Positions 1 through 64,000 of a stretch of DNA of 64,000 bases are shown here, in pieces. Each line of letters opens with the position of its first letter. The first letter of the stretch is position 1. The DNA is taken from the NCBI GenBank assembly GCA_030144725.1, contig JASKMD010000008.1, forward strand, positions 7,207,153-7,271,152. Direction: 5' to 3'. The stretch comes from Haematococcus lacustris (taxonomy: Eukaryota; Chlorophyta; Chlorophyceae; Chlamydomonadales; Haematococcaceae). The notes under the pieces were generated by a model. That model saw only the letters and a list, made by a program, of their open reading frames with translations. It searched no databases and was not told where the DNA came from. The translations under genes were made by a program, and so were the position numbers.

Positions 1-754
1 ACTTACGAACCTTGATTAGCTGCTTAGTGCCTGGATCCAGCAGAGCTTGTATGCCTAGACTGCAGCACCTTTTGTTAGCTAAGAGTGTGCAGAGGTTGAA
101 TTTGAGCTGAAGTGCACTGCAGAAATGACGTTATGTCCGTGCCGAAACAGTGTTGCTAGTACTAGCATTCAAAACCCCGGCGCATAATATAAATCATTAC
201 ATATAAATAGAAATACAGCACCCAACTTGCTAACGACGCGTCAATTCCACCATTTCAACGAAAAGATAGTAATGCTATGTGGGGCATTACTGAGTCCTAT
301 ATCTTTGCTTATTTTCAACTACTTTTCCCTGTATTGCCGATCACTGGGATGAGCACAGCGATGAGGGAGCTTAAGCCTGGCCCTTGGCAGCAGCTGCCTT
401 AACTCAGGCTATGTGTGCATTGCTGCAGTGGAGAGCTCAGCGAGTTGGACAGTGACGTCCACTCGCTCACCAGCCTGCGTAGCTGCGCACTGTCATGGCT
501 GGAGAACTCAAAGTACGGCAGACCAGCTGAAGCGTGCCTGAGATGGGCCGCGCTTGCTGGCTTGGTGAGCATAGGTGCAAGAGGCAGAAGCATAAGAGCG
601 CATGCACATGCCAACAGCTTGTCTGCTGTGACAACATCACAGGCTGCTTCCGGCATTGGAATGATACTCAGCTATGTCGCAGTGAAGGCAGGACAGAAGG
701 TGAGCGGTCCCTGTGTGGAAAGGAGTTAAGAAACCATGCATGCTGAGCTTTGCA
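1..754. other. no firm gene; possible 5' exon of the next gene
   Basis: No recognisable coding exon in the first 500 bases. Around 534-701 a plus-strand open stretch ends at a GTGAGC donor (702) in the phase needed by the exon at 755, so it may be the first exon of the membrane-protein gene, but its cysteine-rich translation resembles nothing I know. Confidence 0.3.
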
Positions 755-2268
755 GGTGTCACTAGTGGCATGGCTGTGGTGCTGCTATGCTTGCAGCTTC
801 CCGGTGCTGTAAAGCACAGCGAGTGGGCCACTTACGCCTTCCTGGCAGCAGTGTTGCTCAGCTCAGGTGGCGGCCTTGCTATGCTGGCATGTAATTGGAG
901 GTATGCTCCTGCTCTTGCGCCTCCATGCCAGCCATCTGCTGCAGCCCTGTAGCCTCGCATGCACACCTGGGGCTGCTGGGTGCTGCTGCAGGTCCAAGCG
1001 CTTGCTGCTTGGGGCCCAGGTGCTTCACACCATTGCCTATGGGGTCACAGCTTTCATTACCGTCATGCTGTGGGTGCGTCCCATCGCGGTGAGGTTTGAC
1101 TGTTTCAGGAGTGCTCTGGTGCGCCACGGTGTACTCCATGTTATGCTGCATGTTGACTTGCCATGCATCTGGGTGTGATGAAAGGTAACACACGTAAAGA
1201 GGTTTGTCATGTCCTAAGCAAGGCATTCACCAAACTTGACATTTCTCATCAAATACCTTCAGACTGACTTCTCCACCTTGGCCAACAGGTGGATGGCATG
1301 ATATACGAGAATGCGTGTAAACATTCCGGGAAGAAGGAGAGGGCGATGAAGCTGTGCCAACTACTCCCAATTGTCAAGGTGACCATCAACATCGGCACCC
1401 ATGCATGGCTGACAGGGCTGGCAAAGCTAGCGCCTCAGGGTGCACGGCATGGGACAGAGGCTATGGCACACGCCTGCAACCACCACCACTGGGTGCTAGC
1501 GTAACCGCAGTACTACAGTATGATTACTCCAGTCACTTTAGTCACACCTCCTGCACACTGCTTGGGTGCTCTAGAGGCCTCCTGGCCTGCCACCTCTGCA
1601 GGCTGAGGCAGCAGAGAGCGGTGCCAACCTGCTGTGGGGGCTGGTAGTGATGGGCCTCCTTGCACTGGTGCTGCTGGCAGTGGGAGCCTGGTACACGCTG
1701 GAGGTGAGTCACATGGATGGTGCGTGAGGCCGCTGTCAGGTCCTTGGGGTTCTATAGCAGCTGGAGTTTGTGAGGAATATCCAGGACAACAACGATGGCT
1801 TGCATGCCTTTGTTTCAGGGGGAGGGCGATTAAGCAGCCTGGTGTAGCCTAACACAGCTGGAGCGGTGTCTGCCATCTTGTTAATGAGCACATGAGCATG
1901 CAATGGGTGAAAATGGGGCAGTGTAATGTACTGTAGCTGCTGCCACGCGTGCTGCTTGATGACTCATCATGGGTCGTGGTCCACAGGCCAACACTGAAGT
2001 CAGCTCTAAGCCAGCAAGGCCTTGGCTATGCGCGTGCCTCCTGTTGAGCTTGTTTGTGCAATGTGCTGTGTGGCAGCTGTGCTTCATTGAGAAGAAGGCT
2101 GTGAAGCATGTGCGTCGCCACAAACGGCACAAGCAGACCATTCCATGGGAGAAGATCAAGATCATCGGGCCGGTCACCAACTGTGGCGCCAACAAGATGG
2201 CTGCAGCCAGCAAGAAGGGAGGTGGTGGTAAATGCCCTGTTATGGCAGCAAAAGACAAGGAGGCCTAG
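755..2268 (+). CDS. four-helix membrane protein, unknown function
   Basis: Exons by splice sites and phase: about 755-900, 992-1088, 1289-1378, 1602-1703 and 2077-2268 (TAG stop). An optional exon at 1761-1844 reads in frame and ends before TAG (1845), so an alternative short C-terminus is possible. The product has about four hydrophobic segments: two in the first exon, one in the exon ending VRPIA, and one in the exon with WGLVVMGLLALVLLAVGAW. A lysine-rich cytosolic-type tail with IEKKAVKHVRRHKRHK follows. I do not recognise the family. The start is uncertain: an ATG at 774 lies inside the first listed exon, and an upstream exon near 534-701 joins in phase. The exon-intron reading is well supported, the function is not. 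Confidence 0.5.
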
Positions 2269-2834
2269 CCTAATTAGTGCCTCATGGATGCTCAAGGTTG
2301 CCAGGCCAACAAAACTCATTCAACAAGGAACAACATGTTTGCCTGCGGATAATCTCACTCAGCTACTACAAACACGTTGTAGCATCCTCGGTCGCACCCT
2401 TGATGAACACAAAGGTGGGAGGTTGGAGGTCTAGGGGGCCGGGGCCGGAGGTCAGCAGCAGCAGCCCGCCCTGCCCCCCTGCCCCTGCTCAAGGTTGCCA
2501 GGCACGTGCGCAATGAAGGAGATGCTAGCTTGGACTACAGTCGCTAGGCTGCTTGGCCACCCTCACCCTCTAGGGGTTCGGGGTCACCTGCAATGCGCTT
2601 CATAGCTAGGTGCTCAGACAAAGGAGCACATGGGCTAAACACGATGAATTAAAAGTAGGCACACAAGGGGGGCGCAGGTGGTGGGGCTAGCTTCAGGCAT
2701 GCAATTCATCATGATTGTTTTGGACAGTTCTCACACGTTCCAGCTGCCCTTCACGTTCTCACACGTTCTCACACGTTCCTCATGGGACTCGTGATGGCGC
2801 ATTTGTGAAATGTTTGGCATCATCAATGGGGAGC
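2269..2834. other. intergenic, 3' flank
   Basis: No coding exon recognised. It contains a short run of CACGTTCT-type repeats near 2728-2780. Its last seven bases, GGGGAGC (2828-2834), are the target duplication of element A. Confidence 0.5.
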
Positions 2835-4812
2835 TCAGGCGTTCCCAACATGGGGTTGGTAATCTTCATGCAACTGCAGCCCATCTACTCCTGCATCATT
2901 TGATGTAACGTTTGCTGCGTCTGCTGCATTGCGATATTGCGCGTTTAATGTAAGACTGGAATTGCCATCGGAGTCATTCGATGCGGGCAGCTACAATTGA
3001 CCCCGGATGTGTCCCAATCACAGAACGTGGTTAGCTACACTGGTAAGCTACGTCCTTGGCTATCCGCTAACGATGCACGACATGTCGGTGGCGCACATCA
3101 CCGAAGTCCGGCAAACATGGCTGCGCGAGCTTCCTGATGGTGCAGGCCGCTTGGCGAGGATGTGAAGAAACCCAGATTCGAGTGTGGCAGCGTTGTATCG
3201 CTGTAATGGTGGGCGGCACAGTAGGGACTAGTCACCCCCTCCAGCTATGATCCGCTTTACGTTTTCAACCATTGAACAAACAACCTGGCCTCACTCAAAT
3301 TTGTTGTAGCATACTCAATAACGCGTCCGTGGCACTATGCAACTCAATCATTGGGTCTGTATGTGACAAGATTGACCCCTTACAAGGTACACATGCTGAT
3401 GGCTACAGGTGCATGAGGAGCCGACTGAGCTTGGCTGACCACTCCGCCACATGGCCACCACCAACACACCTTCACCCACCATCTCCCGTCTACCCCGCCC
3501 AGCTCCCAGTAGCCCCTCCTCCCAGCCTGCCAACAGCCTCCTCCCCCCTAACTCTCCTTCTCCTCGCCTCCTACCTCTCCCCAACCTCTCCTTCACCCAT
3601 CTCCCCCCCACCTCTCCTTCACCCATCTCCCCCCCACCTCTCCTTCACCCATCTCCCCCCTACCTCTCCTTTACCCATCTCCGTATCCATCACCCCCCAT
3701 CACCCTGACCACCGAGCCAAGCCCGTAGCCCCGCTCAGCCACTCACCCACCCACCTCTCAATCCCTAACCATGAAGAAGAGATTAAGCAAGGCCAAGAGT
3801 GCTCAGCTCTATACACTAAACAAGTCGCCAAGGGCTGGCTATCTGCATTGCCCTAACAACATCAAGGCTGCAGCTTGTACGGCACAAGAGACAAAACTGG
3901 GGCTGGGGCTGGGGCTGGGGCTGGGGCTGGGGCTGGGGCTGGGGCTGGGGCTGGGGCTGGGGCTGGGGCTGGGGCTGGGGCTGGGGCTGGGGCTGGGGCT
4001 GGGGCTGGGGCTGGGGCTGGGGCTGGGGCTGGGGCTGGGGCTGGGGCAGCAGCTGGGGCTGGGGCAGCAGCTGGGGCTGGGGCTGGAGCTGGGGCTGGGG
4101 CTGGGGCTGGGGCTGGGGCTGGGGCTGGAGGAAGGCAGGAGGTACACACGAGCTGGAGGGTACCCAAGCTACAGAGCCACCTGTGCACCCACATCCGTGG
4201 GAAGCTCGCCACAGCTGCGCCCCCTCAGCAGCAGCTGACACATGCAGGCACAACCCCTGAGCTGGCTGTGCCTGCTGGTGCACCCCCTCAGCGGTAGCAA
4301 CAGCTGGCAGCGGCAAGCACGTCACATAAGCGTGAGGCACCTGCAGCTAACAAGTCGAGGGCAGCAAAGCAAGGTGAGACAACACCACGTACTGCACCTA
4401 GCACCTTGTTTAAGCGTAGTAGAGCAGCCGGTAATGCACTAGCGCCAGCAGCAGCTCCAAAAGCTAATAGTGGCATCCAGTCGTCACGACTGCCGTCGTC
4501 GCGTCCACATGCCAAAAGCAAAACATGTTCCGACTGCTGCTGCGTGTTGCAGGTGCCACTTACAACAGCGTGGCGAAGCGTGGTAGTGCGGCGCGCCTCG
4601 CATGGGGCAAAATCGCATGAATTCAAATGTCGATCTTTGGGCAGGCACTGAGCACCGCTGAGAGCGAGATAGTTTTTGCTGCGTCTGCCATTTCGTAGCT
4701 ATGAGTCTCCTCTGTTCAAAGCACTGTTTACATTTATTTTTGATTAAGTGGCTGCGGAGATACGGGCTTCGTATCACAGGGGGGTGGTTTTCAGGTAGTT
4801 GGGAACGCCTGA
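2835..4812 (+). mobile_element. hAT-type element A, non-autonomous, complete ends
   Basis: The 1978-bp element begins TCAGGCGTTCCCAAC and ends with its exact inverted copy. Both sides carry the 7-bp duplication GGGGAGC (2828-2834 and 4813-4819). Inside are a start-like reading frame at 3272, a pyrimidine-rich tandem region (about 3450-3700), a GGGCTG hexamer tract, and sequence shared with element B (THIRGKLA-type region, then a stretch with SKTCSDCC). No complete transposase is present. The DTRW-type hAT motifs seen in element C are absent here. Positions 4713-4745 preserve the uninterrupted site into which transposon D inserted in element B. Assignment to the hAT superfamily rests on relatedness to element C. 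A 7-bp rather than 8-bp duplication is unusual for hAT. Confidence 0.8.
3896..4129 (+). repeat. GGGCTG hexamer tract in element A
   Basis: About 39 near-perfect copies of GGGCTG with a few CAGCAG and GAG interruptions near the 3' part. The unit has no stop codon in any frame, so all six frames stay open across it and produce spurious long ORFs (Gly-Ala, Gly-Leu, Pro-Gln and so on). Shorter versions sit at the same internal place in elements B and C. Confidence 0.95.
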
Positions 4813-5246
4813 GGGGAGCGTCTGATGTACTAACATGTACCCTTTACAGATGCGGGCGGCACCCGGGTTCGAGTCCCGAGAGCATGTAACACAACATGTG
4901 ATACGGCTCCAAACGCTTCGTAGATATAATGACATAGTGATCATCACAATCAAAAGCTGGTGGCAATGACACTGAAGAACCATAGGAAACGAAGATGTGA
5001 CATCAGCTCCATGAATGCCGAGCACACAGAAGTAATAGAAGGCCATAATGATAATTCGACTAGTATAGAGTGAGCAATGTCGAGTACAGGAGCAAGTTTG
5101 GCAATGGTGGTGTTACAATGTAAGAGTGTGATGTGAAAACTTCTGAATACAGTATGTTGAACCTGGGCCATCACAGCTGTCACAGCTCTGCCCTTCACCC
5201 TGCTGTGGTCTTCAACAGCTGATGGAACCTGCACAAGCCAACCCAT
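4813..5246. other. intergenic, COX6B 3' side
   Basis: No coding exon. On the minus strand the green-algal polyadenylation signal TGTAA lies at about 5112-5116, some 130 bp downstream of the COX6B stop codon, at a plausible position for that gene's mRNA end. Confidence 0.4.
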
Positions 5247-6165
5247 CTAGTACTTTCCTGTCCACAATCCATTGTCACGCATCTCCTGCCATGTGTCGAG
5301 CCAGTCAGAAGGGCACAGGCTCTGATATGCCCGCTGGTAGAAGACACATCTGCAAGCACACAATGAAGCATTGTCCTATTATCACCATTTGCCTTGCTGA
5401 TTTCAATGTGTAGTATCCTGCACTATGGTTGAGATGTGTCAACAAGCCTTTAGAGAGCCAACATCACTAACGAAGCATAGCAGTAAACTCACCGAGGGTG
5501 ATCCTCGCCTCGCTCATGTGCACACCTGCACATCCATCAGCCCAGCATGAACGAGCATACGGATCAGACGTGCTAACTACTGGCTGTGCAGGGTGAGTGT
5601 GCTGTGACGTGCATTCTAGGGCTTACTTATGGAACTCGTTGTAGCGCACGAAGCAATGGCGCGCTTGATTACGGTTAGGGAAACGGGGATCGTATGGTGC
5701 AGTCAGCAGCTGCATGCAGTCATCACAGCCCGTCATCTAGGGGTGCACCGGGCTGCTCCCTGTTGCGATGCTGATACTGCAGAGCTGCGCACCTCAGGCT
5801 CCAGGAAGTCCTGCAGCTTGTCATTGTCCTGCAGGCCCCAATGTGCGATGTCGACGTGAACCAACTTGCCGAAACTACGGTGCTGCACTGCTACTAACCT
5901 CGCCAGCTATCTTGGCAACCACTTCCTCAACAATCTCCTGCTTCAGCGCCTCCAGCTCCTCCTCCGACAGGGCCTGCGACACAAACCGGGCTCGATGACC
6001 AAATGCGCCTGATCACCAAGCATTCGCTTGCAGCTCACCGAGATGTCGGCCTTCTTTCCACGCTTCAGCGAGAAAATCGGGGGAGGGGCTGGGGCTGCAG
6101 CCTCCTGTGTTCGGGCACACAAGTAGCATTCGGCCTTTGGTGGATGCCACCTTGGCACTGGTCAT
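5247..6165 (-). CDS. COX6B: cytochrome c oxidase subunit VIb (COX6B/COX12)
   Basis: Small subunit of mitochondrial complex IV on the intermembrane-space side. Seven exons join in phase: 6151-6165, 6039-6104, 5899-5973, 5793-5828, 5627-5709, 5493-5525 and 5247-5349, giving 136 residues and a TAG stop. The diagnostic core is TAPYDPRFPNRNQARHC, followed by a twin-cysteine pair with spacings C-x9-C (CFVRYNEFHKC) and C-x10-C (CVFYQRAYQSLC), then the SDWLDTWQEMRDNG end. Those disulfide motifs are the Mia40-dependent import signature of the family. The first three coding exons encode an acidic N-terminal extension (LSEEELEALKQEIVEEV), as in plant and algal COX6B, which are longer than the animal form. 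No cleavable presequence is evident. The next gene downstream on the plus strand is divergent. The exon of 15 bases holding the start Met is the least certain part. Confidence 0.93.
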
Positions 6166-6362
6166 GGCTCCATTCGCTGCTGGCGCACCTCGACGTCCTC
6201 AGCGCGGGCTACACGAATGAACGACATGCCCGCAGACACCAGTGCAGCCAGCATCTTGCGGAAAGCCCGGTAATACGTCTACAGTTCGCGCCAGGGCCTC
6301 GCTAGAGATTTTGAAAGTATGCGATATCACGCATGAAAACGAAAGTGACGGCAGTCTCCTAG

Positions 6363-6932
6363 GCTCAACATCGATGCGTTGCGAATGCTCATCCTCCCAG
6401 AATTGAGTCCCAAGACAATTGAGGAGTTAGTGGGAGTGCACAGCGAAGAGGCGTACGTGGCGGAGTTGGAGCGAGCAGTCGAGAGCAAGGTATGTGCTTT
6501 GCAGTGCACCTGTGGGAAGCAAGGCAAACACCTGCATGGAAAGCAAGGCAAGCATGCCGTGAATCACCACCGTGCAGGCAGCTGAGCTCCGTGACTGGAA
6601 GCGTGAGGCTCTTGTCGTGGGAAAGACACAAGCAGGCTCTCAAGAAATACAAGCGGGCATTGAGGACGACCACACAGGTGGTTTGCCTCGTTCCAAGCCA
6701 CAAGGCCATCACAAGCGCTCCCCCTCCCAAGCTGAACCGCAGTGTCAACTCTATTCCGCACTGCCTCCGGCACCTACTAGGCTGCGCTGCGCACTTGCAT
6801 AAGCCATGCAGGCACCACCATTCAAAAGGTCGGCCCTGCTGACTGGCCGCAGTTGAAGAAGTAGAGGACGAGGCTGCTGAGGAGGAGCAGGAGGAGGAAG
6901 GGGAGCAAGCAGGGGATGAGCTGCCTGCGTGA
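6363..6932 (+). CDS. small protein with acidic tail, unknown (3' exons)
   Basis: Three exons join in phase: 6363-6489, 6578-6677 and 6853-6932 (TGA). The readable product starts LNIDALRMLILPELSPKTIE, continues through an ELVGVHSEEAYVAELERAVE helix, a lysine/arginine patch (RDWKREALVVGK) and finishes with a run of glutamates (AAEEEQEEEGEQAGDELPA). The first exon carries a reading frame open to its acceptor at 6362, so a further 5' exon with the start codon lies between 6166 and 6350 and I could not identify it. The VHSEEAYV segment faintly recalls histone deacetylase N-termini, but none of the catalytic motifs follow, so I do not name it. It is transcribed divergently from COX6B and ends about 195 bp before the SNM1 start. 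Confidence 0.5.
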
Positions 6933-7126
6933 CCTCACTTACTTGTCAAAGCAACAGCATTGTATGCAACCGGCAAACCAGCAGTGTACATTAAGACAGC
7001 TTTGAGTTGGGGCGAGTCCTGCACCCTCAACACCCCAGCGGGCAACAAGTGCCCTCCCAAAGGCAGGATCAGGCCCCCTCACAAGCCAGGCTTGTCCAGC
7101 ACACCCAGCAAGGCAGCTTGCCACTC

Positions 7127-9452
7127 ATGGCCAGTCAAGTGGAAGAGATCAAATGGCTGCCCAGCGACAGGGACCGGCGTTTCATGGTCGATGGCTTTGC
7201 CTTCGCTAAGTGTCAACCCCATTGCAAGACACACTTCCTGGTGCGGAGCGCATGGGGGAGGGGATCACCTGCCACCCCCACCTCCTTAGTGAGATCATCC
7301 AGGCCAAGTCAGGCACACCAACAAGGGGCATATTGCATGTTTTCTTCGCCATGCATGCTTGTCATGCTATGACAGGTCACGAGCACAGTGTGGCAAAGGA
7401 GCCAGGGCCAGCACCGCCCTCATGGCTGCTTAGGAATTGCTTGGCGGTTTGTCCTGTTGATGCTCCCCGTAGACCCACTTCCACAGTGACCACACCATAG
7501 GATTGCCCAAGCACTTCCACCAAGGCACCATCTACTGCTCAGAGGTGAGACAGTGGCTGACTGCTGGACCCTTGACACGCTGACAGCCACCCGCTGGCAC
7601 CACATGCCCTCTCCTTTCCCTGCCCACACCAGGACCCCCTCCCCTGCTCTCTGCTTCACGGCTGCACCCTGTCTACCCACCTCCTGCTCCCTGCCAGTTT
7701 CCCTCCACCTCCTCCTGCCCCTGCCCTCACCGCCCTCGCCACCCTCAGGCTGCCTGCTCCTGCAGGTCACTGCGCAGCTGTTGTTGCACGACATGGGCCT
7801 GCAGCCGGCTAGCTGCGTGATAGCCCTGCCCATGCACACGCCAGTGGAGGTGGAGGGCTGCCGGGTGACATTGGTGGAGGCCAACCATTGCCCAGGGGCG
7901 GTCATGCTGGTGGTGGAGGTGGTGAGGGGGCGCACGCCAAGCGGCCCGCATTTTATCCTTCACACAGGGGACTTCAGGTGTGATGTGACCTGGCACCACT
8001 GGCTTAGCTTCCTCCAGCCTACATACACTTCCAGTAGGAGCCCTCCAGTGGCACGGCAGCCACGGCAGCAGCAGCAGGAGCAGCAGCTGGAGCAGCAGCA
8101 GGAGCAGCAGGGGTCCATTGCAGGCAGTGGGGGACCCCCTCAGATGCTGCCACCCACTCATCCACCCACACCCACCCACACCCGCACCCACCCACACACA
8201 CACTCACCACCCAGTGGCAACATCGCTTGATGAGGTCACCCACCCACTGCCGCACTCACTCACCCAGTGTGGTCACTTTTCCACTGTCCCACTCAGGGGC
8301 TTCACTCACCCCATGCTTGCGCTGTGCCCCCCTCTCTGCCTGCCGCTGAGCCTGTCTGCCTGCTGCTGACCCTCCATGGCCACGCTCCTTCACCACGCTG
8401 CCCACTGTTGACCCCCTGGCCAGGTGGGCGGACTGGATGGCGGCCCAGGTGCTGTCAGCGACTGGGGGCGTCGGCATCGACACGCTGTTCCTGGACACCA
8501 CCTACTGCATGCCCCGCTACACCTTCCCGCCCCAGGTGCGCTCCCCTGGCCCCAGCTGCGCTCCACACATCACGCGCTGCAGGGGACAGTTCACTGAAGC
8601 TTGTGAGGACAGGGTATGAGAGGCACTGAAGCTTGTGAGGACAGGGTATGAGAGGCATCGGTGCCCTCATCACACATTAGAGTGTGTGACGATAGTTCAT
8701 GAATGGGTTACATGGTTTGTTGTGGACCAACAATAGCTCATAACTGACAACCGACTTGCATGGGATGTGGGGGGACCGATGACTGACTGGGCATCTGGTT
8801 GACAATGGAGAGCACAACCTCTCTGTTGGGGGTGCTGCTGAGTGCTCAGGACACCGTGCTGGATGCCCTGGCTGATGAGGTGCGCGCTGCCCTGGCCCAA
8901 CAGCCTGCCAGCCTGCTGGTGGTGGGCGCTTACCACATTGGCAAGGAGAAGGTGTACCTGGGCCTTGCTAAGCGGCTGGGCCTCAAGGTTAGACCCTGAC
9001 CCTGACTCTGACATCCTGGCCCTGACCCTGGCCCTGACTCGGACATCCTGAACCTGGCCCTGACCCTGACCCCACCATGCACCAGCTTCCCTCCGCCAGC
9101 CCTCGCCCCCTGCTTGCCGCCTGGCCTGCACGTGCAGGTGTGGGTGACGCCCGCCAAGCGGCGTGTGCTGGAGCTGCTGGCTCTGCCTGCAGACGACCTT
9201 GCTCTGCTCACCCACAGCCCAGCTGATGCCCAGCTGCATGTCAGCAACTGGGGTCTGCGGCCTGACAAGCTGCGTGACAGATTCTTGCAGGGTGGGGTTC
9301 AGGGGGCTGCTGCTGACCCACTGAGCTCAGTGCCACTAGGGGCCAGTCTGGCTGACAAGGGAGAGACAAGGACGGGCTCGTCAGCAGCAGGTACAGCAGC
9401 AGCGGTGGCAGGACGTGCAGCAGCAGGAGGTGCAGTAGCGACAACAGCGGGA

Positions 9453-9485
<33 letters not shown>

Positions 9486-10943
9486 CGTGTCCCTTCATTC
9501 GAACAGGAGCTGGAGAGTGAAGGGAGTGGAGCTGACTGGGGCAGCTGGGCCAGGGGGTCTCCCCTGCAGCAGTCAGTGTCATCAGACAGCCCGGAGCTCA
9601 AGAAGGAGAGCTCAGCAGGGGAGGAGGTGGACATGGCGCCGGCGTGTGCCGGGCAGTGGAGGGCGGTGGTGGCTGTCAGGGCCACGGGTGAGAGCCAGCA
9701 GCTCGCCTGGGGACCAGCTCAAGTGCCTGGCTGTGGTGCTGCTAGCCGGGCAGATCAGGCCAGCCAGCCTGGCAGGTCCTGTGAGGCAGGGATGAGGGAG
9801 TGAGGCATGGCGGCACTGTGGTGGGAGGCTGGAGAGATGGGAAGGATGTAGAAGCACCCTTGTCCTCATCCCAATGTTTGTGGGGTGCGCAACCGCCACT
9901 GAGCTCAACATGGGTGGCCTGGCACGATATGCCCTCCCTGCACCTCACCTCACCTCGTGCCTCTTGCGCCTCACCCTATCACACCTGCCCCTGATGCAGG
10001 GTGGTCCTTTCGGAAAAAGGGTGGCCTCATATCGCGCTGGGTTGCTGGCCCGGACGTGCTGCTCCTTGGCGCACCCTACTCCGAGCACAGTGCCTGGCCC
10101 GACCTGTGCGCCTGTGTGTCGGCTTTGGCACCGCGCAAGCTGGTGCCGACCGTGAACGCGGAGACGCCGGCTGCCTCGCAGCGCCTCGTGGACCGACTGG
10201 CCCGGTTTATGGACCTCAAACGCAACCGCGGTCGGATAGATATGTACCTGTTGACACGCGACAACACCCTGAGTAAGCGCTCGAACGGTACAGCGACAGT
10301 CAGAGCAGCCTTGGACAGCGCTGTCGCGCCTCTTCCGCTGGTCCCGGGTGACCGAGTTGTAGCCGGGTCGCTGCAACCGCTGCTATTCAATGCTGGAGCA
10401 GGAGGGCCAGTGGTGGGTGCGACCAGGGTTGTGACAGCTGCGGTGAGCGCGGAAACCCTTGAGGTGACAGCGGCTGGAGCTGCGGCAACAGTGGCATCAA
10501 CGACAGTCGCAGTAATAGAGCTTCTGAGTTCAGATTGCGAAGAGGAGGAGCTCCAGCAGCCTGTAGGGTGTGGACAGCTGTTCGGCTCCCGCTCCGACCT
10601 CAGCCCAGCACCACGGTGTGTCATCAACGCCCGTCGCGACCCGCCTGTACGAACGCCCAGTTTGGTGCAGGGCTGGCAGGTGACGGGAGCATCGCTGCCT
10701 GCGCCTCAATCTTCGAGGGTGCACAGCAGGCAGCGAGCGAGGCAACAGCCGGTGAAGCTGCCGGCAGCATCGCGGTGCGCCGACCAGCCGCAAGGCAAGG
10801 CGTTGATGCAGCGCCTGGTCAAGAGCTCAGAATCTAGCATTGCTAAGGCGCGCGTCACAGCTGGACGCAAGTCACAGGGCAAGACGTGTGAGGGCCAGCC
10901 GCTTAAGCGTTGTTGCACTGAGTTTGTGGTCATAGATGATTGA
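7127..10943 (+). CDS. SNM1/DCLRE1-type DNA cross-link repair nuclease
   Basis: Metallo-beta-lactamase/beta-CASP 5' exonuclease of the SNM1 (PSO2, DCLRE1A) family, which resects DNA at interstrand cross-links. Exons: 7127-7240, 7473-7544, 7766-7977, 8424-8535, 8850-8987, 9138-9687 and 10000-10943 (TGA). All phases agree. Visible signatures are RFMVDGFAFAKC, the metal motif THFHSDH (HxHxDH) split at an exon start, EANHCPGAVM, HTGDFR, the LDTTYC segment, VGAYHIGKEKVYLGLA and, in the last exon, the DRMBL-domain hallmarks TGWSF, GAPYSEHS and PTVN. Between VSNWGLRPDKLR and TGW lies an insertion of about 130 residues rich in alanine (GCA/CAG repeats at 9390-9484) and acidic/serine residues. About 250 residues of low-complexity C-terminal tail follow DRMBL. 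The start at 7127 precedes the conserved domain by about 18 residues; earlier exons (for example a UBZ finger region) cannot be excluded. Confidence 0.92.
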
Positions 10944-11489
10944 CGAGCTGCTGCGCTACAGTAGGCTCGAGGCTGGCATAAGCAGGTCTAACTTGCTAGT
11001 TAACAATATCGAGTATTGTGCTACTGCTTTAGCCTACTAGAATCGCAGCCGTTTGTTAACAGCACCTCAGTATTGAAATGTATAGCGGAACGCTAAGCTT
11101 GCGTGACAGTGGATTGCCTTACACGGCTCGAAACACAACTTGTTAGCTCGTCATCACCAAGCAATCAATGCTTGGACATGAAATGCACATCCATAGAAAC
11201 ACAAGACCCTATGCTGACCCAAACCACCATGGCGTGTCGATAATGACATGCCAACAAGTCCTGACGTCTATCAAGAGCTTCATAGCCCATCCAGCCTACC
11301 CCAGCCTACCCCAGCCTACCCATCTACATGACACAAGTGGTGCCACCCTGCCAAATCTGTTTGGGCCCTACGCCTCGCTCTGCCTGCTGGTCGCCCTTGC
11401 TACGTCTGCTGTCATCACTGCCGAACCTGCTGCTTGCTCTTGCCTGAGTGCCACTCTGCTGGTGCTATGCCCAGCCACAAAAGCATTCC
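10944..11489. other. intergenic between convergent SNM1-like gene and TBP
   Basis: No coding exon. It holds the 3' ends of two convergent genes. A TGTAA signal on the minus strand (about 11119-11123) could serve TBP. A short CCAGCCTACC triplication is at 11289-11318. Confidence 0.4.
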
Positions 11490-12960
11490 TCACATCATGC
11501 TGTCATGCATGGGTGTGGGGGGCGGCAGGTCCATGCCCCCATGGCTGGGCATGTTGCCATGTGTGTGGTGCATGGGAGTAGGGGGAGGCAGGCGGTTGGG
11601 GGACTGGTTGCCTGCCTGAGGCCCTCTCTGCTGCAGCATCTGCTGCTGCATCTGCATTTGCTGCTGCATCTGCATCTGCTGCTGCATCTGCAGTTGCTGC
11701 TGCATCTGCATCTGCTGCTGCATCTGCAGTTGTTGCTGCATTTGCATGTGCTGGTGCATCTGCAGTTGCTGCTGCTGGACACCAGATGGCCCTGCTGCTC
11801 CTGGGTGCTGCCCAGGGCCGGCTTCCAGCAGTTGCTGCTGCTCCCCAGCGGGCCCCAGCAGTGCTGTGGCAGTCTCTGACCCGCCCTTCTTGAACACGGT
11901 CAGGATGGGGTAGATCTTCATGAAGGCGTTGTAGATGTCCTCACGCTTCTTGGCCCCTGCACCACCACCCATGCTGGTCACACATGCTTGCATGCTGAAA
12001 GCTGTGACATGCTGCATGAAGTTGCACAGCTGCCCAGTGTGTGTCCACCGTGTACTGCGTGATGCGCACCCCTCTTACCAGTGAGCACCACTTTGCCAGA
12101 CACAAAGATGAGGAGCACAACCTTCGGTACCTTCATGCGATAGATGAGGCCAGGGAAGAGTTCAGGCTCATACTGCAAGCACACCACCGATGGCACCAGC
12201 ATCTCAGGGGTAGTTACCCCACCTGTGCTTCTATGGCATACAGGGCTGCAGCTGTGTAACCAGCTTCATCAACCAGTAATCCGACTGTGATGCTTACATT
12301 GCTGAAAGAGTGGTTGTGGCAGCTGATGCCCTCCAACCGAATAGGGAACTTGACATCACAGGATGCAACCATGTTTTGGATCTTGAACTCCTTGAAGGTG
12401 GCCGGGAAGCCTAGCTTCTGGATGATCTTGGCATACTGCACGCCCATGACCATGCACAGACACCCTGCTTACGGTCCTAGCATGCACCTCTTAAAACACA
12501 AACAAGTTATTTTTGGACATAGTTCAACCGTACCTTCCTGGCAGCTGTCCTGGAGTCCTCCTCGGACTTTGCCCCGGTGCAGACCTGCAAATCCCAGAAC
12601 CTACTTGCTCGCGTCACTAAGCAACTGTACTTTCTCGCATGCACCTCTTGCCTCACCATCTTGCCTGACGCAAAGATCAGGGCTGTGGTCTTGGGCTCTC
12701 GTATACGCATGATGACAGCTGCAAAGCGCTGCGCAGCTACCACAGATGTCGTGTGGAGAGCGCGGCCAAGACGCTGGGTGCACGGACTCAGACAAAAGCC
12801 CCACCTTGGGGTTGTATTCGGCGTTACGGGCATGCAGCGCTATCTCTTTCAGGTCCAGTCGACAGCCCAGGTTTACTGTGGCAACGACATTCTGTATCTG
12901 CGGCACCACCCCTGAGTGGTGCTGGGAAATGTCGGGGAACACCTCCTCCTCAAACTCCAT
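11490..12960 (-). CDS. TBP: TATA-binding protein with C-terminal Gln/Met-rich tail
   Basis: Core subunit of TFIID. Six exons join in phase: 12805-12960, 12657-12728, 12534-12584, 12298-12435, 12079-12172 and 11490-11956. The saddle domain is complete: [53 protein letters not shown] then [97 protein letters not shown]. The N-terminus before the saddle is only about 16 residues. After the saddle the last exon continues for about 130 residues: a [20 protein letters not shown] linker, repeated LQMQQQMQM units, and a proline/histidine/methionine end. Plant and animal TBPs normally end at the saddle, and animal TBP has its polyglutamine on the N-terminal side. The [10 protein letters not shown] segment replaces the usual LAYSHGAFSS. 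Head-to-head with RPB9. Confidence 0.95.
11630..11780 (-). repeat. CTGCATCTG-type repeat encoding (Q/M/L) tail of TBP
   Basis: On the plus strand the run reads CATCTGCTGCTG with CATTTG and CAGTTG variants. On the coding strand it encodes [13 protein letters not shown] repeats of roughly 9-15 bases. It lies wholly inside the last TBP exon and stays in frame. Confidence 0.85.
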
Positions 12961-13219
12961 GGTGCTGTCTGACTGTGTGCTCCGCCAACCCCTGCCCTAC
13001 GGCAAGCGGCGGGTGAGGACGCTCAGAGCCCCGTGGTCTGACTCTTCTAGTGGGAAATCTTCTTAAGCAACAAGCAAGGTGCGAGTGCAGCTTCGCAGCT
13101 CTGCCCGAGCCTTATGGGCAGAAGAGTGAACCCATTTATAGTTGTGAAGAAGCGGCTTCATGCGCGGCAGGGTGTCATATCCTGCGATGCGTGCCGCTGC
13201 AGCTGAATGAACAGGGGAA
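12961..13219. promoter_or_regulatory. shared bidirectional promoter region of TBP and RPB9
   Basis: The two start codons face away from each other across 259 bp, so both core promoters and 5' UTRs must lie here or overlap. A TATA-like box, TATAAAT read on the minus strand (about 13134-13140; ATTTATA on plus), sits about 175 bp before the TBP start and 80 bp before the RPB9 start. No other element is clear. The shared use is inferred from spacing. Confidence 0.55.
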
Positions 13220-13772
13220 ATGGCAGCTGGAAAAGCCAACCGCGGACTTAAGTTCTGCCCCGAGACCAACGACCTGCTGTTCCCCCGCGAGAACAAGGTG
13301 GAGTTGGTGAATGCCGGGGGGAAGAAGTAGCATGCATGAACGGAGATGTTAATCATTCCCCAAACAGGATAGACGACGATTAGAGTACTTCTGCAAGAAC
13401 TGTGACTACTGCGAGCCATCTGATCCATCTGAATGGTGGGGTGGGGGTGGGGGTGGGGTGGAGGGGTGGGGTGGAGGGCTTGTGCCTCACAGGCACATGG
13501 GACAGCATCCCCAACAAGGAGCAAGCAGAGTGCTACTAACGCTGCATTGCTGCAGGTGTGTATACGTGTCCGAGACAACGTTTAGCAGCAAGGACAAGAC
13601 CGTCATCGTGCAGGATGTCATTGCTGATCCCACTCTGCCACGCACCAAGGACGTGAACTGCCCCATGTGCCACCACAACGAGGCAGTGTTCATATCTGAG
13701 TCAACAGAAAAGGGCATGACGCTGTACTTCAATTGCACCAGCTGCCGACATAGATGGAAGGACTATATTTGA
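13220..13772 (+). CDS. RPB9: RNA polymerase II subunit RPB9
   Basis: Small two-zinc-ribbon subunit of RNA polymerase II, acting in proofreading and transcript cleavage at the jaw of the enzyme. Exons 13220-13297, 13368-13435 and 13556-13772 join in phase to 120 residues, the usual family length. The N-terminal ribbon region reads FCPETNDLLFP and YFCKNCDYCEP. The C-terminal ribbon reads DPTLPRTKDVNCPMCHHNEAVF and ends with CTSCRHRWKDYI, close to the typical ADPTLPRT and HRW signature. The second cysteine of the first CPxC knuckle is threonine (ACC), so the first zinc site lacks one of its four usual ligands; a nearby cysteine (CDYC) might compensate. It is the plus-strand partner of the TBP head-to-head pair. 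Confidence 0.93.
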
Positions 13773-14915
13773 GTACACGCTGTGGAGTCTACCGGCACCA
13801 ACACCAAGGTTAGGGGATGGGAGCTGTTGCACCTTAAACACATGCAGTCAGCTTCCTTCTCGCAAGTCAGAGTCAGTGTTGGCAAACACGAGCAAACAAC
13901 GGCGGTGCTGCCGCTTGCATGCAGGAAGCGGGCCTGGAGGGCCATTGGGTGGACCATGCAGGGGACCAGCAAATCAATGCAGCAGGCAAGGCACATGGTG
14001 CGCTGCACAGTGCATGCCGCTCTACTCAGTGTGGGCAGGTGGTGGTGCTGCTCCTACCATGACCCCGCAGCCCCTCAAACAAGCTGCGGCGAGCATTGCC
14101 AGACGTATGCACAAGATGGGATGCTTGGGGAGCCGTGCACGCCACAACAAGGCCTAAGAGACTGGGTCTGGCTGTGGCTCAGGCCCTCAGCCCCTAGCTC
14201 CTGTCTGAGTCAGTGCCCTGAATCTCACTAGGGGTGTTTTGTCTGTGTAGAGCTATGTTCCCTAGCACATGGCATGGGCGCCTTTAACCTACAGTCTGAG
14301 TCAGCCCAACTCAACTCAACAAGCAAGGTCTGATGTGCAAGACAACCTGGAGATGGACCAGTCGTACTCCCGTGCACATGTCCATGGCACCCACGCAGGC
14401 ATGCAGTTCACCTCATCGTTGAAACACCCATTGCATTGCAAGTGCCATTGATGGTAGACGCACCGATGCAGTGTGGGAGGGTGCAACACCGCGGAGTGCT
14501 TGCAAAGCTGCGCAGACCAGGCTGTTGGTCACACGTGGTGCTGCCAGCACCAGGCTAGCAGGACGGCTGAAGAATAAATGTCTGCGGCTGTGGACATGAA
14601 GATGCAGTGACACTTGACTGAGCTAGGCTGGGCTGGGCTGGAAATTTGAGTTGCAGTCGCTAGTACTGGGGGCGCAAAGTCCTTGTCGGTGAAGAAGCAT
14701 TCCGTCCTTGTCCTTGTCCATGCAGAGCTGACCCTAGGAGGTGGCTGGTGGGCTAAGCAGCTGAATATGGGGGAGGTGATGCGTCAGCTAACGGGCCTTA
14801 TGTGTCACATTGCTGTCATTACCGCACGACGATGAGGCCAGATGTATAGCCCTGCCGTCGCCGATTGACGGGCCCCTATCCCACTTGCAGTTGCCTGGTC
14901 GCGACTGGCTATTCC
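13773..14915. other. no gene recognised
   Basis: 3' side of RPB9, up to the assembly gap. Short open stretches exist on both strands (for example minus 14613-14413) but none shows family motifs or a convincing exon chain. Confidence 0.4.
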
Positions 14916-15415
14916 NNNNNNNNNNNNNNNNNNNNNNNNNNNNNNNNNNNNNNNNNNNNNNNNNNNNNNNNNNNNNNNNNNNNNNNNNNNNNNNNNNNNN
15001 NNNNNNNNNNNNNNNNNNNNNNNNNNNNNNNNNNNNNNNNNNNNNNNNNNNNNNNNNNNNNNNNNNNNNNNNNNNNNNNNNNNNNNNNNNNNNNNNNNNN
15101 NNNNNNNNNNNNNNNNNNNNNNNNNNNNNNNNNNNNNNNNNNNNNNNNNNNNNNNNNNNNNNNNNNNNNNNNNNNNNNNNNNNNNNNNNNNNNNNNNNNN
15201 NNNNNNNNNNNNNNNNNNNNNNNNNNNNNNNNNNNNNNNNNNNNNNNNNNNNNNNNNNNNNNNNNNNNNNNNNNNNNNNNNNNNNNNNNNNNNNNNNNNN
15301 NNNNNNNNNNNNNNNNNNNNNNNNNNNNNNNNNNNNNNNNNNNNNNNNNNNNNNNNNNNNNNNNNNNNNNNNNNNNNNNNNNNNNNNNNNNNNNNNNNNN
15401 NNNNNNNNNNNNNNN
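14916..15415. other. assembly gap, exactly 500 N
   Basis: A round 500-N run, the usual placeholder for a scaffold join of unknown length. It lies 463 bp outside the left boundary of the palindrome, so the join next to that boundary is not sequence-proven. Confidence 0.99.
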
Positions 15416-15877
15416 GCACGCAAAGGGGGTGAGGGCTGGGAGGGGGCTGCTAGGGGCTGCTGCTGCTGCTGTGGATTGCACTACAGCTGCTGCTGCTGCG
15501 CTGGAGGGTTGCTAATGCGGCTGTGAGCTTGTGGGGAGCTCACCGCAGCCAACTGGCGACCGCACTTCGACCACCCCGGTGTGGTCTTGGTGCGGTCACC
15601 AAAGCGACGTCAAGCGCCTAGGGAGCGTGTCCTTGCTCCCTATCGCTGACTGCAAGGGAGGAGGTCCTCGCCTCCGGGAAAAAGGGCTCCACACGCAATC
15701 TCCCACGCGTTAGTACGGCTAAGACGACGCGGTTACATGCCACTAAGCTTGCGAAGGTGCGGGAAAAAAAAGTCCGACTTGCCTCCCGCGGGGTTCACCT
15801 CAGCTATCGGCTGCTATTACGGCGCACGGCTGCGGCTTGCGTTGCTACCGTATTAGAACACGGTAATTCGGTACTTC
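15416..15877. other. unique segment between gap and palindrome
   Basis: It has no counterpart next to the right arm. There is a CTG-rich start (15459-15507), then sequence richer in CG dinucleotides than its neighbours (for example CGCACTTCGACCACCCCGG). No coding exon is recognised. It could be the edge of a repeat, but nothing visible identifies one. Confidence 0.4.
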
Positions 15878-15878
15878 G

Positions 15879-18311
15879 CTGTCCCCTCCATTCAGGACCC
15901 CACAGCTGCTGCTGCTGCTGCTGGGGCCGTCTGCCTGGGCGGCAGCGGCGGCCGCATCCAGGGTTTGCAGCCAGAGCAGGTGGGGGTCACTGAAGGCGCC
16001 CACCACCTCCAACTCTCCGCCCAGGATATCCCTGCGCTGGTCGTGACAACACATGGGGCAGGGAGGCCTTTAATGGCTGGATAGCTCACTAGCAGCAGAG
16101 GGCCACGGACGTCAGACAGAGATGGTGGCTTTGCTAATGCTGTTGTAGGAGATGGTGTTGATGATTGATGGTGTTGACACATGATGATGAGACATGTACC
16201 AGATGTCAGGCCACTAATGGTCAAACGTTTGACGTGCTGGCTTATGGACATGAGAATAGTGGGTGGGCAGCACGAATGCAACATAAGGCTCCCTGCTGCT
16301 GCGTCCTCCTGCCGTCCTCCTGCTGTCATCTCGCACTATCCCTGCCCACGATGGCTACGCTGCAAGCGTACCTGATCTCGGTGTTGACTTGAAGGCGTCC
16401 CTCCCGCACCTCCAGGCGCAGGTCTGGGCTGCGTAGCTCGGCATTCAGCTTCATCTCGTCGTCAGCTTGTGTCAGGGTGCGCATAAACGCACCTTCCCCC
16501 TCGATTGCCTTGGCCTCTTCCTCCTGCCTCCGGTGCAGCTTTTGGGCGGCTATGGCTGCGGCACGCCGCGCTACCGCGTCCTCGCCGTCTAGGACAAGGC
16601 TGCTGACGTGACGCATGCCGGACTCCGCAAGGGTTCGAGCTGTGTGCGCAGCCTCAGCAGCTTCTGTGGCCAAACCAGCCGCCCGCTCCTTGGCTTTGTC
16701 CACTGCCCCGCTCAAGCCCGCTGACGCTGCGTCGCCCTCATCAGTTGCTGACTCTGACGATGCCGCGCTTGCACCGCCATTCGCGCTTGCCGTATTTGTG
16801 CCGCCAAACGCATTCCCGGCATTGACGCTGTCCGTGGCCGGACGACTCGTGTCTGACGGTGTGTGCTGCGGGCGAGGGGGGCTGGACGAGCTGATGCCGT
16901 GCGCTTCCTCAAGCTTCTCTGCTTGCTGCAAAGCCTCCTCTGGCGCCTCCAAAGCCCCGGCCACCTCGAGGTACCGGATGATCCGGAAGTCCCGGGCGAC
17001 GGCACTGTATCCGCCGTTGATGACCGGGTTGTGCATGATCACGTGGTTGGGCGCGCCTGCAGCGTGGTGTGGTGCATCCCACTACCATCAGAGCGGTCAA
17101 GTGTAGTAGGAACCGGAGGAGCCCATGCACCACATGGTACAAAATGGTACATGTGCCATTACTACATGCAGACAAAACACCACCCTAATCCCGTGGGGCT
17201 ACCTGTGATCAGGCACATGTCACATGCAGGGTCGGTGGGCAGAGTGCAGTCATGCATGCAGCAGTTGATATGCATCGCCACTGTAATGGCATGGCTGACG
17301 GCGGCGTAGAGCACCTTGCATTGACAATGCTCACCCTGAAGTAGCTGAAAATAGCGTAAGATGGTATAAGTTGGCACAAGTTGGCATAAGCACGTAAGGA
17401 GTGGCTCAACTCACAGCACTGCATTCACGGCACTGAGATGGCATGGGCCTGCTGTGACAATGTGCAGATCGCAAAGCAGCCCCGCCAACCTGCTAGTGCC
17501 TTTCACCCTGCTCTCCAATAGCCACAACAGTATGCTGCAGGGCCACGTCTGCGTGCCTGCTCACAGGGCCTCACCCCGGTACAGCTGCCACAGGCTGCCA
17601 GTGCACTCCACATCCTGCACTGCCAGCAGCTGCTGCCCACCCCACTCTGGCGGCTCATGTACTGTCACGCCTTTGAGCCTGCGGGGCAGGCGTCCTCTGC
17701 CGGCTCAAACAAGCCAGGCTGCAAACCAGGGGCTGCTTGGCGTGGAGGCACACTAGCAGCCACAGGGCAACCAGGGGGTCAGGCATGCAGCAATTCAATA
17801 AGGAAGTCACAGAGAAGCTGGATGTAATGGCTGAATGCCACGTACGTAATGCTGCCGTGAAAGGGTCCTGACAGTGCCAGCTTCACATCAGCGATGGCCA
17901 CCTTGCCCGGCTGCAACGAGTTAACCAGGCTGACTACTGCTTGCAAGCCCAGCTGCGTGCTCAGCAGTGGAGGCAGCGCAGCCAAGGAGACACCTGCAGG
18001 AGATGACAAATGACGTGTGGGTGGCTGCCCTGCTGCCTGCCCGCTGACCTGGCAGGCAGGTGAGTCACTGTTTCACTGCCGCTACATTCCCCTCCCTCCC
18101 CTCCCTCACCCGTTACCACTACACCAGTGCCAAGCAGCTTCAGTGCGCGCAGCAAGCCGGGGGGCAGCTGTGAGGTGGACGCGCGGCCCGCTGCCGCCAG
18201 CGGGACGTGCACATAGCTCCTGACCCCAAAGACTGTCGTATGCACGCGTTCTGCCAAGAGCCATTGCTTCGCAGCGGACAAAGCCTTTGCTGCAAGGCGC
18301 GAGCGTGGCAT
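15879..18311 (-). pseudogene. AsmA/TamB-like gene, 5' part only (left-arm copy)
   Basis: Mirror of the first exons of the gene at 52351: 18110-18311, 17846-17993, 17575-17678, 16372-17056 and 15878-16031. The reading frames are intact up to the arm boundary, where the exon encoding a serine run and CGVLNGGDS is cut at 15878. Nothing after it matches the 3' exons of the full copy, which are present only at 54785-59798. If the scaffold is correct this is a truncated duplicate lacking about half the protein. If the arm boundary is an assembly join, the missing exons may simply lie elsewhere. Confidence 0.8.
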
Positions 18312-18821
18312 CCGCTTCGATTGCTGCTTTATTACGCTGTTGGCTTTACATACTGTTTGACAGCTCCTATTGCGATAGCGTCACTATGCGGGGGGCAAGG
18401 TCACTCATGTATGTGCTTCACGATGTAAGAGTTGCACGTCTTGTGAAGGGAGCTGAATGCCGACAGTGAAGGGAGCTGTATAGTGGTACTCCTTCCCCTT
18501 GGCAGATGACACATGGGAAGCAAACGGTGCAATGCTGGTTGCAAATCGGCATGAATGACAGCATGAATTGCGATTGGCGGAGATTGTCATTCATTCATCC
18601 CCGCTCGCCACGATGCACGCAGCTGTTGTGGCGCAGTTCGCGCTAATTCCATCTATTTTATCGTGGCTCCCATTTGCCATTGCTGAGCATCTTCTCAGCG
18701 AACTGGTCACATCGGGCAATGCAATGCAATGGTGTGGTGACACCTTCTGTTGTGTTGTGTCGTTGAGACAAAGTTGTTGTGTCGTTGTGTCGTTGAGTTA
18801 TAACGTTGAGTTGTGTCTAAT
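18312..18821. other. upstream region of AsmA-like copy, CAACGACA-type microsatellite
   Basis: It mirrors 51841-52350. It contains a degenerate GTTGTGTCGTTGAG repeat at about 18747-18815 just before element E1. Its last seven bases, GTCTAAT (18815-18821), are E1's target duplication. No coding exon seen. Confidence 0.5.
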
Positions 18822-20035
18822 TCGGGTGTTCCCAACTAACAGAAAATGACAGGAAACTGACCCTTGGCAGTCGGACGGCTGTAACTCTGCACTCACTGCG
18901 CCAAATGTTATGCTAAATGATTCACCATGTAGCCAACCCTGCCAGCTACCGTTCACCCATCCAGAATAATTATGCACGCAGTAGGTCGTGCACAGCAAAG
19001 CATCAAAGTTGGTGATTCAAATTCAAGCCGTTGCGGAGCATGCAGTCATCGCTACGACCGCCCGCGTCGCTTAGGCTGCTCTACACGAGCACGCGCGTCG
19101 GCAGCAACAGTCGGATCGGAGAACGATCACGGGATTGTTGCACCGGGCCCACCTCCCCCCCATACCTAGAGGGCAATGCCACAGCTCGACCATTTGGATT
19201 TACAGCATGCTACTTACTAGGTTAAGCTCATCTACGACACTGCTACAATCGCTCATACTCAGCTAAGCCGAAAGCTCACTTTGGTCGGTGACCCCCAACT
19301 CCCTTAGCCGATCTCGGGGCCAGGGCCATGCAGTCAGTCACACAGCTCCGCACCATGACCGATTTTTGACACGGCTCCTCTGAGAGTTATACTCCCCTAC
19401 ATGCCATCCACCTGCGTGCAAAGTTTCATAGCTCAACTGCCACCCCACAGCCCCGTGGCCCTCATTCTGCTTGGAGAACATGATGTCACTTTGAAGATGT
19501 CAATCTGATAGAGGCCTGGGCTGTTTAACGTGCGGTTTGTTCTAATAAACGCGCCAATGGGTCAAGAACAAACATTTTGTGGCCGTTTTCCTGTGGGTGC
19601 AACGGGTGCAACACAGTGGAGAACACAGTGGAGGAGGGGGGGTGTAAGCCGGGTGATACCTTAGTGTGCGCCACCCAGAAGGTGTAATCGGCGGAAGTGA
19701 GCACATCTATTATGTTTCATTCACCCCGTCTAGGCGCCCTGCACGCCCGGCAGGCATCGCGTTGGGTGTTGGCCGGACATTCCATTTGTGCACAACCAGC
19801 TCACTCCGCAAGGTAGATGGGGTCACGGGGATGTGGCTCACCGTGCCAAGGAGACCCGTCTCGCCGCTGTGATTTGTTCGAGGGCACATGTGGCAGTACG
19901 CGACCAAAGACTCCAATGGCTTGCGCTGATGGTCAAACGACGCGCATTGATTTGCAGCTGCCAATGTGACAAACGCTATTGAAAACGATGAGGTATCGAG
20001 AGAGTACTTGCATGACCCATGTTGGGAACGCCCGA
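18822..20035 (+). mobile_element. hAT-type non-autonomous element E1 (left arm)
   Basis: The 1214-bp element begins TCGGGTGTTCCCAAC and ends GTTGGGAACGCCCGA, flanked by GTCTAAT (18815-18821 and 20036-20042). No transposase is encoded. Its termini differ from those of A and B at two bases only, so it probably uses the same enzyme. E2 (29935-31149) is a second, diverged copy of the same length. Confidence 0.9.
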
Positions 20036-20146
20036 GTCTAATGAGATCAATGTGTCTGTCAGGCGTTCCCAACTACCTGAAAACCACCCCCCTGTGATAC
20101 GAAGCCCGTATCTCCGCAGCCACTCAGTCAAAAATATATGTAAACA

Positions 20147-20223
20147 GGTCACCCCCGCCATTGGCCCCGCAATTCACTTTTTGGCACCGTCTTTGATTTG
20201 CGGGGCCAATGGCGGGGGTGACC
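20147..20223 (+). mobile_element. transposon D, internally deleted 77-bp remnant
   Basis: Begins GGTCACCCCCGCCATTGG and ends with the inverse, 26-bp perfect terminal inverted repeats, with AACA/TGTT at both junctions (4-bp duplication). The right-arm copy is 1510 bp; here 1433 internal bases are missing, with only AT as microhomology at the deletion junction. Confidence 0.9.
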
Positions 20224-20795
20224 AACAGTGCTTTGAACAGAGGAGAGTCATATCTACGAAATGGCAGACGCAGCAAAAACTATCTCGCTCTCAGCGGTGC
20301 TCAGTGCCTGTCCAAAGATAAGCATTTGAATTCATGCGATTTCGCCACATGCGGGGCGCGCCGCACTAGCACGCTTCGCCACGCTGTTGTGAGTGGCACC
20401 TGCAACACGCAGCAGCAGTCGGAACATGTTTTGCTTTTGGCATGTGGACGCGACGACGGCAGTTGTGACGACTGGATACCACTATGAGCTTTTGGAGCTG
20501 CTGCTGGCGCTAGTGCATTACCGGCTGCTCTACTACGCTTAAACAAGGTGCTAGGTGCAGTACGTGGTGTTGTCTCACCTTGCTTTGCTGCCCTCGACTT
20601 GTTAGCTGCAGGTGCCCCACGCTCACGGGACGTGCTTGCCGCTGCCAGCTGTTGCTGCTGCTGAGGGGGTGCACCAGCAGGCTCAGCCAGCTCAGGGGTG
20701 GTGCCTGCAGGTGTCAGCTGCTGCTGAGGGGGCGCAGCTGCAGCAAGCTTCCCACGGATGTGGGTGCACACGTGGCTCAGGGTACCCTCCAGCTT

Positions 20796-20911
20796 GCCCC
20801 AGCCCCAGCCCCAGCCCCAGCCCCAGCCCCAGCCCCAGCCCCAGCTGCTGCCCCAGCCCCAGCCCCATCCCTTGCCCCAGCCCCAGCCCCAGCCCTTGCC
20901 CCAGCCCCACC
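20796..20911 (+). repeat. GGGCTG (CCCCAG) tract in element B
   Basis: Hexamer run read as CAGCCC on plus, interrupted by CTGCTG and TTG variants. Mirror at 48318-48433 has the same length. Confidence 0.9.
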
Positions 20912-22083
20912 ACCGGGTCTCTGCTCCCAGCCTTCTGGCAGGTGCTGCGGGGTGACTGCTGCTGTCACTCGCAATACGAGCACCTTGCCATGGCGATCGC
21001 ATGTGCACCCATCAAATTGCAGGTGTATTGCCTTTGCGCGCAATAGTTGGTCTGAAAGCAGGCAGCAGAGCAAAGACATGTGGTTATTCCCAGCCTCAGC
21101 CCCCCCTCAACCCTCCCCTCAGCCCCCCCTCCCACCCCCTACCACTCCCTTCCACCCCCTTCCACTCTCTCCCAGCCCCTTCCCACCCATGCCACCCTGC
21201 CTTCCCCTTTGCATCTTACCAAGGGTCTTGCGCCGCATGTAGGTGGACACGATGTGGAATTCACGCCCAACTGTGGATGTCTTGCCTGGCCGGTGAGGGT
21301 TGGGGAGGACGCACTGCTCAGAGACGAAGAACTGTCGGCACTTGGAGAGGGCACGGCGGCTGACACCTGTCTCTAGATGCAACCTGACGGTGCTCAAGCA
21401 GTGGTGAGCATTGTAGGGTGCAGTCCGGGCTGCTGGCCTCCCCACAGGGCTCTCTTGAGTTGGAATGAAGATGTCAGTTGGTGAGGGTGCTGGGCTGAGC
21501 TGCTCCCATAGCTGTAGCCATCAGCATGTGTACCTTGTAAGCGGTATAACTTGTCACATACAAACCCAATGATTGAGTTGCATAGTACCACGGACGCGTT
21601 AGTGAGTATGCTATAAAAAATCTGTGTGAGGTCAGGCTGTTTGTTCAATGGTGCAAAACATAAAGCGGATCATAGCTGGAGGGGGTGACTAGTCCTTACT
21701 GTGCCGCCCACCATTACAGCGATACAGCGCTGCCACACACAGTTTCGAGTTTCTTCACATCCTCGCCAAGCGGCCTGCACCATCAGGAACCTCGCGCAGC
21801 CATGTTTGCCGGACTTCAGTGGTGTGCGCCACCGACATGTCGTGCATCGCTAACGGATAGCCAAGGACGTAGCTTACCGGTGTAGCTAACCACGGTCTGC
21901 GATTGGGACACATTCGGGGTCACATGTGGCTGCCCGCATCGAAAGACTCCGATGGCAATTCCAGTCTTACATTAAACGCGCAATATCACATCGCAGCAGA
22001 CGCAACAAACGTTACATCAAAAGATTGAGTAGGTGGGCCGCAGTTGCATGAAGATTGCCAACCCCCTTGTTGGGAACGCCTGA

Positions 22084-22179
22084 GTGTCTGTGTTTGATTA
22101 CAAGTTGTAATACAACTCGTGCTTTACTTTGGTGTAGCATGGGGGCTGTAGGGATGCCAACGGCTGAGATGCAGCTAAG
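22084..22179 (-). pseudogene. short hAT transposase relic between elements B and C
   Basis: Read on the minus strand, the stretch with ATGCTACACCAAAGTAAAGC matches, with a few changes, the end of the element C transposase near 24070-24100. It is therefore a fragment of an older hAT copy, in opposite orientation, into which newer elements inserted. Confidence 0.65.
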
Positions 22180-22613
22180 TCAGGCGTTCCCAACATGGGG
22201 TTGGTAATCTTCATGCAACTGCGGCCCATCTACTCCATCATTTGATGTAACGTTTGCTGCGTCTGCTGCAATGCGATATTGCGCGTTTAATGTTCGACTG
22301 GAATTGCCATCGGAGTCTTTCGATGCGGGCAGCCACATGTGACCCCGGATGTGTCCCAATCGCAGACCGTGGTTAGCTACACTGGTAAGCTACGTCCTTG
22401 GCTATCCGTTAGCGATGCACGACATGTCGGTGGCGCACACCACTGAAGTCCGGCAAACATGGCTGCGCGAGCTTCTTGATGGTGCAGGCCGCATGGCGAG
22501 GATGTGAAGGAACCCCGGTTTGTGTGTGGCAGCGCTGTATCGCTGTAATGGTGGGCGGCACAGTAGGGACTAGTCACCCCCTCCAGCTATGATCCGCTTT
22601 ATGTTTTGGACCA

Positions 22614-24092
22614 TTGAACAAACAGCCTGACCTCACACATACCATTTGTAGCATACTCATTAACGCGTCCATGACACTATGCAACTCAATCATTGGGTTT
22701 GTATGTGACAAGTTATACCGCTTACAAGGTACACATGCTGATGGCTACAGGTGCACGAGGAGCCGACTGAGCTTGGCTTACCACTCCGCCACGTGGCCAC
22801 CACCAACACATCCTAACCCACCACCTCCCAACCTCGTCTACCCCGCCCAGCTCCCAGTAGCCCCTCCTCCCAGCCTGCCATCAGCCTCCTGCCCCCTAAC
22901 TCTCCTTCTCCCCGCCTCCTACCTCTCCCCTACCTCTCCTTCACCCATCTCCCCCCTACCTCTCCTTCACCCATCTCCGTATCCATCACCCCCCATCACC
23001 CTGACCACCGAGCCAAGCCATGGCAAGGTGCTCGTATTGCGAGTGACAGCAGCAGCCACCCCGCAGCACCTGTCAGAAGTCTGGGAGCAGAGGCCCGGTG
23101 GTGGGGCTGGGGCTGGGGCTAGGGCTGGGGCAGCAGCTGGGGCAGCAGCTGGGGCTGGGGCTGGGGCAGCAGATGGGGCTGGGGCTGGGGCTGGGGCTGG
23201 GGCTGGGGCTGGGGCTGGGGCTGGGGCTGGGGCTGGGGCTGGGGCTGGGGCTGGGGCAGGCCGACTCACCACCCAAGTCACTGATGTGTTGGCTATCATC
23301 CCCTTGCCTATTGGCACGGCAGAAGCTCATGTCCAGGTCATCATGCAGGAGCTGCTCCTCCACGGCCTCGACACTGCCTGCATCGCCAGCATCACAGCAG
23401 ACAGTGCAGCTGTGAACATGGGTGAATATGGTGGTGTTGTCACCCGCATGAGCAAGCTCCTGCAGAGCAAGGGGCAGGCTGGCTGCATTCGGGCGCAGCC
23501 CTGCTATAGCCACGGCATACTCAACACCCTGCTGGCTGGGCTGGCTGCATTGGGTGGTGACATCCGCCCAGCCATTGAATCCATTGCCAGCTTGCTGGCC
23601 CAGTATTGGGTGCCGCTCGGCATGGGAGCATGGGGCGCTAAGCCCCAAGTGCCGTGTGACACACGCTGGGCCAGCTACATCAGCTCAACTGTGACCATGC
23701 TGCGCGTCTGGGCGCATGCGAGAGATGCTGTGTCACAGCTGCTTGAGCGGCAGAAGGGTATGTCTCCACCATGGGCTGTCACCCTTAGCCAGCTGCTCCA
23801 AGACAACAGCCTGCTGCTCAGGCTCAGCGTGGTGGCAGTGGTTGGGGAGAGCTTCTTGGTGCCCGAGCTCATGTGGGCCAGATCACAGATCACAGATGCA
23901 GCGCACAAGGTCGGGAGGGTTGTGATTAATGTGGGTGACCATGCGTGCCAACAGCGGCTTGCAGCGGCCCATGCCCTTGCCTTAGCTGCTAAGGCCTTCC
24001 CCTGCATCCAGAATGCAGGATGGTACTTCAAAGCATGTGCAATCCAGCTCCTGAACCCCACAGCCCTCATGCTACACCAAAATAAAGCATGA
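22614..24092 (+). pseudogene. hAT transposase, truncated, with Gly-Ala repeat insert
   Basis: An open frame of 492 codons, but only about the last 300 are transposase-like. Motifs of the hAT RNase-H-like domain are visible: TAEAHVQVIMQELLLHGL, ITADSAAVNM (the D-x-x-x-x-N/M motif), the CYSHGILNTLL equivalent of the C-x-x-H motif, and CDTRWASYISSTVTMLRVW, the typical D-x-RW-x-S motif. The upstream catalytic FDG motif (present in element B) is replaced by a proline/serine-rich stretch joined at GKVLVLRV. A GGGCTG tract encodes a Gly-Ala run of about 50 residues inside the domain. The frame ends at HQNKA; a +1 frame continues HELELELAGELLAAG before stopping. The hATC dimerisation region is missing. 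Not expected to be active. Confidence 0.75.
23104..23258 (+). repeat. GGGCTG tract in element C, longer allele
   Basis: Hexamer run two units (12 bp) longer than its mirror at 45983-46125. This is the only length polymorphism of a simple repeat between the arms. Confidence 0.9.
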
Positions 24093-24321
24093 GTTGGAAT
24101 TGGAGTTGGCTGGCGAGCTTTTGGCGGCGGGGGTCAGGCAGCAATGCATCCCACCGGCTGGCCACCTGCAGCCACCTTGAACACAACCAAGGCACCTCAT
24201 CAGCTGGTGTAGGCAGCTGACAGCACACATGGCAGGCACAAGGCAGTTGACAGCACACAAGGCAGCTACCTGAGCACCATAGGCTGGTACCTTACTGCAA
24301 GGAGCACTCACCTTGCTGTTT

Positions 24322-25590
24322 TCAGGGCCCTTCAATGTAGTGGCCCGGCCTCGCTGGGTCAGGTAGGGCACCGTTCCTGAACTTGTCCAAGGAGGTGACC
24401 CCTGCCTCCGTTAGCACCTTCAACATGCCGGCGTCATGCATCAAGCCGTAGAGGCCCCGGGTGTCGATGAAGATGTGCCGAGCACGGCACTTGCTGGTGG
24501 GAGTGAGGGCATAGGGAGTGGGGGGGCGGGGGGGCCTCGTCGACAGGTTGGTGGGCTGAGACTGCTCCCAAGGCACCATATCCAGCTGCCAGGCTGCCAT
24601 GGCTGCCTCCATCTCTCTGGTGGTGTGCACCGCATGGCGCAGCAGCCGGCCACGGTTTGCAGGATCCTCCACCCAATCATGATCCACCTTCTCACCCTCC
24701 CCAAGCCCCAGTAGGCTCCGCTGCAAAGCCACCTCAGCCTGCATGGCTGCAGTCACCACAACGCCACCCTCCCGCAGTAGCCAGGTGACCTCCAAGCCGC
24801 ACACCATGCGGCGCACGTAGGTGCACTGCCGCTTGGACCAGGCTGGCAGGTGCCCATTAACCAGCCCCCTCACCCCGAATCGGCGCTGGTGCTCGTTGGT
24901 GCCCAGCAGGACCTTGGCCCCGGCCAGGGACACTGACTTCTTGAGCCTGCCAGCGAAGAGCAGGGTGAGCATGTTGCTGAAAGCGGTCTGCAGCTGCTGG
25001 CCGACGTTGTCCACCATGTTGGAATCAGACAGGTTGCGTGGGATAGCTTCGAGGCGGGCGCTAAGGTCGGGGTGCGCGGCCAGCACGGCAGCGACTGCTG
25101 CACTCGGCTGAGTGTTCTCGCCCTCTCCGGGCAGGCCGCGGCACAGCTGCAGGAACAGATTCCTGCAGCTCAGGTTCGGGATGTCTGCTGCGGAGACTGG
25201 GATGTCTGTGTCTGTGTATGACAGTGGCTGGCCTTGCGCGTCAAGCTGGTCGGCTACGTGCAGGGTAAACAAGTCGCGCACGAGGAAGCCCAACAGCAGG
25301 CTGCCAACCACCCCCCGCTCGCTTATGGCCTTCACTCGTGGGCGCACAGCCTTGTCAAGGAAGGCGTCCCAATGCGCTTGCGGGAGGTGGTCGATGAGGT
25401 GTGCTAACTTGGCCTTTCTTGCGTGGAACGTATTGCCCCTGCTGCGGGCAGCACGGGCCTCTCCTGAAGCCTTCCTTTTACGCTGCGCCTCGGTCAAGTC
25501 GGGTTGGCCTGCCTCGTCGCGGTTGAAGTCGGGGTCCTCCGGCACTGCTCTAGGCCCACCCACACCGGTTCGTCTCTTCTTCCTCGCCAT
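24322..25590 (-). CDS. putative Fanzor/TnpB-like protein, N-terminal half
   Basis: The frame is open further upstream, but the first convincing Met is at 25590, giving a basic start MARKKRRTGVGGP and 422 codons. The middle has helix-rich segments (HWDAFLDKAVRPRVKAISER, VVGSLLLGFLVRDLF) and RQCTYVRRMVCGLEVTWLL. The end reads RHIFIDTRGLYGLMHDAGML and stops at GHYIEGP. By memory this resembles the N-terminal (WED/REC-like) half of green-algal Fanzor proteins, eukaryotic relatives of TnpB RNA-guided nucleases. That is inference. The RuvC half with DRDxNAA is absent here; a -1 shift past the stop reads PENSK into a GTGAGT donor, so the true gene was probably spliced and is now broken. It converges tail-to-tail on the element C transposase. 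One residue differs from the mirror copy (N to K at 25033/44208). Confidence 0.5.
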   Translation of the reverse strand: MARKKRRTGVGGPRAVPEDPDFNRDEAGQPDLTEAQRKRKASGEARAARSRGNTFHARKAKLAHLIDHLPQAHWDAFLDKAVRPRVKAISERGVVGSLLLGFLVRDLFTLHVADQLDAQGQPLSYTDTDIPVSAADIPNLSCRNLFLQLCRGLPGEGENTQPSAAVAAVLAAHPDLSARLEAIPRNLSDSNMVDNVGQQLQTAFSNMLTLLFAGRLKKSVSLAGAKVLLGTNEHQRRFGVRGLVNGHLPAWSKRQCTYVRRMVCGLEVTWLLREGGVVVTAAMQAEVALQRSLLGLGEGEKVDHDWVEDPANRGRLLRHAVHTTREMEAAMAAWQLDMVPWEQSQPTNLSTRPPRPPTPYALTPTSKCRARHIFIDTRGLYGLMHDAGMLKVLTEAGVTSLDKFRNGALPDPARPGHYIEGP

Positions 25591-25885
25591 AAACAATAGC
25601 AACGCGAGGCAGCAACATATACTAAGGATTATCGTGTTTGTCACACACATGTACACACATTTTCCCTGCAGTCCTGAATGTGCAATCCAGACACTCCTCT
25701 TAACAGCGACTTTCACCGTTAGTGCCGGCGCGCCATCCAATGATGATAGTGCGGTGTCGATGTGGTGAGCAGCAGCACTGTGCGCAGAAGTCAGTTTGAG
25801 GCGCGCTCACTGACACTTGGAATGCAATGCAGGGCCTAAGCCAGCTCAGCATGCAGGACGCACTCGAAAGCCAATGTGCTTACAG

Positions 25886-28733
25886 GCTGCCGCAGTTGCT
25901 GTCACCACTGATGGTGGCCAAGGCAGCCCAGACCCCCAAACCTACACTCGAATGAGACTGAAAACTAAGGCAGACTGTCGATTGGGTGTCAGCATTTACC
26001 CCGAGTAAGGCACATGCCTACAGTGCACCTTCAAGTGCAACCATGGCAGGGTGCGCTGTCAGGTTGCGCAGCCAGGCTTCTTCATGTCATCCATGCAACC
26101 CCTCATACCACCAGCCTCCTCATCTTGTCAAGCCACACACTTGGCACCTGACCTGCAGATTTGCATACAATGCTGTGGGTGGCGGTGGCTGGGCCCGCGT
26201 GGAGGCTCAGGGCGGCAGCCTGCTGCACGTGACGTTCGACCCGCAGGTGCTCAGCCCAGCCCCAGTCCAGCCCAGCCCAGCTAAGTAGCTCAGCCCCCTC
26301 GTCCCTTACTGGGGCCTCACTGATGTCGGACCACTAGGAAGCACTAGGGACCACTCATAATGGTGTTTTAGGGTTGTGTATAGTGAGGTCAGCCCAGCCC
26401 TAGCTCAGCATATGGCCATATCCGCCATGCTTGCACGACACAGCGCAGCACTTGCATAGCCGACACAGGTCACGTCTGTCGGAGCGGGCAGGGCAGTGGC
26501 CCTTGCAGCCTGATGCGCCTGGTGCTGGCTCCGCGCTACTCACTCACTCACTCTCTCTCATGTCACTCACTCTCGCACCTCTCTGCGGTGCGCCCAGCTG
26601 GCTAAACATCTGATCCTCTTGCCACAGCACCTTGGCTCTCAACCTTGAGCCTTCATTGCAGTCGAACACTAATTGTGGACCACTACCAAATGGTGTTTTG
26701 TTTGTGTGGTGTTCCCATCACATGGCATGCACATGGCTTATACATGGCATACACATGGTCATGGTCGCCTACCACCTACACTATTGCCTGACCGCGAGGG
26801 CTATGATGTAGAGTTGGCATGGAAACCAAAGGGCTACCTGTTGCCACAGCAGTGACTGAATTACACGGCTGGGCCAGCCAGGGCCAGCCAGGGTGCAAGG
26901 CAAGGCGCTGGGCCGGCTGTAATTCCGGCGGGGCGCTGCTGACCTGAAGCATGCAGCCCTGAGCTGCTGCCGCAGGCTGTCATCATCCCGGACCTCAGTT
27001 GGCGTACCGCAAGTCTGTTCAAAGTGCCCATCCCACCGCCCCTGGTGAGCTGGTGCCGCTCCCCCTTAGACTCCCTTGGTCACCCCACCCCACCAGCTGA
27101 CAGCAAACCGGGGCTGCTAGGAGCTTGCCTCACTGGCATAGGTTGCCCACAGCTAGCTGGAACACGGTGCAGTGTGATGTCTTGCGGCTCCCTCACACAC
27201 GGGCCCAGCAGCTGGCTCACTGCTGGATGCCACGCACAGGGCAGCACCAGCTGGGGCTGAACACGAACCAGGCAAAACTGCATGAGAGGGAAGGGGTAGG
27301 GCAGGGGCAGGGGCTCAGAAGCTTGCTGCATCAGCGGCAGGGGTGGATGCAGTCTACTGCTGATTTGCTTGGGACCCTTCCACGTTGCCCTGCAGAACAT
27401 CGCTATCACACCGCTTAAGCTGGAGGTGCGCTGCCTGCTCTGGCCCTCCCCTCTCATTTCCCAGGGGAGCTCCTCTTGCTGCATGTGCTGCACACCACAC
27501 GCGCAGCAGGCCTGGGTTGCGCCCTGCTTGCAGGAAGTTGTGAGCACCACATGACATGACATGCATGCAGCAACACTCCCTGACAATGACTGTAAACCCC
27601 CTGACAACTGTTCCCCTGGCCCGAACACCTAGCACTCACATCGGGTAACCCCTCCTGGCCGCCGCCCCTGTGCCGGCACAAGCTAGGTGCAGCCCTGTGT
27701 CATCGCAGGGCAGTGTGTTGGTACTGCTGATGTCAGGCATCAGCCCTGCAATCCGAATGTCAGGGATCAGCCCTGCAACCCCAGCCCTGCAACCCGGATA
27801 CCCACCCCTGGCATTTCCGCCCCCTTCTTGCACTTCCTGCTGCAAGCTGTTCCTGCACACCTATACGTCCACGTACGTGTAGCTATTTCTGCGTGGTGCT
27901 CCCTACGTGTTGCCAGGCCACATGGCTGCTTGGTTGCGGCTATGGCTGTGTGGCCACTGCAGGGGACAGTGGACTTGGCAACAGGGCAGATGGAGCTGCA
28001 GTTTGATGCAAACTTTGTGTTCTCAGCCGGCCCCCTGTACACCGCACCCCCTCTGGTGGTGCGCACGCTGCTGACCACGGAGGACACTCAGGGCACCTTC
28101 CGCAAGGCCACCGGGCAGCGCATCGTGGGCAGCCTTGTCAAGTGAGTGGCAGCTGGCTAGTCAGTCCATGGTGGACATGTCGGGTTTGGTGGCCATGTCT
28201 GGTCTGGCTAAGCCTGTGGGTGGCGTTCGGGTGGGTGGGTGGTGTTGAGGGGCAGTGCGGGGAGGGAGGGGCAGAGGGTAGGAGTGAGGATGACATTGGC
28301 AGCCCCAATGGGGCCTACACGTACCCTCCCTGGTGAGAGGACAGCATGGGGCTGCACCCAATACTACCCTCCTCCCTTGATGCGTGCCCACCCGTGGGGG
28401 CATCGTCTTTCTTGATGCTTTCCCTCTCAAGGCGTCACACCATAGTCACGGGGTGATCTGAGTCGCCCATGTCCATGTCGATGCAGCTGGGTTCAGCCAC
28501 CAGGCCCGACACTCCAGCTGCTGAGGTCTAGTGAGGATGCGCAGCACGTGCAGCTGGGAGTACAGCAGGCCCATCCTCATGGCCCCATGGTGTGGCACTG
28601 CGGCTGCCCTGCGCCATGCAGGTTGGTGGGCACTGCCACGGTGGACAAGACCGGGGACTTGTTCCTGGACAACTTCCTGCTGTTGCCCACTGACGCCCTG
28701 GCTATCATGTCAGCTGAGTTGGAGTTTGCATGA
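25886..28733 (+). CDS. conserved plastid-type protein, unknown function (left copy)
   Basis: Six exons join in phase: 25886-26004, 26159-26246, 26976-27044, 27396-27425, 27963-28141 and 28622-28733 (TGA). The product includes TRMRLKTKADCRLGVSIYPE, ARVEAQGGSLLHVTFDP, PDLSWRTASLFKVPIPPP, NIAITPLKLEGTVDLATGQ, FDANFVFSAGPLYTAPPLVV and ends DNFLLLPTDALAIMSAELEF. The alternating polar/hydrophobic pattern suggests a beta-rich fold of the kind found in plant and cyanobacterial proteins of unknown function, and I cannot name the family. The first exon opens at an acceptor (25885), so the start codon and any transit peptide lie upstream, where the Fanzor-like and hAT sequences now sit: the gene may be 5'-truncated by them. 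One silent-region substitution (27719) separates it from the mirror copy. Confidence 0.65.
26626..26825 (+). repeat. solo copy of the Fanzor-associated 3' repeat
   Basis: About 200 bp, from CAGCACCTTGGCTCTCAACC to GTTGGCATGGAAA, nearly identical to 56443-56640, where it lies directly 3' of a Fanzor RuvC-end relic. Here it stands alone in an intron. It includes the motif CCACCTACACTATTGCCTGA. Confidence 0.85.
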
Positions 28734-29934
28734 GGGTTTATGCCCCACATGCCTTGACGTGCAGCCCAGGGCCTGTCTGATGATATTGTGATTATGACGT
28801 GCTGCGTGAAAGATTCATATTATAATTGATTGGCTAGGGTAAGATAGACTGAAAAGAGGGCTCAAGGGTGTCGGGCGAGTGTGCCCTACCAGGCAGCCCA
28901 GGGTCATGGTGCGCCGTGGCTAGCGTGAATGAGGGTATGAGGGCGCTCGCTTAGGCCTTCGCGCCTTCCGCTTGTGCAAGGCAACCTGGGTCTGATCAGC
29001 ACAAGCTCTGGACGCCCATCACTGAAGCTACAGATCTGAACCTGTAGGCCCCATGCACGCCATGCCAGGATTGTGGGTGGTAGGTCAGAGCTGGAGCACG
29101 TCCGCTACATTGCCCAAATGTTGTGCTTTACATTGCTGGATGTCGAAACATAGCTCAGCACTGTCCCAACTGCGATGCCAAGAAGGAGAAGGGGGGACTG
29201 TTCCACTAGCACATAGCCAGGCAGCACCAGCGTGGCATGCGCAAGATGGGATGGTCTTGGGCTGTGCTGCTGGGTATGGCACTGCTGAGCGACCCAAAGC
29301 GGCAGGTTGTCAAAGCATGGCGGGAGCTGACTGCCGACAGCGAAGGGAGCCGTACAGTATCAACAAGTCATGATATCATGTCGATGCGCTTTTCATCGAC
29401 CAAGCGATCGCCGATGCCTCCCGCGTCGCCCTGGCTGCCTTGGCAGCCCACCGAAGCAAGTCGGACCGACGCTGTGGGTGGTGGCTGTGCTACCCAATGG
29501 CGTTGTGAAATGCAAGGGCGTGTAGGTGAAGGATTGCGTTTGTCGGCTTGCAATGCCGCACGCCGCCAGGTCGGCTCGAGAGCTGCCCATGTCCAACTTG
29601 GACGTCAGACTGGGACCGGGACCGGGACCGGCAGGGGGTTGGATGGGACCTCTGGCGCCTGCTCTTGCGCGGTGGGGCAGCGACACAATGCTGCCGTGCC
29701 GTTTAGCGCGGATGGTCACGGCAATGATGTGATGCTGAGCTAGATGGTGGAGGTGCGTGGCCAGCACACCAACCAACAACTGTGGTGGTCAGCATGCGTC
29801 CAGTGTCACTGAAGCTACAGATCTGAACCTGGAGGCCTCTTTCACGCCATGCCAGCATTGCTTCTCAAGGCCTCGTTGATTTGTTTCTCTCAAACTTGAA
29901 TAATTTTTTCTCCTCCCTCACTGAGGGGTTGGAT
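28734..29934. other. intergenic, left arm, with a 55-bp direct repeat
   Basis: No gene recognised, although several long frames overlap on both strands at 29237-29779. Two direct copies of a segment starting TCACTGAAGCTACAGATCTG lie at 29020-29074 and 29805-29860, about 785 bp apart, suggesting the remains of another insertion. GTTGGAT at 29928-29934 is E2's target duplication. Confidence 0.45.
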
Positions 29935-31149
29935 TCAGGTGTTCCCAACATGGGGTTGGCAATGTTCATGCAAATACTCTCTCAATTCTGCACCGTTTTC
30001 AATACCATTTATCACATTGAACTCTGCAAAGCAATGCGCGTCATTTGACCATCAGCGCAGGCCATTGGAGTCTTTGCTCGCGTACTGCCACATGTGCCCG
30101 CGAACAAATCACAGCGGCGAGACGGGTATCCTTGGGACGGTGAGCCACATCCCTGTGGCGCCATCTATCTGGCGCAGTGAGCGGGTTGTGCACACATGAA
30201 ATGTCCGGCAAACACCCAACGCGATGCCTGCCGGGCGTGCAAGGCACCTAGACGGGGTGATTGAAACATTGTTTTGCGCTCGCTTCCGCCGAATACACCT
30301 TCTGGGTCGGCGAACACGAAGGTATCACCCGGCTTACACCCCCCCTCCACCACTGTGTCCTCCACTGTGTTGCACCCGCTGCACCCACAGGAAAACGGCC
30401 ACAAAATGTCTGTTCTTGACCCCTTGGCGCATTTATTACAACAAAGCGCACGTTAAACAGCACAGGCCTCTATCAGTTTAACATCTTCAAAGTGACATCA
30501 TGTTCTCCAAGCAGAATCAGGGCCACGAGGCTGTGGGGTGGCAGTTGAGCTATGAAACTTTGCACGCAGGTGGATGGTATGTAGGGGAGTGTAACTCTCA
30601 GAGGAGCCGAGTCCAAACTCGGTCATGGTGTGGAGTTGTGCGACTGACTGCATGGCCCTGGTGCTAAGGGAGTTGGGGGTCACAGACCAAAGTGAGCTTT
30701 TGACATATCTGAGTATGAGCGTGTGTAACAATGTCTTAAAGGAGCTTAACCTAGTAAGTAGCATGCTGTAAGTCCGAATGGTCGAGCTGTGGCATTGCCC
30801 TCAAGGTATGGGGAGGAGGTAGGCTCAGTGCCACATTTCCGCAACCGCTCTCCGATCCGACTGCTGCTGTCGACGCGCATGCTTGTGTAGAGCAGCCTAA
30901 GTGGCGCGCGCGGTCGAAGCGATGACTGCATGCTCCGCAACGGCTCAAATTTAAATCACCAACTTTGATGCTTTGTTGTGCACGGCCCACTGAATGCATG
31001 ATTGTTCTGGATGGGTGAAAGGTAGCTGGCTGTGTTGGCTACATTGTGAGCCATCTAGCATATTATTTGGCACAGTGAGTGCAGAGTTACAGCCGTCCTA
31101 CTACCAGGGGTAGGTTTCCTGTCATTTTCTGACAGTTGGGAACACCCGA
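29935..31149 (+). mobile_element. hAT-type non-autonomous element E2 (left arm, intact)
   Basis: The 1215-bp element begins TCAGGTGTTCCCAAC and ends GTTGGGAACACCCGA, with GTTGGAT on both sides (29928-29934 and 31150-31156). Inverted in orientation and diverged relative to E1, but alignable over its whole length. No transposase. Confidence 0.9.
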
Positions 31150-31282
31150 GTTGGATACTGACCATTGGCCGCCGGAGCTGCCATCCAGCAGCTGGAGATG
31201 TCAGCTCTTTGCCCATGCGTCATGGGATGCTCAGAGATGCTGGTTCCTACACAGCTTTGGTAGTAGAGGATGAAAAGGTTTC

Positions 31283-31362
31283 TGACAGGGACGGGATTTG
31301 AACCCGCGCTCTGTCGAACTAGTACCTGAAACTAGCGCCTTAGACCGCTCGGCCACCCTATC
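31283..31362 (-). tRNA. tRNA-Leu(CAG)
   Basis: 80-nt class II tRNA. Acceptor GATAGGG pairs with CCCTGTC and the discriminator is A. D-arm GCC/GGC, anticodon stem CTAGT/ACTAG with loop TTCAGGT (anticodon CAG), long variable arm with TTCGACAGAGC, and T-arm with the B box GGTTCAAATCC. It differs from the mirror copy only in the variable arm (31313). CCA is not encoded, as expected in eukaryotes. Confidence 0.95.
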
Positions 31363-32147
31363 AGATAGTTGGATGTCGACTTCAAAACAGCATTACAACA
31401 TAGACACATCATCTAAGGTCATGCTACTGACAATACACCAGTGGCAGTCAGTGAGAGGCAAGCAACGGTGATCCACACAACCAAGACCATGATCTGTCAA
31501 CAGCTGCGTGAGACAGTGTCAAGGGTGGCAGGGACAATGGCAGAGGGTCGACAGCATGGTCATGTGGTAGGAGGGAGGGTGGCACATGCAACAACAACAA
31601 CCGCTCTCACCTCTTTGCCATTCCATGGTGGAGTCATGGCGCTGGTGCCACAGGCTAAGGGGCAGACACCAAGGTCGCCCAAGCTGCGAGCCTCCACAAC
31701 GCCTTCACTACAATAGCATGGTAGCTACATCATATGAGGCATCAGCAACACAATGGACTGCCACGCATCGGCAGCAGAGCCAAAGGAGCTAGACTGTTCA
31801 AAGGACTGTTACTCGCTTGTGGTATGTGGGTAGCATTGTTGTAAAATCAATGCTGGCCAATACGTACGGCTATTGCAGAAGCTTGCTGTTGATATTGTTA
31901 CGGTTGTTGCTTGCTGCATATGCTACAGGCAAACCCTCCACTGCTGCACAGCCCCATGAGGCCACCTCTATTGTAAGCCTCGCATGGCCTTTTGCCCACC
32001 TGCCCACCTGCCGCTGCCCCCCCCCCCCCTCCAGAAAGTGGCGAGTGTCCTGCCTGGCCCGCTGCTGCTGCCCACCGCCTGCCACTGCCCGCCTGCCGCT
32101 GCCCGCCCCCCTCCACACTGGCGTGTGTGCTGTTTGGCCCGCTGCAG
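31363..32147. other. tRNA flank and start of palindrome spacer
   Basis: Arm sequence runs to 31826, the unique spacer after it. Frames at 31441-31792 show no family motif. A C-rich stretch (32017-32030) precedes the SppA-like exon. Confidence 0.4.
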
Positions 32148-32254
32148 CTGTGTGAGGGGCTGCGCAAGGCTGCCCTGGACCCCCGAGTGTCAGGCCTGGC
32201 TATTGAGGTTGGGCCGCTGGGGGTGGGCTACGCCAAGCTGCAGGAAATCCGCAG
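32148..32254 (+). pseudogene. orphan exon of SppA-type signal peptide peptidase
   Basis: A single exon between a CAG acceptor and an AG/GTGCGC donor encodes LCEGLRKAALDPRVSGLAIE and VGPLGVGYAKLQEIRR. This matches the segment of plant/cyanobacterial SppA (protease IV), a thylakoid serine peptidase, that precedes the catalytic lysine region. No neighbouring SppA exons are readable: upstream sequence is low-complexity and downstream sequence is occupied by a minus-strand frame. It is either an isolated fragment in the palindrome centre or one exon of a gene whose others were displaced. Confidence 0.6.
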
Positions 32255-32349
32255 GTGCGCCGTGAGACATCCATTTGGGACATTCCCATTCACACTTGCA
32301 TGCTTGCATGCTTGCACAGTGAGCACACAGGCAAGCACCTCCCATACAT

Positions 32350-32916
32350 TCAGCTGTTATCACCGGCAGGCGGCTTGACTATGCCGCTCATGCTACTGCC
32401 ATTGGTCCCTCCTGTAGCCTCTCTTCCCATGCTTCCTTTCTTCCAAGCCTGCACCAAGATACACACATGCTCATGGCTGCCATATGTCAGGGTTTTAGCA
32501 AGCTGCCATCTGCTACACACCATTAAAGCATCCAAGAGTTCTTGTGCCTGTTGTGCTCCCCCTTTCACAACCACGCCGTGCAGCTGCAGCAGTTGTGCGA
32601 GCTCAGCTTTCTCTGAGCCTCCCATCTGCTGCTCAATGTACTGTCGCAGCATAGCCTGCTTGCGCTGCTCCACATCAGGGGCTGGCCCATCGACCTGCAG
32701 CCCAGGGGCCCTGCAACCACCACCTTCGCTCAATGCCATGTCAGCAGTGCTGAGTAGACACGCCTGTTCGTGCAACAGCGCGTACCCGCTAGTGCTTGAG
32801 AATCCCCGCACGCAATGGCGCATTTGATGGATGGCGGGTCGCCAGGGATACATGTTTCCTGCTACCAAACCACCGAGGATGAGCTGTAGCGGATTTGACA
32901 GCCCTTTACTCTGCAA
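32350..32916 (-). CDS. unknown protein exon(s) in palindrome spacer
   Basis: The minus-strand frame follows a CTCAG acceptor at about 32920 and reads LQSKGLSNPLQLILGGLVAG, then MRHCVRGFSSTSGYALLHEQ, then a helical charged segment DVEQRKQAMLRQYIEQQMGG and AELAQLLQLHGVVV, ending near a GTGTGTAG donor at about 32523. One hydrophobic stretch may be a membrane helix, and the ARG/FSST-like region could be a mitochondrial targeting sequence if a start Met is at 32847. The family is not recognised and the start and further exons were not found. Confidence 0.4.
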   Translation of the reverse strand: MQSKGLSNPLQLILGGLVAGNMYPWRPAIHQMRHCVRGFSSTSGYALLHEQACLLSTADMALSEGGGCRAPGLQVDGPAPDVEQRKQAMLRQYIEQQMGGSEKAELAQLLQLHGVVVKGGAQQAQELLDALMVCSRWQLAKTLTYGSHEHVCILVQAWKKGSMGREATGGTNGSSMSGIVKPPAGDNS

Positions 32917-33755
32917 CCTGAGTCAAAAACCTTGTGTGAGCTTCAAAGACACGCCAGGCCTTAGCTAGCTGCATCCGTTCGCTTTTGACGCGCACAACGC
33001 GGCTGCTCAAACGCCAGCAGATGTTACAAATCCATGCTCTGGCTGTCTGGTGGTTGAGGGCATTCCACCATTGCCCCACAGCTGTATATTCGTGTCATGA
33101 CGGCAGGGTGGGTGCACTGGTTGAAATCGTTTCTTGCTCAAAACAGTCACAGTACCATTAGGCCTGCACTACCTGGACGATGGAAGATGCACAGGGCAAG
33201 GTGGTCATGAACGGGCAGCATGTGGACGAGGCAGCTTAACATGTGGTGGGTGCCGATGGCAGGGTGTGGCAGCTCTGGCACGGCAGATATAGTACGATTA
33301 CGTAGCTGTAGGCAAGAGCAAGTGCCACCGTACCTGGCTGCTTATGGGAACCCAGTACAGTGTGCCCCTGGGTGGCACTTGTAGCTAGAGCCAGGTGCAG
33401 CAGGTGCAGAAGATAATGGTGAAGCAGCCTGCAATTCGTGCCAGCTGCTTCTGAAGATGCACAGAGTGCCACAGCTACTACCATAGCCCTGCCCTGGCTC
33501 CTGGCTCCTGCCCTATCCCCTTTTGACAAGCTGGCCTACCAGCTAGCCTAGAGCCTAGACTTCCATCAGCAAAAGGATGCAAGTCAGTTCCAGACTCACC
33601 ATCCTGACTGCTAGTGGGTGAAGGGTAGTAGGGATCAACAAGCCAACAATGTGGAGTTGAAGGTGATCTGGGATTGAAGGTCAGGCAAGTCGAGCGACCA
33701 AGCTAGTAAAAGGCCAACCATTCGTGATGACACCAGCAACAGGGCCAGGCACTCG
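32917..33755. other. rest of unique spacer, no gene seen
   Basis: No exon chain or known motif on either strand between the unknown protein and the inner edge of the right arm. Confidence 0.4.
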
Positions 33756-34219
33756 CATACCACAAGCGAGTAACAGTCCTTTGAACAGTCTAGCTCCTTT
33801 GGCTCTGCTGCCGATGCGTGGCAGTCCATTGTGTTGCTGATGCCTCATATGATGTAGCTACCATGCTATTGTAGTGAAGGCGTTGTGGAGGCTCGCAGCT
33901 TGGGCGACCTTGGTGTCTGCCCCTTAGCTTGTGGCACCAGCGCCATGACTCCACCATGGAATGGCAAAGAGGTGAGAGCGGTTGTTGTTGTTGCATGTGC
34001 CACCCTCCCTCCTACCACATGACCATGCTGTCGACCCTCTGCCATTGTCCCTGCCACCCTTGACACTGTCTCACGCAGCTGTTGACAGATCATGGTCTTG
34101 GTTGTGTGGATCACCGTTGCTTGCCTCTCACTGACTGCCACTGGTGTATTGTCAGTAGCATGACCTTAGATGATGTGTCTATGTTGTAATGCTGTTTTGA
34201 AGTCGACATCCAACTATCT

Positions 34220-34299
34220 GATAGGGTGGCCGAGCGGTCTAAGGCGCTAGTTTCAGGTACTAGTTCGAAAGAGCGCGGGTTCAAATCCCGTCCCTGTCA
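34220..34299 (+). tRNA. tRNA-Leu(CAG), right-arm copy
   Basis: Mirror of the minus-strand gene at 31283-31362, with identical stems and anticodon loop. The variable arm reads TTCGAAAGAGC (A at 34269 instead of C). Both copies keep internal A and B boxes and should be transcribable by RNA polymerase III. Confidence 0.95.
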
Positions 34300-34916
34300 G
34301 AAACCTTTTCATCCTCTACTACCAAAGCTGTGTAGGAACCAGCATCTCTGAGCATCCCATGACGCATGGGCAAAGAGCTGACATCTCCAGCTGCTGGATG
34401 GCAGCTCCGGCGGCCAATGGTCAGTATCCAACTCGGGTGTTCCCAACTGTCAGAAAATGACAGGAAACCTACCCCTGGTAGTAGGACGGCTGTAACTCTG
34501 CACTCACTGTGCCAAATAATATGCTAGATGGCTCACAATGTAGCCAACACAGCCAGTCAGGTCCCACAAGGTCTGTTTGGCGAAATGTACCGTGAGCCAT
34601 TTGATGCCGCGTTTACACAGCCGTGATCAGCGTGCCTTTCCGATATGCCTACTGCATCAAAGGGCCTGCACGGCCTGGACGCCCACCATCCGTTGCCAAG
34701 TGTCCAGGTGGCAAGGTTACTGTAGATGGATGCGGCGTTCCTTCTAAAGCGGGGGCTAGTAGGTACGGTCTACAACAACGGTAGCGCGAGGGCCGGCGGT
34801 TATGTTCGGTAACGGGGTTTCTCGCATCTCGCATCGGGCTGTCGCAGCTTGCTCGCAACATGACTAAGCCCTCCTCCTCCACCACATTACAGCATATACT
34901 ATGAGCTGCAGGCAGC

Positions 34917-35090
34917 ATGTCCGAAGTGTCTCTCGACGACTTATTTGATAGGGCAGATAAATGTATGTCGGAGCAGCAGAACGAAGAAGCCGTTGCAGCT
35001 CAAGCAGCACATGTGGCAAGGTTCAGCCAGGACATCGCGTCATTTCTGCAGCCTTCAAAAGCAAACCACGACATACATGCTAGGTCAGTG
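34917..35090 (+). CDS. possible first exon inside element F
   Basis: Begins ATG with MSEVSLDDLFDRADKCMSEQ, has an acidic/helical composition and ends NHDIHA before a GTCAGT donor-like site. No downstream partner exon on the plus strand was found within F. Could be a captured host exon or a divergent second gene of F. Confidence 0.3.
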
Positions 35091-35194
35091 GGTCTGGCAG
35101 GGGTCTAGGCATGCGCTGTGAACATGTGTTTGACACAGGCTACTATAAACGGCCAGCAGCAACAGACTGCATAGACAGACTGCATAGACAGACA

Positions 35195-37464
35195 CTACTG
35201 CTTGCAATACTCAGCGATGCGCTCAAGTAGTTGCCGCCTGTTCTTACCCACGGACCCCACCCCTAACTTCTGGCTCAGATGCTTCAGCTCCTCCACCGTC
35301 ATGCCTTTGGAACGCAGAGCAGGCAAGGGTGGCTCAAACCTGTTGTACACCCCCCTTGCTGTATCTTCCAACTCCTTCAGCCTCTTGCTGTCCACTTGCT
35401 GTTGCTGTTGCCGGGCTGTGACACTGTCTCTGACAGCTACAACTGTTGCTCGTTGCTCATCTGAAGGCATGCTTACTAAGCACCTAATGCGCTTCATAAC
35501 CCTCTCCGCCTTGCTTTGCGCTTGTTGTTGCCGCTTTCCTAGCCTTGCCTTGTTGGTAGCAAGGGCCTGAGTGCCCCCACCAGGGCTGGCAGCTGTGCCC
35601 CCAGGGCTGGCAGCTGTGCCACCAGGGCTGGCAGCTGTGCCCCCAGGGATGGCAGCTGTACCACCAGGGCTGGCAGCTGTGCCCCCAGGGCTGGCAGCTG
35701 TACCACTGGGGCTGGCAGCTGTGCCCCCAGTGCTGGCAGCTGTACCAGGGATGGCAGTGGCCCCATGGTTTTGTAGGGCTTTGCGTTCTGCTGTTGCTGC
35801 CACCATGCCTTGCTGGGTAACCACGCCATCTGCCACCCATGCAGTGGTGTCCTCCATTGCAAGCTTGGCTCGCCCGGACATCCCCTCCGCATTCATGCGT
35901 AGCACGCTGTCGTTGTTGAGCTGCTTCAGCATGGTTTCTGGCACGGCGTTGGTCATGTGTGTTGCCCTGTAGTAGCGGCTGAGAAGCTGCTCCATTGCTG
36001 GTGTCAGGATGCCGGTGTCCCTTGTGACCTGCACGCAATGGTGTAGCTAGTGTGAGATTAAGGCAACCACTGCTTTTTGCTCCCGCCACGTGCAGATCTC
36101 TCACCTGGCGCATACGGCTGGGTAGTTTGGTGAGGCGGAGCAGCCAGCAGCCTGGCTGGCAGCCTCTGGACCCTGGATGGGGGGAGTGGAGGGAGAGGCA
36201 GAGGCTGATCCCTGACTGAGGGAGGAGGGTAGGCATGGAGTGTTGGGAGGTGGTGGTGTGAGGAGGGGGCTGTCAGTTGCAAAACGAGACGGCCGCCTGA
36301 TCACCCTGGCGGGTCTGGCAGGGATTGGTTGGGAGGTGATGGTTGGAGATGGGGGGTTGGCTGGGGTTGGAGATGGGGGGTTGGCTGGGGTTGGAGATGG
36401 GGAGTTGGCTGGGGCTGGGTAGCGCATGGGCAGTGCAAACTGCATGATGATGCCCAGGTTGTCCCCCTTGCTATCAAAGCCAATAGCACCAGCGCCCGCT
36501 TGAGCACACAGCCCTGCAACAAGGAGGACAATCGCTCGATGGTAGTAGGCTGATTCAGGTTGGGAGGTGGGAGTAGGCTGATTCAGGTAGCAGTAACCTT
36601 GCATGGTGGAGAGGGGCTTCTATAGTTTTAGCAACATGGTATCATTGTAACTTCTTGGCTGTCATTGTAACTCACCAGATTGATGCTTGTGGGCTTGATG
36701 GCAGATGTCATCCATGGCCCGCCGCAGGGTCATGCCGCAGGGTACCCTGTCCTCTAACTGCTGGCCTGGAAGGATGTGCAGCCCCAAAGTTCTCACGATG
36801 GTCTCCTGCACCTTCTCGAATGACAGGTTGCAGTCCACAAGCAATCGCAGAGCTGCTAGCGAGTACTCTACGCAGTAGCGAGCTGTGGAGTATCCGCTCC
36901 TCAAGCTGCTGCTGCTGCTCCTCCAACTGCTGCTGCTGCACCTCCAGCTGCTGCTGCTGCTCCACCAGCTGTTGCTGCTGGACTATGTTTGATGTATGTG
37001 CCGTAGCAAGGCCGGCCTGGGATATTGCAACAGTTCATGCACAATTGCCAGCACTGTGATAAACAGCTTGTAACATGCCATCACTGAAAGCATTAGGATT
37101 CCAGGACACACCTGCAGCTCCTCAATCTGGGCCTGCAGCTGCTGCTCACGCTGCTGGGATGCAGCGGCATCAGTGCCATGCTGCGTCTGAGATGCTTGCA
37201 ACTCCGCCTCCAACACCTACATACATGACAACACAGCCGATGGGCTGCTGTTGGGGCTGGGGCACACACAGGGGCTGGGGCAGCAAGGGCAGAGGGGGTA
37301 GAGGGAGCAGGGAACAGAGCAGGGAATAGCAAGGGCCACAGAAGCCTTACCTTCAACCGGTTAGCGATGAAGCCGGCCGTGCGGGTCCACGGGGCAAGGC
37401 CAGCTGCAACCTGAGCTGCCATCTTCGCCGATGCATTCTTACTACGCTTAGTGCGGGGTGCCAT
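35195..37464 (-). CDS. element F gene: coiled-coil and SAP-like protein, family unknown
   Basis: Probable exons 37351-37464 (MAPRTKRSKNASAKMA start), 37112-37216 (helical, LQAQIEELQ), about 36673-36990, 36105-36513 and 35195-36028 (ends EYCKQ). The third exon holds a Gln-rich coiled coil in one frame and, in another, YCVEYSLAALRLLVDCNLSF and VPCGMTLRRAMDDICHQA. The fourth has GAIGFDSKGDNLGIIMQFAL and a PSPTPANP repeat. The last has EQLLSRYYRATHMTNAVPET, a 7-residue SPGGTAA repeat, and a C-terminal MTVEELKHLSQKLGVG with a lysine/arginine-rich end that looks like a SAP DNA-binding helix pair. Frames do not join cleanly between exons 3, 4 and 5, so the gene is either decayed or spliced in a way I cannot resolve. 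It may encode F's transposase: FDSKGDN could be an RNase-H aspartate, but this is speculative. Confidence 0.4.
35563..35755 (-). repeat. 21-bp tandem repeat in element F gene
   Basis: About nine units of CCAGGGCTGGCAGCTGTGCCC (one or two bases vary), encoding SPGGTAA on the minus strand and kept in frame. Confidence 0.9.
36330..36420 (-). repeat. 24-bp tandem repeat in element F gene
   Basis: Three to four units of GGGTTGGAGATGGGGGG plus TTGGCTG, encoding PSPTPANP on the minus strand. Confidence 0.85.
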
Positions 37465-39306
37465 CGCTATCAATGGCCGCCAGTCTGCATCATTTGCGCC
37501 GCTGATGAACGCTGGTGGTAGCTTGGAGGAATCAGAACAATCTCTTACACTTTCGCAGCCTAGTGAGCGCGAGATGATGGGGTAATTTAGACATGAGCAT
37601 GGGAGGTATGTCTGGGTGATGTATGGGTGCTAATCCTAAGAATAACGCTACCAAAAGTGTACGAGATTCTCGGGGCACACCGTTTGCATCTCTACAGAAG
37701 GTCAGCACGGCTTTTGATGCATTTCCTGCCCAAAAATAAGGTTTCTACGCACTGTGATTTTAAGAGCTTCCCCACCTGCGCTGGGCAGATGTAATACACT
37801 GCAATAGCTTCTAGTAGGAGCTATGAGCATACCCCAATGCTAGGGCGCAGAAACCAGACGGATGCGTAGCAGCAACAAGCAGCAAATCGACCTCAAAAAC
37901 AGCACTGCAGATTTGCATGCCGGCACCCCATCGCGGCACGCCGACCGACCGACTTGTGACCGCTCTACCACGTTTGTCGTTGCGGCGTTGTTGATTCATG
38001 TGCACTACCGTCAGGGTGCAAGGAGTCACTGGTGCCAGGATACCGCGGAGGGGGGCAATGTTGACTTTAGCCCGTCCCTCGCAGGCCAAGCTGCGGAGCA
38101 CCACGCCGCAGCGGGGCGTCGCGGTTTGACCTCTTGGAGTTCAGTATACGCGACAAAAAGTGACGGTACATTTTATCGAGCCATTTTACCTGACCTTGTG
38201 GGACCTGACAGCCAGCTACCTTTCACCCATCCAGAACAATCATGCATTCAGTGGGCCGTGCACAACAAAGCATCAAAGTTGGTGATTTAAATTTGAGCCG
38301 TTGCGGAGCATGCAGTCATCGCTTCGACCGCGCGCGCCACTTAGGCTGCTCTACACAAGCATGCGCGTCGACAGCAGCAGTCGGATCGGAGAGCGGTTGC
38401 GGAAATGTGGCACTGAGCCTACCTCCTCCCCATACCTTGAGGGCAATGCCACAGCTCGACCATTCGGACTTACAGCATGCTACTTACTAGGTTAAGCTCC
38501 TTTAAGACATTGTTACACACGCTCATACTCAGATATGTCAAAAGCTCACTTTGGTCTGTGACCCCCAACTCCCTTAGCACCAGGGCCATGCAGTCAGTCG
38601 CACAACTCCACACCATGACCGAGTTTGGACTCGGCTCCTCTGAGAGTTACACTCCCCTACATACCATCCACCTGCGTGCAAAGTTTCATAGCTCAACTGC
38701 CACCCCACAGCCTCGTGGCCCTGATTCTGCTTGGAGAACATGATGTCACTTTGAAGATGTTAAACTGATAGAGGCCTGTGCTGTTTAACGTGCGCTTTGT
38801 TGTAATAAATGCGCCAAGGGGTCAAGAACAGACATTTTGTGGCCGTTTTCCTGTGGGTGCAGCGGGTGCAACACAGTGGAGGACACAGTGGTGGAGGGGG
38901 GGTGTAAGCCGGGTGATACCTTCGTGTTCGCCGACCCAGAAGGTGTATTCGGCGGAAGCGAGCGCAAAACAATGTTTCAATCACCCCGTCTAGGTGCCTT
39001 GCACGCCCGGCAGGCATCGCGTTGGGTGTTTGCCGGACATTTCATGTGTGCACAACCCGCTCACTGCGCCAGATAGATGGCGCCACAGGGATGTGGCTCA
39101 CCGTCCCAAGGATACCCGTCTCGCCGCTGTGATTTGTTCGCGGGCACATGTGGCAGTACGCGAGCAAAGACTCCAATGGCCTGCGCTGATGGTCAAATGA
39201 CGCGCATTGCTTTGCAGAGTTCAATGTGATAAATGGTATTGAAAACGGTGCAGAATTGAGAGAGTATTTGCATGAACATTGCCAACCCCATGTTGGGAAC
39301 ACCTGA

Positions 39307-40507
39307 ATCCAACCCCTCAGTGAGGGAGGAGAAAAAATTATTCAAGTTTGAGAGAAACAAATCAACGAGGCCTTGAGAAGCAATGCTGGCATGGCGTGAA
39401 AGAGGCCTCCAGGTTCAGATCTGTAGCTTCAGTGACACTGGACGCATGCTGACCACCACAGTTGTTGGTTGGTGTGCTGGCCACGCACCTCCACCATCTA
39501 GCTCAGCATCACATCATTGCCGTGACCATCCGCGCTAAACGGCACGGCAGCATTGTGTCGCTGCCCCACCGCGCAAGAGCAGGCGCCAGAGGTCCCATCC
39601 AACCCCCTGCCGGTCCCGGTCCCGGTCCCAGTCTGACGTCCAAGTTGGACATGGGCAGCTCTCGAGCCGACCTGGCGGCGTGCGGCATTGCAAGCCGACA
39701 AACGCAATCCTTCACCTACACGCCCTTGCATTTCACAACGCCATTGGGTAGCACAGCCACCACCCACAGCGTCGGTCCGACTTGCTTCGGTGGGCTGCCA
39801 AGGCAGCCAGGGCGACGCGGGAGGCATCGGCGATCGCTTGGTCGATGAAAAGCGCATCGACATGATATCATGACTTGTTGATACTGTACGGCTCCCTTCG
39901 CTGTCGGCAGTCAGCTCCCGCCATGCTTTGACAACCTGCCGCTTTGGGTCGCTCAGCAGTGCCATACCCAGCAGCACAGCCCAAGACCATCCCATCTTGC
40001 GCATGCCACGCTGGTGCTGCCTGGCTATGTGCTAGTGGAACAGTCCCCCCTTCTCCTTCTTGGCATCGCAGTTGGGACAGTGCTGAGCTATGTTTCGACA
40101 TCCAGCAATGTAAAGCACAACATTTGGGCAATGTAGCGGACGTGCTCCAGCTCTGACCTACCACCCACAATCCTGGCATGGCGTGCATGGGGCCTACAGG
40201 TTCAGATCTGTAGCTTCAGTGATGGGCGTCCAGAGCTTGTGCTGATCAGACCCAGGTTGCCTTGCACAAGCGGAAGGCGCGAAGGCCTAAGCGAGCGCCC
40301 TCATACCCTCATTCACGCTAGCCACGGCGCACCATGACCCTGGGCTGCCTGGTAGGGCACACTCGCCCGACACCCTTGAGCCCTCTTTTCAGTCTATCTT
40401 ACCCTAGCCAATCAATTATAATATGAATCTTTCACGCAGCACGTCATAATCACAATATCATCAGACAGGCCCTGGGCTGCACGTCAAGGCATGTGGGGCA
40501 TAAACCC
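39307..40507. other. intergenic, right-arm mirror of 28734-29934
   Basis: Same content as the left copy, including the 55-bp direct repeats (39381-39436 and 40167-40221). No gene recognised. Confidence 0.45.
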
Positions 40508-43355
40508 TCATGCAAACTCCAACTCAGCTGACATGATAGCCAGGGCGTCAGTGGGCAACAGCAGGAAGTTGTCCAGGAACAAGTCCCCGGTCTTGTCCAC
40601 CGTGGCAGTGCCCACCAACCTGCATGGCGCAGGGCAGCCGCAGTGCCACACCATGGGGCCATGAGGATGGGCCTGCTGTACTCCCAGCTGCACGTGCTGC
40701 GCATCCTCACTAGACCTCAGCAGCTGGAGTGTCGGGCCTGGTGGCTGAACCCAGCTGCATCGACATGGACATGGGCGACTCAGATCACCCCGTGACTATG
40801 GTGTGACGCCTTGAGAGGGAAAGCATCAAGAAAGACGATGCCCCCACGGGTGGGCACGCATCAAGGGAGGAGGGTAGTATTGGGTGCAGCCCCATGCTGT
40901 CCTCTCACCAGGGAGGGTACGTGTAGGCCCCATTGGGGCTGCCAATGTCATCCTCACTCCTACCCTCTGCCCCTCCCTCCCCGCACTGCCCCTCAACACC
41001 ACCCACCCACCCGAACGCCACCCACAGGCTTAGCCAGACCAGACATGGCCACCAAACCCGACATGTCCACCATGGACTGACTAGCCAGCTGCCACTCACT
41101 TGACAAGGCTGCCCACGATGCGCTGCCCGGTGGCCTTGCGGAAGGTGCCCTGAGTGTCCTCCGTGGTCAGCAGCGTGCGCACCACCAGAGGGGGTGCGGT
41201 GTACAGGGGGCCGGCTGAGAACACAAAGTTTGCATCAAACTGCAGCTCCATCTGCCCTGTTGCCAAGTCCACTGTCCCCTGCAGTGGCCACACAGCCATA
41301 GCCGCAACCAAGCAGCCATGTGGCCTGGCAACACGTAGGGAGCACCACGCAGAAATAGCTACACGTACGTGGACGTATAGGTGTGCAGGAACAGCTTGCA
41401 GCAGGAAGTGCAAGAAGGGGGCGGAAATGCCAGGGGTGGGTATCCGGGTTGCAGGGCTGGGGTTGCAGGGCTGATCCCTGACATTCGGATTGCAGGGCTG
41501 ATGCCTGACATCAGCAGTACCGACACACTGCCCTGCGATGACACAGGGCTGCACCTAGCTTGTGCCGGCACAGGGGCGGCGGCCAGGAGGGGTTACCCGA
41601 TGTGAGTGCTAGGTGTTCGGGCCAGGGGAACAGTTGTCAGGGGGTTTACAGTCATTGTCAGGGAGTGTTGCTGCATGCATGTCATGTCATGTGGTGCTCA
41701 CAACTTCCTGCAAGCAGGGCGCAACCCAGGCCTGCTGCGCGTGTGGTGTGCAGCACATGCAGCAAGAGGAGCTCCCCTGGGAAATGAGAGGGGAGGGCCA
41801 GAGCAGGCAGCGCACCTCCAGCTTAAGCGGTGTGATAGCGATGTTCTGCAGGGCAACGTGGAAGGGTCCCAAGCAAATCAGCAGTAGACTGCATCCACCC
41901 CTGCCGCTGATGCAGCAAGCTTCTGAGCCCCTGCCCCTGCCCTACCCCTTCCCTCTCATGCAGTTTTGCCTGGTTCGTGTTCAGCCCCAGCTGGTGCTGC
42001 CCTGTGCGTGGCATCCAGCAGTGAGCCAGCTGCTGGGCCCGTGTGTGAGGGAGCCGCAAGACATCACACTGCACCGTGTTCCAGCTAGCTGTGGGCAACC
42101 TATGCCAGTGAGGCAAGCTCCTAGCAGCCCCGGTTTGCTGTCAGCTGGTGGGGTGGGGTGACCAAGGGAGTCTAAGGGGGAGCGGCACCAGCTCACCAGG
42201 GGCGGTGGGATGGGCACTTTGAACAGACTTGCGGTACGCCAACTGAGGTCCGGGATGATGACAGCCTGCGGCAGCAGCTCAGGGCTGCATGCTTCAGGTC
42301 AGCAGCGCCCCGCCGGAATTACAGCCGGCCCAGCGCCTTGCCTTGCACCCTGGCTGGCCCTGGCTGGCCCAGCCGTGTAATTCAGTCACTGCTGTGGCAA
42401 CAGGTAGCCCTTTGGTTTCCATGCCAACTCTACATCATAGCCCTCGCGGTCAGGCAATAGTGTAGGTGGTAGGCGACCATGACCATGTGTATGCCATGTA
42501 TAAGCCATGTGCATGCCATGTGATGGGAACACCACACAAACAAAACACCATTTGGTAGTGGTCCACAATTAGTGTTCGACTGCAATGAAGGCTCAAGGTT
42601 GAGAGCCAAGGTGCTGTGGCAAGAGGATCAGATGTTTAGCCAGCTGGGCGCACCGCAGAGAGGTGCGAGAGTGAGTGACATGAGAGAGAGTGAGTGAGTG
42701 AGTAGCGCGGAGCCAGCACCAGGCGCATCAGGCTGCAAGGGCCACTGCCCTGCCCGCTCCGACAGACGTGACCTGTGTCGGCTATGCAAGTGCTGCGCTG
42801 TGTCGTGCAAGCATGGCGGATATGGCCATATGCTGAGCTAGGGCTGGGCTGACCTCACTATACACAACCCTAAAACACCATTATGAGTGGTCCCTAGTGC
42901 TTCCTAGTGGTCCGACATCAGTGAGGCCCCAGTAAGGGACGAGGGGGCTGAGCTACTTAGCTGGGCTGGGCTGGACTGGGGCTGGGCTGAGCACCTGCGG
43001 GTCGAACGTCACGTGCAGCAGGCTGCCGCCCTGAGCCTCCACGCGGGCCCAGCCACCGCCACCCACAGCATTGTATGCAAATCTGCAGGTCAGGTGCCAA
43101 GTGTGTGGCTTGACAAGATGAGGAGGCTGGTGGTATGAGGGGTTGCATGGATGACATGAAGAAGCCTGGCTGCGCAACCTGACAGCGCACCCTGCCATGG
43201 TTGCACTTGAAGGTGCACTGTAGGCATGTGCCTTACTCGGGGTAAATGCTGACACCCAATCGACAGTCTGCCTTAGTTTTCAGTCTCATTCGAGTGTAGG
43301 TTTGGGGGTCTGGGCTGCCTTGGCCACCATCAGTGGTGACAGCAACTGCGGCAGC
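40508..43355 (-). CDS. conserved plastid-type protein, unknown function (right copy)
   Basis: Mirror exons 43237-43355, 42995-43082, 42197-42265, 41816-41845, 41100-41278 and 40508-40619. The coding sequence is identical to the left copy wherever I compared it; the one substitution seen, at 41522, lies outside the predicted exons. Both copies lack an identifiable first exon, so 5' loss predates the duplication. Confidence 0.65.
42416..42615 (-). repeat. solo Fanzor-associated repeat, right-arm copy
   Basis: Mirror of 26626-26825. Confidence 0.85.
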
Positions 43356-43650
43356 CTGTAAGCACATTGGCTTTCGAGTGCGTCCTGCATGCTGAGCTGG
43401 CTTAGGCCCTGCATTGCATTCCAAGTGTCAGTGAGCGCGCCTCAAACTGACTTCTGCGCACAGTGCTGCTGCTCACCACATCGACACCGCACTATCATCA
43501 TTGGATGGCGCGCCGGCACTAACGGTGAAAGTCGCTGTTAAGAGGAGTGTCTGGATTGCACATTCAGGACTGCAGGGAAAATGTGTGTACATGTGTGTGA
43601 CAAACACGATAATCCTTAGTATATGTTGCTGCCTCGCGTTGCTATTGTTT

Positions 43651-44919
43651 ATGGCGAGGAAGAAGAGACGAACCGGTGTGGGTGGGCCTAGAGCAGTGCC
43701 GGAGGACCCCGACTTCAACCGCGACGAGGCAGGCCAACCCGACTTGACCGAGGCGCAGCGTAAAAGGAAGGCTTCAGGAGAGGCCCGTGCTGCCCGCAGC
43801 AGGGGCAATACGTTCCACGCAAGAAAGGCCAAGTTAGCACACCTCATCGACCACCTCCCGCAAGCGCATTGGGACGCCTTCCTTGACAAGGCTGTGCGCC
43901 CACGAGTGAAGGCCATAAGCGAGCGGGGGGTGGTTGGCAGCCTGCTGTTGGGCTTCCTCGTGCGCGACTTGTTTACCCTGCACGTAGCCGACCAGCTTGA
44001 CGCGCAAGGCCAGCCACTGTCATACACAGACACAGACATCCCAGTCTCCGCAGCAGACATCCCGAACCTGAGCTGCAGGAATCTGTTCCTGCAGCTGTGC
44101 CGCGGCCTGCCCGGAGAGGGCGAGAACACTCAGCCGAGTGCAGCAGTCGCTGCCGTGCTGGCCGCGCACCCCGACCTTAGCGCCCGCCTCGAAGCTATCC
44201 CACGCAAACTGTCTGATTCCAACATGGTGGACAACGTCGGCCAGCAGCTGCAGACCGCTTTCAGCAACATGCTCACCCTGCTCTTCGCTGGCAGGCTCAA
44301 GAAGTCAGTGTCCCTGGCCGGGGCCAAGGTCCTGCTGGGCACCAACGAGCACCAGCGCCGATTCGGGGTGAGGGGGCTGGTTAATGGGCACCTGCCAGCC
44401 TGGTCCAAGCGGCAGTGCACCTACGTGCGCCGCATGGTGTGCGGCTTGGAGGTCACCTGGCTACTGCGGGAGGGTGGCGTTGTGGTGACTGCAGCCATGC
44501 AGGCTGAGGTGGCTTTGCAGCGGAGCCTACTGGGGCTTGGGGAGGGTGAGAAGGTGGATCATGATTGGGTGGAGGATCCTGCAAACCGTGGCCGGCTGCT
44601 GCGCCATGCGGTGCACACCACCAGAGAGATGGAGGCAGCCATGGCAGCCTGGCAGCTGGATATGGTGCCTTGGGAGCAGTCTCAGCCCACCAACCTGTCG
44701 ACGAGGCCCCCCCGCCCCCCCACTCCCTATGCCCTCACTCCCACCAGCAAGTGCCGTGCTCGGCACATCTTCATCGACACCCGGGGCCTCTACGGCTTGA
44801 TGCATGACGCCGGCATGTTGAAGGTGCTAACGGAGGCAGGGGTCACCTCCTTGGACAAGTTCAGGAACGGTGCCCTACCTGACCCAGCGAGGCCGGGCCA
44901 CTACATTGAAGGGCCCTGA
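43651..44919 (+). CDS. putative Fanzor/TnpB-like N-terminal half (right copy)
   Basis: Mirror of the minus-strand ORF at 24322-25590, with the same length and the same stop after GHYIEGP. It reads PRKLSD where the left copy has PRNLSD. An in-frame stop at the same place in both copies shows the break is older than the palindrome. Confidence 0.5.
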   Translation: MARKKRRTGVGGPRAVPEDPDFNRDEAGQPDLTEAQRKRKASGEARAARSRGNTFHARKAKLAHLIDHLPQAHWDAFLDKAVRPRVKAISERGVVGSLLLGFLVRDLFTLHVADQLDAQGQPLSYTDTDIPVSAADIPNLSCRNLFLQLCRGLPGEGENTQPSAAVAAVLAAHPDLSARLEAIPRKLSDSNMVDNVGQQLQTAFSNMLTLLFAGRLKKSVSLAGAKVLLGTNEHQRRFGVRGLVNGHLPAWSKRQCTYVRRMVCGLEVTWLLREGGVVVTAAMQAEVALQRSLLGLGEGEKVDHDWVEDPANRGRLLRHAVHTTREMEAAMAAWQLDMVPWEQSQPTNLSTRPPRPPTPYALTPTSKCRARHIFIDTRGLYGLMHDAGMLKVLTEAGVTSLDKFRNGALPDPARPGHYIEGP

Positions 44920-45055
44920 AAACAGCAAGGTGAGTGCTCCTTGCAGTAAGGTACCAGCCTATGGTGCTCAGGTAGCTGCCTTGTGTGCTGTCAACTGCCT
45001 TGTGCCTGCCATGTGTGCTGTCAGCTGCCTACACCAGCTGATGAGGTGCCTTGGT

Positions 45056-47049
45056 TGTGTTCAAGGTGGCTGCAGGTGGCCAGCCGGTGGGATGCATTGC
45101 TGCCTGACCCCCGCCGCCAAAAGCTCGCCAGCCAACTCCAATTCCAACTCATGCTTTATTTTGGTGTAGCATGAGGGCTGTGGGGTTCAGGAGCTGGATT
45201 GCACATGCTTTGAAGTACCATCCTGCATTCTGGATGCAGGGGAAGGCCTTAGCAGCTAAGGCAAGGGCATGGGCCGCTGCAAGCCGCTGTTGGCACGCAT
45301 GGTCACCCACATTAATCACAACCCTCCCGACCTTGTGCGCTGCATCTGTGATCTGTGATCTGGCCCACATGAGCTCGGGCACCAAGAAGCTCTCCCCAAC
45401 CACTGCCACCACGCTGAGCCTGAGCAGCAGGCTGTTGTCTTGGAGCAGCTGGCTAAGGGTGACAGCCCATGGTGGAGACATACCCTTCTGCCGCTCAAGC
45501 AGCTGTGACACAGCATCTCTCGCATGCGCCCAGACGCGCAGCATGGTCACAGTTGAGCTGATGTAGCTGGCCCAGCGTGTGTCACACGGCACTTGGGGCT
45601 TAGCGCCCCATGCTCCCATGCCGAGCGGCACCCAATACTGGGCCAGCAAGCTGGCAATGGATTCAATGGCTGGGCGGATGTCACCACCCAATGCAGCCAG
45701 CCCAGCCAGCAGGGTGTTGAGTATGCCGTGGCTATAGCAGGGCTGCGCCCGAATGCAGCCAGCCTGCCCCTTGCTCTGCAGGAGCTTGCTCATGCGGGTG
45801 ACAACACCACCATATTCACCCATGTTCACAGCTGCACTGTCTGCTGTGATGCTGGCGATGCAGGCAGTGTCGAGGCCGTGGAGGAGCAGCTCCTGCATGA
45901 TGACCTGGACATGAGCTTCTGCCGTGCCAATAGGCAAGGGGATGATAGCCAACACATCAGTGACTTGGGTGGTGAGTCGGCCTGCCCCAGCCCCAGCCCC
46001 AGCCCCAGCCCCAGCCCCAGCCCCAGCCCCAGCCCCAGCCCCAGCCCCAGCCCCATCTGCTGCCCCAGCCCCAGCCCCAGCTGCTGCCCCAGCTGCTGCC
46101 CCAGCCCTAGCCCCAGCCCCAGCCCCACCACCGGGCCTCTGCTCCCAGACTTCTGACAGGTGCTGCGGGGTGGCTGCTGCTGTCACTCGCAATACGAGCA
46201 CCTTGCCATGGCTTGGCTCGGTGGTCAGGGTGATGGGGGGTGATGGATACGGAGATGGGTGAAGGAGAGGTAGGGGGGAGATGGGTGAAGGAGAGGTAGG
46301 GGAGAGGTAGGAGGCGGGGAGAAGGAGAGTTAGGGGGCAGGAGGCTGATGGCAGGCTGGGAGGAGGGGCTACTGGGAGCTGGGCGGGGTAGACGAGGTTG
46401 GGAGGTGGTGGGTTAGGATGTGTTGGTGGTGGCCACGTGGCGGAGTGGTAAGCCAAGCTCAGTCGGCTCCTCGTGCACCTGTAGCCATCAGCATGTGTAC
46501 CTTGTAAGCGGTATAACTTGTCACATACAAACCCAATGATTGAGTTGCATAGTGTCATGGACGCGTTAATGAGTATGCTACAAATGGTATGTGTGAGGTC
46601 AGGCTGTTTGTTCAATGGTCCAAAACATAAAGCGGATCATAGCTGGAGGGGGTGACTAGTCCCTACTGTGCCGCCCACCATTACAGCGATACAGCGCTGC
46701 CACACACAAACCGGGGTTCCTTCACATCCTCGCCATGCGGCCTGCACCATCAAGAAGCTCGCGCAGCCATGTTTGCCGGACTTCAGTGGTGTGCGCCACC
46801 GACATGTCGTGCATCGCTAACGGATAGCCAAGGACGTAGCTTACCAGTGTAGCTAACCACGGTCTGCGATTGGGACACATCCGGGGTCACATGTGGCTGC
46901 CCGCATCGAAAGACTCCGATGGCAATTCCAGTCGAACATTAAACGCGCAATATCGCATTGCAGCAGACGCAGCAAACGTTACATCAAATGATGGAGTAGA
47001 TGGGCCGCAGTTGCATGAAGATTACCAACCCCATGTTGGGAACGCCTGA
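45056..47049 (-). mobile_element. hAT element C (right copy)
   Basis: Mirror of 22180-24185, with its terminus TCAGGCG read inward from 47049. The other end is again absent. A mirror of the older hAT relic (47050-47145) separates it from element B. Confidence 0.75.
45149..46615 (-). pseudogene. hAT transposase, truncated (right copy)
   Basis: 488 codons. Identical to the left copy except for four fewer Gly-Ala residues in the GGGCTG tract (45983-46125). The same DTRW and ADSAAVNM motifs and the same missing N- and C-terminal parts. Confidence 0.75.
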
Positions 47050-47145
47050 CTTAGCTGCATCTCAGCCGTTGGCATCCCTACAGCCCCCATGCTACACCAA
47101 AGTAAAGCACGAGTTGTATTACAACTTGTAATCAAACACAGACAC

Positions 47146-50100
47146 TCAGGCGTTCCCAACAAGGGGGTTGGCAATCTTCATGCAACTGCGGCCCACCTAC
47201 TCAATCTTTTGATGTAACGTTTGTTGCGTCTGCTGCGATGTGATATTGCGCGTTTAATGTAAGACTGGAATTGCCATCGGAGTCTTTCGATGCGGGCAGC
47301 CACATGTGACCCCGAATGTGTCCCAATCGCAGACCGTGGTTAGCTACACCGGTAAGCTACGTCCTTGGCTATCCGTTAGCGATGCACGACATGTCGGTGG
47401 CGCACACCACTGAAGTCCGGCAAACATGGCTGCGCGAGGTTCCTGATGGTGCAGGCCGCTTGGCGAGGATGTGAAGAAACTCGAAACTGTGTGTGGCAGC
47501 GCTGTATCGCTGTAATGGTGGGCGGCACAGTAAGGACTAGTCACCCCCTCCAGCTATGATCCGCTTTATGTTTTGCACCATTGAACAAACAGCCTGACCT
47601 CACACAGATTTTTTATAGCATACTCACTAACGCGTCCGTGGTACTATGCAACTCAATCATTGGGTTTGTATGTGACAAGTTATACCGCTTACAAGGTACA
47701 CATGCTGATGGCTACAGCTATGGGAGCAGCTCAGCCCAGCACCCTCACCAACTGACATCTTCATTCCAACTCAAGAGAGCCCTGTGGGGAGGCCAGCAGC
47801 CCGGACTGCACCCTACAATGCTCACCACTGCTTGAGCACCGTCAGGTTGCATCTAGAGACAGGTGTCAGCCGCCGTGCCCTCTCCAAGTGCCGACAGTTC
47901 TTCGTCTCTGAGCAGTGCGTCCTCCCCAACCCTCACCGGCCAGGCAAGACATCCACAGTTGGGCGTGAATTCCACATCGTGTCCACCTACATGCGGCGCA
48001 AGACCCTTGGTAAGATGCAAAGGGGAAGGCAGGGTGGCATGGGTGGGAAGGGGCTGGGAGAGAGTGGAAGGGGGTGGAAGGGAGTGGTAGGGGGTGGGAG
48101 GGGGGGCTGAGGGGAGGGTTGAGGGGGGGCTGAGGCTGGGAATAACCACATGTCTTTGCTCTGCTGCCTGCTTTCAGACCAACTATTGCGCGCAAAGGCA
48201 ATACACCTGCAATTTGATGGGTGCACATGCGATCGCCATGGCAAGGTGCTCGTATTGCGAGTGACAGCAGCAGTCACCCCGCAGCACCTGCCAGAAGGCT
48301 GGGAGCAGAGACCCGGTGGTGGGGCTGGGGCAAGGGCTGGGGCTGGGGCTGGGGCAAGGGATGGGGCTGGGGCTGGGGCAGCAGCTGGGGCTGGGGCTGG
48401 GGCTGGGGCTGGGGCTGGGGCTGGGGCTGGGGCAAGCTGGAGGGTACCCTGAGCCACGTGTGCACCCACATCCGTGGGAAGCTTGCTGCAGCTGCGCCCC
48501 CTCAGCAGCAGCTGACACCTGCAGGCACCACCCCTGAGCTGGCTGAGCCTGCTGGTGCACCCCCTCAGCAGCAGCAACAGCTGGCAGCGGCAAGCACGTC
48601 CCGTGAGCGTGGGGCACCTGCAGCTAACAAGTCGAGGGCAGCAAAGCAAGGTGAGACAACACCACGTACTGCACCTAGCACCTTGTTTAAGCGTAGTAGA
48701 GCAGCCGGTAATGCACTAGCGCCAGCAGCAGCTCCAAAAGCTCATAGTGGTATCCAGTCGTCACAACTGCCGTCGTCGCGTCCACATGCCAAAAGCAAAA
48801 CATGTTCCGACTGCTGCTGCGTGTTGCAGGTGCCACTCACAACAGCGTGGCGAAGCGTGCTAGTGCGGCGCGCCCCGCATGTGGCGAAATCGCATGAATT
48901 CAAATGCTTATCTTTGGACAGGCACTGAGCACCGCTGAGAGCGAGATAGTTTTTGCTGCGTCTGCCATTTCGTAGATATGACTCTCCTCTGTTCAAAGCA
49001 CTGTTGGTCACCCCCGCCATTGGCCCCGCAAATGTGAGACGGTCTGGGGCGCGAATCTCAGTGAAGCTCGCGACAAAGTTTTGACGCAGACGGGTGTAAC
49101 AGGTGTATGCGGCACCCACCGTCCGCAAAACACTAGCTCAGATCGGCGCCCGCCCAAACCTGACCTGTGCTTTCCGCCTCTAAAAGACTCACGCGCATCA
49201 TAAAGCGAGGCTGCCAATCCTTCTACGCACGCCGTAAGCCAACGGCACAAGTGCAGTACGCCTGCTTGCATGTCAGTGCATGGAGCATATAATTGGTGAA
49301 TATGCGCACATATCAGCCAGCTGGCACCCCTTACCTCACTGACGTTGCGGCATGACTCTATGCAAATTTAAGCTGCCTTATGACAGCGCCACATCATCAC
49401 TTGGCGATATGTTGTCGGGATGGCTCGGGATGGCTCTGGCTTTCAGTGTTACATGTGCCGTGGTGCCTCAACCCTCTTCCTCAACTTCAGCAGGCACATG
49501 TCACGCAAAATCATTACAGAAATACATGTATCGATGCTCAAACGCCTTGCAACACCACTACAGAAGACATGTATCGCTGATGCCAAGCACATGCATTGAT
49601 GTAAGAAGGTGGCAACACCACACAACACAACAACACCTCAACAACACACCACCACCACCACAACACAATGACTTATGCCTCACACACCACCTATGCTATG
49701 TGCACAACAAGCAAGGACTGGCTGCACCTCCTTGCTATAGCTAACACTCACTACGGGACTGCTAAGCACCTTGCCTTGCTGCCTATGCCCCATGGCACCA
49801 AATCAGGCTGGGCTGGGCTGGGCTGGGCACTGGTATCTTTTGGATGGCATCCTGCAGCAAAATACCCATAACCATGTCAGGCCCACATAAGAGACATTAC
49901 CTATCAGGAACAATGCATGAAAATCAGGTTGGGGACTGCTGTGTGCTTCCCTCAGCTGTTCATGCCTGTCATGCGTTGCGCAAGTGTGCGCGTGAACATC
50001 AAACTGACCTAGACAAGGTGAGGTAAATTACAACCTTACTCACCTCTTGCTCACTGTTTTCAAGAGCTGATCCCCTTGCTGCACTCCTGCTTGGAAGACC

Positions 50101-50603
50101 CTTGGGCTGCTGTGGGTTTGATGCTGATCCTCAAAACAGCCAAGCACCTGTGGAGGTCAGCAGATTTGGTTGCATGTAATGACATTGTATGCAAAACGCA
50201 CTAAGAAACAGCACCCCGTGCTTGCCTGGGAAGTAATCGCGACTTGCCAGTCCGATGGCAGCAAAGGCTGCTCGGCGCGGAAATGCCTCCGGCCACCAAT
50301 TCATCTCTCCTGTTGCGACACGCATATAAACAGATAGAGAATGGCATTGCGAAGCTAATCATGTCGTTGAGACAGTGCAGTACAATCGACAAAAGAGGGC
50401 CTAACCTGCTAGCGACACCGTTGTGAGATGTAGAGCCCAATGGTAGAAGAATTACATGCAGCGGATCAAAGACGGTGCCAAAAAGTGAATTGCGGGGCCA
50501 ATGGCGGGGGTGACCTGTTTACATATATTTTTGACTGAGTGGCTGCGGAGATACGGGCTTCGTATCACAGGGGGGTGGTTTTCAGGTAGTTGGGAACGCC
50601 TGA
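47146..50603 (+). mobile_element. element B (right copy) carrying full-length transposon D
   Basis: Same termini as the left copy, with CAGACAC on both sides (47139-47145 and 50604-50610). On the plus strand the transposase-like exons read ETGVSRRALSK...STYMRRKTL (ending about 48008 at GTAAGA) and, after a CTTTCAG acceptor, DQLLRAKAIHLQFDGCTCDR. The element is 3458 bp because of the 1510-bp D insertion. Confidence 0.85.
49006..50515 (+). mobile_element. transposon D, 1510-bp copy
   Basis: 26-bp perfect terminal inverted repeats starting GGTCACCCCCGCC, flanked by TGTT (49002-49005 and 50516-50519). Element A at 4713-4745 shows the uninterrupted target with one TGTT. The interior holds no recognisable transposase. 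One frame at 49844-50026 (with TMSGPHKRHYLSGTM) could be a captured exon. Non-autonomous, superfamily not assigned; a 4-bp duplication fits few superfamilies. Confidence 0.9.
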
Positions 50604-50626
50604 CAGACACATTGATCTCATTAGAC

Positions 50627-51840
50627 TCGGGCGTTCCCAACATGGGTCATGCAAGTACTCTCTCGATACCTCATCGTTTTCAATAGCGTTTGTCACATTG
50701 GCAGCTGCAAATCAATGCGCGTCGTTTGACCATCAGCGCAAGCCATTGGAGTCTTTGGTCGCGTACTGCCACATGTGCCCTCGAACAAATCACAGCGGCG
50801 AGACGGGTCTCCTTGGCACGGTGAGCCACATCCCCGTGACCCCATCTACCTTGCGGAGTGAGCTGGTTGTGCACAAATGGAATGTCCGGCCAACACCCAA
50901 CGCGATGCCTGCCGGGCGTGCAGGGCGCCTAGACGGGGTGAATGAAACATAATAGATGTGCTCACTTCCGCCGATTACACCTTCTGGGTGGCGCACACTA
51001 AGGTATCACCCGGCTTACACCCCCCCTCCTCCACTGTGTTCTCCACTGTGTTGCACCCGTTGCACCCACAGGAAAACGGCCACAAAATGTTTGTTCTTGA
51101 CCCATTGGCGCGTTTATTAGAACAAACCGCACGTTAAACAGCCCAGGCCTCTATCAGATTGACATCTTCAAAGTGACATCATGTTCTCCAAGCAGAATGA
51201 GGGCCACGGGGCTGTGGGGTGGCAGTTGAGCTATGAAACTTTGCACGCAGGTGGATGGCATGTAGGGGAGTATAACTCTCAGAGGAGCCGTGTCAAAAAT
51301 CGGTCATGGTGCGGAGCTGTGTGACTGACTGCATGGCCCTGGCCCCGAGATCGGCTAAGGGAGTTGGGGGTCACCGACCAAAGTGAGCTTTCGGCTTAGC
51401 TGAGTATGAGCGATTGTAGCAGTGTCGTAGATGAGCTTAACCTAGTAAGTAGCATGCTGTAAATCCAAATGGTCGAGCTGTGGCATTGCCCTCTAGGTAT
51501 GGGGGGGAGGTGGGCCCGGTGCAACAATCCCGTGATCGTTCTCCGATCCGACTGTTGCTGCCGACGCGCGTGCTCGTGTAGAGCAGCCTAAGCGACGCGG
51601 GCGGTCGTAGCGATGACTGCATGCTCCGCAACGGCTTGAATTTGAATCACCAACTTTGATGCTTTGCTGTGCACGACCTACTGCGTGCATAATTATTCTG
51701 GATGGGTGAACGGTAGCTGGCAGGGTTGGCTACATGGTGAATCATTTAGCATAACATTTGGCGCAGTGAGTGCAGAGTTACAGCCGTCCGACTGCCAAGG
51801 GTCAGTTTCCTGTCATTTTCTGTTAGTTGGGAACACCCGA
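50627..51840 (-). mobile_element. element E1 (right copy)
   Basis: Mirror of 18822-20035 with ATTAGAC on both sides (50620-50626 and 51841-51847). Confidence 0.9.
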
Positions 51841-52350
51841 ATTAGACACAACTCAACGTTATAACTCAACGACACAACGACACAACAACTTTGTCTCAAC
51901 GACACAACACAACAGAAGGTGTCACCACACCATTGCATTGCATTGCCCGATGTGACCAGTTCGCTGAGAAGATGCTCAGCAATGGCAAATGGGAGCCACG
52001 ATAAAATAGATGGAATTAGCGCGAACTGCGCCACAACAGCTGCGTGCATCGTGGCGAGCGGGGATGAATGAATGACAATCTCCGCCAATCGCAATTCATG
52101 CTGTCATTCATGCCGATTTGCAACCAGCATTGCACCGTTTGCTTCCCATGTGTCATCTGCCAAGGGGAAGGAGTACCACTATACAGCTCCCTTCACTGTC
52201 GGCATTCAGCTCCCTTCACAAGACGTGCAACTCTTACATCGTGAAGCACATACATGAGTGACCTTGCCCCCCGCATAGTGACGCTATCGCAATAGGAGCT
52301 GTCAAACAGTATGTAAAGCCAACAGCGTAATAAAGCAGCAATCGAAGCGG

Positions 52351-55300
52351 ATGCCACGCTCGCGCCTTGCAGCAAAGGCTTTGTCCGCTGCGAAGCAATG
52401 GCTCTTGGCAGAACGCGTGCATACGACAGTCTTTGGGGTCAGGAGCTATGTGCACGTCCCGCTGGCGGCAGCGGGCCGCGCGTCCACCTCACAGCTGCCC
52501 CCCGGCTTGCTGCGCGCACTGAAGCTGCTTGGCACTGGTGTAGTGGTAACGGGTGAGGGAGGGGAGGGAGGGGAATGTAGCGGCAGTGAAACAGTGACTC
52601 ACCTGCCTGCCAGGTCAGCGGGCAGGCAGCAGGGCAGCCACCCACACGTCATTTGTCATCTCCTGCAGGTGTCTCCTTGGCTGCGCTGCCTCCACTGCTG
52701 AGCACGCAGCTGGGCTTGCAAGCAGTAGTCAGCCTGGTTAACTCGTTGCAGCCGGGCAAGGTGGCCATCGCTGATGTGAAGCTGGCACTGTCAGGACCCT
52801 TTCACGGCAGCATTACGTACGTGGCATTCAGCCATTACATCCAGCTTCTCTGTGACTTCCTTATTGAATTGCTGCATGCCTGACCCCCTGGTTGCCCTGT
52901 GGCTGCTAGTGTGCCTCCACGCCAAGCAGCCCCTGGTTTGCAGCCTGGCTTGTTTGAGCCGGCAGAGGACGCCTGCCCCGCAGGCTCAAAGGCGTGACAG
53001 TACATGAGCCGCCAGAGTGGGGTGGGCAGCAGCTGCTGGCAGTGCAGGATGTGGAGTGCACTGGCAGCCTGTGGCAGCTGTACCGGGGTGAGGCCCTGTG
53101 AGCAGGCACGCAGACGTGGCCCTGCAGCATACTGTTGTGGCTATTGGAGAGCAGGGTGAAAGGCACTAGCAGGTTGGCGGGGCTGCTTTGCGATCTGCAC
53201 ATTGTCACAGCAGGCCCATGCCATCTCAGTGCCGTGAATGCAGTGCTGTGAGTTGAGCCACTCCTTACGTGCTTATGCCAACTTGTGCCAACTTATACCA
53301 TCTTACGCTATTTTCAGCTACTTCAGGGTGAGCATTGTCAATGCAAGGTGCTCTACGCCGCCGTCAGCCATGCCATTACAGTGGCGATGCATATCAACTG
53401 CTGCATGCATGACTGCACTCTGCCCACCGACCCTGCATGTGACATGTGCCTGATCACAGGTAGCCCCACGGGATTAGGGTGGTGTTTTGTCTGCATGTAG
53501 TAATGGCACATGTACCATTTTGTACCATGTGGTGCATGGGCTCCTCCGGTTCCTACTACACTTGACCGCTCTGATGGTAGTGGGATGCACCACACCACGC
53601 TGCAGGCGCGCCCAACCACGTGATCATGCACAACCCGGTCATCAACGGCGGATACAGTGCCGTCGCCCGGGACTTCCGGATCATCCGGTACCTCGAGGTG
53701 GCCGGGGCTTTGGAGGCGCCAGAGGAGGCTTTGCAGCAAGCAGAGAAGCTTGAGGAAGCGCACGGCATCAGCTCGTCCAGCCCCCCTCGCCCGCAGCACA
53801 CACCGTCAGACACGAGTCGTCCGGCCACGGACAGCGTCAATGCCGGGAATGCGTTTGGCGGCACAAATACGGCAAGCGCGAATGGCGGTGCAAGCGCGGC
53901 ATCGTCAGAGTCAGCAACTGATGAGGGCGACGCAGCGTCAGCGGGCTTGAGCGGGGCAGTGGACAAAGCCAAGGAGCGGGCGGCTGGTTTGGCCACAGAA
54001 GCTGCTGAGGCTGCGCACACAGCTCGAACCCTTGCGGAGTCCGGCATGCGTCACGTCAGCAGCCTTGTCCTAGACGGCGAGGACGCGGTAGCGCGGCGTG
54101 CCGCAGCCATAGCCGCCCAAAAGCTGCACCGGAGGCAGGAGGAAGAGGCCAAGGCAATCGAGGGGGAAGGTGCGTTTATGCGCACCCTGACACAAGCTGA
54201 CGACGAGATGAAGCTGAATGCCGAGCTACGCAGCCCAGACCTGCGCCTGGAGGTGCGGGAGGGACGCCTTCAAGTCAACACCGAGATCAGGTACGCTTGC
54301 AGCGTAGCCATCGTGGGCAGGGATAGTGCGAGATGACAGCAGGAGGACGGCAGGAGGACGCAGCAGCAGGGAGCCTTATGTTGCATTCGTGCTGCCCACC
54401 CACTATTCTCATGTCCATAAGCCAGCACGTCAAACGTTTGACCATTAGTGGCCTGACATCTGGTACATGTCTCATCATCATGTGTCAACACCATCAATCA
54501 TCAACACCATCTCCTACAACAGCATTAGCAAAGCCACCATCTCTGTCTGACGTCCGTGGCCCTCTGCTGCTAGTGAGCTATCCAGCCATTAAAGGCCTCC
54601 CTGCCCCATGTGTTGTCACGACCAGCGCAGGGATATCCTGGGCGGAGAGTTGGAGGTGGTGGGCGCCTTCAGTGACCCCCACCTGCTCTGGCTGCAAACC
54701 CTGGATGCGGCCGCCGCTGCCGCCCAGGCAGACGGCCCCAGCAGCAGCAGCAGCAGCTGTGGGGTCCTGAATGGAGGGGACAGCAGCAGGGGAGCAGGCA
54801 GCAGCAGCAGTGGAGGCGGGCAAGCTGGGGGGTCAAGGTGGTGGCATGACCAGCCCCAGCATCCAGTCAGCGCCCACAGGCTTCAGAGGGTGAAGGAGAC
54901 TGAGGGAGGCAAGGCCCGATGCACACCGGGGGAGTGGAGGGTAGGTCAGTGCCTGGGCAGGGCTGGGCTGGGCTGGGCTAGAACAGCTTCCCTGACCCTC
55001 CCTCACACTTCTGTCACCCTCCCTCGCCCCCATCAGTGTTGTTCCCAACCCTTTACGTAGTACAGGTAGCAGGGCTGGGCTCGTCTGCGGGTGGAAGATG
55101 GCCCTTCGTATCATACACACACACATATATAGACACGCTGTGACCCTCCACATGCATTCTCTATGTCAACATCATGGCAGCGCCATGGCTGTGTGGCAAG
55201 CCCAAGGCTCTGTCTGCACAGCGATATGTCTGTTCCCCTGCTGGCCCTTGCTCCTGCTCCCCTGCAGCTGACAGCTCCCAACCTAGACATGCGCATGAGG

Positions 55301-57853
55301 GTGTGGGAGGTGGAGGTGGCCGCCAAGTCCGCCCTGCAGCCCGCACCGCCCACCTTCACACTGCTGCACCAGCCCGCCACCATGAGCCTGCGCTTCACTC
55401 CAGCCCTGTCAAGGTGACACCTGAGGACTGAAGAAGCGGCCAAGGAAGCGGGTCAGGGTTGAATGCAGGGGCCAGGGCTATGAGAGGCTGGCTTAGGGCA
55501 AGAGAGTTGGCAGCCCAGGTTGTCGTGAAACATACATGGGCATTTGCTGGGCTGCGGTCCACTTGGTATGGGTAACAAACTAAATTACCAGATGGGCAGT
55601 CCAGGCGGTCAGCTCAGGCGGTCAAGTGGATACAGGAATCGTAGACATCTACATCTTCGAATCTGACTGGAACCATGACAGTGATGCACACATGAGCTAT
55701 GTCGACTCTGACAGCAGAGTGGCTGGTGGCAGGTGCTGGTCTGTGTGGGCCCCGTTCAAGGCAGGGATGTGTTGGACAACCCTGGCCACCAGGCGAGGCC
55801 GCTGGCTGTGCCCTTTGCAGGTTCGGGCTGGCCAGCATCAACCCACTGCTGGGCCGTGTGTCATCGCTGTCTGAAGGCGCGGCTGGGCGCCTGCACGCTA
55901 CCTTCCTGCCTGACGGCATGTCCCTGCCCTGTGAGAGCCCTACATGCCACCCTCTGCTGGTTCCAGCCTGCCTGTGGCATTGCAGAAAGGTGGCTGGAGT
56001 GCATGGGAGATGAGCACTGGGGGGTTGAGGGCTTGGCAGCAGTCAGCTGGCCAGTGCAGGCAGCGGGGCAGGCAGCAGCAAGAGGCCCCAGTGTTGCAGC
56101 GCATCGCTGGAACATGACCCACAACATGTGTTACCATTGCCATCCCAGCACCTATGGCTGCGGGTGCGGCAGCGATGTTGGGTTTACACCAGTGCTGATA
56201 TGCTGGGTGCGGGGGTCATACTCGCAGACACGGATGCCAGCGTGGTGGTAGACCCCATGAAGTTGCGCCTGGCTGCTGCTCCCCTTGTGACGCAGCTAGT
56301 GGCAGGTGAGCGCACGCAGGCCAGCCTGACTCAGCCTCTGTGTCTTGCTGCGGCGGGGTGTGCTGTGGAGGCTAGCTATAGGAGCGCTGAGTGGGAAATG
56401 GCCTGTGCTCTTGCACTGTGACTCTACACATGGCACACCAGCACCTTGGCTCTCAACCTTGAGCCTTCATTGCAGTCGAACACTAATTGTGGACGACTAC
56501 AAAATAGTTTTTTGTCTGTGTGGTGTTCCCATCACATGGCATGCACATGGCTTATACATGGCATACACATGGGCATGGTCGCCTACCACCTACACTAGAG
56601 CCTGACCGCGAGGGCTATGATGTAGAGTTGGCATGGAAAACATGCACTAAGTGTAAGCTGATGACAGCTCAACAAAGGGGGGCACACCCTACTGTGCCTC
56701 AGCGGGCTGGGTCTTGGTTGGCTTGTCTCGCACCCGCTTGTACCCCAAGCCTGGATACTCCTTGCCCTTGGCTGGCAGCGCTCCCTGCTCTGGCCAGTAG
56801 CACAGCTCCAGCGGACGCCACCTGCTCTCCCCAATGCGCTGCATGTTCAGCGCTGCATTGCAGTCCCTGTCCAGCCATCTGCCTGGCTGTGGTGCTGGCT
56901 TAGCTTTGGCAGCCTTGCCCTGGGCCTTGCCCTTGGTGGGCTGGGTTGGCTTAGCTGCCTTCTCAGCCTTGGTGCGCTTGCTGCGTTGGGCTGGCGGAGG
57001 AGTGCTGGGCCCAGGCTCTCCTACCACAGCATTAGCAAGGCCACCATCTCCGTGCTCTTTCACTGTGATGGCACTTACACCAGCAGTGGCCGCAGCAGCA
57101 GCAGCGCAGCTGCATTGGCCAGCCACCTGCCCAGTATGGGCTGCTGCAGGCTGTGCTCCCAGCCTGGCACTGCTTCTGAGCCAGCAATCAGCCAGCCGCT
57201 TGGCACTGAGCAGTGCCTGAAGGCGTCACTGCAGTACCAGCTGCTGTCCTGCCTAGAGTGGGGTGTGATGGGGTGTGGTACGGTGTGGTAGGGTGTGGTA
57301 AGGTGTGACATAAGGAAATAGTGTGGTTATGGCAACCAGGGATGTGCACATGCCCTTCTCCCTAGCATGTTGGCTGCGGTGATACAGGTGTCTGACGCAT
57401 GCCCCACCTGGTCCAGGCCCAGTGCAGGATCCTTGCCAGGATGTCCTCTCCAGTGCATGTCCGCTCCCTTGCTTGCCTCACCTCGCACGGCTCATCACAG
57501 TGTGCCAATGAAGCCACCAGCTCAGTAGGGATGCTGCCCCCTGCCCACTGCCGCCCAGCCCGGATGGATGCATGTCCATGCTTTCAGTTGCAGCACAGTT
57601 GTCATGAGTGCAGGTGCTGTCACTTTGACCCAGTGCTGATCACCCTGATGCTTCAAGGTGTGTCGATCCCTGCTCCAGATGTACACTGCCCCTTTTTCTT
57701 TTTCTTGTGCAGGGCTGCACTTGCCAGGCAGCCAGCTGGCACTCGGCACAGCCGCTGACAAACACCAGCGGCACCACCACCAGCGCTCGCACCACGAACA
57801 GCGTCCACAAGACGAGACACAGCGACAGGAGGAGCATGAGCGGGAGGAGAAGG

Positions 57854-57888
<35 letters not shown>

Positions 57889-59798
57889 GCGGGCAGTGAT
57901 AGCCCAGGGCCTGAGCCGTTGCTGGAGGCCTGGGCCAGCGGGCAGCATGTGCGCATCGCACGCAGCGGCGTCATCGAGCAGCGCAGGGTGGACATGCTTA
58001 TAGGTGAGTGCTCCGCAGGTGCTGTGCGTCAGGCTCAGACAAGGTGCTAGTGCAGGCTGCCCCTGGGTGGAGCCAAGGCCGAGACCAAGGCCTGAAACCC
58101 TAGAGGGGGAGGGAGGACAAGCAGCCTGATGACTGACAGTGTAGGTGGTGTGTGAGCCATCATCTTGGTTCATGATTGGGCCAGGTCTACTGTGGTACTG
58201 AGCGCTGTGCTGTCCTTTACACAGGGCAAGGGTCATGTTTGTGTTGTGCAGCTTGTATGGGTTTTGCCTTGGCATCTGAATAGTGCTGGGTTTGTGTTGT
58301 AGCATGTGACAGGATGCATCACTTCGCACTGCTGCAGCACCTTCCAATGCAGTGACCCTGACCCTGACCCTGACCCTGACCCTGACCCTGACCCTGACCC
58401 TGGCCCTGACCCTGACCCTGACCCTGACCCTGACCCTGACCCTGACCCTGACCCTGACCCTGACCCTGACCCTGACCCTAACCCTGACCCTGACCCTGAC
58501 CCTGACCCTGACCCTGACCCTGACCCTGACCCTGACCCTGACCCTGACCCTGACCCTGACCCTGACCCTGACCCTGACCCTGACCCTGACCCTGACCCTG
58601 ACCCTGACCCTGACCCTGACCCTGACCCTGACCCTGACCCTGACCCTGGCCCTGGCCCTGACCCTGACCCTGACCCTGACCCTGACCCTGACCCTGACCC
58701 TGACCCTGACCCTGACCCTGACCCTGACCCTGACCCTGACCCTGACCCTGACCCTGACCCTGACCCTGACCCTGACCCTGGCCCTGACCCTGACCCTGGC
58801 CCTGACCCTGACCCTGACCCTGACCCTGACCCTGACCCTGGCCCTGACCCTGACCCTGACCCTGACCCTGACCCTGACCCTGACCCTGACCCTGACCCTG
58901 GCCCTGGCCCTGACCCTGACCCTGACCCTGACCCTGACCCTGGCCCTGACCCTGACCCTGGCCCTGACCCTGACAATGGCCCTGGCCCTGGCCCTGACCC
59001 TGACCCTGGCCCTGACCCTGACCCTGACCCTGACCCTGACCCTGACCCTGACCCTGACCCTGACCCTGACCCTGACCCTGACTGCTCCTAGGCACCGCCC
59101 TGGAGGCCGACCCCAGCAGTGGCGTACACCTTGTGCTGTGGGGCAGCATGGACCCTGACTCTGACCAGGTTCGCATGACTGTGGGTGTGCCAGCCCGCAC
59201 CTTGGCCAAGCTGGGGCTGCGGGACCTGCCGCCTGATTACGCGCTGCCACTGCAACTCACTGGCAGCCTGGACGCACCGCAGCTGCAGATGACAGGGGTG
59301 TCCACTCGAGTCGGGCAGCTGCTGCTGCGCCAGGCCGTGCTGGCCCACAAGCACCGGGCAGGGCAGCGGGGGCAGCAGCAGGGCGGGGCAGGGAGCCAGC
59401 AGCAGCAACAGCAGCAGAAGGAGGCTGGTGGGGTGGGTGCAAATGCAGGGCAACAGCCAACACGTCATCCTCTGCCAGGCAGTATGAGAGGGGAGGAGGC
59501 ACACTGGGAAAGGAGGGAGGGCCATGACAAGGGCTCAGCGGGTGCTGCCTCCCCTAGGCTAGATCACAACCTGGGTGATGGGGGCGAGGCAGGAGGTGGC
59601 AGCCAGGGGCATGGCTGGGGGCCGCTAGCCCGATTGCGGGCGCTGGGCAGCTGGCTGCTGGATGTGGCCATGCATGTGGCGCCCCCCTCCCGCCACAGCC
59701 TGCAGCACATCGAGGAGCAGCTGGCGCATGATGCGGCCAATGTGCCCCCACTGGAGTTCACATTGCCATGGGAGGAGGCAGAGCAGCACAGGACATGA
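52351..59798 (+). CDS. AsmA/TamB-like (TIC236-type?) protein, full copy
   Basis: Proposed exons 52351-52552, 52669-52816, 52984-53087, an uncertain one near 53300-53460, 53606-54290, 54631 to about 54880, 55268-55413, 55821-55930, 56149-56305, 57713-58003 and 59092-59798 (TGA). The first three join exactly and read SLQPGKVAIADVKLALSGPF, ITLKGVTVHEPPEWGG and LLAVQDVECTGSLWQLYRG, the pattern of beta-strand repeats in AsmA/TamB proteins, whose plastid member TIC236 bridges the envelopes. Later exons have NPVINGGYSAVARDFRIIRY, LRSPDLRLEVREGRLQVNTE, DILGGELEVVGAFSDPHLLW, FGLASINPLLGRVSSLSEG, VVVDPMKLRLAAAPLVTQL and YALPLQLTGSLDAPQLQMTG. It is shorter than TIC236, and exon 8 to 9 do not join in phase as drawn, so an exon edge there is wrong. 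Exon 10 has a Gln run. Family call by pattern only. The first half lies in the right arm, the second half in unique sequence. Confidence 0.6.
54512..54546 (-). pseudogene. tiny Fanzor linker-like relic in intron
   Basis: Minus-strand sequence encodes DGGFANAVVGD, close to DGGLANAVVGE in the Fanzor relic at 56692-57126; the nucleotide match covers about 35 bp. The mirror copy is at 16116-16150. Too short to be sure. Confidence 0.35.
56443..56640 (+). repeat. Fanzor-associated 3' repeat next to RuvC relic
   Basis: Matches 26626-26825 almost base for base, from CAGCACCTTGGCTCTC to GGCATGGAAA, then the two diverge. It lies immediately downstream of the minus-strand Fanzor relic stop (56689-56691). 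The inner motif CCACCTACACTAGAGCCTGA is at 56586-56605. Confidence 0.85.
56689..57126 (-). pseudogene. Fanzor (TnpB-like) C-terminal RuvC-III end, relic
   Basis: The minus-strand frame of 145 codons ends in TAG. A lysine/alanine-rich linker (KRTKAEKAAKPTQPTKGKA) leads to GRWLDRDCNAALNMQRIGES, the DRDxNAAxN motif that carries the last RuvC catalytic aspartate in TnpB and Fanzor, followed by WRPLELCYWPEQGALPAKGK and YPGLGYKRVRDKP. This tail is typical of chlamydomonadalean Fanzor proteins as I remember them. The RuvC-I/II motifs and zinc-finger cysteines were not found upstream (57127-57700), so it is a 5'-truncated relic. It sits in antisense in an intron of the AsmA-like gene. Confidence 0.75.
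58353..59081 (+). repeat. intronic CCCTGA hexamer array (about 120 units)
   Basis: Almost pure (CCCTGA)n, equal to (TCAGGG)n on the other strand, with scattered CCCTGG variants, one CCCTAA (58478-58483) and one ACAATGG interruption near 58973. It ends 11 bp before the acceptor of the last AsmA-like exon. The unit lacks stops in the frames used, so all six-frame ORFs across it are artefacts. Confidence 0.97.
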
Positions 59799-60553
59799 GC
59801 AGCTCAGTGATGGCAGTGGCTGGTCTTGGCAGTGGCTGGTCTAGTGAAATGTTTGGCTGGTCTCGCCCAGCAGGAATGAGCCATCACCTCTTGCGCCAAC
59901 CATAATGCAGGTTCTTAATATCCAACATGCTGTGGGTGGTGTTTGTTTCAACACATTGTGTCGGTGCTTTCCACCTACACTATTGCCTGACCCTATGACA
60001 GGGCTGTGGATACTAAGGAAATGGCATCACAAGCATGCGTTGTTGAACACTGACGTTAGCTTCAGGGGGCCATGTTACTGTGCCTCATGAACCTGTTGCT
60101 GTTGCTGCTACTGCTGTTGGGCTTTGGGAGGGCAGCCGCATATATCCATGGTGGCAGGCTCTGGACAGTACTAGGCTTGTAGGGTGGATGAGCAAAGAAT
60201 TACCACGAACATCCAGGTTGCTGCCAAGGATGTTTTGGTTCGCCCAGATCCCCGTTTGAGCTAGATTGAGCCAATTTGCACTGCACACCTAGACCAATCG
60301 TCTTGATATGTCTGGACATGGCTATTTCATCATGTAATCAAGGTTGTCATAAGATTAAGCATTTGACTAGGCAGCAACAGGGGAATAGAGGCGTGGAGGA
60401 GCAGCTAGATGTAGTTGCACCAATCAAGCAACAAGGGTTATGGCTTGCATGGAGCTATTTGCACATGGAGCCAACCACCACGGGTCGGTTACCTGTGCAT
60501 AGCGCTTGTATCTTGTTTCCCCAGTTGTCTCGTTTGTCTTTGTCAACTTCACT
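59799..60553. other. intergenic, AsmA-like 3' end to TSN start
   Basis: Holds the second Fanzor tail relic (59971-60125). Otherwise no gene recognised. The TSN promoter should lie in 60130-60553; no clear TATA box is seen. Confidence 0.45.
59971..60125 (-). pseudogene. second Fanzor C-terminal relic with 3' motif
   Basis: On the minus strand a degenerate end reads PKAQQQ, an in-frame stop, then QQQQQVHEAQ and TAA (60075-60077), matching the usual Gln-rich Fanzor tail and the AEAQ end of the relic at 56689. Its 3' side carries CCACCTACACTATTGCCTGA at 59971-59990, 82 bp after the stop, compared with 81 bp in the other relic. Confidence 0.55.
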
Positions 60554-63500
60554 ATGGCTGGCTGGTTGCGTGGTACCGTAAAAGAAGTCGTCAGCGGCGA
60601 TACGGTAGTTATTTGCGGAGCGGTCAAGTCAGGCCCGCCTCCTGAGAAGCGCTTGACGCTATCCTCTGTCATTGCACCCAAACTCGTAAGTGCTGCCGCA
60701 TCTGTATAGCAACTGCCAAGCAAGTGGCGATGCGCACTTGGCGTGCTGAAAGCTGCGCAGGCTAAGCGCGATGGCAGTACCAAAGATGAACCCTTTGCGT
60801 GGGCGTCGCGTGAATTCCTCCGCCAAAAGATCATCGGACAGGTACGCAGATCCGCAGCTAGCTTGCACGCAGCTACTATACCTGCAACACAGCATGGCTT
60901 ACGGATAGGCGGTATCGCGATCTGTTACCTACACAGTCAGCTGTCGGAAGGCTAGTCACACGCTGCGCGTGCCAATGCGTGGCTGCAGCAAGTTGTGTTT
61001 AAGACCGACTACGTCGTCGAGCAAATAGGCAATAGGTAAGCGTCCAATGTTCAAGCCTGAGCTCAGAGTGCCCCCAACTGTGCATTGATCACTGACGTTT
61101 CACACAGGGAGTTTGGGAGCATCTTCTTGGAGAAGGAGAACGTGGCATGCAGCCTGGTAGCGGCAGGGCTTGCAAAGGTGACTAGCGTAGGACTGGCATG
61201 ACCACCTGTGTGTTGTCAGAATAGTGTGGACACGCCATCCGCCAAATGCTTATAACCTTGCAGGTCCGTGCGTCTGGCACCCAGCAAAGCCCTTACATAG
61301 AGAGCCTAAGGAAGGCCGAAGAACATGCACAGCTCGCTGGCCTTGGACTCTGGACCAAGGTGAGCTTTGCTACTGGACTGAGCTGTGCTTTGGCTTTTGG
61401 CTTGCATGTATGCCTATACATTCACTGCTAACCCCTTCATGCTTGCAGGATGCTGACGCTCTTGCCAACAGTGTGCGGTCAGTGCCCTTCGACGGAAGTG
61501 AGTTTGCACAGGTGGCATGTTGATGGCTTGCTGGCTGCTTGACATGTTTGCATGTTTACAGACAGTGTTCATTACTGCAGAGAAATGATGCCTGCACCAT
61601 GGTACCTTGGCTTGCCTGCAGGCTTCAGTGCCTCTGCCTTCCTTCAAGCAGCAGGAGGCAAAGGCACAGTCATCACTGGGATTGTGGAAGCTGTTGCCAA
61701 TGGTGGCATGCTTCGCATCACGACCTTGCCTGATTACCAACAAGCCATTGTGGTAAGTGAGTGTCGCGTAAGCTATGACTACTGCATTGCGATGTGCGAA
61801 TGCAACAGGAGTCAGGCGTCAAATGCCTCAATGTCGAGGCAAGCAGCACCTATGCCCCTCTGTGGCGAGCATGGCCAAGGCATGTTGTCAATGATGCAGG
61901 TGTTGTGTGGGGTGCAAGCGCCATCAATGGGCCGCAAGGTAGCCCCTGCCACCGCTAGCGAGAGCGAAGCCACTCCCAGTCCTGCAATGCCCTCAGCGGC
62001 CAGCATCGCTGGCTCCAGCAACGCCGAGCCATTTGCAAGGGAGGCTAAGCAGCTGACTGAGGCGCGTGCACTGAACAGGTCAGCTGGGCAGTAGCTTTGC
62101 TGGGAGGCACGCTGCATGCAGGGCACGGTGTGCTGGATGCTGCTTGCATGATGCCCAAGGAGTGGTGTGGCCACATCATCTAGCCTAGTCTAATGACTCA
62201 ACAGCTATTTCTACAACTACAGGACTTGACAGCTATGTTCGTTAATTGACGCGATTGCGTGCTGCCCCCTGCCCCTGCTAAAGTTGCCAGCTAACGGACT
62301 AGATATTGGCCTGGTGCCAGCAGGGAGGTTCGCCTGGTGTTGGAGGGAGTGGACAAGTACGAGAACCTGTTTGCCACAGTCTACGTGCCTCCAATGCCCA
62401 CGCCCGCTGGCACAGCCAATGGAGCATCAGCTGGCCCAGAAGGCAACCACGTCAATGGCTCCAATGGAGCTGCTCACTCCCAAGACAGCCTAGCTGAACT
62501 TCTGGTGAAAATTGGATATGCCAAGGTGCGCACCTAGCACGTCAACTGCTGGGTCTCAGCCAGTGCTGTGTGTATGCAGCACCATCTAATTGAAGCACAC
62601 AGCTGTATATGCTGCATGTTTAAAAACATCAGCTCTGTCTGGGGCATCTCTTGCTCTCTTCCCGTTGTAGTGTGTTGAGTGGTCTCTCGGCCTAATGACC
62701 TCTGGCAGCAACCGGCTACGCGACCTTGAGAAGGCTGCAAAGGCTGAGCGCCGGGGCATGTGGACCAACTGGGTGCCACCTGTGACCAACCAGGTGCGCT
62801 GCTGGCCGACCCAGTAGTGTTGCGCAGCAGGGGGTGCTGCATCATCTACACAATGAATAGCACAGAGTGCGACAAGGCTCAACAGGCGCAATGTACAGAG
62901 CCAAATGGTGCTCAACTGCTCGTGTTTGCCCACGCAGAACAAGCTGTCTGATACCTTTCATGGCAAGGTTGTGGAGGTGGTCAGCGGAGACTGCTTGGTC
63001 ATCAAAGACATGACCTCAGGCGTGGAGCGCAGGGTCCAGCTGTCAAGGTGCCTCTCCTGGGTCACTGCTGGTCAACCCCTATGCACCATGTGTTGGCTAT
63101 GTTTTTGATGGCCATCACACCTCAGTGCATGCACCACGGCCTTGCTGCAACCATGGCATCGGTCCCTCCGGTCCAGGAGGGACGCCTGTGCTGTGCAAGT
63201 TGATGCCGGTGTCAAGTGCCTTGCCCACTCGCCCTGCTGCGCACCTCCAGCTCACTCACCCAATGCTAATGGGGAAGCGTGAAACAATGGTGTGCAAGAG
63301 TGACAACTGCTTGGTTGACTCCAGGAGTACAGCTGCAAGCCACAGTGTGACCATGGCTTGTATGTCTCAAAGACTGGTGAACAGCTGGATAACGCATGAT
63401 GCTATGATATGCATGACAGAAGCAGCTGCCCATAGCAAAAATGGCATGGCATCTGTTCTGTATAACAAGCCCTGTTTTCTTGTTGTGAAAGAGGCGCTGG

Positions 63501-64000
63501 CTGCCATGCATGTCTTGCTCAGATTTCTCTACGCATGCCTGCCCCACTGCCTATGTAGCTTGAGAGCGCCGCGCATGGGGACCCGCGAGCGCGGCCCTGA
63601 CCCCTGGGCCACAGACGCCAAGGAGTTTCTGCGCAAGAAGCTGATTGGGCGGGAGGTGGACGTGAAGATGGAGTACACCCGCAAGGTGCCCATCACGGGG
63701 CCAGACGCTGGGCCAGGCAATGAGGAGAGATTACTGTCCTTCGGCAACGTAGAGCTGGCGGCAGACAGTAAGGGTGGGGAGGAGGCGCAAAATGTGGCAG
63801 AGATGGTGGTGGCCAGGGGCTTCGCAAACGTCATCAAGCACCGCATGGATGAGGTAGGTGCAGCCTGCCCAGTGCGCCCAACCCCTTAGCTTGATTTGAG
63901 GTCAGCTGTCACATCTGCTTGCTGCCGACAGCTGAATCGGTGACAGAGGTTGATGGCATGGAGTCTGACTTGTCACTGAAACATGTTGAGGGAAATAGGC
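60554..64000 (+). CDS. TSN: Tudor-SN (p100/SND1) staphylococcal-nuclease protein, 5' part
   Basis: RNA-binding protein with repeated staphylococcal nuclease-like domains and a Tudor domain, found in RNA silencing and stress-granule complexes. Twelve exons: 60554-60685, 60761-60841, 60989-61035, 61108-61177, 61264-61359, 61449-61497, 61622-61752, 61900-62078, 62324-62525, 62671-62793, 62938-63047 and 63559-63853. Most junctions were checked in phase. SN1 begins MAGWLRGTVKEVVSGDTVVI and includes DEPFAWASREFLRQKIIGQ and LEKENVACSLVAAGLAKVRA. SN2 has TVITGIVEAVANGGMLRIT and EPFAREAKQLTEARALNREV. A Gly/Ser/Asn-rich insert (GPEGNHVNGSNGAAHS) interrupts SN2. SN3 starts LSDTFHGKVVEVVSGDCLVI and reaches DPWATDAKEFLRKKLIGREV and VEMVVARGFANVIKHR-like sequence. 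The gene continues beyond the window; the Tudor domain is not included. Confidence 0.93.

What the first reader, a model, noticed from the sequence alone, without database searches (positions are those of the whole stretch)
15878..54784. Giant near-identical palindrome: 16-kb arms, 1.9-kb spacer
Arms 15878-31826 and 33756-54784 are reverse complements, with three substitutions noticed and a length difference fully accounted for by three events. Such long, nearly identical inverted repeats are rare in nuclear genomes and would be kept alike by gene conversion or be very recent. The alternative is two haplotypes joined head to head in assembly.
Basis: seen in the sequence. Interest (0 to 1): 0.85.

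Follow-up and report, generated by a model that had tools for sequence, protein, structure and literature searches.

The report
Recent inverted duplication in an alga
A stretch of about 16 kb of the nuclear genome of the green alga Haematococcus is present twice, head to head and almost letter-identical; it looks like one recent chromosome-repair duplication rather than two parental copies glued together by the assembler, although only the raw reads can prove it.

Summary
The palindrome is in the sequence at the stated coordinates. The DNA is from Haematococcus lacustris. The arms are 99.975% identical, whereas alleles of this diploid alga differ by about 1.5% in the one strain measured, so two haplotypes joined head to head is unlikely. 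A gene crosses the right outer edge, and a single protein of another Haematococcus assembly spans the same edge: the right arm is the original locus, the left a truncated inverted copy. The spacer holds one exon of a peptidase S49 (SppA-type) gene without its neighbours, as expected of a repair junction with copied filler. The left outer edge cannot be judged: a 500-N gap lies 462 bp away. Best reading: a recent fold-back or template-switch inverted duplication, hit afterwards by a transposon. Gene conversion is not needed. New member of a known kind; no reads were available.

The parts
14916..15415 (.). 500-N scaffold gap; the contig with the palindrome starts at 15416
15416..15877 (.). 462 bp of unknown sequence between the gap and the left arm; no BLAST match elsewhere in the window
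15878..31826 (+). left arm (15,949 bp): the inverted, truncated copy
   Evidence: carries only the first exons of the boundary gene
31827..33755 (+). spacer (1,929 bp), not repeated elsewhere in the window
32145..32255 (+). single exon (37 aa) of a peptidase S49 / SppA-type gene, identical to Haematococcus proteins P0125 and P0126; neighbouring exons absent from the window
33756..54784 (-). right arm (21,029 bp): the original copy, continuous with the right flank
34549..38207 (.). DNA transposon (about 3.65 kb) in the right arm only: 17-bp perfect terminal inverted repeats, 7-8-bp target duplication CTGGCTG(T); intact empty site in the left arm at 31033/31034
49032..50464 (.). 1,433-bp stretch present in the right arm only; 2-bp microhomology (AT), no target duplication: deletion from the left arm or insertion into the right arm
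23246..23257 (+). two extra 6-bp units in the left-arm array
31282..31363 (-). tRNA-Leu(CAG), left copy, 463 bp from the inner edge
34219..34300 (+). tRNA-Leu(CAG), right copy; one base differs from the left copy
52668..59795 (+). gene of unknown function crossing the right outer edge (54784): exons at 52668-52817, 52985-53089, 53605 onward, 55262-55414, 55810-55947, 56194-56310, 57709-58005, 59082-59795
   Evidence: P0113 and P0124
16824..17994 (-). first exons of the same gene in the left arm; the copy is cut off before the exons that lie beyond 54784 on the right

Best explanation
A genuine, recent inverted segmental duplication in the nuclear genome of Haematococcus lacustris. Shown from sequence: the right arm with its right flank is the original locus, because one gene runs across that edge and one protein of another Haematococcus assembly spans it; the left arm is an inverted copy that carries only the start of that gene; the arms are 99.975% identical; the 1.9-kb spacer contains one exon of an unrelated peptidase S49 (SppA-type) gene; a transposon with a clean target duplication sits in the right arm only, with its empty site intact in the left arm. 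Inferred: a broken chromosome end or stalled fork was repaired by copying about 1.9 kb, at least partly from the SppA-type locus, and then back along the arm (of the sister chromatid or itself) in the opposite direction, i.e. fold-back or template-switch repair; the transposon landed afterwards. Gene conversion is not required. With the Chlamydomonas incerta mutation rate, four substitutions correspond to about 1.7e5 cell divisions (Poisson range about 4.5e4 to 4.2e5).
For: Four substitutions in 15,937 sites; allelic heterozygosity 1.5% overall and 1.65% average per scaffold in strain K-0084, so about 239 would be expected between alleles, Poisson probability of 4 or fewer about 2e-96. HaLaN_25725 (P0113, on a 13,383-bp contig) maps to 52668-53838 inside the arm and to 55262-56310 in the flank. 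P0124 extends the gene to 59795. The SppA-type exon matches 37 of 37 residues of P0125 and P0126, ends in a splice-donor-like GT and has no neighbouring exon in the window. Transposon termini, target duplication and empty site. The one substitution that could be polarised is derived on the right: K there, against H 35, Y 7, N 4, Q 1, K 0 in 47 relatives; the left has N. The arms differ at least every 4.3 kb, far less than the 16.6-kb mean HiFi read of the presumed source assembly, so an assembler could tell them apart and one read could span left arm, spacer and the transposon in the right arm. A 1,929-bp spacer lies in the 766-70,466 bp range of 21 sequenced human fold-back junctions (PMC3907307 passages).
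Against: No read, depth or optical-map evidence was available. The contig starts 462 bp outside the left arm next to a 500-N gap, so the left junction has no confirmed far side, and no mirror of the right flank was found left of the gap, only 40-bp and 27-bp matches, so how far the copy extends is unknown. The inner 10 kb of the right arm and both inner edges have no independent sequence. Heterozygosity comes from another strain. No inverted microhomology could be scored because the unrearranged inner locus is not in hand. That the window belongs to the HiFi assembly PRJNA964479 is inferred, not shown. No protein tagged QJQ45 matched the boundary gene (candidate lengths were limited).
Confidence: 0.66

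Rival explanations
1. Assembly artefact: the two haplotypes of one locus, or collapsed and chimeric reads, were joined head to head through the spacer.
For: Haematococcus K-0084 is diploid and an unpurged assembly showed over 74% duplicated BUSCO genes. The presumed source assembly is 316 Mb against 151 Mb collapsed, so it probably keeps haplotype copies. The left outer edge sits beside a scaffold gap. Presence or absence of transposons is typical of alleles.
Against: Divergence 0.025% against 1.5% allelic. The spacer has no N and carries an exon of another gene, which a join of two alleles does not predict. A single fold-back read cannot give arms that differ by a transposon with target duplication and four substitutions. 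Local loss of heterozygosity could still make alleles this similar.
Confidence: 0.22
2. An older palindrome whose arms are kept alike by arm-to-arm gene conversion, like the palindromes of sex chromosomes.
For: Size and architecture match the willow W.P1 palindrome (42.7 kb with a 2.6-kb spacer; PMC7023750 passages), and identity matches human Y palindrome P6 (99.97%; PMC3723533 passages).
Against: Nothing shows age: no relative with the palindrome, no fixed differences to compare. The one polarised substitution and the transposon remain confined to one arm. One arm carries a cut-off gene copy. Recent origin explains the identity alone.
Confidence: 0.08
3. A large mobile element with giant terminal inverted repeats.
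For: Long arms and a short middle part.
Against: The arm is continuous with a host gene that runs past its outer edge, and no Pfam family was matched by the two spacer ORFs tested beyond one weak sub-threshold hit. An element would end at the arm edge.
Confidence: 0.02

Closest known systems
Fold-back inverted duplications with a short single-copy spacer (human structural variants; PMC3907307, passages seen)
   Same: Two inverted copies, short spacer of the same order (1.9 kb against a median of 3.4 kb), one copy native and one truncated; insertions copied from elsewhere are known at some such junctions.
   Different: There the spacer is native sequence next to the arm and the duplications are huge and near chromosome ends; here the spacer contains an exon from another gene, and the duplication seen is at least 16 kb.
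Sex-chromosome palindromes: willow W.P1 (PMC7023750) and human Y P6 (PMC3723533), passages seen
   Same: Scale, spacer length and arm identity; transposon insertions private to one arm also occur in willow.
   Different: No link to a sex or mating locus, no evidence of gene conversion or of age, and no complete gene was shown to be duplicated in both arms apart from a tRNA-Leu.
Haplotype duplication artefacts in diploid assemblies
   Same: Diploid host and a presumed source assembly about twice the collapsed size.
   Different: Arms about 60 times more alike than alleles, inverted within one gap-free contig, and with a foreign exon in the middle.

Membership tests
Fold-back / template-switch inverted duplication | Two inverted copies separated by a short spacer, one copy contiguous with native flank | tested here: met
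   1,929-bp spacer; boundary gene continuous on the right, cut off on the left
Fold-back / template-switch inverted duplication | Spacer is native sequence next to the arm (classical fold-back) or copied from elsewhere (template switching) | tested here: inconclusive
   isolated SppA-type exon favours copying from elsewhere for at least part of the spacer; the unrearranged locus is not in hand
Fold-back / template-switch inverted duplication | Short inverted microhomology at the junction | not testable with these tools
   needs the unrearranged inner locus
Gene-conversion-maintained palindrome | Arms over 99.9% identical | tested here: met
   99.975%, also expected of a recent duplication
Gene-conversion-maintained palindrome | Arms more alike within a genome than their age predicts | not testable with these tools
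   no second strain's DNA of the locus was available
Haplotype join in assembly | Arm divergence in the range of allelic heterozygosity | tested here: not met
   4 of 15,937 sites against 1.5% in strain K-0084; another strain, so not conclusive
Haplotype join in assembly | No reads across the spacer and single-copy depth over the arms | not testable with these tools
   no reads held

The most novel reading that the evidence does not exclude
A young palindrome in a diploid green alga made by replication template switching that picked up an exon from an SppA-type gene as its hinge, in the process of becoming a gene-conversion palindrome (possibly in a recombination-poor or mating-related region), caught with one transposon insertion as a time marker.
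Probability: 0.07. Interest if true: 0.7.

Novelty: new member of a known kind. Interest (0 to 1): 0.36.

Why it matters
Long palindromes are mostly known from sex chromosomes and tumours, where their beginnings are hard to see. Here a very young one can be read with original copy, derived copy and hinge, in an alga that divides mitotically in culture. It also warns that copy-number claims from this alga's unpurged assemblies need depth checks.

Tried and rejected
Organism: identified by proteins; all 120 hits listed (of 149) are named Haematococcus lacustris. QJQ45 contig lengths equal chromosome lengths in Bian et al. 2023, but the window itself was not shown to lie in that assembly; that 3D-DNA writes 500-N gaps is recalled. 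That the tag HaLaN means strain NIES-144 and V8C86DRAFT a JGI assembly is recalled.

Mirror of the right flank left of the gap: not found; 54785-64000 against 1-14915 gives only 40-bp and 27-bp matches, and nothing against 15416-15877. Rfam found only the two tRNAs.

Boundary gene function: no Pfam or NCBIfam family above cut-off; one sub-threshold PDB hit, E 0.69. The exon-only search in the PDB gave one hit, E 0.071, not used.

Transposon-like ORF in the arms: I suspected a Fanzor-type nuclease from motifs recalled in full-length relatives; a PDB profile search gave only hexokinase at E 0.07 and no Pfam match, so it stays a lead.

Helitron for the 1,433-bp stretch: rejected, no CTRR-type end (my reading; motif recalled). 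A stray 7-residue match of SppA-type protein P0126 at 36136 was taken as chance.

Literature: nine searches. In one search, 15 of 1,265 papers were listed and none was, by title, about a nuclear palindrome in Haematococcus; that is weak evidence of absence.

Full report
What is there. The window contains an inverted repeat with arms 15878-31826 and 33756-54784 and a 1,929-bp spacer. Aligned over 15,937 sites the arms differ by four substitutions, one 12-bp array change, and two stretches present only in the right arm. Other non-tandem self-matches of at least 150 bp are 87.6-96.0% identical, the arm blocks 99.75-100%.

Whose DNA. A protein search with an arm ORF (494 aa) gave 149 relatives; all 120 listed are named Haematococcus lacustris. 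Two chromosome-scale assemblies are published. One is from strain SAG 192.80: HiFi reads of mean 16.6 kb, hifiasm, 3D-DNA, 316 Mb (PMC10400597, parts 1 and 2 of 3 read). The other is from K-0084, 151 Mb after purging, with 1.5% heterozygosity (1.65% scaffold average) and evidence for diploidy (PMC7617258, abstract, sections 2.7, 3.1, 3.2 and passages). The window most likely comes from the first, but that is inference.

Not ordinary alleles. At 1.5% about 239 differences are expected in 15,937 sites; four are seen, Poisson probability about 2e-96; even at 0.1% it would be 4e-4. The authors of PMC7617258 themselves note that features may be strain specific, and local loss of heterozygosity could mimic this, so the argument is strong but not final.

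Which arm is original. Protein P0113 (HaLaN_25725, on a 13,383-bp contig) maps to exons at 52668-52817, 52985-53089 and from 53605 inside the right arm, then to 55262-55414, 55810-55947 and 56194-56310 outside it. P0124 (V8C86DRAFT_1691080) begins in exon 55289 and continues to 59795, so it confirms the flank part but does not cross the edge. P0113 also includes 44224-44547, part of the transposon-like ORF, so about 12 kb of right arm and flank is collinear with that contig. The left arm holds the mirrored first exons (17994 to 16824) and stops at 15878.

The spacer. It encodes on the + strand 37 residues identical to proteins P0125 and P0126, the latter matching Peptidase_S49. The exon is followed by GT and begins at CAG. 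No other exon of P0126 was found in the window by tblastn or exact 7-residue words; one stray word at 36136 was taken as chance. The spacer is thus at least partly DNA from another gene. P0125 and P0126 lie on contigs of 41,509 and 161,729 bp, the boundary gene on contigs of 13,383 and 622,853 bp, so in those assemblies the two genes are on different contigs.

After the duplication. The 3.65-kb element in the right arm has 17-bp perfect terminal inverted repeats and a 7-8-bp target duplication, and its empty site is intact in the left arm. The 1,433-bp difference has only a 2-bp microhomology, so its direction is open. One substitution lies in the transposon-like ORF: left N, right K; of 47 relatives with the motif (of 123 records) 35 have H, 7 Y, 4 N, 1 Q and none K, so the right base is derived. 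Another lies in the tRNA-Leu(CAG) and does not change the predicted fold or energy. With 7.6e-10 mutations per site and division (Chlamydomonas incerta, PMC8383909 abstract) four substitutions mean about 1.65e5 divisions, 4.5e4 to 4.2e5.

Mechanism. Human inverted duplications formed by fold-back have spacers of 766-70,466 bp, median 3,428, in 21 of 21 sequenced junctions, and five of the 21 carry insertions (PMC3907307 passages). A 1,929-bp spacer fits. In classical fold-back the spacer is native; the isolated exon argues for template switching to another locus or for an insert captured during repair. The tRNA-Leu genes lie 463 bp from the inner edges; that such genes can stall forks is recalled, and their part here is speculation.

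Limits. No reads, depth or whole genome could be examined: the same own-genome search was left unanswered ten times. The left outer edge may be a transposon end, a second breakpoint or a contig end; 462 bp of sequence outside it match nothing in the window. No mirror of the right flank was found left of the gap.

Known kinds. Willow W.P1 spans 42.7 kb with a 2.6-kb spacer (PMC7023750 passages); human P6 arms are 99.97% alike (PMC3723533 passages). The present case resembles them in form, but no test here shows gene conversion, age or sex linkage. It is filed as a new member of the known kind 'recent inverted segmental duplication'.

Noticed in passing
24325-25806 (-) and 43435-44916 (+): A 494-aa piece of a high-copy transposon-like protein; full-length relatives (about 730-800 aa) carry motifs that I recall from Fanzor/TnpB-type nucleases, and the window copy lacks that C-terminal part. 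A PDB profile search and Pfam did not confirm it.
   Followed up: partly
58353-59082: 730-bp array of the 6-bp unit TGACCC (about 122 copies, 96% matches) between exons of the boundary gene.
   Followed up: no
9903-14228: Left contig holds pieces of a DNA-repair metallo-beta-lactamase, a TATA-binding protein and a TFIIS-type zinc ribbon protein.
   Followed up: no
63014-63886: Weak staphylococcal-nuclease-domain match at the right end of the window.
   Followed up: no
18813-20015 and 29966-31158: A 1.2-kb inverted repeat family, 88% alike, occurs twice within each arm.
   Followed up: no
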